From the NCBI GenBank assembly GCA_022794265.1, contig JAAWEK010000024.1, positions 1 to 64,000 of the forward strand: DNA of 64,000 nt, in the 5' to 3' direction. The notes below the pieces were generated by a model that was given only the letters and a program-made list of their open reading frames with translations, searched no databases and was not told the DNA's origin. Shown piece after piece: positions 1-64,000 of the stretch. The position numbers and the translations under genes are program-made. This DNA comes from Lachnospiraceae bacterium (GTDB taxonomy: Bacteria; Bacillota; Clostridia; Lachnospirales; Lachnospiraceae). Position 1 is the first letter of the stretch; the number at the start of each line of letters is the position of its first letter.

Positions 1-62
1 GTGAAATAAGTGTTTTTGAGGAAGCAATTATAGAGATATATATAAAATCTTTTAATAACTAA
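1..62 (+). CDS. C-terminal end of an unidentified gene cut by the window edge
   Basis: Reading from base 3, about 19 codons run without a stop to a TAA at 60-62. The residues end in EIYIKSFNN. The piece is too short to assign. Its AT-rich codon use matches the immunity-like genes that follow, so it may be the end of another immunity or toxin-cassette gene, which is inference only. Confidence 0.35.
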   Translation, partial: EISVFEEAIIEIYIKSFNN

Positions 63-187
63 ATATTTTTTTGGTAAAGAATATATGTTTTAAACAAATA
101 TATTGAAAATATTGATATATTAGATGTAAATTTGGATGAAAATATGTTAAATTGTTGTAATGTTACTGCTTCTCTAAAAATATTATT

Positions 188-300
188 TTATTCTTGAAGA
201 TAATCATCCTCTTCAAATCCACCAAAAATAGGTGTTACTTTTATAATAATATTTTCATCATATTTATAAATCCAAGTTACATATTCCAAACTAGGAAGCA
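188..300 (-). pseudogene. 3' remnant of an immunity-like gene on the minus strand
   Basis: On the minus strand an open frame runs down to a TAA at 190-188. It encodes about 35 residues of protein-like sequence including TWIYKYDENIIIKVTP and a terminal FEEDDYLQE. Upstream, past about 300, the frame runs into the Hint fragment encoded on the other strand and turns into low-complexity leucines. The acidic, aromatic C-terminus ending in a stop looks like the tail of a small cytosolic immunity protein. I could not name the family. It appears to be a fragment left by recombination of toxin cassettes. Confidence 0.4.
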
Positions 301-308
301 GGAGTAAA

Positions 309-698
309 ATGCATACATATTTTGTGGGTGATGGGGTATTGGCACATAATATGTGTAAAGTAGGTAAGGACTCTGAGACTGCAGATACAACAATTTCAAA
401 CGGAGAGACAAGTGGTAGTAATTCTTTTGCAGATATGATGTCTCCAGATGAATCTACTAGGTATGAAGCATATTGGGAACAAAATGCTTCTAACTATAAT
501 ACTCCAAGTTCTAAAATAATGCATTATAAAGTACATAATGATATAATTGAAAAATCAATAGTGATATATGATGATTTTGGAAGACAGATATGGAGAATTG
601 ATTATAATAATCATGGTTATAGTGACCATTCAATTCCGCATTTACATGAACGATATTATAGCCCGGGATATGATCCTGTGAAAGGAAACGAGATATGA
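309..698 (+). pseudogene. Truncated polymorphic toxin: Hint end plus C-terminal toxin domain
   Basis: The first residues after the Met, HTYFVGDGVLAHN, match the last beta-strand and terminal His-Asn of Hint (intein-like self-processing) domains found just before the toxin of secreted polymorphic toxins. About 110 residues follow, ending in a region with DYNNHGYSDHSIPHLHERYY. The HxH-type motif there is common in predicted toxin nuclease domains, but I cannot name the family. The same frame is open only back to a TAA at 267-269, so the secretion domain and most of the Hint domain are missing. This is an orphan toxin cassette, not an intact exported protein. The ATG at 309 has no convincing ribosome site; GGAG at 301-304 is close by. 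The downstream immunity gene overlaps the stop as ATGA. Confidence 0.6.
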
Positions 699-1087
699 CA
701 TATGGAATTAATAATTATGAAAGTATTTATGGAATGGAAAAAGTATTTAAAATAAATCCAAATTTTTCATGGAATGATGTAAAATACATAGAAAAAATGG
801 ATTATTACATAGATTTAGATGAATATGCGGAACAAGTATCGAATCTAAAAATACTTTTTTTAATTGAATTGCCCGATAAGTCAATTCATAAGTTATTGGT
901 AAAATTTAATACAATAAATAATCTTAATATTAATAATATTGGGGGGAAGTATAATCAGATTATGGGATTTGAAATTCTGGATCAAGTAAAAGCAGGATGG
1001 GAGTGTGAGCAAAAATATTTTGTGAGAGATTATGAGAATGAAACTTTAAAATTTTATTGTAAATCCATTGAAATTGTGTCTGTATGA
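695..1087 (+). CDS. Probable immunity protein of the adjacent toxin fragment
   Basis: A 130-residue acidic, soluble protein with no signal peptide or membrane segment. Its start overlaps the stop of the toxin fragment (ATGA at 695-698), the usual arrangement of a toxin and its cognate immunity gene, so it probably binds and neutralises that toxin in the cytosol. Visible features are an N-terminal FSWNDVKYIEKMDYYIDLDEY stretch (rich in Asp/Tyr) and a C-terminal block GWECEQKYFVRDYEN that resembles the beta-rich ends of small immunity proteins. I do not recognise the family. Role rests on position, size and charge. Confidence 0.55.
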   Translation: MTYGINNYESIYGMEKVFKINPNFSWNDVKYIEKMDYYIDLDEYAEQVSNLKILFLIELPDKSIHKLLVKFNTINNLNINNIGGKYNQIMGFEILDQVKAGWECEQKYFVRDYENETLKFYCKSIEIVSV

Positions 1088-1360
1088 TTCTAATACATAA
1101 TTTTACATATACTTGTTGTGGTCATGCTTTTTTTGCAACAGTTGTGAATCAAATATATTATTTCCTTGTTTTATAGGAGATATCTTGTAAAGTATGGCTG
1201 ATGGTGACAGGCGGATTGATGGGTTAGAAGTTGGAGTAGAGAAAAGATTTAATTATATATTGGAAAATAGTATGCCTTGGACTAAATGATTTAGATATAG
1301 CAGAAGCATTAAAAACAATTTAAAAATCCAATAAAATTATTTGAGAGATGGGTGAAATAA

Positions 1361-1915
1361 ATGGAAGAAACGATAGCAACTTTTGGTCGAAAAAATGAAA
1401 AGAAAAAATTAAAAATGGAAGATTACGTTGTGGGAAATAAGGAAATTTTTGCAATTGAATTTAATGATGTAAACAAATATGAACATTATGTATATGGTAA
1501 AATATTTTATTGGATTCAGGGAATTAAAATAGGAAAAAACGAGGAATGTATAATTGGAGATGCCATGCATTCAATTAAATGGATGGTTTTTGATAATGGT
1601 AACCGTCGACATGAATTATTTTATACATTAGATAAAAATAAGGTGTTTTCATACTTAAGTGGAAGAGCATATTATGATGATTTGGATAAGTTTCAAGAAA
1701 AAGCTAATTTAGAGTCATGGGGAAGATTTGATATAGCCATTGATTTAGCAACATTATGTAATTTATATATTTTTTATATTGAAGGGAATAAAGATTCACG
1801 TATTATATACAGCTTTGAAAATGGAAAGATAAACGAAGTGTATATAGAAAATGGATATGTAGAGAAAGTTATTATAGAAGTAAATTCGTTATTAAATAAA
1901 TTTTTAGGTGAATAA
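1361..1915 (+). CDS. Immunity-like protein, possibly Imm42 family
   Basis: A 184-residue soluble protein with no membrane segments. Residues 28-60 read FAIEFNDVNKYEHYVYG then KIFYWIQGIKIG, a pattern like the N-terminal beta-hairpin of Imm42-type immunity proteins (FAIE..., then GxhxYWIxGxxIG). I recall that similarity rather than having tested it. A start at ATG 1361 follows GAGAGATGGGTG a few bases upstream. It lies in a run of immunity-like genes without a full toxin, which suggests a retained immunity array protecting against toxins of related strains. The 273 bases before it (1088-1360) hold only short open stretches, one reading GLNDLDIAEALKTI before a stop, probably another gene remnant. 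Confidence 0.5.
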   Translation: MEETIATFGRKNEKKKLKMEDYVVGNKEIFAIEFNDVNKYEHYVYGKIFYWIQGIKIGKNEECIIGDAMHSIKWMVFDNGNRRHELFYTLDKNKVFSYLSGRAYYDDLDKFQEKANLESWGRFDIAIDLATLCNLYIFYIEGNKDSRIIYSFENGKINEVYIENGYVEKVIIEVNSLLNKFLGE

Positions 1916-2005
1916 ATTAATATACGTTTGAATGACTGACGTTGTGGTATTGGACAAGTATGGATATGATAATTTAGGAACAAAATAATCAGGAGGTATA
2001 TAGTT

Positions 2006-2509
2006 ATGAGTCATATGTTATTTGGGGATTTCAATTATAAAGCAGATAAAGAACAAAAATATAGTTTAAAGAGGAATATGGAGAGTAATAAAATTTTATT
2101 ATTTTTTGATGAGGAAGTTGAGAATTTTAAAGAAGTTACTCAAATGTTAAATGAAAATACAAAAGGATATAATAGTAGATTTTGCATAACATCAGTTCTT
2201 CAAAAGTATAATAGTGACGATATATTATTTCCGTACGATAAACACTCTGATGAAGATTTATTTCCAAATGGAGATGATAGAAAACATTTTGAGAAACTAT
2301 GTTATAACAATTTAAAGATTTTACAAAATGTAATTGAAACTATGAAGCAAAAATTGGATATTGATATCCTTAGAATTTTTGTTGTTGAGGGGTATGATAC
2401 GAATTTTGTTTTAGAGGATTGTAATATATATCAGATGATAAATAGTATATACTTACAAATAAAAGAATCATTTTTTTTAGAATCATCTATATACAAAATA
2501 AAAAAATAG
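2006..2509 (+). CDS. Hypothetical, immunity-like protein
   Basis: A 167-residue soluble protein starting at ATG 2006 with a good AGGAGG site at 1991-1996. It is acidic in the centre (several DDD/DED clusters such as KHSDEDLFPNGDD) and has no signal peptide or membrane helix. No domain is recognised. Its position in the AT-rich cluster of toxin and immunity relics, and its size, suggest an immunity protein, but that is inference from context. Confidence 0.5.
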   Translation: MSHMLFGDFNYKADKEQKYSLKRNMESNKILLFFDEEVENFKEVTQMLNENTKGYNSRFCITSVLQKYNSDDILFPYDKHSDEDLFPNGDDRKHFEKLCYNNLKILQNVIETMKQKLDIDILRIFVVEGYDTNFVLEDCNIYQMINSIYLQIKESFFLESSIYKIKK

Positions 2510-2682
2510 TTTAAGAATGTTTGACGTAGTATATTTACCAACATCAGTAAAGGAACCAAACATAATTATAAAATTAATATAGATTATGTTATAATCCAAT
2601 ATTGATAGAGAAAAAAATTGTAAGAGCATTGCTATATAAAATTATTTCCAGATTTAATTAAAACGGGGGTATTCTCCAGTTC

Positions 2683-2835
2683 CAGAGGGAGTTTGAAAAA
2701 TTATTCCTGCCATCTGTACGTTCCACTTTGCCGGAGATTTGTAACGAATATCTGTCAGAGAGCATTTTTCAAACACGCTATAGAATATTAGCTATTTCCT
2801 TTGGACTATCCTTTTTTTATATGGATTTTCGGTAA
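2683..2835 (+). pseudogene. Remnant open stretch of unknown gene
   Basis: About 50 codons without a start, ending in TAA at 2833-2835, encode protein-like residues such as FEKLFLPSVRSTLPEICNEY and ESIFQTRYRILAISFG. No ribosome site or start codon precedes it. Its less AT-rich codon use differs from the flanking genes. I read it as a fragment of an older gene; the family is unknown. Confidence 0.35.
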
Positions 2836-2853
2836 TTTACCGGATATGTAAAA

Positions 2854-3103
2854 AAAGATATGGAAAAGATAGTATCATACTCGCTGGGAAGATTATTGCA
2901 TTTAGAGTTGAAGATGGTTTGAAAAAACATATATTCCAATTTTAGAGGTTACATATAATGATGTAAAAAACAGGTATAAGGCAATTGATAATTTGGCTTT
3001 TAAGGAAAAAAAGGGATTATGGAAGTTTATACTATGCAATAATAATATTGATATTAGGAGCGATACTTGCCTTAGCAGTAATAATTGTAAAAGGAGATAA
3101 TTA
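2854..3103 (+). pseudogene. Frameshifted remnant of a small membrane protein (DUF3592-like)
   Basis: Protein-like segments occur in three successive frames: GKIIAFRVEDGLKK near 2888-2930, then YIPILEVTYNDVKNRYK and AIDNLAFKEKKGL near 2934-3018, then YYAIIILILGAILALAV ending VKGDN and TAA at 3101-3103. Together they read like one small protein with a beta-rich domain followed by a C-terminal membrane helix, as in DUF3592-type proteins. At least two frameshifts separate the pieces, so the gene is dead unless sequencing errors are involved. The TAA is immediately followed by ATG 3104, and the AAAGGAG inside its end serves the next gene as ribosome site. Confidence 0.45.
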
Positions 3104-3697
3104 ATGTCAGCTAACTTTGAGATAAATCTTTATATGAATAAAAAAGTGAAATATAATGAAATAATATGGTGGTTAAAAGAAACAAAAATATCATATGAAA
3201 TCTCTGAAATTCATGTGGTAGACAATTGGACCTTTGAAAATCAACGTATTATAAAAGATAACAATATAGATTTAATCAATCAATTAATTTCTGAGGAAAA
3301 AATAATATTAGTATATGGAAAACTAAAACAACAACATTCTTTTGGGGTTACGATATCATACAAGGAAACCATAAGTGAAGTTAATATATGGGTCTCAACG
3401 AAAGAATTATTGTATTTAGAGGATGATTATATAAATGAAAAAAATATTGAAGTCTATAATGCTATAATAAATTTTATAACAACACATATTAATAAAAAGG
3501 ATTTTTTGATTTGTGGGATGGGCGAAGAAATAATAATGGGAGAGGATCGAATAGTGGATAAGCTTATAGCAGACAGCTGTAATGTATCTTGTTTTATATT
3601 GCCGAAAAAGTATGAGGTAAATAATTTAATGTTATATAATATGGAAAAAATAAATGATTATTTTATTTATCTAAAAAAAGATGTATTTATAGTTTAA
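3104..3697 (+). CDS. Hypothetical protein, immunity-like
   Basis: A 197-residue soluble protein, start ATG 3104 preceded by AAAGGAG at 3090-3096. The N-terminus MSANFEINLYMNKKVKY suggests a beta-strand opening a compact alpha/beta fold. No catalytic motif, signal peptide or membrane helix is seen. It is the last gene of the AT-rich toxin/immunity cluster before the sensor-kinase genes. An immunity role is plausible from context only. Confidence 0.5.
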   Translation: MSANFEINLYMNKKVKYNEIIWWLKETKISYEISEIHVVDNWTFENQRIIKDNNIDLINQLISEEKIILVYGKLKQQHSFGVTISYKETISEVNIWVSTKELLYLEDDYINEKNIEVYNAIINFITTHINKKDFLICGMGEEIIMGEDRIVDKLIADSCNVSCFILPKKYEVNNLMLYNMEKINDYFIYLKKDVFIV

Positions 3698-3796
3698 TTA
3701 GAAGCCATACAAATATCATGTAATCCATATGAGTGAGTGAAAGATGAAAGGGCTGGGAAAACAGGATTGGTAATTCACCGGAAAATTCCTCTGACA

Positions 3797-3847
3797 GTCT
3801 GCAACAATAAAACCCCTTTCCAATGCATTTTTATTGTTTTTGCAGAC
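3797..3847 (+). promoter_or_regulatory. Long hairpin upstream of the LytTR regulator gene
   Basis: GTCTGCAACAATAAAA at 3797-3812 pairs with TTTTATTG...TTGCAGAC at 3829-3847, with two unpaired bases in the right arm and a 16-base loop. It lies 39 bases before the GTG start of the response regulator. It lacks a run of T after the stem, so a simple terminator for the immunity cluster is less likely than a leader structure or an operator. Confidence 0.4.
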
Positions 3848-3885
3848 AGGTATTGGTAAAATACTAATTTTCAGGAGGTGGTTAT

Positions 3886-4596
3886 GTGATTCATGTTGCG
3901 ATTTGTGATGACGAAAAATATATGTCAGATATGATTAAGACAAGCGTATCTGATTTTTTTCGCAAAAAAAATATGGAGATAACAATCGCTCAATTTTCAT
4001 CCGGAGAGTGTTTATTAAAATACGATAAAAAAATAGATATCCTGTTTCTGGATATTCAAATGAAGGGAATAGACGGGATGGAAACCGCAAAGGAACTGCG
4101 GAACCGAAAATTTAAAGGAGTTCTGATTTTTATAACCGTTCTGAAGGAAATGGTATTCCAGTCCTTTGAGGTTCAGGCATTTGATTATCTGGTAAAACCC
4201 ATTGATGAAAAATATTTTGAAAGGATGATGGAACGCCTTTTGGCATCCATGCAAAACAGCGGTAAAGCAAGTCTGCTTGTTCAAAAGGGATATGAAAGCA
4301 CCATAATTTCGTTTGAAGATATTGTTTTCTGTGAAATTATAAACAGAAAGATATATCTGCATCTGGTGTCGTCGGAGGTCGTTGATTTTTATGACCGGAT
4401 TGAAAATCTGGTAACAAAACTGGACAGCAGATTTTTTCGTTGTCATAGAAGTTATCTGATAAATTTAAAGCATTTAAAAAGCTATAAAGATGGAATGGCT
4501 TATATGGAAAGCGGTGAAAGAATACCAGTGTCACGATTACGGAGCAAAGAGTTTTCCAGTGTGATTTTGCAGTATATGAAAGAATGGAGGCTGTAA
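3886..4596 (+). CDS. LytTR-family response regulator (AgrA/VirR type)
   Basis: A 236-residue cytoplasmic transcription factor. Residues 1-120 form a receiver domain: acidic pair Asp8-Asp9, phosphoacceptor Asp56 in DILFLDIQMKG, and Lys104 in YLVKPID. Residues 135-236 form a LytTR DNA-binding domain with the family motif FFRCHRSYLINL. When phosphorylated such proteins bind pairs of short direct repeats upstream of target promoters. The start is GTG at 3886; the ATG two bases earlier is followed at once by a stop, and AGGAGGT at 3873-3879 fits the GTG. The sensor kinase gene follows after one base, so the two are one operon. The likely targets, judged from position, are the small genes at 6029-6946 and perhaps the CIS operon. 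Confidence 0.9.
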   Translation: MIHVAICDDEKYMSDMIKTSVSDFFRKKNMEITIAQFSSGECLLKYDKKIDILFLDIQMKGIDGMETAKELRNRKFKGVLIFITVLKEMVFQSFEVQAFDYLVKPIDEKYFERMMERLLASMQNSGKASLLVQKGYESTIISFEDIVFCEIINRKIYLHLVSSEVVDFYDRIENLVTKLDSRFFRCHRSYLINLKHLKSYKDGMAYMESGERIPVSRLRSKEFSSVILQYMKEWRL

Positions 4597-4597
4597 A

Positions 4598-5914
4598 ATG
4601 GATGCTTTTCTGGATTTTTTTACAATATATATCATAGGCAGCGCCCAAATTCTTACAGGTTTTTATTTTCTTGCCCTTTTCCTGCAAAAAAAGGTAAAAT
4701 TAATATATTATATATTGTTTATGATGTTGGGAATTGTTATAATAAGTGTAATTCCTTCCATAAATATAGCTGAATTTTTTGCCTGGGTTCTGTTGCTTAC
4801 GGCAATGGGAATTTTTGTATGTCATGCGGACTGGAAGATTGTAATTTTATATATATCACTGATAGTTGGTGTAATGAAGCTCAGTTACGGTATTTTTAAT
4901 TCGCTGATAAGTATTTTATACCCGGTGATGATTTCTTTTGACCGGAAGATTGCCGGAATTGCATTCATCGTTTTGGGAAATCTGGCGTTGTTGTTGGCTG
5001 TTATCTGTTACCGCATGGTATATCGGTATTTTTTATGTTGCGAGACCATGAAAACACAATATGTGCTTCTGATTTTAATACCAATACTTATGATATTTTT
5101 AATGGGTGAACATATCAGTTCCGTTATTTATGGGAATGTAAATCTTACGGATGGACGGCTCACAGTAAACACTAATCACTATCGGATGTTAATGTTACAG
5201 CTCCTGGGAATGGCAAGTCTGTTCTCTATTATGTTTGCATACAGGAAATTACAGGAAAATTTTCGCTTAAGCACAGAACTGTCTCTGTTGGAGCAAGAGG
5301 AACATTATCTGAATCAGTATGTGGAAGAGGCAAAAGAACATTATGAAAAAACTAAATCATTTCGACATGATATAAAAAATCATGTCACGGTGGTAAAGGA
5401 GCTTTTGCAGAACGGAAATTCAGAACAGGCGCTGAATTATATCGGAGATATGAAGGATATGACAGAAGAATTGTCATTTCCATGTAGCACAAATAATCCG
5501 GTAGCAGACATTCTGCTGGGAAATAAACTGGGGATAGCCAAAAGTCTGGGTATAGATGTCAGCTGTTCCCTGCAACTGACCTATCCCTGTTTTATCCGTG
5601 ATATAGATTTCTGTATTATATTGTCAAATGCATTGGATAATGCTATTCATGCCTGTAAAAGAATGGACTTGACCGCAGAAAAATATATTCATGTGACCGG
5701 CCACATACAGGGAGACTTTATTTTAATGGAAATTGAAAACAGTTTCCAGGAAAAAGGACAGATTAAAAAAGGTACAGGGCTGTCCAACATAAAAGCGGTA
5801 GCAGAAAAATATCAGGGTTCGATGAGCGTAAAGACACAGGAGAACATTTTTATTCTCAGCATACTTCTCATCATTCCACAACAACCGGAAACCATCTCAC
5901 AGCAAATCGGTTAA
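4598..5914 (+). CDS. GHKL sensor histidine kinase (AgrC type)
   Basis: A 438-residue membrane kinase. Residues 1-215 contain about six hydrophobic helices, the usual AgrC-type sensor. A coiled segment (about 218-255) leads to the dimerisation/phosphoacceptor motif FRHDIKNH with His257. The GHKL ATP-binding domain follows, with N-box LSNALDNAIHAC (Asn344, Asn348) and G-box GTGLSNIKA near 391. It should phosphorylate the LytTR regulator encoded one base upstream. In known systems the ligand is often a cyclic peptide made by AgrB/AgrD; no such genes are in the window, so the signal is unknown. Confidence 0.9.
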   Translation: MDAFLDFFTIYIIGSAQILTGFYFLALFLQKKVKLIYYILFMMLGIVIISVIPSINIAEFFAWVLLLTAMGIFVCHADWKIVILYISLIVGVMKLSYGIFNSLISILYPVMISFDRKIAGIAFIVLGNLALLLAVICYRMVYRYFLCCETMKTQYVLLILIPILMIFLMGEHISSVIYGNVNLTDGRLTVNTNHYRMLMLQLLGMASLFSIMFAYRKLQENFRLSTELSLLEQEEHYLNQYVEEAKEHYEKTKSFRHDIKNHVTVVKELLQNGNSEQALNYIGDMKDMTEELSFPCSTNNPVADILLGNKLGIAKSLGIDVSCSLQLTYPCFIRDIDFCIILSNALDNAIHACKRMDLTAEKYIHVTGHIQGDFILMEIENSFQEKGQIKKGTGLSNIKAVAEKYQGSMSVKTQENIFILSILLIIPQQPETISQQIG

Positions 5915-6028
5915 ATTTTTTTTCTGGATGACGAAAATGATAGTACAGACAGAAACTGGAGAGAGTTTAATAATTACTTTCCGGCAGGATATGTTGTCTG
6001 ATAGTAACGATTAAAGGAGGACTATCAT

Positions 6029-6493
6029 ATGTCAATGAGAATCAATGAAAATTATAATCTTTACAAAACCGATTCTGCAGAAGAACTGAAAGCGGGCCAG
6101 AAGAAGGCAGAGGAAAGCGGAAAGGGGAAGAATGATGTAAATGCAGCTGATAAGACAAATGCTCCGGAAGCTGAATATATCAGCAGTGAAAAATCAGAGG
6201 TGAAACCCAGTGGTTTATACCGGGTAGGGAAGGATGAAAACGGCAACCGGAAACTCTATTATGATAATCCGAAAAAACCTGCGGAGAAGTGTACAGCTGA
6301 TACGGATAAGGTGGATAAGGAAATTGAAAAATTAAAAGAAAAAAAGAAACAGTTGGAACAGGAGATAAAATCAGCTTCCGAAGATGAAGATAAGGTCAGG
6401 AAACTGGAGAAGAAACTGGATCAGGTTGAAAGCGAACTGAATCAGAAAGATAATGATACATACAGGCGGCAGCATACATCTTTTTCAAGATAG
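6029..6493 (+). CDS. Small charged coiled-coil protein upstream of CIS
   Basis: A 154-residue soluble protein with very high Lys/Glu/Asp content. Residues 1-55 are low-complexity and polar. A middle part, GLYRVGKDENGNRKLYYDNP (about 64-83), looks like a short beta-rich motif. Residues 95-140 form a predicted coiled coil (KVDKEIEKLKEKKKQLEQEI). It starts at ATG 6029 with an AAAGGAGGA site at 6013-6021. No family is recognised. It is paired with the next small gene, and the pair lies between the LytTR sensor operon and the CIS operon. It could be a regulator, a CIS cargo or cargo chaperone; none of these can be shown from sequence. Confidence 0.6.
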   Translation: MSMRINENYNLYKTDSAEELKAGQKKAEESGKGKNDVNAADKTNAPEAEYISSEKSEVKPSGLYRVGKDENGNRKLYYDNPKKPAEKCTADTDKVDKEIEKLKEKKKQLEQEIKSASEDEDKVRKLEKKLDQVESELNQKDNDTYRRQHTSFSR

Positions 6494-6535
6494 AGCCGGA
6501 CAGAACCAAATCAAATAAGATAGGAGGATTAGATT

Positions 6536-6946
6536 ATGCATACAGCGACAATGAAAGGACTTGTAGGAGCGAGGACCAATATGAATCTTCTAAATACTCC
6601 TATGCGGGTTTATAAAGAAGCAGAGCGCAAAGGCGACACGGCGGTTATGGAACGGGCAATGGGATACGTTTGTGATTTTGCGGATAAGGCTGAGGAATAT
6701 CAGACCGAAGCAGATAAAGGAATGAAAGAAGATTCCAAAGAGGCACGGGAAAAAGCGGAAATGGCCTGCGAGAAGGCGGTACAAAAGCATAAGGAAGAAC
6801 GCAAAGAGCTGGAGAAAGGTGACAGCGGCGTTCCGGCTGAAGCAACGGCTGATACTGCAGAAATGGAGCCCATAATATATTTGAAAACCGGAGCAGCGGG
6901 TGAAAGCTGTGTAAAGGTGGGGACGGAAGTTTCCGTCTACATATAA
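6536..6946 (+). CDS. Small helical protein paired with the coiled-coil protein
   Basis: A 136-residue soluble protein. Residues 1-85 are strongly helical and Ala/Glu/Lys-rich; residues 86-105 are a flexible Gly/Ala/Glu linker; the last 25 residues (PIIYLKTGAAGESC and on) look beta-like. Start ATG 6536 follows TAGGAGG at 6521-6527. The gene follows its partner by 42 bases and is closed by the terminator at 6974-7016. No family is recognised; function unknown. Confidence 0.6.
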   Translation: MHTATMKGLVGARTNMNLLNTPMRVYKEAERKGDTAVMERAMGYVCDFADKAEEYQTEADKGMKEDSKEAREKAEMACEKAVQKHKEERKELEKGDSGVPAEATADTAEMEPIIYLKTGAAGESCVKVGTEVSVYI

Positions 6947-6973
6947 AAATCGAACTAAAAAAGATAGATGACA

Positions 6974-7016
6974 AGCAGGAAAATAACTGAGGTTTCAGGT
7001 TGTTTTCCTGCTTTTT
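6974..7016 (+). terminator. Rho-independent terminator after the small-gene pair
   Basis: AGCAGGAAAA at 6974-6983 pairs perfectly with TTTTCCTGCT at 7003-7012 and is followed by TTTTT. It ends the transcript of the genes at 6029-6946 and separates them from the CIS operon. Confidence 0.85.
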
Positions 7017-7021
7017 GTGAT

Positions 7022-7396
7022 TTATGTTAACAATAGTAATACCATCCCCAATATTCCCCAAATACAAGAGCAGCAATAAACGTCTGCCTTAGATATCTTT
7101 CCCCAGTCAATTCTGTCGGGTGTCATTTTCTGATGATATGCATTTTGAAAGGAGCAGAAAATATGCTTCCATTTACAAAGATACCCAATCAGTCCATAAG
7201 CAGAAAATGCCAGAAGACTTATTCCTGCAGGAATATAACCTATGGATTTTCCAAACGAAAGCATGATAAGTATCAGCAACGGATAGAAATATCGGTTTGC
7301 ATAGGCAAGGATTATAACCAAAGTACGGCTTGAATGATATCTGTTTCTTTTCTTTCTTCTCATACCTGCCAATCTCCATAGTTCTGTCAATATCAT
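7022..7396 (-). CDS. Small membrane protein, unknown function
   Basis: A protein of 124 residues (113 if the internal ATG at 7363, Met-Arg-Arg-Lys-Lys, is the true start; GGCAGGT precedes it). Three hydrophobic helices are visible: about residues 24-46, 52-72 and 108-124, with a basic N-terminus RRKKRNRYHSSR and a soluble loop between. No family is recognised. It is transcribed against the CIS operon and shares the upstream region 7397-7605 with it, so the two may be divergently controlled. Confidence 0.6.
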   Translation of the reverse strand: MILTELWRLAGMRRKKRNRYHSSRTLVIILAYANRYFYPLLILIMLSFGKSIGYIPAGISLLAFSAYGLIGYLCKWKHIFCSFQNAYHQKMTPDRIDWGKISKADVYCCSCIWGILGMVLLLLT

Positions 7397-7463
7397 TTCA
7401 TATTATCGCAACTATATTCTGATTTTAATTTTAGCATATGAAAATAAATCTTTCCATTGTTTC

Positions 7464-7504
7464 AGACAAAAATAGCATATGTCAATATATAGCTTTTTTT
7501 GTCT
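7464..7504. promoter_or_regulatory. Inverted repeat in the divergent CIS promoter region
   Basis: AGACAAAAATAGC at 7464-7476 and GCTTTTTTTGTCT at 7492-7504 are inverted copies with one mismatch. The sequence TAGCATATG also occurs twice, at 7432-7440 and 7473-7481. The elements sit 30-100 bases upstream of the likely CIS promoter, where an activator or repressor would bind. Confidence 0.4.
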
Positions 7505-7533
7505 AAAGGTTTTCTAAAGAAATAGGAAATATA

Positions 7534-7563
7534 TTTACAAGACAATTTGTTTAATTGTATAAT
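7534..7563 (+). promoter_or_regulatory. Sigma-A-like promoter of the CIS operon
   Basis: TTTACA at 7534-7539 and TATAAT at 7558-7563 are separated by 18 bases. Transcription would start near 7570, leaving a short leader before the ATG at 7606. No other good promoter is seen within the tightly packed genes downstream. Confidence 0.55.
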
Positions 7564-7605
7564 AACAGCAGAAAAAAGATTTTATTGCTGCATGGGAGGA
7601 AGTGT

Positions 7606-8202
7606 ATGGCAGATTACACTATAATATCGGATATCAGTTCTTACATCATAAAGCTGTTAAGAGAGAATATGTGTCCGGAGCCGGTTCCGGCAGAAAATAA
7701 AATCGAAATCTGCTCCCCCGTGGACGAGGAAACGGATTACATATTAGGATTGTATCTCTATGATATCCGGGAAGAAGGACAGGTAACGATTCCGCCTCTT
7801 AATATTCCGGGAAAACCGGGAGTGAAACAGCCGCCGAGACCATATGCACTCTATTATATGGTATTTGTAAACGGTTCTTCAAAAACCGGTATGAAATCTT
7901 CCGATTTACAGAAAATCATAGGCCGGGCGGCACAGATTATCATGGACCATAACAGAATAGTTCCGTCAGAACTGCAAAGCAGACTGGAGATTGATGAACC
8001 GTCTATTGCGGTAGCTCAGGCTAAGATTTCGCTGGAAGAGAAATTCCGGGTGTGGCAGGCGGTAAATAAACCATATCAGGTAAGCCTGTTTTACAGAATG
8101 GCGCCGGTATTTATTTCCAGCGGTATTATGGTTGATATTCCAAAAGTAACGGAAGCTTCCATTGATGTACAGATGACCGGCGGCAGAGGAAACAGAGACT
8201 GA
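7606..8202 (+). CDS. DUF4255 protein, CIS tail terminator/sheath-cap (Pvc16-like)
   Basis: A 198-residue protein with the DUF4255 fold: N-terminal helical segment (ISDISSYIIKLLRENM), a beta-rich core with the family-type phrase YILGLYLYDIREEG, a Pro-rich loop RPPYALYYMVF-like region, and C-terminal YQVSLFYRMAPVFI. Family members (Pvc16/Afp16 N-terminal domain) cap and stabilise the distal end of the tube and sheath in contractile injection systems. The ATG at 7606 is chosen because GGGAGGA at 7594-7600 precedes it; an upstream in-frame TTG at 7555 overlaps the -10 box and is unlikely. First gene of the operon. Confidence 0.85.
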   Translation: MADYTIISDISSYIIKLLRENMCPEPVPAENKIEICSPVDEETDYILGLYLYDIREEGQVTIPPLNIPGKPGVKQPPRPYALYYMVFVNGSSKTGMKSSDLQKIIGRAAQIIMDHNRIVPSELQSRLEIDEPSIAVAQAKISLEEKFRVWQAVNKPYQVSLFYRMAPVFISSGIMVDIPKVTEASIDVQMTGGRGNRD

Positions 8203-8206
8203 ATGA

Positions 8207-9022
8207 ATGCCGGGGGATAAACTTTTAAAAGGGGTGGATACCATTTTCAAATATCAGACAGATTTAGTTATATATCTTATCGATACGGTTTCCGGATCCG
8301 TAATTTCAGAAGAAAATGTTGCGCTGATAAGAAATAAGACATTTCTTAATGCCATAAAAAAGGATATGGGGTTTTATGTTCTTTACAACACCGGAAGAGA
8401 AAATTTTAAATTAACGGTCTGTGCAGACGGCTATGAGCGTAAGGAATTTCCAGTAAACTATGAAAGGCTGGATTCAAAGATTCCTGCCATATATGTTCAG
8501 ATGGTGCCAAAGCGAAGCTTAAAAAATGATACTGCCATATGGGAATTAAAGGGAAATATTTCAGGACTGACTACCATAGATGCGGTAAGTGAGGAAGACA
8601 GTTTTTTATATTTTAAGGAATATAGAAAAGAGGAACAGGTATTATCATTGTTTAATTGCAGGGAAGGCGCCTATGCCGGCCGGCAGTATGCAGTTATAAA
8701 CCCCGGAAAAACAGCATACGCAGTATTTGAGATACAGCAGGAATTATCCGGCAGCCCCTTATCCGGAAAACAGTGGAAAATAGACGGAATTCCGGAAAAA
8801 TTCTGTATTCCAAATGCAGTGATTGCCAGAGTGGTTCACGGAATTGCTGAACAGAACGGAGATTACATCCTGCGGCTGAAAGCCGGGAGTGATTTCCGAA
8901 AGGACGGGAAAAAAAATATATACATCATCCGCTGTATAGTGAATGGAACAGAAAAGTTCTGTTGTCTGGATTGGCAGGATGAAAATCAGAAGTCAGGAGG
9001 GATTCCATGGGAGCGCTGGTAG
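8207..9022 (+). CDS. CIS-associated protein with carboxypeptidase-regulatory-like N-terminal domain
   Basis: A 271-residue soluble protein in the CIS operon, five bases after the DUF4255 gene. Residues 15-90 read like a Greek-key/carboxypeptidase regulatory-like beta domain (LVIYLIDTVSGSVISEENV then KLTVCADGYERKEFPVNY). The rest is beta-rich and unassigned. The following PAAR-like gene starts inside its last codons (ATG 9007), so the two are translationally coupled, which suggests a role near the spike tip or in its assembly. A GTG eight codons downstream could also be the start. Function not known. Confidence 0.6.
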   Translation: MPGDKLLKGVDTIFKYQTDLVIYLIDTVSGSVISEENVALIRNKTFLNAIKKDMGFYVLYNTGRENFKLTVCADGYERKEFPVNYERLDSKIPAIYVQMVPKRSLKNDTAIWELKGNISGLTTIDAVSEEDSFLYFKEYRKEEQVLSLFNCREGAYAGRQYAVINPGKTAYAVFEIQQELSGSPLSGKQWKIDGIPEKFCIPNAVIARVVHGIAEQNGDYILRLKAGSDFRKDGKKNIYIIRCIVNGTEKFCCLDWQDENQKSGGIPWERW

Positions 9023-9396
9023 TAACAGGCGGAACGGCACAATGTACATTTGGGACAGCGCCGGGAACGATAAATGCGACAGCACAAAGTATGTGTTTTG
9101 GCTGCAGTAAGCCTGTGGCAACCATCAAAGATACGGCAGCCAATGTTAACATTACACCCTTTGGAATGTGTACGTCCATGGCAAATCCTCAGGTTGCGGC
9201 GGCAACGGCAGCAGCGCTGGGGGTGCTGACCCCCCAGCCTTGTATGCTGGTGGCAGCAGGATCCTGGATTCCAACAAATCCGGCAGTTCTTGTGGGAGGA
9301 ACCCCCTGTCTGACCAATGATTCCCGGTTATTCTGTGGAAATGGGATGGGAACAATTGCGATAACATTCCCGGGACAGACTACCATAGTTATATAA
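9007..9396 (+). CDS. DUF4280 PAAR-like spike tip protein
   Basis: A 129-residue protein of the DUF4280 family, a PAAR-like cone that sits on the spike of contractile injection systems. Visible family features are GALVVTGGTAQCTFG at the start, the block NITPFGMCTSMANPQVAAAT, then a TPQPC motif and CLTNDSRLFCGNGMG near the end. Cys residues and Asn-Pro turns recur as in the family, where they help shape the tip and may hold a metal. Start ATG 9007 follows GGAGGG and overlaps the previous gene by 16 bases. It lies before the sheath gene rather than next to the spike gene. Confidence 0.85.
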   Translation: MGALVVTGGTAQCTFGTAPGTINATAQSMCFGCSKPVATIKDTAANVNITPFGMCTSMANPQVAAATAAALGVLTPQPCMLVAAGSWIPTNPAVLVGGTPCLTNDSRLFCGNGMGTIAITFPGQTTIVI

Positions 9397-9482
9397 CAGG
9401 CAAAGGTGAAACGACTGGTGTAAGGTCAGAAGTTTTGATTTGAAACCGCCTGAATTTATTGAAGCAGAAAGGAGTTTAAAGA

Positions 9483-11177
9483 ATGGCAGAATATTTATCA
9501 CCAGGAGTATATGTGGAGGAGTATGACAATTCTCCGCGAACGATTGAAGGAGTAGGTACCAGTACCGCAGGATTTGTGGGACTGGCAGTAAAAGGACCGG
9601 TAATGGGAGCGCCGTCCCTTGTTACAAGTTTTGCGGATTTTACCAGACAGTATGGGGGATATTTAAGTGAATTTACCCATGGGGAATACCGGTATCTGGC
9701 CTACAGCGTGGAGCAGTTTTTTGTAAACGGAGGAACCCGCTGTTATGTATCCCGTGTAATTCCATCGGATGCCAAAGCCGCCACGGCGGAAAAAGGAATC
9801 CTTACCATGACGGCGGCCAATGAGGGAAAATGGGGTAACCGCTTAATGGTCACTTTGGGTACCATTGCAAAAAAGAAGATGCATTTGATTGCGAAAGAAG
9901 GAGAAAAAGTTTATACCGCCCGGAATACCGACGGATTTAAAGAAGGTGACATTGTAGTTTTTGGCGAAGAGTATAACCGGATTCAGTCTGTTTTTGACAA
10001 TACTATTACATTTGAGGAGGAATTTACAGAATCTCCGGTGGACAATGAGGTGGTACCGAAAAAATTTCTTCTGCTGGTAGAAATGGATATGCTGATACGT
10101 TATAACGAAGAATCGGAAGTGTATGCCGGACTGAATTTCAATCCGCTGTCACCGGATTATATTGTTACCAGACTTTCTGCCAGTCAGTTAATAAAAGTTA
10201 CAGTATCGGAAACGGGAGAAATCAAAAACCCGGCGGAAGCAATACTGGGACAGGGTATTACCAACGGTACGGTTAGTTTTGAAGGCGGCAGCGACGGAAC
10301 GATGGAAAAAGTAAATGCGGGAACCTTTATCGGAGAGGATAAAGGACCGGGAATGCGGACCGGACTGGCTTCCTTTGTAGAAAACAATGTAGTCAGTATG
10401 ATGGCAGTGCCGGGAATCACCATACCGGAAGTAGTGGTTGCACTTGTTGCCCAGTGTGAAAATCTGGGAAACCGGTTTGCGGTCATTGATATGCCGAAAG
10501 AACTGGTCAGCACAAAAGACTTAATCGAATACAGAGGAATGATTGACAGCACCTATGCGGCAATGTATCATCCTTGGATTCAGGTGTTTGACCGTTCCAC
10601 ACAGAAGCCCGGTTACATACCGCCGTCAGGGGCAATTCTTGGCGTTTATTCCAGAACGGACATTGCAAGAGGAGTTCACAAGGCGCCTGCCAATGAAACA
10701 GTAATGTGTACCGGATTAAGCACCAATTATACAAGAAATGAACAGGATATTTTAAATCCGGAAGGTATCAATTTAATCCGTTTGCTGCCGGGACAGGGTA
10801 TTCGTGTATGGGGAGCCAGAACTGCCAGCAGCAACAGTGCATTTAAATATGTAAACGTCAGACGTTTATTTATTTATGTGGAAGAAAGTATTAAGGCAAA
10901 TACCAGCTGGGTTGTATTTGAACCAAATGATTCTACACTCTGGACAAGAGTACAGATAACTATAGCTTCATTTCTGGATTCCATGTGGAGGTCGGGAATG
11001 CTGGCAGGAGGATCGCCGTCAGAAGCGTTTTTTGTGGAAATCGGCACCCAGACCATGACAAAAGACGATATTATGAGCGGCAGATTAATCTGCAATGTGG
11101 GAATCGCACCATCCAGACCGGCGGAATTTGTTATTTTCCGTGTAACCCAGCATACATCGGAATCGGCAGGCGGCTGA
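9483..11177 (+). CDS. Contractile tail sheath protein
   Basis: A 564-residue sheath subunit. The N-terminus (YLSPGVYVEEYDNSPRTIEG, then GVGTSTAGFVG) is the hallmark of phage/CIS sheath proteins. The C-terminal domain (about 440-560) carries FEPNDSTLWTRVQITIASFL and TQTMTKDDIMSGRLICNVGI, the conserved interlocking region. Subunits polymerise around the tube in an extended state and contract to drive it forward. There is a single sheath gene here; several eCIS clusters have two or three. The ATG at 9483 follows AAAGGAG. Middle residues (about 120-300) form the variable outer domain. Confidence 0.95.
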   Translation: MAEYLSPGVYVEEYDNSPRTIEGVGTSTAGFVGLAVKGPVMGAPSLVTSFADFTRQYGGYLSEFTHGEYRYLAYSVEQFFVNGGTRCYVSRVIPSDAKAATAEKGILTMTAANEGKWGNRLMVTLGTIAKKKMHLIAKEGEKVYTARNTDGFKEGDIVVFGEEYNRIQSVFDNTITFEEEFTESPVDNEVVPKKFLLLVEMDMLIRYNEESEVYAGLNFNPLSPDYIVTRLSASQLIKVTVSETGEIKNPAEAILGQGITNGTVSFEGGSDGTMEKVNAGTFIGEDKGPGMRTGLASFVENNVVSMMAVPGITIPEVVVALVAQCENLGNRFAVIDMPKELVSTKDLIEYRGMIDSTYAAMYHPWIQVFDRSTQKPGYIPPSGAILGVYSRTDIARGVHKAPANETVMCTGLSTNYTRNEQDILNPEGINLIRLLPGQGIRVWGARTASSNSAFKYVNVRRLFIYVEESIKANTSWVVFEPNDSTLWTRVQITIASFLDSMWRSGMLAGGSPSEAFFVEIGTQTMTKDDIMSGRLICNVGIAPSRPAEFVIFRVTQHTSESAGG

Positions 11178-11252
11178 GAATATGATAGATAACCGCTTTG
11201 AAGCCGGCAGGTTCCGGATTGGACAGAATATTTGAAAAAAGGAGTAAAAAAT

Positions 11253-11747
11253 ATGGCTACATACGATAATGGAAATGGATTGGCATACCCGTTAACCAAA
11301 ATGAATTTTTTAGTAACTGTGGAAGGCGTTAACGGAACTGCGGCATTTAACGAAGTCAGCGGAGTTGAAGCATCGGTGGATGTAATTGAATTTCGTCAGG
11401 GAAATGCCCACAGCCTGGCTCCGGTTAAAATACCGGGACTGGTGAAACACGGAAATATAACGTTGAAATTGGGATATACACTGGACAGTGCGTTTAAAAC
11501 GTGGATTCAGGAATGTGTATCAGAGGTCAGAAAAGAAATGCCAAGGCATAAGGTATCCATTGAACTGATAGATATTAACGGAGGAGCGCCATCTTCAGCA
11601 GTTACATCTATTTCCGGTACCAGAGTATGGGTACTGACCAATGCGTGGGTAACAAAATACTCTGCCCCCGATTTAAATGCAACTGCTAGTGAAGTGGCAA
11701 TAGAATCGGTTGAGCTGGCATATGAGGAATTGATAATTCCGAATTGA
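11253..11747 (+). CDS. CIS inner tube protein 1 (gp19/Hcp-like)
   Basis: A 164-residue tail-tube protein. It opens with NGLAYPLTKMNFLVTVEG, and continues FNEVSGVEASVDVIEFRQGN and LKLGYTLDSAFKTWI, the typical tube beta-barrel pattern of gp19-family proteins. Hexameric rings stack to make the needle inside the sheath. The ATG at 11253 is chosen for AAAGGAG at 11239-11244; a TTG seven codons upstream overlaps that site. A 14-base tandem repeat spans its stop codon (see repeat at 11730-11785). Confidence 0.9.
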   Translation: MATYDNGNGLAYPLTKMNFLVTVEGVNGTAAFNEVSGVEASVDVIEFRQGNAHSLAPVKIPGLVKHGNITLKLGYTLDSAFKTWIQECVSEVRKEMPRHKVSIELIDINGGAPSSAVTSISGTRVWVLTNAWVTKYSAPDLNATASEVAIESVELAYEELIIPN

Positions 11748-11785
11748 TAATTCCGAACTAATAATTTCGAATTATTAATTTGGAT
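11730..11785 (+). repeat. Tandem 14-base repeat over the tube gene stop codon
   Basis: TTGATAATTCCGAA occurs twice exactly (11730-11743, 11744-11757) and twice more in decayed form (11758-11771, 11772-11785). The first two copies encode the last residues LIIPN and the stop; the rest fill the gap to the next gene. Confidence 0.75.
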
Positions 11786-11808
11786 GAATAATACTGCAGG
11801 AGGTTTAC

Positions 11809-12171
11809 ATGGTTACAGTATATGATTTTGAACTGCCAAGAGGATATATGGATAACGCAGGAGAACTTCACCGAAGGGGAAAAATGCGTCTTGCAACGGC
11901 GGCGGATGAAATCGGCGCCACCCGTGATCCCAGAGTATTGTCCAATCCCTCATATCTCACCGTTGTGGTACTGTCAAAAGTGATTATAGAGCTGGAAGGA
12001 CTGGAGACGGTCACCACTACCAACATTGAGCGTCTGTTTACGGCGGATCTGGCATTTCTGCAGGATATGTATCAAAGGATAAATGATATAGAGCCTCCGG
12101 TTATAAAGACAGTATGCCCGGAATGCGGAAAAGTACATGAGGTGCCGCTAAATTTTACCGGGGAGGGATGA
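11809..12171 (+). CDS. Small CIS assembly protein with zinc-ribbon-like CPxC motif
   Basis: A 120-residue protein between the two tube genes. Residues 1-70 are mostly helical (LPRGYMDNAGELHRRGKMRL, ending in VVLSKVIIELEGLETV). The C-terminus has VCPECGKVHEVPL, a CPxC knuckle with a following His that could help bind zinc. The position and length match the small tail-assembly (chaperone-like) proteins found after tube genes in eCIS clusters and phages, but I cannot assign a precise family. Start ATG 11809 follows GCAGGAGG. Its stop overlaps the next start (ATGA). Confidence 0.7.
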   Translation: MVTVYDFELPRGYMDNAGELHRRGKMRLATAADEIGATRDPRVLSNPSYLTVVVLSKVIIELEGLETVTTTNIERLFTADLAFLQDMYQRINDIEPPVIKTVCPECGKVHEVPLNFTGEG

Positions 12172-12362
12172 CGCTTTATCCGGAGGAGGAAGCATACAGG
12201 GAAATGTCCTTTATTTCCTACTATTTTCACTGGCAGGAGAATGCAGTAATGACATTGGAACATAAGGCGAGACGGAAATGGTGTGAAGAAATTTCAAGGA
12301 TAAATGCCGATATCAATCCCTCTAAGAAAGAAAAAGAAAAGAGTATATTTGAGTTAAGGTAA
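12168..12362 (+). CDS. Small CIS protein, DUF6760-like
   Basis: A 64-residue helical protein overlapped with the previous gene by ATGA at 12168-12171. YPEEEAYREMSFISYYFHW at the start and HKARRKWCEEISRIN in the middle resemble the short DUF6760-type proteins encoded between tube genes in eCIS operons. Such phage-like pairs of small genes often work as tail-assembly chaperones. Function inferred from place and size. Confidence 0.65.
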   Translation: MTLYPEEEAYREMSFISYYFHWQENAVMTLEHKARRKWCEEISRINADINPSKKEKEKSIFELR

Positions 12363-12376
12363 AGGAGGAAAGGTCT

Positions 12377-12865
12377 ATGGCGGTTCAGGCATTGTCAGGA
12401 AACAACATTGTAACCAACACTGGAGATTATCCGCTGGTCAATAATCATTTCATGCTTCGGGTTGAAGGAATTTATGACCTGCCCTGCAGACGGATTACCG
12501 GAATTCAAAAGGACAATGAGTATGAATATATACAGGAAGGCGGACTGAACGATTATGTTCATATCCGCCGGAAACCGGTATCCAAGCCGTTTACTTTTCA
12601 GGTGGAACGATATGCAGGTTCCGATTACTTTGACCCGATGCCTAATGGAGCGGAACTGATACTTCCGGTATTGCTGCTGGTCAGCCGTTACGCCAACCGG
12701 TTTGACATGACAAAACGTACCTATGCCTTTACCGGATGTACAGTCATGGGAAAAAGTTACGGGGAATTAAATGCGGAAAGCAGCGGACTACTGGTGGAAA
12801 CCACAACTATTGCATACAGGGAAATGCTTTGTATCGACACGATGTGGGATGACATAAAGGTTTAA
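12377..12865 (+). CDS. CIS inner tube protein 2 (gp19-like, baseplate-proximal tube)
   Basis: A 162-residue second tube-type protein. It shares the tube layout: NHFMLRVEGIYDLPCRRITG at residues 24-43, a loop with NDYVHIRRKPVSKPFTFQVE, and a C-terminal strand region. It equals the place of Afp5/Pvc5-type tube-initiation proteins, which form the layer joining the main tube to the hub. Start ATG 12377 follows AAAGGAGGAAAGG. Distinct from tube protein 1 in sequence. Confidence 0.85.
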   Translation: MAVQALSGNNIVTNTGDYPLVNNHFMLRVEGIYDLPCRRITGIQKDNEYEYIQEGGLNDYVHIRRKPVSKPFTFQVERYAGSDYFDPMPNGAELILPVLLLVSRYANRFDMTKRTYAFTGCTVMGKSYGELNAESSGLLVETTTIAYREMLCIDTMWDDIKV

Positions 12866-12876
12866 AACGATAAGGA

Positions 12877-15708
12877 ATGAAATGCGGTATGCTGAAAATA
12901 AAGGGACAGATAAAACTGAAAAGTTTAAGAGGTATATCACTGACACCGAATATTCTGTATGACAGGATTGGTGTTTATTACCGCATCATGAATCTTCAGA
13001 TATCAGCGGAAGATTTTTTTCATCTGCTGAACCGTCCGCCGGAACTATATCTGGCGGAAGGAGAGGTATTTCATCTGACCGTAAATAATGATACAGGTAA
13101 TCAGTATCTAAAACTGGAATTTATTAATCAGATGTTAAACCGGCTTCTGTTGCTGGAAAATCAGAGCCTGTCTTATCAGGACAGCGTATTTGTCACGGCA
13201 ATGCTGAAAAAAACAGGAATAATACAGATAGGGGAACTACTGAAAGATATTCGTCAGTCGCTGAAAGAAAATCAGACCATAAATAAACTGACGGATTTGT
13301 ACCAGTATAACGGTACGGTAATCAGAAAGCTGGTAAGGGCCGGAGAAAAAGAATCCGTATCCATCGTTCAAAAGAATTATGAACAGCAGTATGGCAGACA
13401 TAGTGGTACTGCAGGATACCATTACCAACAGGAAGCGTGTTATGCGTTTTCTTCGGCAGTGTATCAGAGACTGCAGACAGAGGAAATCTATAATCAGGTA
13501 TATGAGAGAAACAGGCAATACGGTTTTGCCATGCAGACTGTAAATCATCAGGAACTGAATATGGCGGAGCAGGTACGGGCATCCGGTAATCTGTTATTGT
13601 CCCGGCTGCGGAAGGCATATACCTTCCGGGAAACCGGAGGAACTGAAATATATATCAATCCCTACGAGGCGGGAGCCGGTAATGAGACAAGGGTTACCAG
13701 AGAAACGGTATTGTCGGAAATCCTGTCGGCGGTGGTTCTGAGTCTTGTAAATAATATCAGCCGGATACGCAGGGAGCAGATGGAGCAACAGGTTTATCCC
13801 CAGTATCGGATTGTACAGTCCCTTTACCACAGTATGGAAAATGTTTTAAACAGATATGAGCTTTTTCATACACAGGAAACATGGAAGACAGCGGAGATTT
13901 ATCCTTTTATGGAGGATAACAGGACTCTGTGGGACTCTGAAATCAATTTACTGGAGGAGATGGTCAGAAAAGAAGCAGTGCTGCAGTTCAGTAATGAAAC
14001 CATACATTCGGCCCGCTGGCAGCAGGCGCTTATACATGGTCTCAGCCGGTCTGAGGAATATAATCTGTCAGAAACTGTGTGGAATACATTTATGGAGTAC
14101 AGTCAGACGGAAAATCAATTCTCTGAGACAAATGTAAAAGTAATACAGAATCCGGTTTTTTTTGACAAAGAATCCGACTATCAGAATATTATTGATGCGC
14201 TACAACATAAGACAGATGAATATTTTTCTGAAGAAAAACAGGAAATCATAACCGAAATTGTTTGTGAACTTGTAAACAGTACAATAAAGACTCTATCGGC
14301 ACAAACATCAGAGCAGCAAAGCACATTGGTAAAAGAATTGTCGGAAGTACGGGAAATTTCAAAAGTAATTAAAGAAATAGGAAGTACAGGCTATACTTAT
14401 GGATATCCACAGCTGGCGGATGAGAAAAGCAGCATGGCATTCAGAGAATTTGGAAATATTGTCAATTTAAATCATAACAATGCAGATAAATATGAAAAGA
14501 ATGTTGTTTCTGAATCTCACAGGCTCCGGCAGAAATTAAATCTGACGTATTCTGTTGTACATCAATGGTTTAATGATGAGAAGGCAGAGATAATGATTTC
14601 AGGATTAAAAGCCGGGGATTCAGAATCAGATAAGCAAATTGTTTTCAGGCGCGATAGTGATATCCATGTAAAAGAAAAAACGGTTCGGGAATTGCGGCAG
14701 ATTATACAGAAGGAAAAATCAATACGGAATATATTCCGGCAGGATAATGAATATCACCAGGAGTATCACGAAAATAAAACAGAAATATCCAGACAATTAT
14801 CGGAAAACGAAGAAATCCAAAATCAATGGCAGAACCAGGAGATGCTCCGCCAGCTTCAGGAAATTAATCAGAAAAACATTGAGATAAATCAGAAATACAG
14901 ACAGGAACTGCAGCAGCGGAATACCTCAGTTTCCCACTTGCAGGCGGACGGAAGAAAGACCATAAAGGAAACATTAAAAGTCATACAGAATCCTCAGAAT
15001 GAGTCCGTTGAAAGTATAGAACTAATACAAAAAAATCCGAAACCGCCTGCCATTGATGAGGCAGTCCGAAAACTGGCTTCCAGAGAAACCATTGAAATCC
15101 TGGAAAGTATATTAGGAAGAAAATCCGAAAATCCTGAAAAAGCGCCAGACGGAGTATTACAAAAGTCATTGGATGATAGCGGAAATGAAGGAAAACAATC
15201 CATAAAAATACACAGGAAACCGGAAGCGGAGCTGCAGTGGGAAATACGGGAAATTGAACGGCAAATGAAAGGACAGATGGAACGGCAGACAAAACAGCAG
15301 TATTCGGTTATGGAGACATGGAAATCATTTATGCCTCCGGCTGGAATGCGGGAAGAAATTCAGGCAGCAGGCGAAAGTCCCGGATTGCCTCAGAACCCGT
15401 TGCAGGCGGTGACCTTGATTCATAAAGAACAAAACACTCTGACAGAGGAGGCGCTTCTTCCATATTTGCGGCAATACAGACAGCCGAAGGGCAAAGAAAA
15501 AAATGATTTTAACGGGATGGTGGTGAATCGCAGGACAGAGACAAAAGAAATCAGCCGGAAGATAAACCAGACACAATCCCAATCAAAAGAGGAAGTAGAG
15601 GAACTGGTCAGGAGAAATCTGCAGCGGCAGATGGAAACCATAACAGACCGGGTCTTTAACCGGATAGAAAAAAAACTGCAGATGGAGCGGAGACGAAGAG
15701 GATATTAA
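12877..15708 (+). CDS. 943-residue Q/E-rich protein, candidate tape measure or lumen cargo
   Basis: The longest unassigned protein of the CIS operon. Residues 1-150 look globular (LKSLRGISLTPNILYDRIGV, then NRPPELYLAEGEVFHLTV). From about 150 to the end it is dominated by Gln, Glu, Arg and Asn, with long helical and coiled-coil stretches (for example QEINQKNIEINQKYRQELQQ near 660) and no membrane helix or catalytic motif. It lies between tube protein 2 and the tube-adaptor genes. No other candidate for a tape-measure protein exists in the operon, so this could set tail length; a cargo packed in the lumen is the alternative. ATG 12877 sits too close to AAGGA; ATG 12889 in the same frame may be the true start. 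Confidence 0.65.
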   Translation: MKCGMLKIKGQIKLKSLRGISLTPNILYDRIGVYYRIMNLQISAEDFFHLLNRPPELYLAEGEVFHLTVNNDTGNQYLKLEFINQMLNRLLLLENQSLSYQDSVFVTAMLKKTGIIQIGELLKDIRQSLKENQTINKLTDLYQYNGTVIRKLVRAGEKESVSIVQKNYEQQYGRHSGTAGYHYQQEACYAFSSAVYQRLQTEEIYNQVYERNRQYGFAMQTVNHQELNMAEQVRASGNLLLSRLRKAYTFRETGGTEIYINPYEAGAGNETRVTRETVLSEILSAVVLSLVNNISRIRREQMEQQVYPQYRIVQSLYHSMENVLNRYELFHTQETWKTAEIYPFMEDNRTLWDSEINLLEEMVRKEAVLQFSNETIHSARWQQALIHGLSRSEEYNLSETVWNTFMEYSQTENQFSETNVKVIQNPVFFDKESDYQNIIDALQHKTDEYFSEEKQEIITEIVCELVNSTIKTLSAQTSEQQSTLVKELSEVREISKVIKEIGSTGYTYGYPQLADEKSSMAFREFGNIVNLNHNNADKYEKNVVSESHRLRQKLNLTYSVVHQWFNDEKAEIMISGLKAGDSESDKQIVFRRDSDIHVKEKTVRELRQIIQKEKSIRNIFRQDNEYHQEYHENKTEISRQLSENEEIQNQWQNQEMLRQLQEINQKNIEINQKYRQELQQRNTSVSHLQADGRKTIKETLKVIQNPQNESVESIELIQKNPKPPAIDEAVRKLASRETIEILESILGRKSENPEKAPDGVLQKSLDDSGNEGKQSIKIHRKPEAELQWEIREIERQMKGQMERQTKQQYSVMETWKSFMPPAGMREEIQAAGESPGLPQNPLQAVTLIHKEQNTLTEEALLPYLRQYRQPKGKEKNDFNGMVVNRRTETKEISRKINQTQSQSKEEVEELVRRNLQRQMETITDRVFNRIEKKLQMERRRRGY

Positions 15709-15722
15709 ATATAAATTCCTGA

Positions 15723-16430
15723 ATGGGAAAGAGAAGTGATGAAATGAGTTTCGGGAATGAGTTGAAAGATAATATAACGGGAAATGTGGAACATGCGGTA
15801 ATCATCATTGAGGATAAACGTTCGAATACCGCTCCAGGTATAAACGGTGTCAGTGCTTCCGGTTTGCAGCAGGAAGTAAAAAAAACGTTCCGGGTTCAGT
15901 TTAACCCGTCTTCGTTAAGTATAAGTACCGACAGAAGAAAGAAAGATCCCAAAAAGGATGTCAGTGAAAAAAATATGGCGGCAGATATTGATATTATGGA
16001 TTTTCCCAGTAATACCATGAGTGTTAAACTGATATTTGACCGGGTGAACAATCAGGATGCTTTTATGAATGAAAATCTTGTTTTAAATCCAACGTCAATT
16101 GCAGCCCAGGTAACCCACGCAGTCAAAAAAGAGGAATTTACTGTACAACCATATGTGGATGGCTTTACTGCGGCAATACGTAACCCGGATACAAGAAAAC
16201 TGACATTTCAGTGGGGAGATTTTACCTTTAGCGGAACGCTTAAAAGCGTCAGCGCTGTTTATACAATGTTCAGTATTTCCGGGCGGCCGGTCCGGGCAGA
16301 AGTTACTCTGTCTGTGGCGGCAAACCAGGCAGACAGAGATACCATCGGTTATAAGAAATTTGATACCCGTGGACTGCCGGAACAAAGCAGAAGCATTCAA
16401 AAAGTCGGGAATTTATTAAATCTTCCGTAG
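15723..16430 (+). CDS. CIS tube-adaptor protein A (LysM-family neighbour, Afp7-like N-domain)
   Basis: A 235-residue protein with the core of the eCIS tube/LysM-adaptor family: VEHAVIIIEDKRS at the start, VQFNPSSLSISTDRRKK, MSVKLIFDRVNNQDAFMNE, and TFQWGDFTFSGTLKSVSAVY followed by GRPVRAEVTLSV. In Afp7/Pvc7-type proteins this domain joins the tube to the hub and is usually followed by a LysM domain; no LysM is seen here. The next gene is a clear paralogue. ATG 15744 is an alternative start with GAGAAGTGA upstream. Confidence 0.8.
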   Translation: MGKRSDEMSFGNELKDNITGNVEHAVIIIEDKRSNTAPGINGVSASGLQQEVKKTFRVQFNPSSLSISTDRRKKDPKKDVSEKNMAADIDIMDFPSNTMSVKLIFDRVNNQDAFMNENLVLNPTSIAAQVTHAVKKEEFTVQPYVDGFTAAIRNPDTRKLTFQWGDFTFSGTLKSVSAVYTMFSISGRPVRAEVTLSVAANQADRDTIGYKKFDTRGLPEQSRSIQKVGNLLNLP

Positions 16431-16453
16431 ACGGTGGAAAAGGAGGAAGCCTT

Positions 16454-17107
16454 TTGAGCCTTAAAAGTGTAACAGGAAATATTGAAAAAGCAGTAATTGA
16501 GTTTGAAATCGACGGAACGAAACAAAGTGTTAGTGTTCAATATAATCCCGCCTCTGTTTCATTTTCCACTTATGCAAAGGAAACCCAATTGGATAACAGA
16601 GAAAGTAATGAAAATTCCTCAGAAAGTACTCATCAGAATACAAATACGGCAAGTACCAGTATGAGTATTGATTTAATATTTGATGATGTCAATAATTTCG
16701 ATGCTTTTATGAATGAAAAAATGATTTTATCTGCCGGAACAGCCGTTGCTGCTGTTTCCAAAATAAAAGGAGGGCGTTCGGAAATATCAAATATTTTTGC
16801 ATTTATTAATCTGTTAAATTGCAGTAATAACAGGCAGGTTACATTCTACTGGTCAGAGTTCAGCTTTCAGGGGGAGCTGATTAGTGCCAATACGGAATTT
16901 ACCATGTTTAATATAATGGGAAATCCCATACGGGGGAAGGTAAGCCTCAGCATACAGCAGGATTACAGCGATGAGGGAATCAGTAAAAATGAAAATGACC
17001 GGGCCTTTGATAAACTATTTGGTGGAGATATGTTTACCTCCTCCGAAACGGGTGCAGGCTCCATAAAAGACAAAGCAGGGAACCTGTTAAATTTAAATCT
17101 GCTTTAA
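16454..17107 (+). CDS. CIS tube-adaptor protein B, paralogue of the preceding gene
   Basis: A 217-residue protein with the same order of motifs as its neighbour: IEKAVIEFEIDGTKQSVSV, VQYNPASVSFSTY, MSIDLIFDDVNNFDAFMNEK, TFYWSEFSFQGELISANTEF and GNPIRGKVSLSI. It also lacks LysM. Start is TTG at 16454, supported by AAAGGAGGAAG at 16440-16450; no in-frame ATG occurs near. Tandem duplication implies that the two may form a mixed ring or successive layers above the hub. Confidence 0.8.
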   Translation: MSLKSVTGNIEKAVIEFEIDGTKQSVSVQYNPASVSFSTYAKETQLDNRESNENSSESTHQNTNTASTSMSIDLIFDDVNNFDAFMNEKMILSAGTAVAAVSKIKGGRSEISNIFAFINLLNCSNNRQVTFYWSEFSFQGELISANTEFTMFNIMGNPIRGKVSLSIQQDYSDEGISKNENDRAFDKLFGGDMFTSSETGAGSIKDKAGNLLNLNLL

Positions 17108-17132
17108 TAGAAATGGAAAGGATGGCAGTTTC

Positions 17133-18296
17133 ATGGGCAGTGAGTTTGATTATAAACAACTGAAACGAAATTATGATGATTTTTCTGCTCCGGTGGCTGA
17201 CATCATGATTAACAATATGAAGCTTTCTGAAAATAGATTTAACATTGTGGCTACGGATTTGGAGGTGGAACTGACCTGTGAGATGGAAGCATCGACGGCA
17301 GTGTTCCGTTTATATAATGTTTTTGATACGGAAAAAGAGGAATTCCGTATACAGGATATAAAAAAATACATATTCTTAGGCTCGGCAGTTTCAATTTCCC
17401 TGGGATACCGGGACGCAGTAAAAATGGTCTTTTCCGGTTATATTGCCAAGGTCAGTTTTCAGTATGAACCGGAGGATGTTCCATTTATAGAAATAACCTG
17501 CATGGATATAAAAGGGGTTATGATGGCAAGCAATTATTCCAGACAGCTGAAAGCAAAAACCTATTCGGAAGCGGTCAAAGAAATATTTCAGGCTGTTAAC
17601 TATGAAAAACTGAAAAATATCGGGGTGGTGGACAGCCGGATGAATATTCAGGATACACCGGATACAGCGGAAGCAAAACGTTCTTCCGACAAAAATAAGG
17701 AAACGGATGAAACCATGGAAATGGTGGCGGAAAGCGATTATGAATTTCTGGTAAAAGCCGCAAAAAAGTTTGGATTTGAAGCATATACAGCAGGAAATGT
17801 TTTTAACTTCATAAAAGCCATGTCAAATACTGTAGTTTTAATCGCCCTGCAGATTGGCAGGGGGATACTGGGTTTTGATATATCCTATGAAACCTCCGGA
17901 ATGGTAGAACAGGTGGAGGTCCGGGGGATGGATACAGGCAAAGGTAAAGTTATCAGCGCCAAAAAGAAATATCAGGGTAAGCTGTCCATTGGTAACAAGG
18001 CAAAACCGTTGATAAAAAATACCAGATATGTTTTTCTGGATGCGGGAATCCGTTCCCAAAGCCGGGCACAGGACAGGGCTGAGGCTTTAATGCAGGAAAT
18101 ATCCTGCCGTCTGGGGACGCTAAAAGCAGAATGTATCGGAATGCCGGAGCTGGTACCCGGACGGTTTGTGGAAATAAAGGGATTGGGAAAACCGGCGGCA
18201 AATACTTTTTACATCACAAAAGTGAGGCATGTTCTGAACGAAACAAACGGGTATCGGAGCATACTCTACGGAAAGGTGGACAGCCAGACGACATGA
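17133..18296 (+). CDS. CIS baseplate hub protein (gp27/VgrG N-domain, phage late-control D type)
   Basis: A 387-residue hub protein. Residues 15-110 (VADIMINNMKLSENRFNIVA then TDLEVELTCEMEASTAVFRL) and the middle (ESDYEFLVKAAKKFGFEAY near 200-220) match the gp27-like/phage late-control D fold that forms a trimer linking tube hexamers to the spike. The C-terminal part contains GRFVEIKGLGKPAANTFYIT, typical of the last hub barrel. Its stop overlaps the next start as ATGA. In many eCIS the hub and spike are one VgrG-like polypeptide; here they are split. Confidence 0.85.
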   Translation: MGSEFDYKQLKRNYDDFSAPVADIMINNMKLSENRFNIVATDLEVELTCEMEASTAVFRLYNVFDTEKEEFRIQDIKKYIFLGSAVSISLGYRDAVKMVFSGYIAKVSFQYEPEDVPFIEITCMDIKGVMMASNYSRQLKAKTYSEAVKEIFQAVNYEKLKNIGVVDSRMNIQDTPDTAEAKRSSDKNKETDETMEMVAESDYEFLVKAAKKFGFEAYTAGNVFNFIKAMSNTVVLIALQIGRGILGFDISYETSGMVEQVEVRGMDTGKGKVISAKKKYQGKLSIGNKAKPLIKNTRYVFLDAGIRSQSRAQDRAEALMQEISCRLGTLKAECIGMPELVPGRFVEIKGLGKPAANTFYITKVRHVLNETNGYRSILYGKVDSQTT

Positions 18297-19108
18297 GTGA
18301 ATTCTTTAATATATTCGACGATATTTCCAAAAAGCAGATATTAAAAACGGAAACCGGAGATTCCCGGATTTTCGGCGTTATGACGGGAATCGTTGCAAAA
18401 AATTATGACGGCGATATGCCGGGGCGGGTCTGTGTAACCCTTCCGGTCAGGGATACGGATGCCAATGAATTAAAGTGGGCCAGAACCGCCATGCCGTCCT
18501 CAGGCCCCAAATACGGTCATTATTTTCTGCCGGAAATCGGAGACCAGGTACTGGTGGCATTTGAACAGGGAAATATTGAAAAACCCTTTATCATAGGCTG
18601 TATTCCCAAAGACAACGATTCTTTTCTTCAGAAATCTGTGGATGAAAACAATCAAATCAAACGGATTATGACCAAAAACGGAAATACCATTCTTTTTGAA
18701 GATAATAATGAGGGAGACGGGGAGAAAGACAAGATAAAGATTGAAACGCCGAAACAGGCTCATACCGTTGTTCTGGACAATGAAAATAAGAAAATCGTAA
18801 TACAGGATAAAGAAAAAAAATGTCAGATTGAAATGAAGAGCGAAAATGGTGAAATTAATATAAAAGCCGGCAGCAAACTGACAATTGAAGTAGGAAATAA
18901 TATTAAAATAAAGATGAACGGTGAAAGCGGAGAAATAAAGATTGAGGCGGTAAAGCTGTCAGCAACGGCTTCTTCCAAGGTAAACATTGCTTCTGACGGA
19001 AGCGCAAAATTCAGCGGCAGTCAGACGATTATAGAGGCCTCTTCCGTACTGAAGGAAAACAGTAGCGGAATGGTGCAGATACAGGGAAGTCCCATCAAAA
19101 TAGGTTAG
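18293..19108 (+). CDS. CIS spike protein (gp5/baseplate V-like OB fold plus beta-helix)
   Basis: A 271-residue protein. Residues 25-110 form the OB-fold of gpV/gp5 proteins (IFGVMTGIVAKNYDGDMPG, then GHYFLPEIGDQVLVAFEQG). The remainder is a repetitive, charged beta-helix with alternating short strands (KDKIKIETPKQAHTVVLDNE, then GEINIKAGSKLTIEVGNNI) expected of a trimeric spike shaft. The DUF4280 protein encoded at 9007 would cap it. Start ATG 18293 overlaps the hub gene stop by four bases. Confidence 0.88.
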   Translation: MSEFFNIFDDISKKQILKTETGDSRIFGVMTGIVAKNYDGDMPGRVCVTLPVRDTDANELKWARTAMPSSGPKYGHYFLPEIGDQVLVAFEQGNIEKPFIIGCIPKDNDSFLQKSVDENNQIKRIMTKNGNTILFEDNNEGDGEKDKIKIETPKQAHTVVLDNENKKIVIQDKEKKCQIEMKSENGEINIKAGSKLTIEVGNNIKIKMNGESGEIKIEAVKLSATASSKVNIASDGSAKFSGSQTIIEASSVLKENSSGMVQIQGSPIKIG

Positions 19109-19174
19109 ACAGAAAAAAGTCACATAAGAGGTGTTCAATCACTTATTATTTATTAAAAGGAAGAAGGTTGTTTA

Positions 19175-19600
19175 GTGAGTATGGAGGAAAATCGCTTTTT
19201 GGGGCTGGGAATGAAGTTTCCGCCGCAGGTGAACAGGACAACGGGACGGTTTGCCGTTGCAGAGGGACTGGAAAGCGTAAAGGAGTCGGTATATATCATC
19301 CTGATGACACAGAAGACAGAGCGGATGTTTGCACCGGATTTTGGCAGCAGACTGCTGTCCTATACATTTATGGATACCAATAGAACGGAATTGAACATAA
19401 TGGCACGGGATTTGAAGGAAACCATATTGAAACAGGAACCCAGAATCTCAGGAGTGGATATTAATATCACACCGGATAATGCCAATGGACGGCTGATGGT
19501 ATATATTGATTATCTGGTTGCGGAAAGCCACACAAGGGATAATCTGGTGTTTCCGTTTTATTTGGATACGGTGGAGGAGCAGAGGGAAAATGGTAAATAA
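19175..19600 (+). CDS. gp25-like baseplate wedge protein
   Basis: A 141-residue protein of the gp25/lysozyme-like baseplate family (named for the fold relation, not for lysozyme activity). The key region is SVYIILMTQKTERMFAPDFG followed by SRLLSYTFMD. It carries the conserved pattern that nucleates sheath assembly at the baseplate. Start is GTG at 19175 with AAAGGAAGAAGG upstream; ATG 19181 is a second option. The next gene begins 11 bases before its end. Confidence 0.9.
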   Translation: MSMEENRFLGLGMKFPPQVNRTTGRFAVAEGLESVKESVYIILMTQKTERMFAPDFGSRLLSYTFMDTNRTELNIMARDLKETILKQEPRISGVDINITPDNANGRLMVYIDYLVAESHTRDNLVFPFYLDTVEEQRENGK

Positions 19601-22511
19601 CAGCTATGGAAATACAGAGGATATCCGGAAACGAATCCGGCATCTGGCCGAATCTTATACGCCGGAGTGGAAATTTGATGAGAAGAATCCAGATATGGGT
19701 TCGGTAATTGCCATGATTTATACGGACCAGACAGAAGACAATATGAAGCGGTTTCGTCAGGTTATGGATAAATACCGGACGGAATTGATTAATATGCTGG
19801 GAATTTCCCTGATGGCGGCCCGCCCCGCAAAATCGGCGGTGGTTATGAATCTGTTAGGGGATACCGTGGAAGGACGGGTGGTTCCAAAGGGCACCCGTCT
19901 GCTGGAAGAGGAAAACTCTGTTGTTTTTGAAACTCTTCATGATATTTGTGTGACAGGAGCAAAACTTACCCATATATTCCAGATATCCCAGCACCAGGGG
20001 AAAGTCATATCCTGCAGTCCCGGCGGGCCTGTTTCGGTTTTCAGTTTTTCCGGCAGCGAACCGGTCAGAAACCGGTTGATAATTTATCACAAAACCCTCT
20101 TTGCTGTGGATAACGATGAAATATTGCTACGGTTTTCATCGCTGCATGAACAGGAGAAGATGAATATCCGTTTTGACGATGAAAAAAAATATCGTTTTTA
20201 CTGTTATACACAGCATGGATTGGAGGCATTTGACGAAACCCTATGGGATGAGGGGATTATCCGGTTAAGAACCAAAGAAAAATGCGTGCCGGTGAAGATG
20301 GACGGCCGGCAGTATACGGCAATTGTTTTGGAGGCATTGCAACCGGTATTATCTCCTGTTGAATTAAAAAATATAGAAATATCCCTTTCCGGCAGCCGGG
20401 AAATCCCGGAATTTGTCTGTAATTCCTTTATGGATATGAGTTGTGACAAATTTACACCCTTTGGGGAAGAACTGGCATTGTATGCAGAATGTTATATCGG
20501 AAATGATAGAATATTTTCCAAAGCAGAGGCGTTGATTACGCTTACATTCCGGTTTGAAATGGAGGAAAATCGGGTAGGGTTTATACCTGTCCGGAGGGAG
20601 GAATCTCTTAAAATCATAAAACGAAAGCCTGAAAAAATATCGTATGACCGGGAGGCAGAGGCTTTTATTCAGGAAATTTCCCTGGAGTATTATAATGGAA
20701 AGGGATTTAAAAAATTAAACTGTATTTCCGGAGTGGAAACTATATTTTATCAGGAGGGCGGAGGAAGCGGCCGGATTCAGTTTATCTGTCCGGAAGATTT
20801 TTCTCCGTTCAGTGTTTTGGGAAATGAAGGTCTGTGTATCCGCATGCAGATTTTAAGAGCTGACAATTGCTATCTTCATCCATCCATTCATCACTATCCG
20901 GTAATAAAAGATTTAGAGATGTCATATTCCTATGAGGAACGGTATTTTGAACCTGATGGGATTATGAGATGCGCCGGCAGCCGGCAGAAAAACGGTATGG
21001 AACCCTGGGCGAGATGGAAGGGCAGAGGTTATATTCCGGCATTTCTTCCACTGCCCTATGACGGAACCGGCCTGTATCTGGGGTTTGACAAAAAACCAGA
21101 AGGGGGACCTGTAAGTCTGTTTTTTATGATAGATGAAAGCCGCAGCGTAATACCTCTCTCTCTTCGGTTTGAATATTCTTCTTTCCATGGATTTAAGCCG
21201 CTGAAGGTTTTGGACAATACAAATGGTTTTATTGATTCGGGAACATTAATATTTATGCCGCCGGAGGATTTTGCACGCTGTAACATAGAAGGAAGGGAAA
21301 ATTATTATATACGGATTCTGGATATGGGAAATACTGGTTTTAAAGAAGAAAGCTATTATCCGGTTATCAATCATATCTATTTAAATGCGGTTATGGTGGA
21401 AAACATTGAAACCATGGAAGAAGAGGAGTTCTACATCGACCGGGTTTCGGCTGGAATGAAGTTTCCGCTGAATGCCGGCAATATTCTGAATTGTCAGGTG
21501 TATGTCAATGAAATCAATAAATATACGCCGGCCCAGATGAAGGAAATGATAGCGGACCCAATGCGGAAGGTTAAGGCAGAGTATAACTATCTGGGAGAAA
21601 TCACGGAATTTTATGTTCTTTGGGAAGAAGTGGAGAATTTTTCCCGCTCGAAGGCCGGGGACAGGCATTATGTGATTGACCGTATGAACAATACCATTGA
21701 ATTTGGAGACGGAGTTCATGTAAAGATTCCCGAATATACGGCCGGAGCCGCATTCAGGGTGGTCGCCGGCTGCTGCAGAGGGGCGGAGGGCAATGTTAAC
21801 CCGGGAAGTATCACCCGGTCAGCTTCCAATCTGTTGTTTATCGGAGATATATTTAACCCGGTCCGGGGATATGGAGGCAGTGATATTGAAACGCCGGACA
21901 TGGCCCTGAACCGGGGCGCCGCTCTGCTGTCAGGCCGGCACAGACTGATTTCGGACCGGGACTATATCCGGGAGGTAAAATCTTTTTCCGGCAGCATTGA
22001 CCAGGTAAAGTGTGTTTGCGGCGAAAACGGTAGTATAAGTCTGGTGATTTTAATGAAGGATTTTGAAGAGGGTTCCTATTCTTTCCGCAATATCAGCCGG
22101 GAGCTAAAGAGGCATTTGCTGGAGCAGTGTGAACTGACGGTGAAACCGGAAGATTTAAATATCAGGGAGCCGGTATTTTTAAAAATATCCGTGGAGGTCT
22201 GGGCCGTGGCGGAACATATGAATGAAGCATTTGATATCCGGAATTTGTTGTCAGAGCGAATCCGCAGTTTTTTTCATCCGGTTTCCACGGGTCCTGGAAC
22301 AGGTCATGAAATCGGAGTGCTGCCGGGAGAACAGCAAATCATTACAATGCTTCATTCCGTTCCGTTTAACGGAAGGATTTCCCGTTTTACGGTAACTGCC
22401 TGTTATATGGATTCAGATGGTGAACATGAAACGGATATCAGCCGTATGCGGCAGAATCCTTTTATCGTGTGCATGAACGGAAACCATACCATTCATTTGT
22501 CGGAGGCATAG
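19590..22511 (+). CDS. Large baseplate J-like wedge protein 1 (Afp11-like)
   Basis: A 973-residue baseplate protein. Residues 5-90 are helical (NTEDIRKRIRHLAESYTPEW), followed by a beta domain with AVVMNLLGDTVEGRVVPKGT. The C-terminal third carries the J-like core: DGVHVKIPEYTAGAAFRVVA, GAEGNVNPGSITRS and LLSGRHRLISDRDYIREVKS, where turns after GA.GN and the DRDY motif are typical of gpJ/gp6. ATG 19590 overlaps gp25 by 11 bases. With the second J-like protein it should form the wedge dimers around the hub. Confidence 0.88.
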   Translation: MVNNSYGNTEDIRKRIRHLAESYTPEWKFDEKNPDMGSVIAMIYTDQTEDNMKRFRQVMDKYRTELINMLGISLMAARPAKSAVVMNLLGDTVEGRVVPKGTRLLEEENSVVFETLHDICVTGAKLTHIFQISQHQGKVISCSPGGPVSVFSFSGSEPVRNRLIIYHKTLFAVDNDEILLRFSSLHEQEKMNIRFDDEKKYRFYCYTQHGLEAFDETLWDEGIIRLRTKEKCVPVKMDGRQYTAIVLEALQPVLSPVELKNIEISLSGSREIPEFVCNSFMDMSCDKFTPFGEELALYAECYIGNDRIFSKAEALITLTFRFEMEENRVGFIPVRREESLKIIKRKPEKISYDREAEAFIQEISLEYYNGKGFKKLNCISGVETIFYQEGGGSGRIQFICPEDFSPFSVLGNEGLCIRMQILRADNCYLHPSIHHYPVIKDLEMSYSYEERYFEPDGIMRCAGSRQKNGMEPWARWKGRGYIPAFLPLPYDGTGLYLGFDKKPEGGPVSLFFMIDESRSVIPLSLRFEYSSFHGFKPLKVLDNTNGFIDSGTLIFMPPEDFARCNIEGRENYYIRILDMGNTGFKEESYYPVINHIYLNAVMVENIETMEEEEFYIDRVSAGMKFPLNAGNILNCQVYVNEINKYTPAQMKEMIADPMRKVKAEYNYLGEITEFYVLWEEVENFSRSKAGDRHYVIDRMNNTIEFGDGVHVKIPEYTAGAAFRVVAGCCRGAEGNVNPGSITRSASNLLFIGDIFNPVRGYGGSDIETPDMALNRGAALLSGRHRLISDRDYIREVKSFSGSIDQVKCVCGENGSISLVILMKDFEEGSYSFRNISRELKRHLLEQCELTVKPEDLNIREPVFLKISVEVWAVAEHMNEAFDIRNLLSERIRSFFHPVSTGPGTGHEIGVLPGEQQIITMLHSVPFNGRISRFTVTACYMDSDGEHETDISRMRQNPFIVCMNGNHTIHLSEA

Positions 22512-22525
22512 AAGAAGGTGAAAAA

Positions 22526-24691
22526 ATGTTAAATAGCGTAAATCTTGATGACAAAACTTATGAGGAACTGCGGCAGGAGGCGGTCGGCAGAATTCCCCTT
22601 TATTCACCGGAATGGACCAATTTTAATCAATCGGATCCGGGTATTACTATTCTGGAGGCATTAACTTCCTTTCAGCTGATGCAACAGAAGGCAATTAATA
22701 CCGTAACTCCGGCGGTGCAGATGAAGCTGCTGAAAATGGCGGGTTATGTACCGGAACCGGCGGGTTGCGCCAGGGTTCTGCTTGGAGTATCCAATCCGGA
22801 GCAAAAATTTAATCTCCCAATGAATCAGAAAATTTATGCAGGTGAAACCTGTTTTGAGACGGCAGAGGAAATTATTTATGATGGAGAGAAAATTCTGGGG
22901 GTATACATAGGAGACAGGGATTCCGGACAGATATCAGCCGGAAGGGATATTACAGAATTGGTCAGAACGGAATTACCCATAGGCTGTGAGATTTTTACGG
23001 ACCGGCCCGAAAGCGGCAGATATATGGATATTCTTTTAAGCGGGATTGGTCAAAAAGAGGAGTTAATCTTCTATATCTCGGCAGAGGAGCGGGTAAAGCG
23101 GAATCCGTTTTCGGATTATAATCGAAATCCTTTTGCCAGAGTGGTCTGGCAGGTGTGGACAACCGATGGATTTCGGCATGTTCCTGTGGAAAAAGTCTGT
23201 GACGAAACCTGCGGTTTTCTGGTCAGCGGAGAAATCAGAATTCAGATTTCCATGGAGGCGGCTGTATCCCGGCACTATGGAAAGGAAGGACATCTTTTAC
23301 GGGCATTTCTGGCAGAAGCGGATTATGATATTCCGCCGAAAATCCGCGCTATAAAAGGTTTTTTATTTGAAGCGTTTCAAAAGGACTCCCAGGGGATTAC
23401 TTATACGATTGATGGAAACAACTGGAAACCATTGAAAGTTTCGGCCTTTGGAGAAGACTATATGATATTTGAAGTTTATGGGGAATTACAGGACAGTGGT
23501 TATCAGAGCGTATACTGTATGGAGCAGGAGGACGGAGCCGGAAAGTATTATAAATATATTGAGATAGATTCCGAAACCGGGGATGAGATTATGGAACAGG
23601 GAAGGTTTTACAGAAAAATTCCGGCCGGAAACAACCGTTATCATTACTGTTTTAATAAAAATGGCAGTTATCATCCGGCAGAATGTCATAAATCCCTTCG
23701 AATCGTATGTTATGGGGAACAGGCTTTTTCCCGGAGATTTGTAGGAGATATCTGCGGATATGATAATCAGGTTTTTGAACTTTCCATTAAAAATATATTT
23801 GACAAAGATTTGTTAATGCTGGCAGAGTATGAAAACCGAAGGGGGGACATTGTTTACGATTTTATTCCGCCGGGGTTGACCGGTGATGAAGAATTAAATT
23901 TTATCCTGGTGGGGGATAGCGGTAAGGTTCTGGTTACAAATCCGGGAATATATGCCGGAGGCAGGCTTTATTTTGCCAATTTATCTGTGTATGCCGGTGC
24001 GGAGGGAAATGTGCGGGAGGAAAATGAATTTTTTATCCCGGACCATCCGAAGGCTGTATTTTTCAATCCCGCCAGGGGAAGGGGGGGAAGAAAAAAGGAA
24101 ACCGTCGAAGAATTAAAGAAGCGGTTTTCTGCGGATATGTTGTCTCCCGGTTGTGCCGTAAACCAGGAGGATTACCGCAGAATCGTTATGGAAACGCCGG
24201 GACTGGCGATTCATAAGGTTCGGGCGGCTATGGATAAAGAGGGCAGTAGCGTTTCCATTGCAGTAAAACCTTATGGTCTTTCGCTTATGCCGAAGTTATC
24301 TCAGGTCTATAGAGAAGAAATTATGAAATATATTGATGATAAAAGGCTGCTTACCACCAGAGTAAAACTTTGTTCGCCTGTGTATGTGCCGGTTAATGTC
24401 CACTGCGTTCTTTATGTTAAGAAATATGCAGAAACCTGTCAGAAAATGGCGGAGACGCTAATCAGAAAACAACTGGATCATACCGCAGACGGTCACGATT
24501 TTGGAGAAAAAATCATCTATGGAAATCTGTTCAGGGCCATAGAATCCTTGGAAGGTGTGGAGTATGTTTACAGTCTTTCCATAAAAACAGGAAAGAGCCA
24601 GCATGTGACCATGGCAGGCTATGACATTATCCCGGATGAGGATAGTCTTTGTTATCCGGGAGATATCGTTGTGGATACGAAATCAATTTAG
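22526..24691 (+). CDS. Baseplate J-like wedge protein 2 (Afp12-like)
   Basis: A 721-residue protein with the same architecture as the previous one: N-terminal LVDD-like start (NSVNLDDKTYEELRQEAVGR), YSPEWTNFNQSDPGITILEA near 30-50, and a C-terminal J-like core with VYAGAEGNVREENEFFI, RGGRKKETVEELKKRF and VNQEDYRRIVMETPGLAI. ATG 22526 is chosen for the GAAGAAGGTG site; it starts 14 bases after the previous stop. The two J-like proteins are distant paralogues, as in Afp/PVC systems. Confidence 0.88.
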   Translation: MLNSVNLDDKTYEELRQEAVGRIPLYSPEWTNFNQSDPGITILEALTSFQLMQQKAINTVTPAVQMKLLKMAGYVPEPAGCARVLLGVSNPEQKFNLPMNQKIYAGETCFETAEEIIYDGEKILGVYIGDRDSGQISAGRDITELVRTELPIGCEIFTDRPESGRYMDILLSGIGQKEELIFYISAEERVKRNPFSDYNRNPFARVVWQVWTTDGFRHVPVEKVCDETCGFLVSGEIRIQISMEAAVSRHYGKEGHLLRAFLAEADYDIPPKIRAIKGFLFEAFQKDSQGITYTIDGNNWKPLKVSAFGEDYMIFEVYGELQDSGYQSVYCMEQEDGAGKYYKYIEIDSETGDEIMEQGRFYRKIPAGNNRYHYCFNKNGSYHPAECHKSLRIVCYGEQAFSRRFVGDICGYDNQVFELSIKNIFDKDLLMLAEYENRRGDIVYDFIPPGLTGDEELNFILVGDSGKVLVTNPGIYAGGRLYFANLSVYAGAEGNVREENEFFIPDHPKAVFFNPARGRGGRKKETVEELKKRFSADMLSPGCAVNQEDYRRIVMETPGLAIHKVRAAMDKEGSSVSIAVKPYGLSLMPKLSQVYREEIMKYIDDKRLLTTRVKLCSPVYVPVNVHCVLYVKKYAETCQKMAETLIRKQLDHTADGHDFGEKIIYGNLFRAIESLEGVEYVYSLSIKTGKSQHVTMAGYDIIPDEDSLCYPGDIVVDTKSI

Positions 24692-24710
24692 GAGGAAAGG
24701 CAGGTTTGGG

Positions 24711-25835
24711 ATGGCTTATACGTTTAAAAATTATACGGTTCGGAAAAGTAAGATAGAAAACAGTGATTACCGGGGATTTGTTCTGAAGGAAAACGGAAGG
24801 CTTGTGACAACCCGGGACGGACAAAGGCATATATTGTTTTTACAATATATTGACAGCGGGGAAACGGATTTGGAGTGGGGCAGATTAAAAGTTGATGCGT
24901 CCATGGAGGGGGAAATGGTTCTTTCCATTCAGGCATTTGCAGTCAACCGGTTGGATTACCGGAAGGAAAATTGTATTGTCAACCTGGAAGAGTTAATATT
25001 GTCCCGGGAAAGAAGTACGGAAGAAAAGGAAATTTATTTTTCCGGGACAGATTTTTGGGGTTCAAAAAAATTTTTTGGCTGCGAAGATGTATTATTATAT
25101 GGAATAAAGGGACGGTATTTGTGGCTGTGTATCGAGCTGATTGGGACAGGAACGGCCTCTCTCAATAGTATCAACGTGGATTCGCCGGGAGATATTATGC
25201 TGGATGTTTTTCCGGAAATATATCGGGAAAAAGATTCGTTTTTACACAGGTATCTGTCGGTTTTTTCTTCTGTTTTTATGGATTTGGAATATAAAATAGA
25301 AGGAATACATAATGAGATGGATTTAGAAACAGCCAGCGCTGATATGCTGAAGATGTTCGGCGAATGGATGGGGTTGAATCTGTCTGGCAGTTTCCTCAGT
25401 GAAGAGAAATTAAGGTCACTGTTAATCCGGCTGCATTCTTTTAACCGGATGAAGGGAACGAAACAGACGGTACTGGGTCTGACAGAAATTCTGCTGGGGG
25501 AGCCTGCTCTGCTGGTAGAGCGGAATCTGCTGGAACATGGGGACAGGAGGATGTATGATGACTTATACGGGAGCAGTCCCTATGATATAACATTATTGAT
25601 AAACGGCAGGGCCGACGAACAGAAACAATCCTGTTTATTATTTTATCTGAAGCAGTTTATTCCGGTCAGAAGCCGGGTAAAAATAGTATTTTTAAATCAT
25701 TGCTGTAATCTGGATTCCTATTGTTATCTGGACATGAATGCGGCGGTTTATTCCGGGGTTCCCGGGGCGGCGGACGAGGGACAGGGGTTAGATGAAAATT
25801 TTATTGTATATAAAGGAGGATTATATGAATCTTAA
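24711..25835 (+). CDS. gpI-like baseplate/tail protein
   Basis: A 374-residue protein. Residues 1-165 form a beta-rich N-terminal domain (YTFKNYTVRKSKIENSDYRG) not recognised elsewhere. Residues 170-340 match phage tail protein I: LDVFPEIYREKDSFLHRYLS, FGEWMGLNLSGSFLSEE, and FNRMKGTKQTVLGLTEILLG. gpI-type proteins bind the J-like wedge and anchor fibres. No fibre gene follows; the beta-rich N-terminal domain could serve as receptor-facing part, which is inference. Start ATG 24711 follows AGGAGGAAAGG. The STAS gene begins 11 bases before its stop. Confidence 0.85.
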   Translation: MAYTFKNYTVRKSKIENSDYRGFVLKENGRLVTTRDGQRHILFLQYIDSGETDLEWGRLKVDASMEGEMVLSIQAFAVNRLDYRKENCIVNLEELILSRERSTEEKEIYFSGTDFWGSKKFFGCEDVLLYGIKGRYLWLCIELIGTGTASLNSINVDSPGDIMLDVFPEIYREKDSFLHRYLSVFSSVFMDLEYKIEGIHNEMDLETASADMLKMFGEWMGLNLSGSFLSEEKLRSLLIRLHSFNRMKGTKQTVLGLTEILLGEPALLVERNLLEHGDRRMYDDLYGSSPYDITLLINGRADEQKQSCLLFYLKQFIPVRSRVKIVFLNHCCNLDSYCYLDMNAAVYSGVPGAADEGQGLDENFIVYKGGLYES

Positions 25836-26124
25836 TACCACCAGAACAGAGGATACTATTACAATTGAAATTGAAGGGAGAGTTGATACGAATACCAGTC
25901 CGGTACTTCAGAATGAAATCCTACTGAGTTTTCAAAAATTGCCAAAGGTAGTGCTGGATTTTGAGAAAACGGTTTATATATCCAGTGCCGGATTGAGAGC
26001 GTTGCTAATCGGGGAGAAGACGGCACAGTCCAAACAGGGGAGCATGGTATTGAAACATGTGCCAGAGGTGGTGATGAATGTGCTGGAGATGTCGGGGTTT
26101 GCGAAGATACTGAAAATAGAATAG
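25825..26124 (+). CDS. STAS-domain anti-sigma factor antagonist at the end of the CIS operon
   Basis: A 99-residue single STAS domain of the SpoIIAA/RsbV/BtrV type. Beta-strand start TITIEIEGRVDTNTS, then VVLDFEKTVYISSAGLRALL. The serine aligned with the phosphorylated Ser58 of SpoIIAA is Ser54 in YISSAG. The usual partners are an anti-sigma factor kinase (RsbW type) and a PP2C phosphatase; neither is in the window. The start ATG 25825 follows AAAGGAGG and lies inside the end of the gpI gene, so it is translated with the CIS. It may report or control CIS production or firing by partner switching; that link is inference. Confidence 0.88.
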   Translation: MNLNTTRTEDTITIEIEGRVDTNTSPVLQNEILLSFQKLPKVVLDFEKTVYISSAGLRALLIGEKTAQSKQGSMVLKHVPEVVMNVLEMSGFAKILKIE

Positions 26125-26166
26125 TATTGCCTGTTATCAGATATACTAAGTTTTGTTTTTTTAGTT

Positions 26167-27039
26167 TTACTGATGGTTTAACAATTTTTCACCATTAAAA
26201 AGGATATAATCGATTTCTTTTAATTCCAGCAGTGTATTAAATGAACACTGTAGCTGATATAAACCAAAATTTGGTCTCCATTCTTCATTTTCAAGACTAT
26301 ATGCCTCCGACAGAATAATAGATCCATAGTTTCCGTCAGTAACCAATGGGCATGAAGTTCCGTCTGTATAAAAAACTTCTAATTCATTTATTTTTACAAC
26401 ACCATTTTTGGACATCAAGTAAAAAGAAAATGGAGAAAGGGAAATTTCAATATCATCTTCACTGAAATATGTCAGGGAAGGAACAGTATTGGTAAGCTGA
26501 AATTCAGCAGATGCTACTTCAGGATTTCCAAAGTCTTTTACTTTACCACTATCATAATCATATATGTATAATTTATCTATGTCTTTTTCAGCATCAATCT
26601 GGAAATAATAGTATAGATACATAATATTATTTTTTACTGAAATATCGATATCCTGGGCAACAGAGCCAGTACCAGTATCAAAAAATATATGAAATCTTCC
26701 TTCCTTACCAAATCCAAAGGAAGCGGGGCAATTTGGATAATACTCGGTTTTTAAATCCGCCTGATCGTTTTCCATTATAAATTCACAATATCCTTCTTTG
26801 GTAGATCTGCAATAGGCAAGGTTTTTAAGTGTAATTTTATAATTGTCAATCATACAAACCTGACCATCAGGTACAATCATATCCATAATCCATCTTTTGT
26901 TTTTTTCATTTTCCTCTGAAAAAAATATATCAATTAATGTTTTTTCGGTAAAGGCATATGTAACAAAATTTGTGATTACTAACATGATTATCAAAATTAA
27001 ACCAATAATAGATGTTTTAAACAGTTTTTTATGTTTCAT
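26167..27039 (-). CDS. Secreted or membrane-anchored hypothetical protein
   Basis: A 290-residue protein with a single N-terminal hydrophobic helix (about residues 9-31, IIGLILIIMLVITNFVTYAF) preceded by a Lys-rich start, so it is exported or anchored with the remainder outside. The outer part is acidic and beta-rich, with no recognised catalytic motif. It is convergent to the CIS operon, whose last stop lies 42 bases away. Start ATG 27039 with AAGGAG just upstream. Function unknown. Confidence 0.65.
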   Translation of the reverse strand: MKHKKLFKTSIIGLILIIMLVITNFVTYAFTEKTLIDIFFSEENEKNKRWIMDMIVPDGQVCMIDNYKITLKNLAYCRSTKEGYCEFIMENDQADLKTEYYPNCPASFGFGKEGRFHIFFDTGTGSVAQDIDISVKNNIMYLYYYFQIDAEKDIDKLYIYDYDSGKVKDFGNPEVASAEFQLTNTVPSLTYFSEDDIEISLSPFSFYLMSKNGVVKINELEVFYTDGTSCPLVTDGNYGSIILSEAYSLENEEWRPNFGLYQLQCSFNTLLELKEIDYILFNGEKLLNHQ

Positions 27040-27140
27040 ATAATGAGGCTCCTTGTTACTTATTACGGATAGGAAATTTACAATGTATTGCGTGTAGCAA
27101 TTCTGTTTCCTTTCCTGGGTTTTATGTTAGTAAGTAAAAA

Positions 27141-27183
27141 ACTACATTTGTACAATTTTTTCTTAAAATTATACAAATGTAGT
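27141..27183. repeat. 19-base inverted repeat and a further related copy
   Basis: ACTACATTTGTACAATTTT at 27141-27159 and its near-perfect reverse complement at 27165-27183 (one mismatch) form a stem with a 5-base loop. A related shorter pair, AACATTTGTA and TACCAATGTT, lies near 27271-27297. The remaining 440 bases between the two genes (27040-27479) hold no recognisable gene. Confidence 0.6.
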
Positions 27184-27479
27184 CTGCCGGTTTTTGTTAT
27201 GATTTTATTCTTTTATCCTTCTATATGTGTCCTCATAACCAACTTATTTATCTTTTGTACCCTACATTATTTAACATTTGTATAACTGTACCAATGTTTA
27301 TTTTATACCATATATTGGAATAATAACATGAAATATTAAAGATTGTCAAATAAAATTATAGATTTTTTGATATTGTTATAGTAGTTTTGTATATATAATT
27401 AATCCTTTAATAAAGCAATTCAATATGCTACAATTAAGTTACTTTATAATAATAACAGCGTATGCGGAAAGGATTGCTT

Positions 27480-28943
27480 ATGAGAAAAAATGCTAATAAA
27501 ACAGCAGTAAAACGTATTGCCGCAGGGATATTGGCTACAGCGATGATTTTGTCACTGACAGCCTGTGGTGGAACAAAAGAAGAAAAGGTGGAAAAGCCAA
27601 CGGAATCACCGGTTCCAACTGTGGAGCGGGTGCAGGCAGACTGGGTGGATACGGCCATTTTATATGAGGTGAACGTCCGTCAGTATACGGAGGAAGGTAC
27701 TTTTCAGGCATTTTCCCAGCATTTGGAACGGTTAAAGAAAATGGGAGTGAATACTCTTTGGTTCATGCCGATATATACCATTGCTCAGGAAAATAAAAAA
27801 GGCAGTCTCGGCTCTTATTATGCAATTAAAGATTATTATAGTGTCAATGAAGAGTTCGGAACGCTGGAAGATTTTCAGGCGCTGGTGGAGCAGGCACATT
27901 CCATGGGGTTTCATGTGATACTGGACTGGGTGGCTAACCATACCGGTTGGGACCATACCTGGATTACGGAGCATCCGGAATATTATCTGAAAGATGAATC
28001 GGGAACTATTATTTCTCCGGTTGATCAGGACTGGGATGACGTAGCGCAGCTGGATTATACAAATCCGGAAATGAGAAAGGCAATGATTGATGCCATGAAA
28101 TACTGGGTGAATGATATGGGTGTTGACGGGTTCCGCTGCGATTATGCCCAGGGTGTACCTGTAGAGTTCTGGGAAGAAGCCAGAGCGGAACTGGATAAAA
28201 TCAAGCCGGTGTATATGGTGGCGGAAGATGGAACCCAGAGCAATAGTTTTATGAATCGTGCCTTTGACAGCGATTATAATTTTGCAGTTTACAATATGCT
28301 GGAACAGATTGCCAGAGGTGGAAACAAAGCGGATGACCTAATTTATAAACTGGATGTGACGCTGCCGGACGGGGCATTTGCCATGAATTTTCTGGATAAT
28401 CACGATAAAAATACTTATGACGGAACATTAAATAAAAGATTTGGAGAAGACGCCATCGGTGTATTTACCAGTTTTATATTTACCATTCCGGGAATGCCTC
28501 TGATTTATTCCGGTCAGGAGGAAAGTATGGAACTTAGTCTGGAATTTTTTGAAAAGGATGTTATTCCTTTTGGAACGTATAAATACAGCGAACTGCTTAC
28601 CGCATTGTGTACGATAAAAAGTAATTATAAGGCTCTGAATAATAATTATACCGGTGGCCGGCTTGTGATACATGAAGATGATAATAGAAAAGTATTGGCA
28701 TATTCCAGAACCCGGGAGGACAAGACCATTACCGTTGTGGTAAATATGTCCGATGAGGAGCAGCAGGTGGAATTTAAGGATAAAATCGTTACCAGTCAGG
28801 TACTTCTTCACGGCAACACGGAAGGTATAATTACGAATAATACCATAGACGGCAATATCAGGGAAGATATTTCGGAGACTGTTAAGAATAAAGACCTGGA
28901 GAAACTTGAACCATGGGAATATTATATTCTGGTATGTGAGTAA
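27480..28943 (+). CDS. Alpha-amylase family (GH13) lipoprotein
   Basis: A 487-residue exported enzyme. The N-terminus is a lipoprotein signal peptide ending in the lipobox LTAC, followed by a Pro/Glu/Thr linker. The GH13 barrel shows the region I-like motif DWVANHT, region II GFRCD with catalytic nucleophile Asp, region III with the acid/base Glu in MVAEDGTQ, and region IV FLDNHD. It acts on alpha-glucans or maltodextrins at the cell surface; the exact substrate is not visible. A C-terminal beta domain (VLAYSRTREDKTITVVVNMS) completes it. ATG 27480 follows GGAAAGG; an ATG six codons upstream lacks a site. Confidence 0.9.
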   Translation: MRKNANKTAVKRIAAGILATAMILSLTACGGTKEEKVEKPTESPVPTVERVQADWVDTAILYEVNVRQYTEEGTFQAFSQHLERLKKMGVNTLWFMPIYTIAQENKKGSLGSYYAIKDYYSVNEEFGTLEDFQALVEQAHSMGFHVILDWVANHTGWDHTWITEHPEYYLKDESGTIISPVDQDWDDVAQLDYTNPEMRKAMIDAMKYWVNDMGVDGFRCDYAQGVPVEFWEEARAELDKIKPVYMVAEDGTQSNSFMNRAFDSDYNFAVYNMLEQIARGGNKADDLIYKLDVTLPDGAFAMNFLDNHDKNTYDGTLNKRFGEDAIGVFTSFIFTIPGMPLIYSGQEESMELSLEFFEKDVIPFGTYKYSELLTALCTIKSNYKALNNNYTGGRLVIHEDDNRKVLAYSRTREDKTITVVVNMSDEEQQVEFKDKIVTSQVLLHGNTEGIITNNTIDGNIREDISETVKNKDLEKLEPWEYYILVCE

Positions 28944-29018
28944 ATACTGTAGCAGTTTTGCGGTTAAAATTTCCCAAATGCTTCTTTTAATAAATAATAA
29001 GTAACAGGAGACGGTTAA

Positions 29019-29651
29019 ATGAATGAAAATGTAATAATTCTTGAGCATCCATTAATCAAGCATAAAATTTCGATGTTGCGGGATAAGAATACAGGAACGA
29101 ATGAATTTAGAAAATTGATAGAAGAAATTGCGATGTTAATGGGTTATGAGGCATTGAGGGACCTGCCGGTGGAGAATGTGGAAGTTGAGACTCCGATTGA
29201 AAAGTGCATGACTCCGGTAATAGCCGGAAGAAAGCTGGCAGTGGTGCCAATTTTAAGGGCTGGTCTGGGTATGGTCAGCGGTATTCTTGCCTTGACACCC
29301 AGCGCTAAAGTAGGGCATATCGGTTTATGCCGGAATGAAGTTACCCATGAGCCGGAGGAATATTATTGCAAACTGCCCACTCCTATTGATGAAAGGATTA
29401 TTGTGGTAACCGACCCGATGCTGGCTACCGGAGGCTCGGCGGTGGCGGCTGTGGATTTTATTAAACAGCACGGAGGCAGAAAAATTAAATTTATGTCTAT
29501 TATTGCGGCGCCGGAAGGTATTGAGCGATTAATGAGCGCCCATCCCGATGTTCAGCTTTATGTGGGACAGCTGGACCGTTGTTTAAATGATGCGGCATAT
29601 ATTTGCCCTGGTCTGGGAGATGCCGGAGACAGGATTTTCGGAACAAAGTAA
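29019..29651 (+). CDS. upp: Uracil phosphoribosyltransferase
   Basis: A 210-residue cytosolic enzyme converting uracil and PRPP to UMP in pyrimidine salvage. Hallmarks: [14 protein letters not shown] near residues 75-90, the PRPP-binding loop [13 protein letters not shown], and the C-terminal uracil-binding stretch [17 protein letters not shown]. Length equals the family norm. The ATG is preceded by ACAGGAG. It stands alone between the amylase gene and the proline-rich gene. Confidence 0.97.
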
Positions 29652-29741
29652 TGTAATACTCATAAATAAAAATTAATTTTATGCACCTAACTTGTACCGA
29701 TGAATATTATATAGTGAACAAACAAATAAGGAGACAATTGA

Positions 29742-30284
29742 ATGTCAGAAGAAAAGTTAAGTTCACAAGGGCTTTGCTCCAAAGCTCCAGGTCCAAAACC
29801 CCCATTTCCGCCTCACGGCCCCGGCCCGAAACCGCCGTTTCCGCCACCGGGACCAGGCCCAAAGCCTCCATTCCCGCCGCCGGGACCCGGCCCGAAACCA
29901 CCGTTTCCACCGGGACCAGGCCCGGAACCAAAACCGCCATATCCACCACAGCCGCCATGTCCCAGGCCGCCTGTGCAATCCATTTCGGAGGTGATAACTA
30001 TGAAAGCATGTGAAACTGTTAATTATCATAAATCCAAAGTAAGCGTGCCGGTAGAGATAGAGCCGTTTGCCACAGTAGGACAGATTACTACCAGATGCAA
30101 CGGGGCGCCTATAATTACTCCAGGTGAAATTCATGGATGTGAACATTCCGACCGCTGCTGTAAATTTGTAATAACACAGGAGGTGACAGTTGCAATTCCA
30201 ATTGCATTTGGTGCAAGAACGGCAATTGGAGATGAAGTTGTAGAGTGTATGCTGGTGACGAATGATGAGAATGAGTTGGGATAA
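29742..30284 (+). CDS. Proline-rich repeat protein with spore-coat-like C-terminal domain
   Basis: A 180-residue protein. Residues 14-75 consist of about four tandem repeats of an 11-residue Pro/Gly/Lys/Phe unit (core PGPKPPFPP). Residues 80-180 form a Cys-containing beta domain (VNYHKSKVSVPVEIEPF, then CKFVITQEVTVAIPIAFGA) that resembles small coat or SPOCS-like domains of Clostridia. A role in the spore coat or an outer layer is likely but not shown. ATG 29742 follows AAGGAG. The DNA repeats themselves could vary in copy number. Confidence 0.7.
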   Translation: MSEEKLSSQGLCSKAPGPKPPFPPHGPGPKPPFPPPGPGPKPPFPPPGPGPKPPFPPGPGPEPKPPYPPQPPCPRPPVQSISEVITMKACETVNYHKSKVSVPVEIEPFATVGQITTRCNGAPIITPGEIHGCEHSDRCCKFVITQEVTVAIPIAFGARTAIGDEVVECMLVTNDENELG

Positions 30285-30341
30285 ATGAAGGGATAATGGG
30301 GATTAATATAGATTATAGATAATGGTTTGAAGGAAAGTATG

Positions 30342-30376
30342 ACTGCTGTGCCTGGGAGGGGCATGGCAGTTATTTT
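30342..30376 (+). terminator. Terminator after the proline-rich protein gene
   Basis: ACTGCTGTGCC at 30342-30352 pairs with GGCATGGCAGT at 30360-30370 (two G-U pairs), followed by TATTTTCC. Confidence 0.65.
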
Positions 30377-30420
30377 CCTAATCAATGAAAAGTTCGTGTT
30401 TATCAATATTTTCATCAAAC

Positions 30421-30658
30421 CTAACATTTTCTAATGTGCATTTTACAAAATTTATATACATACCAAGCCGCTTTTTTAATCACATTTTCTTTCAAAATAC
30501 ATTCTTTTAGAAAACTTCCGTCAAAATTTGACCCACTTAAATAAACATTTGAAAAATTACATTTATTAAAATGTACACCGCTAAAAAAGCTATTATTTAA
30601 ATCAAAATTTGAAAAATTAAACCCTGTAATATCTTTCCGTTTCAAAGTGTTGATTCAT
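30421..30658 (-). pseudogene. Frameshifted, truncated pentapeptide-repeat gene
   Basis: The reading frame ending at 30421 holds about six pentapeptide repeats (A/S/F-N-F pattern, as in NFSNFDLNNSFFSG and NVYLSGSNFDG), then a non-repeat tail KKAAWYVYKFCK. The natural start, ATG at 30658 behind an AGGAGGAAATAAGG site, is in another frame (MNQHFETERYY) and runs into a stop; a one-base shift near 30644 would join it to the repeats. The product is also much shorter than usual pentapeptide proteins. Probably dead. Confidence 0.55.
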
Positions 30659-30715
30659 TTGTAACCTACCTTATTTCCTCCTAATAATATATCTTACTAG
30701 GTCGAGTTGTTGCAA

Positions 30716-30990
30716 TTATGTTATATCACAACAATCTACTATGATTGTTCCATAGGTTTTCCTTTTTCTGTATGCAAAATCATCAATGAGACATGTAACA
30801 GACTCTTTATTAGGAACTGGTGTATTTTTTTAGAGATTGCAGATGGTGCTTTTGCCCACATTCACAATTCTGTTTTTCAGCGTACTTGAAGCAGAAATAG
30901 AACTGGTATTCAGAGAAATATACATGATCCTGTCAATTGGGCGTTTTGCTTTTTGCCATTCTGTTTCAGAAAATCAAACTGTTTTGCAAA
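30716..30990 (-). pseudogene. ISL3-family transposase fragment
   Basis: Read on the minus strand, the translated stretch contains RPIDRIMYISLNTSSISAS, GKSTICNL, a stop, NTPVPNKESVTCLIDDFAY and RKRKTYGTIIVD, then a stop at 30718-30716. The last piece matches the start of the catalytic domain of ISL3 transposases (conserved DDFA..K....YGT..VD). At least one internal stop and loss of both ends make it a relic. It sits directly left of the restriction-modification island. Confidence 0.7.
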
Positions 30991-31061
30991 GGGGGGGAAC
31001 CAAATGTTTGACCACAACATAGTGACCTCTGTTATTTCTTGTCAAGTAATAAAAAAATTAA

Positions 31062-31090
31062 TTGACGATATAAAACTGCGGTACTATAAT
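31062..31090 (+). promoter_or_regulatory. Promoter of the restriction-modification island
   Basis: TTGACG at 31062-31067 and TATAAT at 31085-31090 with a 17-base spacer, about 50 bases before the TTG start of the Z1 gene. The eight downstream genes are nearly contiguous and probably share it. Confidence 0.75.
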
Positions 31091-31142
31091 TATTGTAGAA
31101 AAATAGGACATTTTATCAATAAAATATTGAGGAGGGTTAAAA

Positions 31143-33950
31143 TTGCCAGATTTTGGGTTACCAATATATGACCAACATAGACAATGGATTAGAAATGCAC
31201 ATATGACTGAAAAGAAAACTTGGGATGAAATATTTATGGGATGTGCAGAAGATGAAGAGGGATTAATGACTTTTCTGAATCATCAGGTTATGATGAATTT
31301 CTGGAAAAAGATTACATGTGAGGACTGGAAAGCTCTTGTACAACTTGAGAAGGAGGCAGAGGAACAGACTAGGCAGATGGATATTTTGAGTGGACACGCT
31401 TTGATATTCAATTCAGGTGAGGAAAACGATACTAGAATATCTACTGATCCAAATTCAGCGTGGCAGCTCTATAGAAAGAAACTTCTGTCAGATGGTTTCA
31501 AAAAGGAAACTGTTGAACAGATGGAAAGAAATACATATCGTATATTAAAGAAATTGAGCGTTGATACAACACAGATTGATCCGGTAAAAGGCCTTGTTAT
31601 TGGTAATGTACAGTCTGGAAAAACTGCAAATATGGCAGCGTTGATGGCTATGGCAGCAGATTGTGGATGGAATATGTTTATTATTCTATCGGGTACAATT
31701 GAAAACCTTAGACAGCAAACTCAAAATCGTTTATTAAATGACTTGAATTGTCCAGGAAATTTAAACTGGATTGGACTTGAACATTTATCAAAGAAACCGG
31801 CACTAGGACAGAGAGCACAAGATTTACATTTCGAAGATAGTTCCAAGCAGCGTTATTTTACTGTGTGTTTGAAGAATTCGGGACGACTTAGAGGTCTTAT
31901 TCAGTGGCTACAGTCAGATGCAAATAAACAGAAACAGATGAAGATCCTTGTTATTGATGATGAAGCAGATCAGGCAGGAATAAATACTGCAGATATAAAA
32001 AGTTCTACAATCAGAACAATTAATAGATTAATTAGAAATCTTGTTAATGGAAAAAATGTAACGTCTGAGGATATAAAAACTAAGTATCGTGCGATGAATT
32101 ATATAGGATATACAGCAACGCCATATGCGAATATTTTAAATGAATCAAGCGAAGATTCATTATATCCACGTAATTTTATTTCAACATTAAGTGTATCAAA
32201 GGAATATTTTGGACCTCAGCAGATTTTTGGGTTAGAAGGTGGCGAGTATGATTATGATGGTCTTGATATAGTGAATATCATAAATGAGAATGATCTTGAA
32301 GCAATAAAGGGTATTCATGAAGAAGGCTCTTTATATGTACCGTTCGCATTACAAAACGCTATTTGTTGGTTTATGTGTGGTGTTGCATGTATGAGAGTTT
32401 GGAATTATAAGAAACCAATAAGTATGCTGATACATACAAGCCAAAAAACGGATCACCATGGAAATATAGCAGATGCGATAAAAAAATGGATTTCAAGCAG
32501 AACAACAGATGATATGATAACAAAATGTCAAAAAGTATGGGAAGAAGAAACACGAAAATTTACATTTGAAAAATTTAGAGAACAATATCCAGATTATGAT
32601 AGAAAAGATAATGAACTTTACCAATATCCTTCTTTTGAAGATTTAATATCACAATTGAAGATTCTTTTGAAGACAGAGGTTTCAAATATTCCTTTAGATA
32701 AGGAAGAAGATCTTACATATCATGAAGGTATACATATGTGTATTGATAACTGTAAAAATAATGGTGTGAATGATGATGGAATGTATGTACGGCTTGCGTA
32801 TCCAACATTAGAAAATATGCCATCTCCAGCACCTGCTTTTATTGTAATTGGTGGAGCTACATTATCAAGGGGTCTTACAATTGAAGGTCTAATAAGTACA
32901 TTTTTCTTACGTTCTGTAAGCCAGGCAGATACATTGATGCAGATGGGAAGATGGTTTGGTTATAGAAGAGGATATGAGCTTTTACCTAGATTATGGATTA
33001 CATCAAAAACAAATGAGCAGTTTAAATTTTTGTCTGCACTTGATCAAGAACTTAGAGATGAAATACATGAAATGGAAACTTTAGGGAAGAGTCCGGCGCA
33101 GTATGGTCCTAGAGTGAAAAATACTCCCAAGGCAAGTTTTATAAGAATTACAGCAAAGAATAGAATGCAGAATGCAAAACCGACAGATATGGATTTTAGT
33201 GGTTCGTTTAATCAGACGTATTTGTTTGATAATGATGCTAATATTTTAAAAAATAATATTGCTGTTGTTGAGGAATTTATTGCTTCATTAGGAACTCCAG
33301 AAACTCATAAAGAATGTAACCCTCATGCAGAGAATAGTATTATATGGAGAAATATAGAATTTTCTTTGGTTAAAGAATTACTAAAAAAATATAAATTTAA
33401 TCAAAGATTAGGTGTGTTTAATGATATCGATTCTGTTATATCATGGATTGATAAAATAACAGCAGATGGAAAACTAGATGCATGGAATATTGTTTTAGCC
33501 GGCAAGGGTAGTAATGAAAATTCAGTTTGGGAAACTCCGGCAGGTTCTGTTAATAAAGTAAGTCGTACACGCAAGAAACTAAAGAATGAAGCAGATACAG
33601 TTTTAAATATTGGTGTTTTAAGAGATCCAAAAGATGTAATAGCTGATGTTGATTTAGAAGGAAAGAGTCAAGATATTATTGCGAAGGTTACAAACTTTCA
33701 GGCAAAATCTTCTAAAGAAATCCGTAGTTTAGCAGGTTTGGATACAACACCACAGATAATTATTTACATGATTGATAAGAATTCTGCAACGAGTTCAGAA
33801 AGTAGAATAAATTTAGAGGCCGTTGAGGATATTGTTGGCATTTGCATGAACATACCAGGAGGAAAAAGAGGTACAGATTATACGGCAACTGTATCAATGC
33901 ATTTAAGAAATGATATTTTTGATGATGAAGGAGATTTGGAGGGAATGTGA
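31143..33950 (+). CDS. Z1-domain superfamily II ATPase of an R-M system
   Basis: A 935-residue cytosolic ATPase. Walker A is GNVQSGKT (154-161), Walker B IDDEAD (272-276), then the YTATPYANIL motif and the Z1 signature with GGATLSRGLTIEG and QMGRWFGYRRGYE near 590-630. Z1 proteins are found fused or linked to MutL/MORC-like ATPases, nucleases and methyltransferases in restriction systems, where they likely remodel or translocate on DNA. TTG at 31143 is the start, with GAGGAGGG upstream. The next gene overlaps its stop. Confidence 0.9.
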   Translation: MPDFGLPIYDQHRQWIRNAHMTEKKTWDEIFMGCAEDEEGLMTFLNHQVMMNFWKKITCEDWKALVQLEKEAEEQTRQMDILSGHALIFNSGEENDTRISTDPNSAWQLYRKKLLSDGFKKETVEQMERNTYRILKKLSVDTTQIDPVKGLVIGNVQSGKTANMAALMAMAADCGWNMFIILSGTIENLRQQTQNRLLNDLNCPGNLNWIGLEHLSKKPALGQRAQDLHFEDSSKQRYFTVCLKNSGRLRGLIQWLQSDANKQKQMKILVIDDEADQAGINTADIKSSTIRTINRLIRNLVNGKNVTSEDIKTKYRAMNYIGYTATPYANILNESSEDSLYPRNFISTLSVSKEYFGPQQIFGLEGGEYDYDGLDIVNIINENDLEAIKGIHEEGSLYVPFALQNAICWFMCGVACMRVWNYKKPISMLIHTSQKTDHHGNIADAIKKWISSRTTDDMITKCQKVWEEETRKFTFEKFREQYPDYDRKDNELYQYPSFEDLISQLKILLKTEVSNIPLDKEEDLTYHEGIHMCIDNCKNNGVNDDGMYVRLAYPTLENMPSPAPAFIVIGGATLSRGLTIEGLISTFFLRSVSQADTLMQMGRWFGYRRGYELLPRLWITSKTNEQFKFLSALDQELRDEIHEMETLGKSPAQYGPRVKNTPKASFIRITAKNRMQNAKPTDMDFSGSFNQTYLFDNDANILKNNIAVVEEFIASLGTPETHKECNPHAENSIIWRNIEFSLVKELLKKYKFNQRLGVFNDIDSVISWIDKITADGKLDAWNIVLAGKGSNENSVWETPAGSVNKVSRTRKKLKNEADTVLNIGVLRDPKDVIADVDLEGKSQDIIAKVTNFQAKSSKEIRSLAGLDTTPQIIIYMIDKNSATSSESRINLEAVEDIVGICMNIPGGKRGTDYTATVSMHLRNDIFDDEGDLEGM

Positions 33951-36034
33951 TGAAGATTGAAATAGCAGAACCTGGAAGAATGACTCAATCAGGCAGTTCA
34001 CTATTAAAATTAATTCAAAATAATAATATGCCAATATTGGATCTGCTTGTTAGAGAGTCGATTCAAAATAGCTTAGACGCAAAAAATGAGTCAGATGCAT
34101 TTGTTTCTGTTGATTTTTTGACTGGTATGTTCGATAAGGCGTCATTAAATGCTGAACTGGATAGAATAACTAATTCATTAAATCAAAGATATGATAATGA
34201 CAAATACAAATATATTGCTATTAGGGATTTAAATACAGTTGGACTCACTGGAAAGCTACATTATGATGATGTAATAGATAATCAATACGGAAATTTACTA
34301 AAATTGATATATGAGATCAGTAAGCCACAAGAAGCAGAGGGCGCGGGAGGTTCATGGGGACTTGGAAAAACTGTTTATTTTCGAGTTGGAATTGGTCTTG
34401 TAATATATTATAGTAGGATTATAAATGAAAATGGACAATATGAATCACGACTTGCAGCCTCTCTTGTAGAAAATGAGATGGAGAAAGATGCTTTGATTCC
34501 TGCATTAGATGGTAAGTCCAAGAGGGGCATTGCATGGTGGGGAGAAGAAATAGGAAATAACAAAACAAGACCGATAACAGATGAATCATACATAAAATAT
34601 ATACTAGATATATTTGGAATTAAACCTTATGAGCAAGATAAGACAGGAACGACAATTATTATTCCATATATTGATGAAGATGTTTTATTAAATCATAATC
34701 AAATAGAGTATAAGGATGGCGAAGATAATGTGATTCATCCATATTGGAGAAGTAATATTGAGGAATATTTAAAAATTGCAATCCAAAGATGGTACGCACC
34801 TAGATTAAATAATATTAACTATAGCTACGGAAAATTTTTAAAAGCAAAAATAAATGAAACCGGTATTTCTTTGGATGTTATGGAGCCAGCATTTCAGATT
34901 GTGCAAGCATTATATAATAGAGCAATTGGAAAGAAAGTTGGAGAAGATATACTTGATCATACGGGTGTTGAAACAAAAGCTGAAGACATTATTTTAAGAA
35001 AGGTACTTAATACAACAAAGGCTGGTACGGTTGCATATACGAAGGTTTCAAGAAATATTTTGAAAACGGGATTTCCGGATAACAAACCTGAACCGTATAT
35101 GTATTATAACTGCGAAATCAGAGAAAAAGATAAAAACAAACCAGTAGTATTTTTTACCCGTAAACCTGGTATGATTGTATCTTATCAAGATGTAGGAAAC
35201 TGGGTTGATGGAATTAGCTCATCAAACAGAGATGAATTTATTATGGCGATTTTTGTTTTGAATTCTGATAATACGCTTACAGTGGATGAGCCAAATTACA
35301 GACTTGAAGAATATATAAGAAAAAGTGAAAGGGCTGATCATACCTCATGGAGTGATTTTAGTATGGGGAGTTTTAACCCAAGAATTGTTTCAAAGGTTCA
35401 AGGGCAAGTGATTAGTAAGATATCAAAGGAATTTTCGATAGAGGGAGAAGAGACTACAAGTAAATTTAATTCGGGACTTGGAAAAATGTTTGGAGATCTT
35501 TTGTTGCCACCAGAGAATTTTGGCAAGAAACCCAGTTCGGGTTTGGGACCTTCACCAAAACTAGGCTCTAACTTGAAGAAGCATAAAAATGTATTATTTG
35601 GATATGATTCTGCAGACATAGAATATTATGCTGGTGGAATGATCGTGAAATTGATTATCAAGTCTAAAAAGAAAATAGAATCAACAGGAGTTGTTGTAGC
35701 TATTAATTCAGAATCTGGAACTATTAATCATAGTGAATGGGAAAATAAAATGGGACTAACAATGCCATTTGAAATTATTAAAGCTGATATAAAGATAAAA
35801 AGATTAGATGAGTATGATATAAATTCTGAAATAACTGTAGATAAAGATAATGTATCTGCAAGTGATGAAAAAATCAGCTGTACGCTGAACAAATCAGACA
35901 AAGAAAAAGGTTATGGCGTACACATAGAAATGGAAAAAGAACATTCGGTTGAAATAGAAATTACTGTTAAACTTAAGTTTAACAGAAGAGATGTAAAACC
36001 GTTATTTATGATAGAAAAGGATGGTGATAAATAA
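33950..36034 (+). CDS. MutL/MORC-like GHKL ATPase of the R-M system
   Basis: A 694-residue protein. The GHKL motifs are visible: N-box LLVRESIQNSLDA (Asn40, Asp43), motif II around AIRDLNTVGLTG, and the glycine lid GGSWGLGKTVYF. After the ATPase a second domain follows and a beta-rich C-terminus. The combination with Z1, DUF4420 and a cytosine methyltransferase matches the MutL-homologue R-M systems described by Iyer, Abhiman and Aravind. The ATPase probably dimerises as an ATP-driven clamp that licenses cleavage. ATG 33950 overlaps the Z1 stop as TGATG. Confidence 0.85.
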   Translation: MKIEIAEPGRMTQSGSSLLKLIQNNNMPILDLLVRESIQNSLDAKNESDAFVSVDFLTGMFDKASLNAELDRITNSLNQRYDNDKYKYIAIRDLNTVGLTGKLHYDDVIDNQYGNLLKLIYEISKPQEAEGAGGSWGLGKTVYFRVGIGLVIYYSRIINENGQYESRLAASLVENEMEKDALIPALDGKSKRGIAWWGEEIGNNKTRPITDESYIKYILDIFGIKPYEQDKTGTTIIIPYIDEDVLLNHNQIEYKDGEDNVIHPYWRSNIEEYLKIAIQRWYAPRLNNINYSYGKFLKAKINETGISLDVMEPAFQIVQALYNRAIGKKVGEDILDHTGVETKAEDIILRKVLNTTKAGTVAYTKVSRNILKTGFPDNKPEPYMYYNCEIREKDKNKPVVFFTRKPGMIVSYQDVGNWVDGISSSNRDEFIMAIFVLNSDNTLTVDEPNYRLEEYIRKSERADHTSWSDFSMGSFNPRIVSKVQGQVISKISKEFSIEGEETTSKFNSGLGKMFGDLLLPPENFGKKPSSGLGPSPKLGSNLKKHKNVLFGYDSADIEYYAGGMIVKLIIKSKKKIESTGVVVAINSESGTINHSEWENKMGLTMPFEIIKADIKIKRLDEYDINSEITVDKDNVSASDEKISCTLNKSDKEKGYGVHIEMEKEHSVEIEITVKLKFNRRDVKPLFMIEKDGDK

Positions 36035-36972
36035 TGGCAGCGAATATTTCATTATTTCCCACAATAAATGACGAGTTGCTTGGAAAAATAAGATTTCAGC
36101 CTTCTTTGTATGAGTTTTATTATGTTAGAGCAGATCAGGAATATCCACTAAGAGCAGAGGCAATTGATAGTAGTGTAACAGTGCATAAGATAGTAGATGA
36201 CGAAGGAATATGGGCACCAGACGATTATAATTTATGTGTAAAGAGACGTTATTCATTAAGAACATATCAGTGTTTGTTTGGAGAAAATGGAATTGCATGC
36301 AAAAATGCTGTACTTGGACTAGCATTGATGTGGACCTCAGCTGATTCAAAACAAAGAGGGGTCATACCGATTGGGGATATAGAAAATTCTCAGAGAGATA
36401 TTGATATGAATCTTAATTATGAGTTTTTAGAAGCGCAACTTCGTGGCGAAGTAGAATTTACCACAGTCGTATATTTAAAAAATGTAGGAACTCCGTTATG
36501 GAATGAAGAACATTTGGCTGATGAATACGGATGTTTACTTGGTGAACTGGATAAATTTGTTATAAAACTTGATGGAAATGGTTCGGTATTTCCTATGTAT
36601 GAAGTAAATGATCCATCTCAACCATTGTGGTATGTAAAATGTGATTGGGAAGACCCTACTTATGAACAGTTTTCAGAGTGTGTTTCGATATATATTAATA
36701 CTGCACATAAGAATTATAAATATCTTGATAAGACAAAGAAAACATTTGATGAACAGTTATTAAAAGAAATAATGGCAGGTGCTTTGATTGTTATCATAAC
36801 AAAACTTAAGGAACAAGAAAACTATTGGTCCGCAACAACAACAGGAGATGATCTTCAAAGTGGAAGTGTTTCAGCAGCTGTTTATTATTTTATAAATGCA
36901 TTGGAATGGGATGTATCAACTTTGGATGCAATGTCATTGTCAATTAGAAAATTTTTTGACCAAAGGATGTAA
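36034..36972 (+). CDS. R-M island accessory protein, unknown
   Basis: A 312-residue soluble protein that starts on the last base of the previous stop (TAATG). No membrane segment. The N-terminus FPTINDELLGKIRFQPSLYE and central RRYSLRTYQCLFGENGI and GLALMWTSADSKQRGVIPIG are beta-rich and unassigned. Its fixed place between the GHKL ATPase and the next accessory protein suggests a structural part of the restriction complex. Function unknown. Confidence 0.75.
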   Translation: MAANISLFPTINDELLGKIRFQPSLYEFYYVRADQEYPLRAEAIDSSVTVHKIVDDEGIWAPDDYNLCVKRRYSLRTYQCLFGENGIACKNAVLGLALMWTSADSKQRGVIPIGDIENSQRDIDMNLNYEFLEAQLRGEVEFTTVVYLKNVGTPLWNEEHLADEYGCLLGELDKFVIKLDGNGSVFPMYEVNDPSQPLWYVKCDWEDPTYEQFSECVSIYINTAHKNYKYLDKTKKTFDEQLLKEIMAGALIVIITKLKEQENYWSATTTGDDLQSGSVSAAVYYFINALEWDVSTLDAMSLSIRKFFDQRM

Positions 36973-36978
36973 AAACAT

Positions 36979-37701
36979 ATGATTATAAAAACATTAAATC
37001 GTTCTGAATCACAGACGGCAATGAATGATTGGTTGGCAAATTATCCAACGTTACCACAAGTTGAAGGCGATTACATAAAGATTAGAACTGATATTCAGGA
37101 ATTCTGTAAAAGGGTGAGAGAAGAATGCCCACAAGACATAGCAAAAAAGGACTACTACATAGATGCACATCTTGGCATTTTGTTATATGACTATTTATGG
37201 AGACAGCCTGGTTTTAATTTAAGGGCAGCAGCAAATGACGACTTTTGGAGATATCTTTCTATAAAAGTTGTTCCAAATGTTGTTGCTGACAGATGGGGAA
37301 AAGACAATGAAAGTCATTATTGGAGTAAACCTGCAAGAATATGGCTTAGGTCTCTTTGGTGGTATGTACATTTATCATGGCAGGGAGATATGAAAACAAC
37401 AGCGAAAGTCTTGGAATCTCCTTGTTTTACAACAGATAGTATTTTAAATCTTGAAGAAAGAACGGGACGTAATGGCACATTTATCAACGTGTACAGATAT
37501 ATTATGTATTACTATAGTAGAGTACCACAGGATGTTCTTGAAGATTATAATAAGAATACAAAATCGCAGAGTGATGGATTATTTCGAATTGTAATGAAAT
37601 TAAATACTGTCAAAAGTGTTGTAATTGATCCAGCATTATATCTTGGAGGGGAAAAAGAATACGTTAGAGCATTATTTATGGATGCGGGGGTACGTGTGTA
37701 A
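36979..37701 (+). CDS. R-M island accessory protein, DUF6339-like
   Basis: A 240-residue helical protein six bases after the previous gene. W-rich middle part (YWSKPARIWLRSLWWYVHLS) and the region ADRWGKDNESHYW resemble DUF6339 proteins, which occur in this kind of R-M operon. No catalytic motif. It ends on the first base of the methyltransferase start. Function unknown. Confidence 0.7.
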   Translation: MIIKTLNRSESQTAMNDWLANYPTLPQVEGDYIKIRTDIQEFCKRVREECPQDIAKKDYYIDAHLGILLYDYLWRQPGFNLRAAANDDFWRYLSIKVVPNVVADRWGKDNESHYWSKPARIWLRSLWWYVHLSWQGDMKTTAKVLESPCFTTDSILNLEERTGRNGTFINVYRYIMYYYSRVPQDVLEDYNKNTKSQSDGLFRIVMKLNTVKSVVIDPALYLGGEKEYVRALFMDAGVRV

Positions 37702-39032
37702 TGATGCCTAATGTTATAGATTTATTTTCTGGATGCGGAGGATTGGCTTTAGGATTTGAAAAAGCTGGTTTTGATATTGTTGCGGGAATCGAGCTAATGC
37801 CTGAGGCTTGTAAGACAATATCATATAATCTTTCTTGGCGGTATGGAAAAGAAGAAACACATATCTGTGGAGACATTACAGAGATAGATGGTAAGATTTT
37901 TAAGGATAGAATTGGTGAAGAGGGTTGTATTGTTATTGGTGGACCACCTTGCCAAGCATATTCTATGGCAGGGAGAGGAAAACTGAAATCTCTTGGGGAA
38001 GAACGTGTAAATATAAAAGATGCACGCGGATATTTATATCAGGATTTTTTGAGATTTGTATTTGATATGGATGCAAGGGCCGTTGTTATGGAAAATGTTC
38101 CTGAGTCAACAAACTTTGGAGGACAGAACATACCAGAAATTGTATGTAAAAAATTAACAGAACATGGATATGTGGCATATTGGACAATATTAAATTCTGC
38201 TGATTATGGAGTACCACAAGTAAGAGAAAGAGTATTTGTAATTGCTATTAAGAACGAGGAAACCAAAAGAGTAAAATTACCAATGCCTACAAATCGAAGC
38301 ATTACGGATGAACTTACACAACATCAGAAAAGATTTGAAGGTTATAAGTCATATACTTTTTTCGAAGAGCCAAATGGAACAGAGGGCATAGAAAAAACAT
38401 GGACAACTATTGGAGATGCTTTTTCTGATCTACCAATTTTGTTTCCAAATGCCAAAACAAAGTATAAATCGGTTGCATTAAATATTGAATATCCATATAG
38501 AAGTGAAGCTCAAAATGAGTTTCAAACAATGATGAGAAATTGGTATGGTAAAGAGATATTTGGTGTTTCAGCAAATTCTTTTAGAAGAAATACAAGAGAT
38601 TTTCCTATATTTGAGAGAATGAAACAAGGAGATAATTATATTGCTGCATCGAAAATTGCAGATGAATTATTCGAGAAGGAAGCTAAAGTATTTGGATATG
38701 AAAGGGATAGTGAAGAGTATATAAAGCTTCATGACAAAATGGTTCCTCAGTATGACAGGGAAAAATTCGAAAATAAATGGAAACGATTGGATGAGTTAAA
38801 ACCATCACATACTTTAGTAGCTCATTTGGCAAAAGATACTTATAGTCATATTCATCCATGGGAACCAAGAGGAATATCTGTAAGAGAGGCGGCGAGAATC
38901 CAGTCCTTTCCGGATGATTTTTACTTTGATTGTTCCATGGGAGATGCATATAAACAAATAGGAAATGCTGTGCCGCCATTACTTGCTTTGGGTGTGGCAA
39001 AAGCTGTATACCATACTTTTAAGGAGGATTAG
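37701..39032 (+). CDS. DNA cytosine-5 methyltransferase 1
   Basis: A 443-residue enzyme that transfers a methyl group from SAM to C5 of cytosine. Motif I DLFSGCGGLALGF, motif IV GGPPCQAYS with catalytic Cys84, motif VI ENVP, motif VIII QVRERVFVIA, motif IX REAARIQSFPDDF and motif X GNAVPP. The target-recognition domain is about 260-390. It protects host DNA against the linked DUF4420 nuclease. Two adjacent ATGs (37701, 37704) are possible starts. The nuclease gene starts five bases after the stop. Confidence 0.95.
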   Translation: MMPNVIDLFSGCGGLALGFEKAGFDIVAGIELMPEACKTISYNLSWRYGKEETHICGDITEIDGKIFKDRIGEEGCIVIGGPPCQAYSMAGRGKLKSLGEERVNIKDARGYLYQDFLRFVFDMDARAVVMENVPESTNFGGQNIPEIVCKKLTEHGYVAYWTILNSADYGVPQVRERVFVIAIKNEETKRVKLPMPTNRSITDELTQHQKRFEGYKSYTFFEEPNGTEGIEKTWTTIGDAFSDLPILFPNAKTKYKSVALNIEYPYRSEAQNEFQTMMRNWYGKEIFGVSANSFRRNTRDFPIFERMKQGDNYIAASKIADELFEKEAKVFGYERDSEEYIKLHDKMVPQYDREKFENKWKRLDELKPSHTLVAHLAKDTYSHIHPWEPRGISVREAARIQSFPDDFYFDCSMGDAYKQIGNAVPPLLALGVAKAVYHTFKED

Positions 39033-39036
39033 TTAT

Positions 39037-39936
39037 ATGGGAATACTTGAAGAAATCAGAGAGTGTTTTGCATCGACTCAGAATGGTGCAAGAGATTTAC
39101 GATCACTTTCAAAAGAATTTCCGGCAATGGTTATTAGAAATAATGATGGCTATGGTGTTGCGATAGAGTTTAATGATGAGAGAGATATATCAGAAAACTT
39201 TGCAAATAGCCGATTGTTTACACAGATAATCAGGATTGAAAATGATGAAAGGAAATACCTTATCTTAAGTTGTATGAGGGATAGCCTGAGATATGAATTT
39301 GCAACTGTATGTGCACAATTTGTTGAGCCAGGGCTAGATGGCATTGAAAGAAAAAATCTGTTGGATGATCCACTTAACTGGTGGAAACAATGGCGAGAAT
39401 TGATGGGAAATACTATATCAAACAGGGAGGCATATAGTGTTATAGCAGAAATGATGGTTTTGGATGATTTATATAAAAAAGATAATTCAGTAGAATGGGC
39501 TGCAGTGATATCTGGAAGTCATGATATAGAAGGAGATCAGGGAAGTTATGAAGTTAAATCGACAATAAAAAGATATGGAGCTTCAATAACTATCTCAAGC
39601 CAGCATCAACTGCAGAGTTTAAAAAGACTATATTTGTATTTTTGTCGATTGGAACAGTCGAAAGAAGGTGTTTCAATAAATGATATGAAAAATAAGTTAG
39701 TTGAAGATGGTTATGATAAAGAAAAAATAGAACAGCAACTTTTTCATCTTGGGTATGAGAAAGGTGCAAGTGTTAGAGAAGATAAATATAAAGTTTTAGA
39801 AAAGAGAAAGTACGAGGTAGACGATAAATTTCCAAGAATAGTGGATTCATCATTTAAGGGAGATCATATTCCAGATTTGGTGACACAGATAACATATACT
39901 ATTGATTTAGATGGCTTGGAATACAACGTATGGTGA
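39037..39936 (+). CDS. PD-(D/E)XK nuclease (DUF4420) of the R-M system
   Basis: A 299-residue protein of the DUF4420 family of predicted restriction nucleases. Family features: NWWKQWRELMG at 115-124, followed by the nuclease core, with Asp163 in SGSHDIEGD and Glu172-x-Lys174 in SYEVKST, and QHQLQSLKRLYLYF. The core should cut unmodified DNA with metal ions. ATG 39037 follows AAGGAGG; the upstream reading frame overlapping the methyltransferase is not translated. Confidence 0.88.
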   Translation: MGILEEIRECFASTQNGARDLRSLSKEFPAMVIRNNDGYGVAIEFNDERDISENFANSRLFTQIIRIENDERKYLILSCMRDSLRYEFATVCAQFVEPGLDGIERKNLLDDPLNWWKQWRELMGNTISNREAYSVIAEMMVLDDLYKKDNSVEWAAVISGSHDIEGDQGSYEVKSTIKRYGASITISSQHQLQSLKRLYLYFCRLEQSKEGVSINDMKNKLVEDGYDKEKIEQQLFHLGYEKGASVREDKYKVLEKRKYEVDDKFPRIVDSSFKGDHIPDLVTQITYTIDLDGLEYNVW

Positions 39937-39950
39937 ACTGAGGAGAAATA

Positions 39951-41213
39951 ATGTTTAGAGTAATTGAAACCTTTAGTGGAATAGGTAGCCAGGCAAAGGC
40001 ATTATATAATATCAGTAGTAATTATGAAATTGTAAATACAGCAGACTGGGATATAAATGCGATATCGGCATATTGTATGATACATAAAGGAAAAATAGAT
40101 ACAGAGAAATATAAGGATGTAAGTGATTCTGATATAATTGAATTCCTGAAGGGATTTACTCTTAGTTCTGATGGTAAAAAGGCTATGAATGAAAAGTCAT
40201 TTTCAAGGCTTCCAATGGAAGTTAAAAGAATGTTGTATTCTGCTATTAAGGAAACAAACAATCTTGTAAGTATAACTGATATAAAAGGTTGTGATATACC
40301 TGAAAATATTGATTTATTTACTTATTCATTTCCATGCCAGGATTTATCACTTTGTGGTTGTTGGCATGGAAATAAGAGTGGTATAGCTAAGGATGCTCAT
40401 AATCGTTCTGGAATGCTTTGGGAAGTTGAGAGAATTTTGCTTGAGATGCGTGAAGACAGACGGCAGCTTCCACGATTTCTAGTCATGGAAAATGTATGTA
40501 ATATTTTATCGAAACCGCATGAAGAGGATTTTGGGAACTGGAAATCTACTTTAAGTGAGTTGGGATATTACAATAAAATATACAGATTAAATGCTAAAAA
40601 TTTTGGTATTCCACAAAAAAGGGAACGCGCTTATATGATAAGTATTTTGTGTAACAACAATGAAGATATGATTACAAAGATTGAGAATTATTTTTTTGAA
40701 AATAATCTTGAAGATGTTACTGTAGCAAATACGATAAAGAGAAGAAAATTAATGCTTAAAGATATTTTATGTTTAGATTATAAAAATAATTCTGCATACA
40801 AGAAGGAAGCAGATGCAAGTAAACCAAATGATACGCCATCAAGAAAGAAGATATATGAGGATAATGATATGCTTTATGATGGAAAGCAGATTAATGAGAT
40901 TTTTGTAAATACAGTAACGACAAAACAGGACAGAAATCCAAATTCAGGTTTAATAACATATAAAAACTATGCTAGAGGGAAGACAAAATGGAGATACCTC
41001 ACTCCAAGAGAATGTTTTAAGCTCATGGGGTTTGATGAAGCAGATTTTGAACATGTAATTAGTAATAATCCACAGATTACCAAGGGCAGAACAATGTATT
41101 CAACAGAAAAGCTTATTAAAATGGCGGGAAATAGTATTGTTGTTGATGTGTTGGAAGCAATATTTAAACAGATTATGGAAATTAATAAAGAGTTTTTTGG
41201 CGAAAGAGAATGA
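39951..41213 (+). CDS. DNA cytosine-5 methyltransferase 2
   Basis: A 420-residue second C5 methyltransferase, not a close copy of the first. Motif I ETFSGIGSQAKAL, catalytic SFPCQDLSLCG (Cys129), motif VI MENVCNIL, motif VIII QKRERAYMIS, motif IX LTPRECFKLMGF and motif X KMAGNSIV. The spacing from motif I to IV is longer than usual. It may recognise a different strand or site from the first enzyme, as in systems with asymmetric targets. ATG 39951 follows GAGGAG. Confidence 0.93.
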   Translation: MFRVIETFSGIGSQAKALYNISSNYEIVNTADWDINAISAYCMIHKGKIDTEKYKDVSDSDIIEFLKGFTLSSDGKKAMNEKSFSRLPMEVKRMLYSAIKETNNLVSITDIKGCDIPENIDLFTYSFPCQDLSLCGCWHGNKSGIAKDAHNRSGMLWEVERILLEMREDRRQLPRFLVMENVCNILSKPHEEDFGNWKSTLSELGYYNKIYRLNAKNFGIPQKRERAYMISILCNNNEDMITKIENYFFENNLEDVTVANTIKRRKLMLKDILCLDYKNNSAYKKEADASKPNDTPSRKKIYEDNDMLYDGKQINEIFVNTVTTKQDRNPNSGLITYKNYARGKTKWRYLTPRECFKLMGFDEADFEHVISNNPQITKGRTMYSTEKLIKMAGNSIVVDVLEAIFKQIMEINKEFFGERE

Positions 41214-41775
41214 CAACTAATCAAAAGAAATCATTAATGTTGCTTTTTCCTGTCAAAATATAATGACGAAACGTTAAGCTGTATAAGTATAAGAAATTAA
41301 CAGGGGCATTAATGATTTGTCGGATAAGCTAAAAGGTGTAGAGATGGATTTGATATATTCTTTGATAACGGATGAGTTTGTTACAAAAACTAACAATTGA
41401 TGTAGGAATAAATATATTAGAAATGGATTAAGTTATTGTTTAATCAATAGTCTTATTAAGCTAATCGCATTATTGATGGTAACGTTGATAAAAAAATCAT
41501 TTTGATGAGTTAAGATTTTAATATATAATAAGAGTGTTTCATTAAATAAAAAATATTAAGAAGTGTTTAAGATAAAAGTGGATAGAGAAAAAATAAATAT
41601 GTTTAAGAATATTCATACATATAAAGGTTTAATTTGCGGGGTAAGTGCAAGGGAGGCTTTAATTGTAAGCTGAATCTGAAATTTTATTGTTAAGCATAAA
41701 AGAGAAAACTTTACAGTTTCAAAATTGGAGAGGGTGCTGGATAATGGAGAGATTGTGTGGAAGAGAGGTGATATG
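41214..41775 (+). other. Gene-free stretch in the R-M island
   Basis: Very AT-rich. A run of about 30 codons (NDLSDKLKGVEMDLIYSLI and on, near 41310-41400) ends in a stop and looks like the tail of a lost gene. No promoter of good quality and no RNA gene seen. Confidence 0.4.
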
Positions 41776-42234
41776 ATGGATGTTTTAACAAAAGAGCAGC
41801 GTAGAAAGAATATGCAGCATATCAAAGCTAAAGATACAAAAATTGAAATTATACTTAGAAAAGCTTTGTGGGAAAAAGGATACCGTTATAGAAAAAATTA
41901 TGACAAACTTCCTGGTAAACCGGATATTGTTTTGATAAAATATAAAATCGCTATTTTTTGTGATGGAGAATTTTTTCATGGTAAGGATTGGGAAGTGCTT
42001 AAACCAAAGCTTGAAAAAAGTAATAATGGACAATTTTGGATAAGTAAAATATCAAGAAATAGGGAACGTGATGATGAAATAAATAAGAATTTGTTATTTG
42101 AAGGATGGACAGTTATTCGCTTTTGGGGTGATGAAATAAAAAGGCATACAGATGAGTGTGTAAAGGTTATTGAGGAAACAATCTTTAATATACAAATGAA
42201 TGATATGGATATGCAATATAGTAACATTGAATGA
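41776..42234 (+). CDS. Vsr-like very-short-patch repair nuclease variant
   Basis: A 152-residue nuclease of the Vsr family, which nicks T:G mismatches arising from deaminated 5-methylcytosine. The N-terminal RRKNMQHIKAKDTKIE, then KGYRYRKNYDKLPGKPDIVL with the catalytic PD, and FWISKISRNRERD are family features. The usual zinc-binding stretch GCFWHxHxC is replaced by DGEFFHGKDWEV, as in a Firmicutes subgroup, so zinc binding may be lost. ATG 41776 is chosen for GAGAGGTG upstream; 41773 is also possible. It fits two C5 methyltransferases next door. Confidence 0.8.
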   Translation: MDVLTKEQRRKNMQHIKAKDTKIEIILRKALWEKGYRYRKNYDKLPGKPDIVLIKYKIAIFCDGEFFHGKDWEVLKPKLEKSNNGQFWISKISRNRERDDEINKNLLFEGWTVIRFWGDEIKRHTDECVKVIEETIFNIQMNDMDMQYSNIE

Positions 42235-42667
42235 CGGCGACAAGCCTAGAGTGTACAGATGGATTTGATATCTATCAGTTATTTGACCACCATATTGCAT
42301 ATGAGATTCGTTTACAAAAAGCATTAGAGGAAATATGTTATATCCTTTTCATAACTTTGGGGTAACAGAAAAGAGGATACTAGACAGTGGCTTTAACAGA
42401 AGAGGACAGTTAGGAAAGTCAGAGAGAATGCAATTGCAAAGTTAGAGAAGGATAAACGAGAAAATGGATTAGATTATATTTTTACGGTAGATAGTTTTAA
42501 TGAATAGATATCCCATGTGTAAAACAAGTGGTAATGCTTCAACCAACGGAATCAGCCATGTGTTATAGAAAGAATTATTCTAGTCCTTATATGAATACCT
42601 GTTTTCAATTGTATGCAAAGTATACAAATTAACCCAAATACAATCCGAATGAAAGAAGGCCAATGAA
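42235..42667 (+). other. Gene-free stretch with remnants of a small gene
   Basis: Short protein-like pieces in different frames: ECTDGFDIYQLFDHHIAYE after the ATG near 42232, ending at 42364, and KLEKDKRENGLDYIFTVDSF ending with a stop at 42505-42507. They may be parts of one frameshifted gene of unknown family. The end of the AT-rich island lies here. Confidence 0.35.
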
Positions 42668-43069
42668 GTGAAAGCAATCCAAGTTGTGGCAGCCGTTATA
42701 TGTAACCATGAAACACAAAAAGAAAAAATATTTGCAACCCAGAGAGGATATGGAGAGTTCAAAGGCGGCTGGGAATTTCCCGGAGGAAAAGTTGAGGCAG
42801 GAGAAACTCTGGAAGAAGCGTTAAAAAGAGAAATCCGGGAAGAACTGGACACGGAAATCCATGTAGGCGAATTAATTGATACCATAGAATATGACTATCC
42901 TCAGTTTCACCTGACGATGCACTGTTTTTGGTGTACGGTAACATCGGGAGAATTACATCTGAAAGAACATGAAGCCGCGAAATGGCTTACCAGGGAAACC
43001 ATTGACAGCGTAGAATGGCTGCCGGCGGATATAGGAATCATAAAACAGATTAAACAAAAATTAAAATAA
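42668..43069 (+). CDS. Nudix hydrolase, MutT-like 8-oxo-dGTP diphosphatase
   Basis: A 133-residue enzyme. The Nudix box is complete: GGKVEAGETLEEALKREIR then EELD (G-x5-E-x7-REUxEExGU, the last G replaced by D). The preceding YGEFKGGWEFPGG and the length point to MutT-like hydrolysis of oxidised nucleotides or CTP-pyrophosphohydrolase activity. Start is GTG 42668 behind AGAAGG. Near-contiguous with the DUF1963 gene, 24 bases downstream. Confidence 0.88.
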   Translation: MKAIQVVAAVICNHETQKEKIFATQRGYGEFKGGWEFPGGKVEAGETLEEALKREIREELDTEIHVGELIDTIEYDYPQFHLTMHCFWCTVTSGELHLKEHEAAKWLTRETIDSVEWLPADIGIIKQIKQKLK

Positions 43070-43093
43070 TATAAATAGAAAAGGAGACATCTC

Positions 43094-43912
43094 ATGAATT
43101 TAACGGGAAAAGAATTAGCAGCAGCAATCTACAAGCGTTTAAAAGAAACTACTTCAAAACCCACAGTCGTTTTTGAACTGGAAGAAGGTGCAGCAGGAAT
43201 TTTACATAGTAAAATAGGAGGAGCTTTTTTTGTGCCGGAGGGCATGGAAGCGCCGAAAAATACTGAAACCGGGGAAGCATTATATCTGCTGGCGCAGATA
43301 AATTTTGAAGAGCTGCCCCCAATGGAGGATATTCCGAAACAAGGGTTACTGCAGATATTCATTGACGGAAAGGACGACCTCTATGGCTGTGATTTTGATA
43401 ATGAAGCGAACCAGAAAGGCTGGCGTATCCGTTTTATAGAAAATCTGCCTTCTGCCGAAGAAATCAGACCGGAGCAGATACAGGAAACCGAATGGACAGA
43501 GGAGACATCGCTGCCATTGGAAAGCCCGACAGTGTACCAGTTGACCGGAAGAAGGGAAGACCAGCCGGTTAGTATCAATGATTACCGTTTTGATGAAATG
43601 TTAACAAAGTATTGTTCGGATCTGATTCCGGAGGGAGTAGAAGGATTTTTTGATTTGGACGATGATGAGGAAATGTATGAAATATTTGAAGAGCATGACT
43701 GTCAGTTTGGCGGTTATCCTACGTTTACACAAACAGATCCAAGAGAATATATGGATAATGAGGCGGATGTGCCGGAAATTCTTTTGTTTCAGCTGGATAC
43801 GACAGAAGGTATCATGTGGGGAGACAGCGGCGTCGGCAATTTCTTCATAAAAAAAGAAGACCTGATAAAAAAAGATTTTTCAAAGGTCTGGTACAACTGG
43901 GACTGTTGTTAA
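43094..43912 (+). CDS. DUF1963 (YwqG-like) protein
   Basis: A 272-residue soluble acidic protein. Family signs: YLLAQINFEELPPMEDIPKQ, LQIFIDGKDDLYGCDFDN, a middle CQFGGYPTFTQTDPRE and the C-terminal LFQLDTTEGIMWGDSGVGNF followed by FIKKEDL. The biochemical role of YwqG proteins is not known. ATG 43094 follows AAAGGAG. Probably co-transcribed with the Nudix gene. Confidence 0.85.
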   Translation: MNLTGKELAAAIYKRLKETTSKPTVVFELEEGAAGILHSKIGGAFFVPEGMEAPKNTETGEALYLLAQINFEELPPMEDIPKQGLLQIFIDGKDDLYGCDFDNEANQKGWRIRFIENLPSAEEIRPEQIQETEWTEETSLPLESPTVYQLTGRREDQPVSINDYRFDEMLTKYCSDLIPEGVEGFFDLDDDEEMYEIFEEHDCQFGGYPTFTQTDPREYMDNEADVPEILLFQLDTTEGIMWGDSGVGNFFIKKEDLIKKDFSKVWYNWDCC

Positions 43913-43952
43913 GAGAAAATGTATATTTTTTGTGAAAAATTCTTCTGTGAGG

Positions 43953-43980
43953 TTACAATATCCTTAAATGTGTGTATAAT
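43953..43980 (+). promoter_or_regulatory. Promoter of the P-type ATPase gene
   Basis: TTACAA at 43953-43958 and TATAAT at 43975-43980, spacer 16, about 75 bases before the well-placed ATG at 44058. Confidence 0.5.
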
Positions 43981-44150
43981 GTAAAAAGAATCCTATCATA
44001 AATCAAATAACCGGATATAGAGAAAAGGACAAAAGAAATCACGGGAAGAAGGAGAATATGCAGACTATCTGAGCAGGCAGACAAGGCATTTTGCGGCTGA
44101 GGCAGATGGTATCACAAGCCGATACAGCTTATGACAGGCATGACAAAAAT

Positions 44151-46586
44151 ATGGAAAATAAGACAGAGAGATTGCCGGAAGAACCGGCCGGAGAAAAGAC
44201 ATTTACACGATATACGGCAGATATAGGAAATGGGCTGACATCGGAACAGGTAAGGGAATACCGGGAGCAGGGGCTGACCAACGAGGCGGTTGCGCCTCCG
44301 TCCAAAGATGTCAGGGAAATCATTATGAGTAATACATTTACTTATTTTAATCTGATATTTGCTATTATTGCAGCGCTGTTAATCGTTGTAGGTTCATTTC
44401 GTGATCTGACGTTTTTACCAATAATAATTGCCAATACTTTAATCGGTATTATACAGGAGATTCGGGCCAAGAAAACCCTGGAAGAACTTTCCGTGCTGAA
44501 CGCACCGAAAGCCAGAGTGGTCCGGGATGGACGGGTACATGAAATACCGGCGGAGGAACTGGTACTGGACGATATTGTGGTATTTAGCGGCGGAAATCAG
44601 ATTTGCGCGGATGCCATAGTGCTGGAAGGAGAGGTATCCGTCAATGAATCGCTGCTCACTGGTGAATCCGATGAGATTATTAAGAAACCGGGGGATAATC
44701 TGATGTCCGGTAGTTTTATCGTGTCCGGTTCCTGTCATGCCAGACTGGACAAAGTGGGGGCGGATTCCTATATATCCAGGCTGACGTTAGAAGCAAAAGC
44801 CATGAAAGAAGGAGAGCAGTCGGAAATGATACGCTCTCTGGACAAACTGGTAAAAGCGGTGGGAATAATCATTATTCCCATTGGCATCCTGTTATTCAGC
44901 CAGCAGTTTTTCTTTTCGGATGAGTCGTTGAGAAAAAGCGTTACCTCCATGGTGGCGGCTGTGATTGGAATGATACCGGAAGGATTATACCTGCTGGCCA
45001 GCGTTGCGCTTGTAATCAGCGTTATGCGTCTTGCGGGAAAAAAAGTTCTGGTGCATGATATGAAATGTATTGAAACACTGGCCCGGGTAGATGTGCTTTG
45101 CGTGGATAAGACAGGAACCATTACGGAAAATACCATGCAGGTTAATGACATCATAGCAGCCGGACCTTATAACAGTGAGGCTATGCCCTCCCTTATGGAA
45201 CTGGTCAGTGATTTTACGGCAGCCATGTCGGATGATAATATTACCATGCATGCGCTGAAGCAATATTTTAACCGGCCGGGAAACAGAAAACCGGACTCAG
45301 CCACTTCTTTTTCTTCTGAATTTAAATATAGCAGCGTAACATTTCCGGATAATGTATATATAATAGGAGCGCCGGAATTTGTGCTGCGGGAAGCCTATGA
45401 TAGCTATAAAAGTGAAATAGAAAAGCATAGCGCTTTGGGATACCGGGTACTGGTTTTTGGAATTTATGGCGGCAGGGCGGATGGAAAGGCTCTGACAGAG
45501 AAGGTTACGCCTCTGGGATTTATTTTGCTGTCTAACCCGGTGCGGAAAGAGGCGCCAGAAACCTTCCGCTATTTTGAAGAACAGGGAGTTGCCATTAAAG
45601 TTATCTCCGGAGACAATCCGGTTACCGTTTCGGAAGTGGCGAAACAGGCAGGAATTACCGGAGCGGAAAATTATATAGATGCCTCCACCCTGCACTCTGA
45701 TATGGAGATACGAAATGCCATATTAAAATATACCGTGTTCGGACGTGTGACGCCAAACCAGAAACGGCAGTTTGTACAGGCGTTAAAAGAGGCAGGACGG
45801 ACTGTGGCCATGACCGGAGACGGTGTAAATGATGTGCTTGCCCTGAAAGATGCAGACTGTTCGGTGGCAATGGCTTCGGGAAGCGATGCCGCGGCTCAGG
45901 CCGCCCAGCTGGTTCTGCTGGAATCAAATTTTGCCTGTATGCCCTCCGTGGTTCTGGAAGGCCGCCGCGTGGTAAACAATATACAGCGTTCCGCCAGCCT
46001 TTTTCTGGTAAAAAATATATGTTCCTTTTTGCTGGCGCTGTTTTCTGTATCTTTTATGTTAACATATCCCCTGCAGCCGTCCCAGATATCTCTGGTCAGC
46101 ATGTTTACGATTGGAATACCCGGATTCTTACTGGCGCTGCAGAATAATAAAAATATCATCCGGGGGCATTTTCTGACCAATGTACTGCTGAAAGCGCTGC
46201 CGGCGGGAATAACTGATGTATTGGCTGTGGGAACTTTTGTAATGTTTGCGAAAGTATTTGAACTGAATTTTACTGATGTTTCTACGGCTTGTACTATTTT
46301 AATGGCAATTATCGGCTGCATGATGTTATTTAAAGTAAGCCGGCCTATGACCCGGCTGAGCCGGGCGACCTGTATCGGCTGTATTGCCGGTCTGATTCTT
46401 TGCGGTATATTTTTAAACGACTTATTTGCACTGACCAAAATGTCTAAACAATGCATTTTGTTGCTGATTATCTTTGCGATAGCCACGGAGCCGGTGCTGC
46501 GGTATGTCAGTATGCTGACGGAACAAAGCCGATTGTTGTTTATAAAATTAAAGAAAGAGATAAAAGAAAAGCTGGGCAGAATATAG
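44151..46586 (+). CDS. Cation-transporting P-type ATPase (HAD type, CtpE-like)
   Basis: An 811-residue membrane pump with about ten helices. Actuator motif LLTGES, membrane motif MIPEGLYLLASVAL, phosphorylation site VDKTGTITEN, and TGDGVNDVLALKDAD in the hinge. The PEGL motif and size are closest to CtpE-like calcium/cation exporters, but the ion cannot be fixed. The start is uncertain: TTG 44091 and ATG 44106 are upstream in frame, and ATG 44151 (MENKTERLPEE) matches the usual family N-terminus. A well-placed ATG at 44058 behind GAAGGAG is in the same frame but a TGA follows at 44070. Confidence 0.85.
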   Translation: MENKTERLPEEPAGEKTFTRYTADIGNGLTSEQVREYREQGLTNEAVAPPSKDVREIIMSNTFTYFNLIFAIIAALLIVVGSFRDLTFLPIIIANTLIGIIQEIRAKKTLEELSVLNAPKARVVRDGRVHEIPAEELVLDDIVVFSGGNQICADAIVLEGEVSVNESLLTGESDEIIKKPGDNLMSGSFIVSGSCHARLDKVGADSYISRLTLEAKAMKEGEQSEMIRSLDKLVKAVGIIIIPIGILLFSQQFFFSDESLRKSVTSMVAAVIGMIPEGLYLLASVALVISVMRLAGKKVLVHDMKCIETLARVDVLCVDKTGTITENTMQVNDIIAAGPYNSEAMPSLMELVSDFTAAMSDDNITMHALKQYFNRPGNRKPDSATSFSSEFKYSSVTFPDNVYIIGAPEFVLREAYDSYKSEIEKHSALGYRVLVFGIYGGRADGKALTEKVTPLGFILLSNPVRKEAPETFRYFEEQGVAIKVISGDNPVTVSEVAKQAGITGAENYIDASTLHSDMEIRNAILKYTVFGRVTPNQKRQFVQALKEAGRTVAMTGDGVNDVLALKDADCSVAMASGSDAAAQAAQLVLLESNFACMPSVVLEGRRVVNNIQRSASLFLVKNICSFLLALFSVSFMLTYPLQPSQISLVSMFTIGIPGFLLALQNNKNIIRGHFLTNVLLKALPAGITDVLAVGTFVMFAKVFELNFTDVSTACTILMAIIGCMMLFKVSRPMTRLSRATCIGCIAGLILCGIFLNDLFALTKMSKQCILLLIIFAIATEPVLRYVSMLTEQSRLLFIKLKKEIKEKLGRI

Positions 46587-46621
46587 AGAAAATAAAGAAT
46601 AAAAAGAACATAAAAAAGAAT

Positions 46622-46669
46622 GGGCAGGTGCCGGATTCGCCGAAAGGATGTTCCGGTATCTGCCCGTTT
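46622..46669. terminator. Terminator between convergent genes
   Basis: GGGCAGGTGCCGGA at 46622-46635 pairs with TCCGGTATCTGCCC at 46652-46665 (two G-U pairs), followed by GTTTC. It lies between the ATPase gene and the oppositely oriented glycosyltransferase gene and could serve both. Confidence 0.7.
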
Positions 46670-46674
46670 CTGAA

Positions 46675-47658
46675 TTATCGTTTCAATTTTAATTTATTTA
46701 AAAAATAAAGCAACGGAAAACTAAAATAGGATATACCAAGGGCTAATCTAAGATATGGATTGGCATCATAATCATTTATCACCCGAAAACGAAATTTCCG
46801 GATATTATTTTTTGCCATTTTTCTGTATTTTCTGTATTTCCATCTTTGGGGAATCTGCAGATAGGCCAGCAGATTGTCACAGACAACGCTGAAGGCAATG
46901 GGATTCTCCAGTTCCGGAAAACGGTTGCCAAGATAGTTTTTCATATTTTCCGCATTGTGGATTAAGTCTAGTTTTTTAGGGGTAAATTTCAGAAAGGAGG
47001 TGCTGCTCTTACGTATGAAGTAATAATAACCGCTGTATGTATTATTGGAAACCCGGTGGGCTTTCTCAAATAATTTATACAAAACAGCAGTATCACCATA
47101 AAGATTTCCGTCCGGAAAACGAATGTCGGAAAATAATGAACTTCGAAACATTTTTGTTAAAACATAAGAATTTATTTTATTTTTATATAATAACTCTTTT
47201 AATCCGTCTTTTTTGCTTAACATATCACAGGGGGTTATGGTACGGCAGATGCCCATACCGTCCAGAGGAATCTCCGTAAAACAGCAGGTAGAAATATCAG
47301 CTTTCATTCTTACCAGGTCCCCATATAAAACTTCGATATATAATTTATTGAGATAATCATCACCGTCTACAAATACTACGTATTCACCATGCATATTATC
47401 TAAAGCAATATTTCTGGCATAAGAAACTCCCCCATGTTTTACATGAAAAACTTTTACGCGGCAATCGTTTGCCCCATAGTCATCACAAATAGTTCCTGTT
47501 TTATCCGTAGAGCCATCATCTACCAGTAGAACTTCAAGATTTTTATATGACTGGTTTAAAATAGAATCTACGCTGTCAATAATGTAATTTTCAATATTGT
47601 AAACAGGTACAATAACGCTTATCAGAGGATCAACCATAATGTATTCCTGCATATTCAA
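46675..47658 (-). CDS. Family 2 glycosyltransferase
   Basis: A 327-residue GT-A enzyme. ISVIVPVYNIENYI, LEVLLVDDGSTDKTG and YVVFVDGDDYLN (DxD-type metal site) are plain. The C-terminus KLDLIHNAENMKNYLGNRFP followed by helical, basic residues suggests membrane association. It transfers a sugar to a cell-surface polymer; the sugar is unknown. It stands alone. The start may be TTG 47658 (AAAGG upstream), ATG 47652 or ATG 47637. Confidence 0.9.
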   Translation of the reverse strand: MNMQEYIMVDPLISVIVPVYNIENYIIDSVDSILNQSYKNLEVLLVDDGSTDKTGTICDDYGANDCRVKVFHVKHGGVSYARNIALDNMHGEYVVFVDGDDYLNKLYIEVLYGDLVRMKADISTCCFTEIPLDGMGICRTITPCDMLSKKDGLKELLYKNKINSYVLTKMFRSSLFSDIRFPDGNLYGDTAVLYKLFEKAHRVSNNTYSGYYYFIRKSSTSFLKFTPKKLDLIHNAENMKNYLGNRFPELENPIAFSVVCDNLLAYLQIPQRWKYRKYRKMAKNNIRKFRFRVINDYDANPYLRLALGISYFSFPLLYFLNKLKLKR

Positions 47659-47997
47659 AATCTGCCTTTCCCTTATAAATTAGTTAAATTAATTATTCGT
47701 AATAAATAGATTTATATATAATATACCTAATAATATATCGGTTGTAAATAATAAAATTTAAGCAGAATTTTAAAAAATACTATTTAGTCAAAAAAAATTT
47801 ATGTGAAATAATATTTTATTAACGAAATATTAACGTTGTTTCTTATACGAAATAGACAAATCAGATAAATCATTGAAATCAAATGTTCATAATAAAAAAA
47901 TTGTATGAATCGGAATAGAGACTTTGTATGACAATATTACTGACAGATAAAATGAATGCGAAAGTGAAGTTCAGAAATGAAATGGAGGTAATTGCAA
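47659..47997. other. Gene-free divergent region before the PTS operon
   Basis: AT-rich, no gene or RNA recognised. TTAACGAAATATTAACGTT near 47818-47836 has a short dyad. The promoters of the glycosyltransferase gene and the PTS operon must lie here, but neither is a clear match. No antiterminator hairpin of the BglG type is convincing. Confidence 0.4.
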
Positions 47998-51326
<3,329 letters not shown>

Positions 51327-51362
51327 TGGCAGATAAAAGCGTTGTAGCAAGCGTTGCAGGGA

Positions 51363-51406
51363 AAAAATAACAGCGGCAACCGAAAAAGGCTGCTGCTGTT
51401 ATTTTT
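51363..51406. terminator. Bidirectional terminator of the PTS operon
   Basis: AAAAATAACAGC at 51363-51374 pairs perfectly with GCTGTTATTTTT at 51395-51406, with a further inner GC pairing. It lies between the GH1 gene and the convergent gene at 51412. Confidence 0.85.
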
Positions 51407-51411
51407 CATGT

Positions 51412-51927
51412 TTATAATCCCCAGTGAAGGCTGATATCACCAGTTGTTTCATCAATATCGAATACATTGGTTTTAACGGTATTATCATTATATTTGGTGT
51501 TAATAGTTGCATTGCCTGAAAGGGAGTTATTGTCTGTGTATAAATATATACAACAGTCGCTTTTGGATATATACCAGTCATTGGAATTCAGAAAGTTTAA
51601 ATTAAGAATTAAATCATCCGTTAGAGTATTTTTCTCTATAGCAGGAATTGTTATTTTAAAACAATATTCTCCGTATTTTCCGCCTTTTGTCTGAAATTTT
51701 CCGTTTTCTGATTTAATATTACATACTTCGTTTTCAAAGGAGCATTCTGCTGATACATTTTGGAGTTCTAGTTCTTTATCATTCACATAAATGCTTACAT
51801 TTAGAGTAATTCGATTCCCATTGTATAATTTACCTTTTATCATGGGACCAAATTTAAAATAAATCAGAGAAATTCCTATAATAAAAATAAAAGATATAAT
51901 CATTAATATTTTATGTTTTGTTTTCAT
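51412..51927 (-). CDS. Small secreted or anchored hypothetical protein
   Basis: A 171-residue protein with an N-terminal hydrophobic helix (about residues 8-25) after Lys-rich residues; the rest is beta-rich and outside. Four Cys residues (AECSFENEVC, and DCC near the end) could form disulfides. No known domain. ATG 51927 follows AAGGAGTAC. It lies 23 bases behind the XRE regulator gene on the same strand, so it may be co-transcribed with it. Confidence 0.6.
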   Translation of the reverse strand: MKTKHKILMIISFIFIIGISLIYFKFGPMIKGKLYNGNRITLNVSIYVNDKELELQNVSAECSFENEVCNIKSENGKFQTKGGKYGEYCFKITIPAIEKNTLTDDLILNLNFLNSNDWYISKSDCCIYLYTDNNSLSGNATINTKYNDNTVKTNVFDIDETTGDISLHWGL

Positions 51928-51950
51928 GTTTTTTGTACTCCTTTATATAA

Positions 51951-52526
51951 TCAGTTTTTATCCGGTTTTGTATCTTTGTGTTCCACATTTCCCAGCTGAT
52001 ATCCCAGCAGTTCGTCCAATAGCAGTAACGCCTTTGTCTTTAACTCGGAACTGGAAAACATACCTTTTGTGGCCAGGGCCGCTGACTTTTTGGCATAAGC
52101 GATTCCCTGACTGAAGAGATGTTCTTTAAATTCCTGCTGTGCCTGTTTATAATATGTAATGGCAAGCAGGGCCGCGGTCTCATCATAAAGGGAATTATCT
52201 TTTGTCAAAGTGGGTTCCAGTGAATGTATCACTGCAATGTAATCCTGCGTGTGATATTTCTGCTTGGCAGACAGATAGGTACTCTCTTTATCGCCGGACA
52301 TAACAGGTGAGACGGGGGCAGTCTCATCATCTGCCATCAGCTGGTTCAAAGGAATATCCAGGGCTTTGGCGATATATTCTAAAGTTTTAATAGACGGAGA
52401 GGCGGCACCGCTTTCTATCTGGCTCAGCATATTTCTGGTAATAAAGGTACCCACAACTTCACTCTGCGTCATTTTTTTCGCAAGCCGCGCCTCTTTTATT
52501 TTTTTTCCCAGTTCAATCTGTGTCAT
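51951..52526 (-). CDS. XRE-family transcriptional regulator with TPR-like C-terminus
   Basis: A 191-residue protein. Residues 5-60 are a helix-turn-helix of the XRE/Cro type (GKKIKEARLAKKMTQSEVV with FITRNMLSQIESG). The remaining 110 residues are helical with TPR-like repeats (LSAKQKYHTQDYIAVIHSLE, QEFKEHLFSQGIAYAKKSAA), the arrangement of peptide- or ligand-responsive regulators. Targets unknown. ATG 52526 follows GAGGTG. It may control the divergent genes at 52764 onward. Confidence 0.85.
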   Translation of the reverse strand: MTQIELGKKIKEARLAKKMTQSEVVGTFITRNMLSQIESGAASPSIKTLEYIAKALDIPLNQLMADDETAPVSPVMSGDKESTYLSAKQKYHTQDYIAVIHSLEPTLTKDNSLYDETAALLAITYYKQAQQEFKEHLFSQGIAYAKKSAALATKGMFSSSELKTKALLLLDELLGYQLGNVEHKDTKPDKN

Positions 52527-52685
52527 AGTTGCACCTCATTTCAATGTTTCAATCTTACTATATAAAAAAGTATTCTGCAATATATTAAATCTGTAAATAA
52601 TCCAAAAGATATTTAATGAATGTTAAATGATATTTACATTTTAGCATAGGATTTTTTAATCTTCAACCAGATAAGGTAAATTTTA

Positions 52686-52713
52686 TTGACATTTTATAAT
52701 TATGTGTTATAAT
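52686..52713 (+). promoter_or_regulatory. Promoter before the paralogous membrane protein genes
   Basis: TTGACA at 52686-52691 and TATAAT at 52708-52713 with a 16-base spacer, about 45 bases before ATG 52764. Confidence 0.8.
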
Positions 52714-52763
52714 TTATACAAAGCTAAGGATTTTAAAAGTTATATGTTCAGAGGGAGGTACAA

Positions 52764-53570
52764 ATGGAAAGTTGTATGGAATGGTATCGGTTTAAAAGTT
52801 CTAAATTCCGGGCATGTATGACCGGATGTGCTGCTGGGTTAATAGTAATACTTATTGTTGATGCTTTGTTATTTTGTTTTGACATTGTAGATTATGATTT
52901 AAAGAGGGATATGTTTTTTACGGATATGATTAATCTGGTAATTTTGTCAGCGGCATTACTTTGGGCATTTGCTTTTTCAAATGCATGGTTTGCTTTGACC
53001 AGAGATACCCTTCTATATGTTAAAAGAGGCAGGATTAAGGGCAGATATAATATTAAGAGATGTAACATAAAAAGGGATTACGGATATTTAAGGTATGTTT
53101 TTAATGAAGAGTGTACGATAAAGAGGCTGACTGATATACGGATTTTAGTTGAGACAGAGCAGGAGGAACGGTTTATCTTAAAAGGAACCTGCTTTTCGCT
53201 AAAGACATTTGAACAATTATTTGAATGTCTGGACTATTTAAAAAAATATGATATACCTGGCAGGGACGGAATCTATATGATTCCCCAATACATATTTAAA
53301 AAACAGTTAATCAGACAATCCTTCCTGTATGCACTGTTTAGTTGGAAAATACCCTGCAGGATAGAGTTTTCCAAAGATTTTCTGCTTATTGATAATCAGG
53401 CTTATCCACGTAATAAGCTATCGGATATTGTTTTATCAGAAGAGAATAATATCCGCAGACTAATATTACATCTGGGTAATAAGAAGAAAGTCTGTTATTT
53501 GGGAAGCGCAGAAGATGATATACTGGATTCTGCTATAATAAAGAAAGAGATTCAGAAACTTATGAGCTGA
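52764..53570 (+). CDS. Membrane-associated hypothetical protein A
   Basis: A 268-residue protein with two hydrophobic helices in its first third (about 18-42 and 54-76), then a cytosolic basic domain. The start MESCMEWYRFKSSKFR and ILKGTCFSLKTFEQLFECLD are shared with the next gene, a plain paralogue. The domain after the helices looks like a YcxB- or PH-like beta fold (KRLILHLGNKKKVCYLGSA), tentatively. ATG 52764 follows GGGAGG. Function unknown. Confidence 0.75.
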   Translation: MESCMEWYRFKSSKFRACMTGCAAGLIVILIVDALLFCFDIVDYDLKRDMFFTDMINLVILSAALLWAFAFSNAWFALTRDTLLYVKRGRIKGRYNIKRCNIKRDYGYLRYVFNEECTIKRLTDIRILVETEQEERFILKGTCFSLKTFEQLFECLDYLKKYDIPGRDGIYMIPQYIFKKQLIRQSFLYALFSWKIPCRIEFSKDFLLIDNQAYPRNKLSDIVLSEENNIRRLILHLGNKKKVCYLGSAEDDILDSAIIKKEIQKLMS

Positions 53571-53612
53571 GTATGTGTGAAAATAAAGGGAGGTACTTAT
53601 GGAAAAGAATAT

Positions 53613-54401
53613 ATGGAATGGTATCGTTTTAAAAGTTCCAAATGGAGAACAGTAATGATTGGCTTTACGATGGGATTTTTTTTAACAATTTTGATTGATG
53701 GGATTTTGGGAAAAGTTTTAGATATCAGTACAGAAAAAGAGTTATATTATGTGGAATTACTTGATATCGGTATATTTATAGTATGTTTAATCTGGGCGGC
53801 TGTGTATACGCATATATGGTTCAGCTTTTCGGGGGATACACTATATTATGTACAGCGTGGAAAAGTGAAAGGAAGTTATAATGTTAATGAATGCACTTTT
53901 ACAAGGGATTATAAAAAAGTAAGAGTAATTTTCCTGAAATTTTTATCTAAAAGGTTAACTGCCAGAATCCGGATTATTGTTGAAACGAAAGAGGAAAAAA
54001 GAGATATTTTAAAAGGAACCGGTTTTTCCATAACTACGTTTGATAACATATTTGACCGTATTGAAGAATTGAGAAAATATGATAAAATAGGAAAAAACGG
54101 AAGGTATCTGATTCCTCAGAGGATATTAAAGAAACAGATTGAAAAACAGTCATTTCTGCATAGGCTGGACAGTTGGAGAACCCCCTGGAAACTGGAATTT
54201 GCCAAAGGATTTCTTGTTGTAAATAACAAAGCATATTCAAGAAGCAAAATTAAGGATATCAAAATTGACAAAAACAGGAAAGTACGTAAATTAATACTCC
54301 GTTTGGATGACCAAAAGAAAACGTTTTATTTGGGAAGCACAGAAGATACTCTGTTGGATATTGCTGCTCTGCAGAAAGAAATCGGGATTTTTATGAGTTA
54401 A
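53613..54401 (+). CDS. Membrane-associated hypothetical protein B, paralogue of A
   Basis: A 262-residue protein that aligns over its full length with the preceding gene (MEWYRFKSSKWRTVMIGFT, two hydrophobic helices, ILKGTGFSITTFDNIFDRIE, and a C-terminal FYLGSTEDTLLD). The ribosome site GGGAGG at 53589-53594 and ATG 53602 are in the place of A's start, but that ATG is out of frame by two bases compared with A. Translation probably begins at ATG 53613, or by a GTG at 53577 that precedes the site. Function unknown. Confidence 0.7.
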   Translation: MEWYRFKSSKWRTVMIGFTMGFFLTILIDGILGKVLDISTEKELYYVELLDIGIFIVCLIWAAVYTHIWFSFSGDTLYYVQRGKVKGSYNVNECTFTRDYKKVRVIFLKFLSKRLTARIRIIVETKEEKRDILKGTGFSITTFDNIFDRIEELRKYDKIGKNGRYLIPQRILKKQIEKQSFLHRLDSWRTPWKLEFAKGFLVVNNKAYSRSKIKDIKIDKNRKVRKLILRLDDQKKTFYLGSTEDTLLDIAALQKEIGIFMS

Positions 54402-54454
54402 AGAAATAATAAATACCGTTACCGTTAAATTGAGGATTCAACAGGAAAGATAAG

Positions 54455-55138
54455 GTGATGATTATGGCTGAGTGGTGGGAGACATTATTAACAATTGAAA
54501 AAATACTATATTGTATTGCGGTTCCGTCCACAATAATATTAGTTTTACAGACCCTTGTACTTTTATTTGGGGCTGATGGACATGAAGGAATTAATCCCAG
54601 CGATACTTCCGGTCTGGATTTAGATGCTGACTGCTGCGGTCCGCATCATGGAATGGATTTTTCCGGCACAGATATTGATATGGGAGGACATACCCACGGG
54701 GACTGGGAGGATATGCCGGTTCTTCAGGATTTTGATACTCTCCGTTTATTTACGGTGCAGGGATTGGTTGGCTTTTTTACTACTTTTTCCTGGGCTTCCA
54801 TAGCGGGAATCAGTCAGGGGGTTGCTCACTGGACGGCAATGTTGATTGGCTTTATATTAGGCGTTATTCTGATGTATGCGGTTGCTGTTATCATTAAGTA
54901 TTCCAGACGTCTGGCGGAAGACGGAACCTTTCATTTGAAAAACACACTGGGGCAGACAGCCACCGTTTATCTGCCGATTCCACCGGAACGGCAGGGGCAG
55001 GGAAAAGTAAATATAACGGTACATAATCGTTTTTTGGAGTTAAGTGCGGTTACAAATGAGCACAGGACTATCAAAACAGGGGAATCGGTGCGGATTACGG
55101 ATATCATAAACGATTCTGTTGTTGTTGAGATAGATTAG
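54455..55138 (+). CDS. NfeD-like membrane protein, flotillin partner
   Basis: A 227-residue membrane protein. One helix near residues 10-40, a His/Asp-rich loop (DCCGPHHGMDFSGTDIDMGG), two further helices (about 95-145) and a C-terminal OB-fold (GTFHLKNTLGQTATVYLPIP then RFLELSAVTNE). This is the NfeD1b/YuaF type usually encoded beside flotillins, where it assists membrane microdomain assembly. The His/Asp loop is unusual and could bind metal. ATG 54455 follows AAGGTG. Confidence 0.8.
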   Translation: MMIMAEWWETLLTIEKILYCIAVPSTIILVLQTLVLLFGADGHEGINPSDTSGLDLDADCCGPHHGMDFSGTDIDMGGHTHGDWEDMPVLQDFDTLRLFTVQGLVGFFTTFSWASIAGISQGVAHWTAMLIGFILGVILMYAVAVIIKYSRRLAEDGTFHLKNTLGQTATVYLPIPPERQGQGKVNITVHNRFLELSAVTNEHRTIKTGESVRITDIINDSVVVEID

Positions 55139-55214
55139 CTGCTTTGAAAAGATGGCAGAAAGATGTATTCAGGATTAAAAGTACAAAAAGAAAAGTTCAT
55201 CAGGAGGAAGAAGT

Positions 55215-56645
55215 ATGGGTTACGAATTGATTATTGCGATTGCAATCGCGACGGTTGTGTTACTGGTTTTGATTATAGGTATTCTTTCAAGGTATCGCAA
55301 GTGTCCATCCGACAAAGTTTTGGTTATTTATGGTAAAGTAGGTTCCGGAAGAAACGGGGAATCCAGATCGGCAAAGTGTATTCATGGCGGTGCGGCATTT
55401 ATAGTACCGGTATTGCAATCTTATCAATACATGGATCTGACACCGATTTCCATTAATGTGGATTTGAGAAATGCACTGTCGAAACAGAATATCCGTGTAG
55501 ACGTTCCGTCAAGGTTTACAGTTGGAATATCCACAGAGGCAGGAACCATGCAAAATGCGGCAGAGCGGCTGCTGGGGCTGAAAATGAACGAAATTCAGGA
55601 GTTGGCAAAGGATATCATTCTGGGACAGCTTCGTCTCGTGATTGCCACTATGGATATAGAAGAAATTAATTCCGACAGAGATAAATTTTTGATATCTGTT
55701 TCTAATAATGTAGAAATAGAGCTGAAAAAAATTGGTCTTAGGCTGATTAACGTGAATGTTACCGATATCAATGACGAATCCGGCTATATTGAAGCTCTGG
55801 GTAAGGAAGCTGCAGCCAAAGCCATCAATGATGCGAAAAAGAGTGTTGCAGAAAAAGATAAAGACGGTGAGATTGGTCAGGCCAACGCCCGCCGGGAACA
55901 GCGTATACAGGTGGCGGCTGCAGATGCCGCCGCTATTAAGGGTGAAAATGAAGCCAAAATAGAAGTTGCTCTATCAGATGCAGCAAGGCGTGAAAAAGAA
56001 GCGGAGGCATTGAGACTTGCTACAGCTGCCGAGCAGGTTCAGGCGGCAAAGGCAAAAGAAGAAGCCTATGTTGCACAGAAAGAGGCAGAACAGAACCGTG
56101 CCGATTTGGAGCGGGCAACCCAGCAGGCAGATGTAATTGTTAAGGCGCAGATTGCAAAAGAACAGGCAGAGATTGCAGCAGAGGCGGAAGCAGAAGTAGT
56201 CAGACGTAAGGCCCGTGGTGAAGCGGATGCTATCTATGCGAAGATGGAAGCTCAGGCGAAAGGTATGCAGGAGATGCTGTCAAAGCAGGCCCTTGGTATG
56301 CGGGAACTGGTGGCAGCAGCCGGCGGAGATGCCGATGCAGCCGTGAAGCTTATTGTTGCGGATAAATTACAGGATCTTATGCAGATACAGGTGGATGCGA
56401 TTAAGAATATCAAGATTGACAAGGTTACGGTCTGGGATTCCATGAATGGTAATGGCAGCGGAAGCGGAACGCCCACCACAGCCAATTTTCTTTCAGGAAT
56501 GATGAAGTCGATTCCACCTTTAAATGAAGTATTTAAACAGGCTGGTATGGAATTGCCGTCATTTTTAGGTACTGAGAGAAAAGACGGGGAAGAAGACAGT
56601 ATAGAGGAAATGGTGGAACAGACGAAACATGAATCTGAAACATAA
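55215..56645 (+). CDS. Flotillin-like SPFH-domain protein
   Basis: A 476-residue membrane scaffold. One N-terminal hairpin helix (YELIIAIAIATVVLLVLIIG), the SPFH domain (about 30-210), and a long Ala/Glu/Lys coiled coil (about 215-390, rich in EAE repeats) and a C-terminal flexible tail with GNGSGSGTP. Flotillins organise ordered membrane patches and affect signalling and protease complexes. The previous gene encodes its NfeD partner; the next begins 17 bases before its stop. Confidence 0.93.
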   Translation: MGYELIIAIAIATVVLLVLIIGILSRYRKCPSDKVLVIYGKVGSGRNGESRSAKCIHGGAAFIVPVLQSYQYMDLTPISINVDLRNALSKQNIRVDVPSRFTVGISTEAGTMQNAAERLLGLKMNEIQELAKDIILGQLRLVIATMDIEEINSDRDKFLISVSNNVEIELKKIGLRLINVNVTDINDESGYIEALGKEAAAKAINDAKKSVAEKDKDGEIGQANARREQRIQVAAADAAAIKGENEAKIEVALSDAARREKEAEALRLATAAEQVQAAKAKEEAYVAQKEAEQNRADLERATQQADVIVKAQIAKEQAEIAAEAEAEVVRRKARGEADAIYAKMEAQAKGMQEMLSKQALGMRELVAAAGGDADAAVKLIVADKLQDLMQIQVDAIKNIKIDKVTVWDSMNGNGSGSGTPTTANFLSGMMKSIPPLNEVFKQAGMELPSFLGTERKDGEEDSIEEMVEQTKHESET

Positions 56646-57126
56646 TATAGAAAAAGTTTTGCATACACCGTATAATTATAAGGGCGGCAGGCTTGAATTT
56701 GCCATTGTTTTTGATTATCATGTACCGGAGGAACTGTTATCCGCACGGGCAAGAGAACTCATTGCATTGTTACGGACCATTCGTTACAGCCGTTCTAAGA
56801 ACGGAACCATGATATATGAAGATATATTTAGAAATGCCAGATTAAATATTATAAAATGGATTTCTGATGACAGGATTATCAAAGAAGTATCCTCCATGGG
56901 AATGGTTCAGATGGGAAAGTGTTTTGAGGATTATGATGTATATAAGGAAGAAGGCAGGGCTGATAAAAGTCTGGATATACTAACCGGACAGTTAAAGATG
57001 TTTTATGCCAGGAGTAAAATAATATTTCTTATAACGGACGGTTCATACATCATAAAATCAAGGGAAGAGACGGATAAAAATCTGCAGCCTTTTTTGAAGC
57101 ATAAACTGGTTTATATCAATATTTAA
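56629..57126 (+). CDS. Flotillin-linked hypothetical protein
   Basis: A 165-residue soluble protein overlapping the flotillin gene by 17 bases. LEFAIVFDYHVPEELL near residue 22 and KIIFLITDGSYIIKSREETD near the end are reminiscent of a Rossmann-like or vWA-like fold, but the MIDAS residues are not complete, so this is not a firm assignment. Function unknown; the overlap suggests a link with flotillin. Confidence 0.6.
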   Translation: MNLKHNIEKVLHTPYNYKGGRLEFAIVFDYHVPEELLSARARELIALLRTIRYSRSKNGTMIYEDIFRNARLNIIKWISDDRIIKEVSSMGMVQMGKCFEDYDVYKEEGRADKSLDILTGQLKMFYARSKIIFLITDGSYIIKSREETDKNLQPFLKHKLVYINI

Positions 57127-57209
57127 TCCGGCCGCAGTATGGTAGGTCCTGATAGTTGCTTTGGCGAAGGGATTGCTGCCGATTATAGATAATAAAGGAG
57201 AATAAAAGT

Positions 57210-57554
57210 ATGCCATTTATTAATTCAAAAGTAACGGTGTCATTAACACCGGAAAAAAAAGAAATCATCAAATCCAGACTGGGAGAAATCATCCGGCTGA
57301 TTCCGGGAAAATCGGAAAACTGGCTGATGGTGGGGTTTGAAGATAATTACTCTCTATATTTCAAAGGAAATCAGGACGATGAAACGGCATTTGTAGAGGT
57401 CAGACTCTTTGGTAGTGCAAATGCCCAGACATATGATGCCCTTACATCGGAAATCTGCAGAATCATGGAAGAGGAAGCAGGGATTCCTAAGAGCCGGGTG
57501 TATGTAGAATATGAAGAAACGGAACACTGGGGCTGGAACGGAGGTAATCTCTAA
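57210..57554 (+). CDS. MIF/phenylpyruvate tautomerase-like protein
   Basis: A 114-residue protein of the macrophage-migration-inhibitory-factor fold. MPFINSKVTVSLTPEKK at the start leaves Pro as N-terminal catalytic base after Met removal. NWLMVGFEDN and VEVRLFGSANAQTYDALTSE are family features. It probably tautomerises a keto-enol substrate; the natural substrate is unknown. ATG 57210 follows AAAGGAG. Confidence 0.9.
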   Translation: MPFINSKVTVSLTPEKKEIIKSRLGEIIRLIPGKSENWLMVGFEDNYSLYFKGNQDDETAFVEVRLFGSANAQTYDALTSEICRIMEEEAGIPKSRVYVEYEETEHWGWNGGNL

Positions 57555-57568
57555 AATCGTTTTGAATG

Positions 57569-57630
57569 CAGAAAGGCTGTAGCGTCTGGGAAGAATCCCG
57601 GCGGTACAGCCTTTCTGTATTATTCTTTTT
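57569..57630 (+). terminator. Terminator after the tautomerase gene
   Basis: CAGAAAGGCTGT at 57569-57580 pairs perfectly with ACAGCCTTTCTG at 57606-57617 and is followed by TATTATTCTTTTT. The convergent trpA gene ends at 57665. Confidence 0.88.
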
Positions 57631-57664
57631 TAAACACGCTCTGTAAAATTCCGGTACGAAGACA

Positions 57665-58441
57665 TTATGCCTGCATAACTGCTGCTTTCATGGATTTTAC
57701 ATAGTCAGAAACTATCTCAACAGAGTTTTCACCATACTGTTCTACCAGTTTAACGATAGCGCTGCCCACAATGGCGCCGTCCGAAAGGCTTGCCATTTTT
57801 TCGGCCTGTTCCGGTGTGGAAATTCCAAAACCTACCGCACACGGAATATCATTTACCTGTTTCACCAGTTGAATCATGGAAGAAATATCGGTATTGATTT
57901 CATTCCGGATACCGGTTACGCCCATTGAAGAGACACAATATACAAAACCTTCCGCTTCTTTTGCTATCATGGTAATACGCTGGTGGCTGGTGGGTGCAAT
58001 CAGTGAAATGAGATTAATGCCATGGGCTTTACATTCGGCGTTCAGTTCATCTTTTTCTTCAAAAGGTATGTCGGGAATGATGACTCCGTCGATTCCACAT
58101 TCCGCACATTTTGCCATAAATTTATCTTTTCCATAGGTGAAAACCGGGTTTATGTAAGTCATAAATACAATGGGTTTCTCACAGTGTTTACGGACTTTCG
58201 CAACCAGATCAAAAAGCTTATCTGTCGTACAGCCTGCTGCTAGGGCGCGTTCGCTTGCAGCCTGAATTACGGGTCCTTCGGCTACCGGGTCGGAAAAGGG
58301 AATTCCGATTTCAATCAGGTCTGCGCCAGCTTTATCCATGGCATAAATTAACCGTTCTGTGGTATCAAGGTTAGGGTCGCCGCCAGTTATAAATGCAATA
58401 AATGCCTTTCCGTCTGTAAAGGCGTTTTTAATTCTACTCAT
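57665..58441 (-). CDS. trpA: Tryptophan synthase alpha chain
   Basis: A 258-residue TIM-barrel enzyme that cleaves indole-3-glycerol phosphate to indole and glyceraldehyde-3-phosphate, and hands indole to Trp[20 protein letters not shown] with the catalytic Glu and [14 protein letters not shown] are characteristic. Its start overlaps the end of trpB by eight bases, so the two subunits are coupled. Last gene of the operon. Confidence 0.97.
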
Positions 58442-59630
58442 AAATGTTCACTCCTCTATATCTGGCGATGGCGGCAACATCTTTATCACCCCGGCCAGAA
58501 ATGTTAATAACAATGATTTTATCGCTCTCCAGTGTTTTCGCATATTTCATTGCGTAGGCTACGGCATGGGAACTCTCGATGGCTGGAATGATGCCTTCCG
58601 TCCGGGAAAGATATTCAAAAGCTTCCACTGCTTCTTCATCGGTTACAGGAACATATTGCGCCCTGCCGGTATCGTGAAGCATGGCATGTTCCGGTCCGAT
58701 TCCCGGATAATCCAGTCCGGCGGAAATCGAGTATACAGGCGCAATCTGACCGTATTCGTCCTGACAAAACAGAGATTTCATACCGTGAAAAATACCAGTG
58801 GTGCCGTTGGCTATGGTAGCTGCATTCTTCGGATTATCAATACCCAGTCCGGCGGCCTCGCATCCAATAAGCGCCACCTCTTTGTCAGAAATAAATTCGT
58901 AAAAAGCCCCCATGGCATTGCTGCCGCCTCCGACACAGGCGATTACCGCATCCGGAAGACGGCCTTCTGCCTCCAGCATCTGTTCTTTGATTTCTTTACC
59001 AATGATTTTTTGAAAATCCCGGACAATGGTAGGGAACGGGTGAGGCCCCATAACGGAACCGAGAACGTAAAGAGTATCGTCGCATCGGCTGGTCCATTCC
59101 CGCATTGCTTCGTTTACGGCATCTTTTAAGGTCATTGTACCGGAGGTTACAGGGTGTACTTTTGTACCCAGCAGTTCCATACGGAAAACGTTAAGAGCCT
59201 GACGGTCTGTATCCAGTTTTCCCATATATACATCACATTCCATACCCATCAGTGCGGCGGCGGTGGCGGTGGCAACGCCGTGCTGTCCTGCGCCGGTTTC
59301 TGCGATTACTCTGGTTTTTCCCATTTTCTTTGCCAGAAGAACCTGCCCCAGTACATTATTAATCTTATGGGATCCGGTGTGGTTTAAATCTTCCCGTTTC
59401 AGATAAATCTTTGCTCCGCCCAAATCTTTTGTCATTTTTTCGGCATAATATAACAGGGATGGTCTGCCTGCATATTTTTTATATAAGTCATCTAACTCGG
59501 TTATAAATTCCGGATCATTTTTAAAATGCCCATATGCTGTTTCCAGTTCCTGAACGGCTGTCATCAGGGTTTCAGGAATAAATTGTCCGCCGTACTGGCC
59601 GAAACGGCCTTTTTTATTTATATCAGTCAT
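58434..59630 (-). CDS. trpB: Tryptophan synthase beta chain
   Basis: A 398-residue PLP enzyme joining indole and serine to tryptophan. [16 protein letters not shown] at the start, the PLP lysine in HTGSHKINN, and GGGSNAMG for phosphate binding. Length is normal. It overlaps trpF by four bases (ATGA). Confidence 0.97.
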
Positions 59631-60325
59631 GGTTTTGTCCTTTCTTTCCTTTCATAAACCGTACCATTTTTCCATTGATTCATTATATGCATAACTCTTT
59701 TTATCTTTTCAGAATCTTTGTATCCGTCAGTTTCAACAGAACTGCTTAAATCGATACAATAGGGGTGACATTCCTTCATTGCCTGCAGTATATTGGCAGG
59801 ACCCAGTCCGCCGGCCAGAAAGAATGGTCTGTAATTATTGGGAATCATGGTTCGGTCAAAACATTGTCCGGTACCGCCGTATGTATCTTTTACATATGTA
59901 TCCAGCAAAAGATAATCACAGGGAAAATCCTGATATTGAATCAACTGCCGGGTACTCTGTACACGTACCGCCTTAATAACCGGTTTGCGGGTCTGTTCCC
60001 GGAGCCGGCTGATATAAGAAGGCGTTTCATCACCGTGAAGCTGAATACATTGAATTATGTTTTCATTACATAAAGAGACAATGTGTTCAATCCTGTCATT
60101 TACAAAAACACCTACCGGTACAATGGATGTATCCAGTGCGGCGGTCAGCCTGGCGGCTTCCCGGTCGGAAACCTTTCGTCTGGTATTGGCGAAGATATAA
60201 CCGATATAATCCGGTTTGTAACAGTTTACATATTCAATATCCTGTAATCGACGGATACCGCATATTTTAATTTTGGTTCCGTTTTTTTCGGAAACAGGGG
60301 AATAAGATTTGGAGAGCTTCACCAT
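59627..60325 (-). CDS. trpF: Phosphoribosylanthranilate isomerase
   Basis: A 232-residue enzyme converting PRA to Cd[20 protein letters not shown] with the catalytic Cys and the later LLDTY plus [14 protein letters not shown] are typical. The N-terminus has about 12 extra residues. ATG 60325 follows AGAGGTGG and overlaps the trpC stop. Confidence 0.95.
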
Positions 60326-61122
60326 CGGTGACCACCTCTGAGTTTGGCCAGTTCTTTAGATTTATTATCCGCCCGCATCAATGTTTCACCGATTAGCACG
60401 CCGTTTACGTTCGCATTCCGAAGTACATCAATATCGGCAGCCGTCCGTATACCGCTTTCAGCTATAAATAAGATATGTTCGGGAACCAGTTTCCGGTGCT
60501 TTTCACTGTTACGGACATCTACGGTAAAAGTTTTTAAGTCCCTGTTGTTGACACCAATTATCCTTGCTCCGGCGGCAATCGCAGAAGAAATTTCCGTCTC
60601 GTCATGGGCTTCCACAAGAGCTGAGAGCCCTAATGTATCGCAAATTTTTATGTAATTTTTCAATGTATCCGTATCCAGTAATGCACAAATCAGTAAAACG
60701 CAGTCGGCGCCTAAAACTTTTGCCTGATATATCTGATAATCATTTACTGTGAAATCTTTCCGCAATACGGGAATTTTGACGGCCGTTTTGATTTCGGCCA
60801 GATATCTGTCGCTGCCTTTGAAGTATTCCGGTTCTGTCAGGCAGGATATACAGTCGGCGCCGGCATTTTCATATTCTCTGGCAATCTCCACATATGGAAA
60901 ATCTTCGGCAATGATTCCTTTTGACGGAGAGGCTTTTTTTACCTCGCAGATAAAGCTGATATCTTCTTTCTTTAACGCCTGTTCAAAAGCAAACGGAGGA
61001 AGCCGGAAGGCGCCGTTTTCTGCCGGCGCTAAAGCCTGCCGTTTCATTTCGTCATAAGAAATCTTTTTCATATCTTCAGCTGTCCGCTTTTTAGCGGCGG
61101 CAGCAATTTCATCCAATATCAT
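60319..61122 (-). CDS. trpC: Indole-3-glycerol phosphate synthase
   Basis: A 267-residue TIM barrel converting CdRP to indole-3-glycerol phosphate. FICEVKKASPSKGIIAEDF with catalytic Lys, VLRKDFTVNDYQIYQA, and RIIGVNNRDLKTF are the family motifs. ATG 61122 is chosen for the GAGGA site and family length; the frame extends further upstream without a site. First gene of a trpCFBA operon; trpE, trpG and trpD are not in the window. Confidence 0.96.
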   Translation of the reverse strand: MILDEIAAAAKKRTAEDMKKISYDEMKRQALAPAENGAFRLPPFAFEQALKKEDISFICEVKKASPSKGIIAEDFPYVEIAREYENAGADCISCLTEPEYFKGSDRYLAEIKTAVKIPVLRKDFTVNDYQIYQAKVLGADCVLLICALLDTDTLKNYIKICDTLGLSALVEAHDETEISSAIAAGARIIGVNNRDLKTFTVDVRNSEKHRKLVPEHILFIAESGIRTAADIDVLRNANVNGVLIGETLMRADNKSKELAKLRGGHRW

Positions 61123-61198
61123 AATTTCGTCCTCTTTAACACGATTCATATTTGAATTATACTTTACCGCTTCATAGTAATATAAACTTTTGATTACT

Positions 61199-61227
61199 AT
61201 CATAATGTTTTTAAGGAATAAAGTCAA
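61199..61227 (-). promoter_or_regulatory. Promoter of the trpCFBA operon
   Basis: On the minus strand TTGACT (61227-61222) and TATGAT (61204-61199), spacer 17. The leader is only about 70 bases, too short for a T-box, and no Trp-codon leader peptide is seen. Confidence 0.75.
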
Positions 61228-61261
61228 TTGAAAATGTTGGATTTTTAATATTTCCGGGACT

Positions 61262-61315
61262 TTAGAAAAAAAGCCCCGGATTAAAAGTCGTTGCCGACTT
61301 ATACTCCGGGGCTTT
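61262..61315 (-). terminator. Terminator behind the HD-GYP-like gene
   Basis: AAAGCCCCGGA at 61270-61280 and TCCGGGGCTTT at 61305-61315 are perfect inverted copies with an inner stem AAGTCG/CGACTT. On the minus strand T residues follow, so it ends transcription of the gene at 61330-62376. Confidence 0.88.
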
Positions 61316-61329
61316 GGAAAAAATTCTGG

Positions 61330-62376
61330 TTATAAGATTTCTTCAATAAAAATTGTCCGTTCCAATCCAAGGTCAATAATTTTATCTTCCGTAATCGGAC
61401 GGTTTACACGATTATAATAAATTTTAACAACAGGACGGGGGCCTTCGTTTTTACGGATATTTGATACGATGCCCACTTCTTTGGTGGACAGACGAACCAT
61501 TACGCCCAAAGGATAAATCGGTATATTGTTGACAAAGGCTTTAACCACATCCGGATCATAATAGATTCCGCTGGTACCGTATAATTCTTCAATGGCCATA
61601 TATGGAGGAACATTTTTATAGGTGACAGAGGAAGAATAATGAGCGCACAAGCCTACAATTCTGGCACATAAAGGAATCTCTTCTTCAGACAGTCCTTTTG
61701 GAAAGCCGGTACCGTTCCAGCGCTCATGGTGATATTGTATACAGTTTGCGATTTTTCTTGGAATATTTTTCTGCAGTGCAAAATAAAAACCGTAGGTAGG
61801 ATGTTCCTGCCAAAGATTTTTCTGCTGGGGGGTAAAATTTTCAATATTCAGCAGCATCGGCATTTCCGCCACGCCGATATTATGCAGTAAGCCGCCGATT
61901 ACCGCACACACGATTTCTTCGGTATTCAGTTTCATACATCCGGCAACCAGACCGCTTAAAACGGAGGTATATATACTGTGTTCATAAAGGCGTAAATTAT
62001 CGATTACTTTTAACTCCACTAAAAAAGATAAAACGTCTTCGTTTTTTGCTACTTTAACGATGATAGCCTCTAAAATACGGGCAACGGTAACAACTTCATC
62101 ATTCTTATTGGCTTCCGGCCGTTTGGGAGAGGTTTTGCGGAGAATCCTGATGAAATCGCTTACCAGAGATTCTGCCATCTTATCTGTTGGGGAAATAAAT
62201 ACGGTATCACGGTCTGCGATATCCACCTCTTCGATTTTTAATTCTTTCAGTTTTTCAATATTCTTAATACTAAGAATGGTGCCGGCACTTAGAAGGCAAG
62301 TATCATTTTCAGGTGAAACAACGGCCTGTTCCAGCTTCATACCCGGCTTCACTTCTATTATGGATAAAATGCTCAT
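61330..62376 (-). CDS. HD-GYP-like protein with altered metal ligands
   Basis: A 348-residue cytosolic protein. Residues 1-95 are an N-terminal domain with KPGMKLEQAVVSPENDTCLL, common to c-di-GMP phosphodiesterases of the HD-GYP kind. The HD region reads GGLLHNIGVAEMP where active enzymes have HDIGK, and ARIVGLCAHYSS where they have a second Asp. HHERWNGTGFPKGL keeps the GYP-type loop. The loss of the HD Asp suggests weak or no phosphodiesterase activity and perhaps a ligand-sensing role. ATG 62376 follows AAGGAG. Confidence 0.85.
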   Translation of the reverse strand: MSILSIIEVKPGMKLEQAVVSPENDTCLLSAGTILSIKNIEKLKELKIEEVDIADRDTVFISPTDKMAESLVSDFIRILRKTSPKRPEANKNDEVVTVARILEAIIVKVAKNEDVLSFLVELKVIDNLRLYEHSIYTSVLSGLVAGCMKLNTEEIVCAVIGGLLHNIGVAEMPMLLNIENFTPQQKNLWQEHPTYGFYFALQKNIPRKIANCIQYHHERWNGTGFPKGLSEEEIPLCARIVGLCAHYSSSVTYKNVPPYMAIEELYGTSGIYYDPDVVKAFVNNIPIYPLGVMVRLSTKEVGIVSNIRKNEGPRPVVKIYYNRVNRPITEDKIIDLGLERTIFIEEIL

Positions 62377-62593
62377 AAGAAAAACTCCTTAGTATATTAT
62401 TGTTGTTTATCGTCTTGTCTGTTTATAACAGCAATATTAAACCTATTATACAGTTTTAGGCATATAAAATCAATGGAAAAGAGTAAAAAGTAATGCTTGT
62501 ATATGACAGTAATTAGTGTTAAAATAATAAAAAAGAACATTAGTTCGATAATTAAGGAAAAAGATTGAAAGATATTATCAAAAGAAAGGAAAA

Positions 62594-63874
62594 TTGCAAA
62601 ATGCCCTTCTTTCAGACTTTTTACAGGGCAGTGTCACAGGCAGGTCTGTGATATGCATGGGTTCAAGTATGTATATGCAAAGCAAAGGTATTACACTTCT
62701 TCATACAGCTGATCTTCATCTTGGTTTTTTATATGGCGGTTTAAAAGAAAAGGCGGCGGAACGGCAGCAGGATAATCAGGAGACCTTTCTCTATATAATT
62801 TCACTCTGCCGGGAGCGGAATGTAGATATCCTGCTGATAGCTGGTGATTTATTTGATACGCCGGTACCAGACAGGGAACTGTTAAAGACCGTAAGAAAAG
62901 CATTTGCTGTCATTTCTGAAACACTTGTGGTAATCAGTCCGGGGAACCATGATTACTATGAGCCGGGGGGCATTTATGATGATATAGAATCCTGGAGTGA
63001 TAATGTATTCATTTTTCATGGCGAAATGGATTGTTTTGAATTTAACATCAGGGGTGAGACTGTCCGGATATACGGAGCCGCCTTTACCGGGCAGTATCAG
63101 CGGGAGCCGCTGATGAAGCAGCGAAGACTGACCGGAGACGGGGTTATTTCCATTGGTCTGTTTCACGGAGAACTGGGAACCGGCGGCTGGGATTCAAAGT
63201 ATAACCGAATCACTCCGGAACAAATAGAAGAGAACCGGTTTTCCTATACGGCGCTGGGACATATACACCGTGCGGAAGGTATTTCTTATGCAGGACAGGC
63301 AGCATATGCATATTGTGGAAGCCCGGAGGGACACGGCTTTGATGAGACCGGAGGAAAAGGCGTCTGGCTGGGAAGCATTACCGGAGAAGAGTGTAATCTG
63401 GAATTTTTCAGAACCTGCAGAAGGCAGTATATTGTGGAAAAGATTTGCATTGAAGGTTTTGAAAGTGCAAAACAATTGGCTGATTACCTTCTGCTTTCGT
63501 TTCGAAACCGGTATGGCGGGGAATATAAAGATTATTTATATCAGTTGAAATTTTACGGCAGTAACAGACAGGATATAGATTTGGAGCGTGTCGGATTCTG
63601 TTTAAGAGATTTATATTATATTGAAATCAAAGATGAGACAGAAACGGTTTTAAAAGAATACAGCAGGGATTCCGGGGAGAAGTTTAACAGAATCCGGGAC
63701 GAAAAAAGGACGACAGGGAAGGATTCTCTGGAAGTATATTTTGAGGAACGGATGCGGCGTCTGATAACTGCGGAGGAAGCCAGGGAAGACCGGGATGAAA
63801 ACAGGATAAAACGGTATCGGAGAGCATTGCAGCTTGGATTGGAAGCTGTTTTAAATGACAGAAGGAAGGGATAA
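62594..63874 (+). CDS. DNA repair exonuclease, YhaO/SbcD-like
   Basis: A metallophosphoesterase of up to 426 residues. LLHTADLHLG, IAGDLFDTP, VISPGNHDYYE, and GHIHRAEG are the metal-binding motifs of SbcD/Mre11-type nucleases. The C-terminal 150 residues are helical and would contact the ATPase. The next gene encodes the ATPase partner (YhaN-like). Start TTG 62594 has AAAGG upstream, but ATG 62657 or 62669 bring the first motif closer to the N-terminus, as in relatives. Confidence 0.88.
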   Translation: MQNALLSDFLQGSVTGRSVICMGSSMYMQSKGITLLHTADLHLGFLYGGLKEKAAERQQDNQETFLYIISLCRERNVDILLIAGDLFDTPVPDRELLKTVRKAFAVISETLVVISPGNHDYYEPGGIYDDIESWSDNVFIFHGEMDCFEFNIRGETVRIYGAAFTGQYQREPLMKQRRLTGDGVISIGLFHGELGTGGWDSKYNRITPEQIEENRFSYTALGHIHRAEGISYAGQAAYAYCGSPEGHGFDETGGKGVWLGSITGEECNLEFFRTCRRQYIVEKICIEGFESAKQLADYLLLSFRNRYGGEYKDYLYQLKFYGSNRQDIDLERVGFCLRDLYYIEIKDETETVLKEYSRDSGEKFNRIRDEKRTTGKDSLEVYFEERMRRLITAEEAREDRDENRIKRYRRALQLGLEAVLNDRRKG

Positions 63875-63878
63875 AGTA

Positions 63879-64000
63879 TTGCGGATTTTGGATATACATA
63901 TTGGCTGTTTCGGCGGCATTCAGAACTTGAAACTCAGTTTTAAAGACGGATTTCAGATTATCTATGGTGAAAATGAATACGGAAAATCTACAATCATGTC
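63879..64000 (+). CDS. YhaN/SbcC-like AAA ATPase, N-terminal part
   Basis: The window ends after about 40 codons. The start is TTG 63879 behind GAAGGAAGGG. RILDIHIGCFGGIQNLKLSF and Walker A YGENEYGKST are those of YhaN/SbcC-type SMC-like ATPases, which drive the nuclease encoded four bases upstream. Confidence 0.88.
   Translation, partial: MRILDIHIGCFGGIQNLKLSFKDGFQIIYGENEYGKSTIM

What the first reader, a model, noticed from the sequence alone, without database searches (positions are those of the whole stretch)
7606..26124. Complete-looking contractile injection system without a remodelling ATPase or fibre gene
Seen: DUF4255 cap, PAAR-like tip, single sheath, two tubes, tube adaptors, split hub and spike, gp25, two J-like proteins and gpI in one operon with tight spacing and a single promoter. 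Known: eCIS such as Afp and PVC usually carry an AAA+ ATPase (Afp15-like) and fibre genes, and phages carry capsid genes. Here unrelated genes bound both ends (sensor pair on the left, a convergent gene on the right), so the ATPase, the fibre and any capsid are missing locally. This suggests a divergent lineage that assembles without the ATPase, borrows one encoded elsewhere, or acts in the cytoplasm or on the membrane.
Basis: partly seen in the sequence, partly recalled or inferred. Interest (0 to 1): 0.75.

Follow-up and report, generated by a model that had tools for sequence, protein, structure and literature searches.

The report
Scattered membrane-docked bacterial injection machine
This stretch encodes the body of a phage-tail-like injection machine, while its motor-like loading protein and its probable membrane-docking parts lie elsewhere in the same genome, which suggests a machine that may fire from the surface of the living cell.

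Summary
The operon is real: family models confirm a contractile injection system (CIS) at 7606-26124 with no ATPase, fibre or capsid gene. But the lineage does have the ATPase. The window's genome (Lachnospiraceae by its relatives) encodes a Pvc15-like AAA+ protein on contig C9, at least 34 kb from the sheath, beside a 450-aa unknown and two LHH-nuclease genes. Of 44 sheath-bearing genomes among 397 of the family, 39 carry this ATPase; the other five are two cut contigs and three lone or near-lone sheaths. Relatives also carry an envelope module: a crown-like protein, single-TM proteins, a MORN protein, a TolC-like protein. Its F5 genes lie upstream of the sheath in 69 of 69 close-relative loci with enough sequence. 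The window lacks the module, but its genome has it on contig C29. The crown-like protein weakly matches the crown (Cis19) of the thylakoid-anchored CIS (E 0.0044); the sheath's best solved match is a membrane-bound haloarchaeal CIS. Best reading: the structural core of a membrane-docked CIS whose ATPase, cargo and docking parts are encoded elsewhere. Docking is inferred; two structure predictions never finished.

The parts
7534..7563 (+). promoter-like site before the operon
   Evidence: 11 of 12 consensus matches; not more frequent than in shuffles
7606..8202 (+). cap / tail terminator (Pvc16_N, DUF4255)
   Evidence: Pfam 3.9e-24; only copy in the genome
8207..9022 (+). unnamed conserved protein, 271 aa (family F10)
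   Evidence: no Pfam, NCBIfam or PHROGs match; found in 17 of the 21 clusters compared, window included
9007..9396 (+). PAAR-like tip (DUF4280)
   Evidence: Pfam 2.3e-28
9483..11177 (+). sheath
   Evidence: Pfam; best solved match 9EZM, 368 bits; only copy
11253..11747 (+). tube 1 (gp19); start chosen by eye
   Evidence: Pfam 8.3e-32
11809..12171 (+). tail-assembly-chaperone homologue
   Evidence: phrog_508 1.5e-6
12168..12362 (+). DUF6760 small protein, overlaps the gene before it
   Evidence: Pfam 9.6e-15
12377..12865 (+). tube 2 (gp19-like)
   Evidence: Pfam 2e-5, below cut-off
12877..15708 (+). 943-aa protein, tape-measure candidate by position
   Evidence: no library match; inference
15723..16430 (+). 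CIS_tube adaptor 1
   Evidence: Pfam 2.3e-19
16454..17107 (+). CIS_tube adaptor 2
   Evidence: Pfam 1.2e-14
17133..18296 (+). hub
   Evidence: YQBQ 2.1e-6; phrog_52 1.2e-18
18293..19108 (+). spike (OB fold); start chosen by eye
   Evidence: Phage_base_V 1.1e-20
19181..19600 (+). gp25; start chosen by eye
   Evidence: Pfam 2e-17
19590..22511 (+). J-like protein 1; start chosen by eye
   Evidence: TIGR02243 8.4e-19, below cut-off; 9GTP chain 6e-9
22526..24691 (+). J-like protein 2; start chosen by eye
   Evidence: Baseplate_J 3.9e-10; 9GTP chain 2e-16
24711..25835 (+). gpI / Cis12-like protein; start chosen by eye
   Evidence: TIGR02242 5.7e-14, CIS12_fam 6e-24 below cut-off
25825..26124 (+). 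STAS protein (anti-sigma antagonist type), overlaps gpI; start chosen by eye
   Evidence: Pfam 1.1e-12; TIGR00377 over cut-off; in 9 of 9 close relatives with sequence past gpI

Best explanation
The operon encodes cap, sheath, tube and baseplate of a Lachnospiraceae CIS. Other conserved parts are encoded outside the window in the same genome (shown by sequence): a Pvc15-like AAA+ ATPase on contig C9 beside putative cargo genes, and on contig C29 a crown-like protein with single-TM, MORN, TolC-like and sensor proteins plus a SpoIIE-type phosphatase and an anti-sigma-like kinase. Inferred working: the particle assembles in the cytoplasm; the ATPase loads cargo into the tube in trans; the baseplate docks on the inside of the membrane through the crown-like protein and the envelope proteins, which make a path through the Gram-positive wall; SpoIIE, kinase and STAS switch expression or firing; the sheath then drives tube and cargo out of the living cell, T6SS-like, so that no fibre is needed. 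Scattered parts: about 0.85. Membrane docking: about 0.6. Firing from the living cell: about 0.4.
For: ATPase in the own genome; sheath and ATPase together in 39 genomes of 397 (44 and 44 alone; Fisher 7e-43, kinship not corrected); F16 in 41, 39 of them with the sheath (5e-46); 18 of 18 fetched relatives with a whole baseplate have ATPase and F16 somewhere in the genome. F5 genes upstream of the sheath in 69 of 80 close-relative loci, the other 11 showing under 3 kb. Own copies of F5a, F16, MORN, F5b, F48 and the sensor, all on C29 in the relatives' order. F16 N-terminus against Cis19 crown (E 0.006 and 0.0044). TM or signal-like helices in the module, none in the operon's proteins except one hydrophobic stretch in the sheath. 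Sheath nearest to the membrane-bound haloarchaeal CIS (paper passages). STAS in the operon, SpoIIE and HATPase on C29.
Against: No experiment; docking rests on association, one weak profile match and simple hydropathy. The sheath also scores well to the cytoplasmic Streptomyces CIS (326 bits). The TolC-like gene is missing from 8 of 9 more distant relatives with a full cluster, so it is not essential to all. The own ATPase shows no winged-helix match at 0.001, though two relatives do. Five genomes have a strong ATPase match without a detected sheath. C29 and C10 may be one interrupted locus rather than scattered loci.
Confidence: 0.6

Rival explanations
1. A cytoplasmic or lysis-released CIS, as in Streptomyces or classic eCIS: particles float free and act after cell death or release. 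The C29 proteins would be sensors and wall proteins that only steer expression.
For: Streptomyces sheath is the second best solved match (326 bits) and J2's only one is chain 1K of 9GTP, an entry whose sheath chain is the one of 8BKY. Particles without fibres are known there (PMC12237407, passages).
Against: A crown-like protein and single-TM envelope proteins travel with the operon; the best solved match is a membrane-bound system. But Streptomyces too needs a membrane protein, CisA, for firing, so the two readings are not far apart.
Confidence: 0.25
2. The window's CIS works without any ATPase: the C9 protein does another job and the ancestral, type I ATPase was lost.
For: The own ATPase groups with the second ATPase of the same-genus genome, not with its upstream one; no type I copy was found in the own genome (one search lists one match).
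Against: Same family and co-occurrence; it sits between an unknown and two LHH nuclease genes; in G249 a member of the same tree group is the only ATPase matched in the genome and lies 2.1 kb from the sheath.
Confidence: 0.08
3. A locus in decay: an RHS-toxin island has split it and the type I ATPase is gone, so the machine no longer works.
For: C29 ends in an RHS/PT-HINT gene right after F5b and the window starts with toxin and immunity remnants.
Against: All 18 genes of the operon and the module genes read open.
Confidence: 0.05
4. A tailocin or prophage remnant.
For: Tail-like gene set; tail-assembly-chaperone homologue.
Against: DUF4255 cap, DUF4280 tip, CIS_tube adaptors; sheath 368 bits to a CIS against 46 to the R-pyocin sheath; no capsid or fibre match among the scanned proteins. 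Lysis genes were not searched for.
Confidence: 0.02

Closest known systems
Haloarchaeal CIS / archaeal T6SS of Halogeometricum borinquense (clade IIa; PMC11566945)
   Same: Nearest solved sheath (9EZM, 368 bits); two Cis11-type genes in that cluster, two J-like genes here; cluster in two parts with toxin-immunity genes between them; its nearest Cis11 relatives are Bacillota
   Different: It has no crown gene and a six-helix anchor candidate; here a crown-like protein and several one-helix envelope proteins; different envelope; no DUF4157/eCIS_core match here (no ringing control)
Streptomyces coelicolor CIS (PMC12237407)
   Same: Single sheath, no fibre, J protein match; Gram-positive host
   Different: Membrane protein there is CisA; here a crown and envelope module. 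No tape-measure gene there, a candidate here
Thylakoid-anchored CIS of Anabaena (PMC8894136)
   Same: Crown protein Cis19 resembles the F16 N-terminus; membrane-anchored
   Different: Match covers about 60 residues only; sheath 172 bits; anchoring there is through Cis12 and Cis13 extensions
PVC and Afp (classic eCIS)
   Same: Cap, adaptors, spike, gp25, J proteins; ATPase with N domain, inactive-looking D1 and active-looking D2 as in Pvc15
   Different: One sheath gene; no fibre recognised; ATPase outside the operon; sheath only 157-162 bits

Membership tests
Contractile injection system (not phage, not T6SS i-iii) | Sheath, tube, spike, gp25 and J-type baseplate genes in one cluster with a DUF4255 cap | tested here: met
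Contractile injection system (not phage, not T6SS i-iii) | No capsid genes in the cluster | tested here: met
   No capsid match among the 20 proteins; 20 further window or flank proteins were not all scanned
Contractile injection system (not phage, not T6SS i-iii) | Cis15-type AAA+ ATPase encoded by the genome | tested here: met
   C9:24587-26749
Classic eCIS (PVC/Afp type) | Fibre gene and ATPase in the operon | tested here: not met
   Neither recognised at 7606-26124
Classic eCIS (PVC/Afp type) | Released by lysis and acting outside the cell | not testable with these tools
   Needs microscopy
Membrane-anchored (T6SS-mode) CIS | Anchor or crown proteins linked to the CIS | tested here: inconclusive
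   Envelope module co-occurs; crown match weak; docking not shown
Membrane-anchored (T6SS-mode) CIS | Extended particles standing on the cytoplasmic membrane | not testable with these tools
   Needs cryo-tomography
Pvc15/Cis15 ATPase | N domain, D1, and D2 with Walker A, Walker B, sensor and two arginine fingers | tested here: met
   Invariant G510-K513 region, D565/E566, N608, R619/R620 in alignment A1, compared with the published motifs
Pvc15/Cis15 ATPase | Winged-helix N domain (PF22977) | tested here: inconclusive
   Matched in two relatives, one below cut-off; not in the own protein at 0.001
Pvc15/Cis15 ATPase | Loads cargo | not testable with these tools
   Bench test
R-type tailocin | Pyocin-like sheath | tested here: not met
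   46 bits against 368 to a CIS
R-type tailocin | Fibre and lysis genes | tested here: inconclusive
   No fibre match; lysis genes not searched for

The most novel reading that the evidence does not exclude
Lachnospiraceae, Gram-positive bacteria common in animal guts, carry a true cell-attached, T6SS-like injection machine: a CIS with a crown and wall-crossing module suited to a thick single-membrane envelope, served by ATPase-cargo cassettes that can sit far from the structural operon and still work for it in trans.
Probability: 0.4. Interest if true: 0.85.

Novelty: new variant of a known kind. Interest (0 to 1): 0.6.

Why it matters
A 2024 paper says that T6SSs had been described only in Gram-negative bacteria, and then reports an archaeal one whose nearest Cis11 relatives are Bacillota (PMC11566945, passages). 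The module described here gives concrete genes with which to test whether Gram-positive gut bacteria fire from the cell surface. It also warns that looking only at an operon's neighbourhood can declare an ATPase or anchor missing when the genome holds it elsewhere. On print: a search for 'contractile injection system' with 'Lachnospiraceae' returned one paper (cockroach hindgut genomes, listing only, not opened); with 'MORN' none. The other searches listed no paper whose title or abstract start describes a Lachnospiraceae CIS. The library lacks most subscription journals and all bioRxiv preprints.

Tried and rejected
ATPase-less lineage: not supported. Prophage or tailocin: disfavoured by the sheath scores and the lack of capsid or fibre matches. 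Fibre hidden among unnamed genes: no library match for 8207-9022 or 12877-15708, not excluded by structure. Overlap of the ends of C29 and C10: compared, longest common run 9 nt within 400 nt of each end, so neighbourhood is only suggested by gene order and orientation. Rfam: no family over its threshold in the window. tRNA: none. eCIS_core in the own genome: no match, and no control rang. Small 170-205 aa proteins beside ATPases: near 9 of 36 ATPase rows (one gene counted twice), but the model was built from those very neighbours, so the pattern is circular and only noted. The automatic family F3 mixes sensors, ATP-binding and ABC-type proteins, and the SpoIIE column also picks up other sensors; SpoIIE and HATPase claims therefore rest on Pfam alone. 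My note calls one solved sheath (7adz) by a wrong system name; from recall it is AlgoCIS. AlphaFold jobs for F16 and the 271-aa protein had not finished, so no fold search was run.
Full report
WHAT IS THERE. The window holds 18 same-strand genes from 7606 to 26124, all open. Pfam, NCBIfam and PHROGs name the cap, PAAR-like tip, sheath, two tubes, two tube adaptors, hub, spike, gp25, two J-like proteins and a gpI/Cis12-like protein. Added here: a tail-assembly-chaperone homologue (11809-12171), a small DUF6760 gene (12168-12362), an unnamed recurrent protein (8207-9022), a tape-measure-sized gene (12877-15708; role inferred) and a STAS protein as last gene. The genome has one match each for cap and sheath. 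It is 2.88 Mb in 34 contigs, 91% complete. Of the 80 related loci kept (of 228 found), 59 have 'Lachnospiraceae' in their title, and two family handles, G157 and G364, agree in contig length and position with Hungatella hathewayi WAL-18680 and Lachnospiraceae bacterium XBB2008.

RELATIVES. The sheath occurs in 2 of 9 genomes of the genus and 44 of 397 drawn from the family, in two groups: 64-73% and, for full-length matches, 51-56% identity. I fetched up to 40 kb around 20 of them and compared genes. G368 has a lone sheath and G182 is cut; in the other 18 J1, J2 and gpI were found. Nine of nine closer relatives with sequence past gpI have the STAS gene there; none of nine more distant ones does.

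THE ATPASE IS NOT MISSING. A 538-815 aa AAA+ family (F8) recurs near the operon; the two members scanned match PF00004, and one matches the winged-helix family PF22977 over its cut-off, the other below it. A profile of 15 relatives' proteins, built without the own one, gave one strong match among the 12 best AAA loci of the own genome and the window: C9:24587-26749, 720 aa, 515.6 bits; the next, FtsH-like by its sequence, had 75.4. A whole-genome search lists one match (there the own protein was in the profile). Among 397 genomes: sheath 44, strong ATPase 44 (four further AAA-only matches of 207-251 bits set aside), both 39, Fisher 7e-43, kinship not corrected. The five sheath genomes without it are G240 and G351 (cut contigs) and G054, G260 and G368 (lone sheath; G260 with a tube). 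Five genomes have a strong ATPase without a detected sheath. In 29 of the 39 both lie on one contig within 30 kb; in 10 they do not. Contig lengths make three remote for certain: the window's genome (at least 34 kb), G062 (at least 76 kb) and G157 (at least 885 kb). A distant ATPase is thus a recurrent minority arrangement.

WHICH ATPASE. In two maximum-likelihood trees (18 and 33 rows) the own ATPase groups with the second, downstream ATPase of the same-genus genome G001 and those of G249, G062 and others (100/99 and 100/100), not with the upstream ATPase of G001. Long branches leave details unsure. On C9 it lies between a family-28 glycosyltransferase (MurG by recall) and a phosphoglucose isomerase gene; next to it are a 450-aa protein without Pfam match and two LHH-nuclease proteins of 166 and 164 aa. 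In relatives, an eCIS_core protein lies beside the ATPase of G340 and a calpain-like protein follows STAS in G001. Not all fit: the remote ATPase of G157 has ordinary-looking neighbours. Pvc15 is reported to load signal-peptide-bearing cargo (PMC11495950: abstract, one section and passages read). I infer that the C9 block is an ATPase-cargo cassette.

THE ENVELOPE MODULE. In the closer relatives the genes upstream of cap or tip are F16, F48, a sensor, MORN, F5a and F5b. F5 genes lie upstream of the sheath in 69 of the 80 loci; the other 11 show under 3 kb there; no exception (some loci are the same genomes as G handles). In the nine more distant relatives with full clusters, F16 and MORN are in nine, F48 in eight, F5a in one, F5b in none, often after gpI. 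The window has none of the module. Its genome has F5a, F16, MORN and F5b once each, on C29, minus strand, with F48 and the sensor between them in the relatives' order. F16 is in 41 of 397 genomes, 39 with the sheath, p 5e-46; in 28 of those 39 it shares the sheath's contig, within 22.1 kb; here it is at least 29 kb away. By simple hydropathy F5a and F5b begin with a signal-like helix, MORN and F48 have one helix, the sensor four, F16 none; the operon's proteins have none save one stretch in the sheath. F5a matches OEP (TolC-type) just over its cut-off.

F16 MAY BE A CROWN. With F16 profiles the only PDB match up to E 0.1 was All3314, the Cis19 crown of the Anabaena thylakoid CIS, starting at residue 19 in both (E 0.006; E 0.0044 with more rows). 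It is weak and about 60 residues long, but it picked a CIS baseplate protein out of 177,635 sequences. Cis19 forms trimers around the baseplate cage (PMC8894136, passages).

ONE LOCUS OR THREE. C29 ends inside an RHS-repeat/PT-HINT gene that starts about 146 nt after F5b. The window starts with pieces that I read as orphan HINT tails (motif recalled; no Pfam match at 309-698) and an Imm42 gene. This fits the relatives' order if a toxin island of at least 17.5 kb has split F5b from the cap. The ends share no sequence, so it is not shown. The haloarchaeal cluster is likewise in two parts with toxin-immunity genes between them (PMC11566945, sections 6 and 10 read). The ATPase on C9 is separate in either case.

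MECHANISM. Shown: gene content, co-occurrence, order, domain matches. Inferred: assembly in the cytoplasm; cargo loading in trans; docking through crown and envelope proteins; firing from the living cell; control by SpoIIE phosphatase, HATPase kinase and STAS, whose Pfam domains are on C29 and in the operon. The sheath's best solved matches are the membrane-bound haloarchaeal CIS (9EZM, 368 bits), two Streptomyces-type chains (8BKY 326, 8BL4 317), an unnamed one (9QGL 175), thylakoid CIS (172), PVC (162), 7ADZ (160; AlgoCIS by recall) and Afp (157).

VERDICT. Observation confirmed with additions. Interpretation partly supported: 'borrowed from elsewhere' is right for this genome, 'without an ATPase' is not supported, and 'on the membrane' is the likeliest mode. 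A new variant of a known kind; the module and the scattering are the interesting part. My confidence in the whole statement is 0.6 because docking and firing are inferred.

Noticed in passing
window 309-2509: Remnants of polymorphic-toxin ends (HINT-like motif read by eye, no Pfam match) with an Imm42 immunity gene at 1361-1915.
   Followed up: partly
L089 10729-19779 (contig C10 74729-83779) and L176 1-9828: Two RHS-repeat genes of about 3000 codons, 52% identical, each running off a contig end.
   Followed up: partly
[not shown]
   Followed up: no
L187, L189, L190, L195, L196, L197, L072, L074: Small 170-205 aa proteins next to CIS ATPases in 8 relatives, possibly cargo chaperones; the pattern is circular as tested.
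   Followed up: partly
L047 7207-9468; L188 10264-12324: Calpain-like protein (PF00648 1.1e-19) after STAS in a same-genus genome, and a weak PI3/PI4-kinase match beside an ATPase: candidate cargo.
   Followed up: no
G054, G260, G368 (L178-L181, L081, L082): Lone or near-lone sheath genes without baseplate genes in 36-40 kb; G054's still scores 936 bits to the sheath profile.
   Followed up: no
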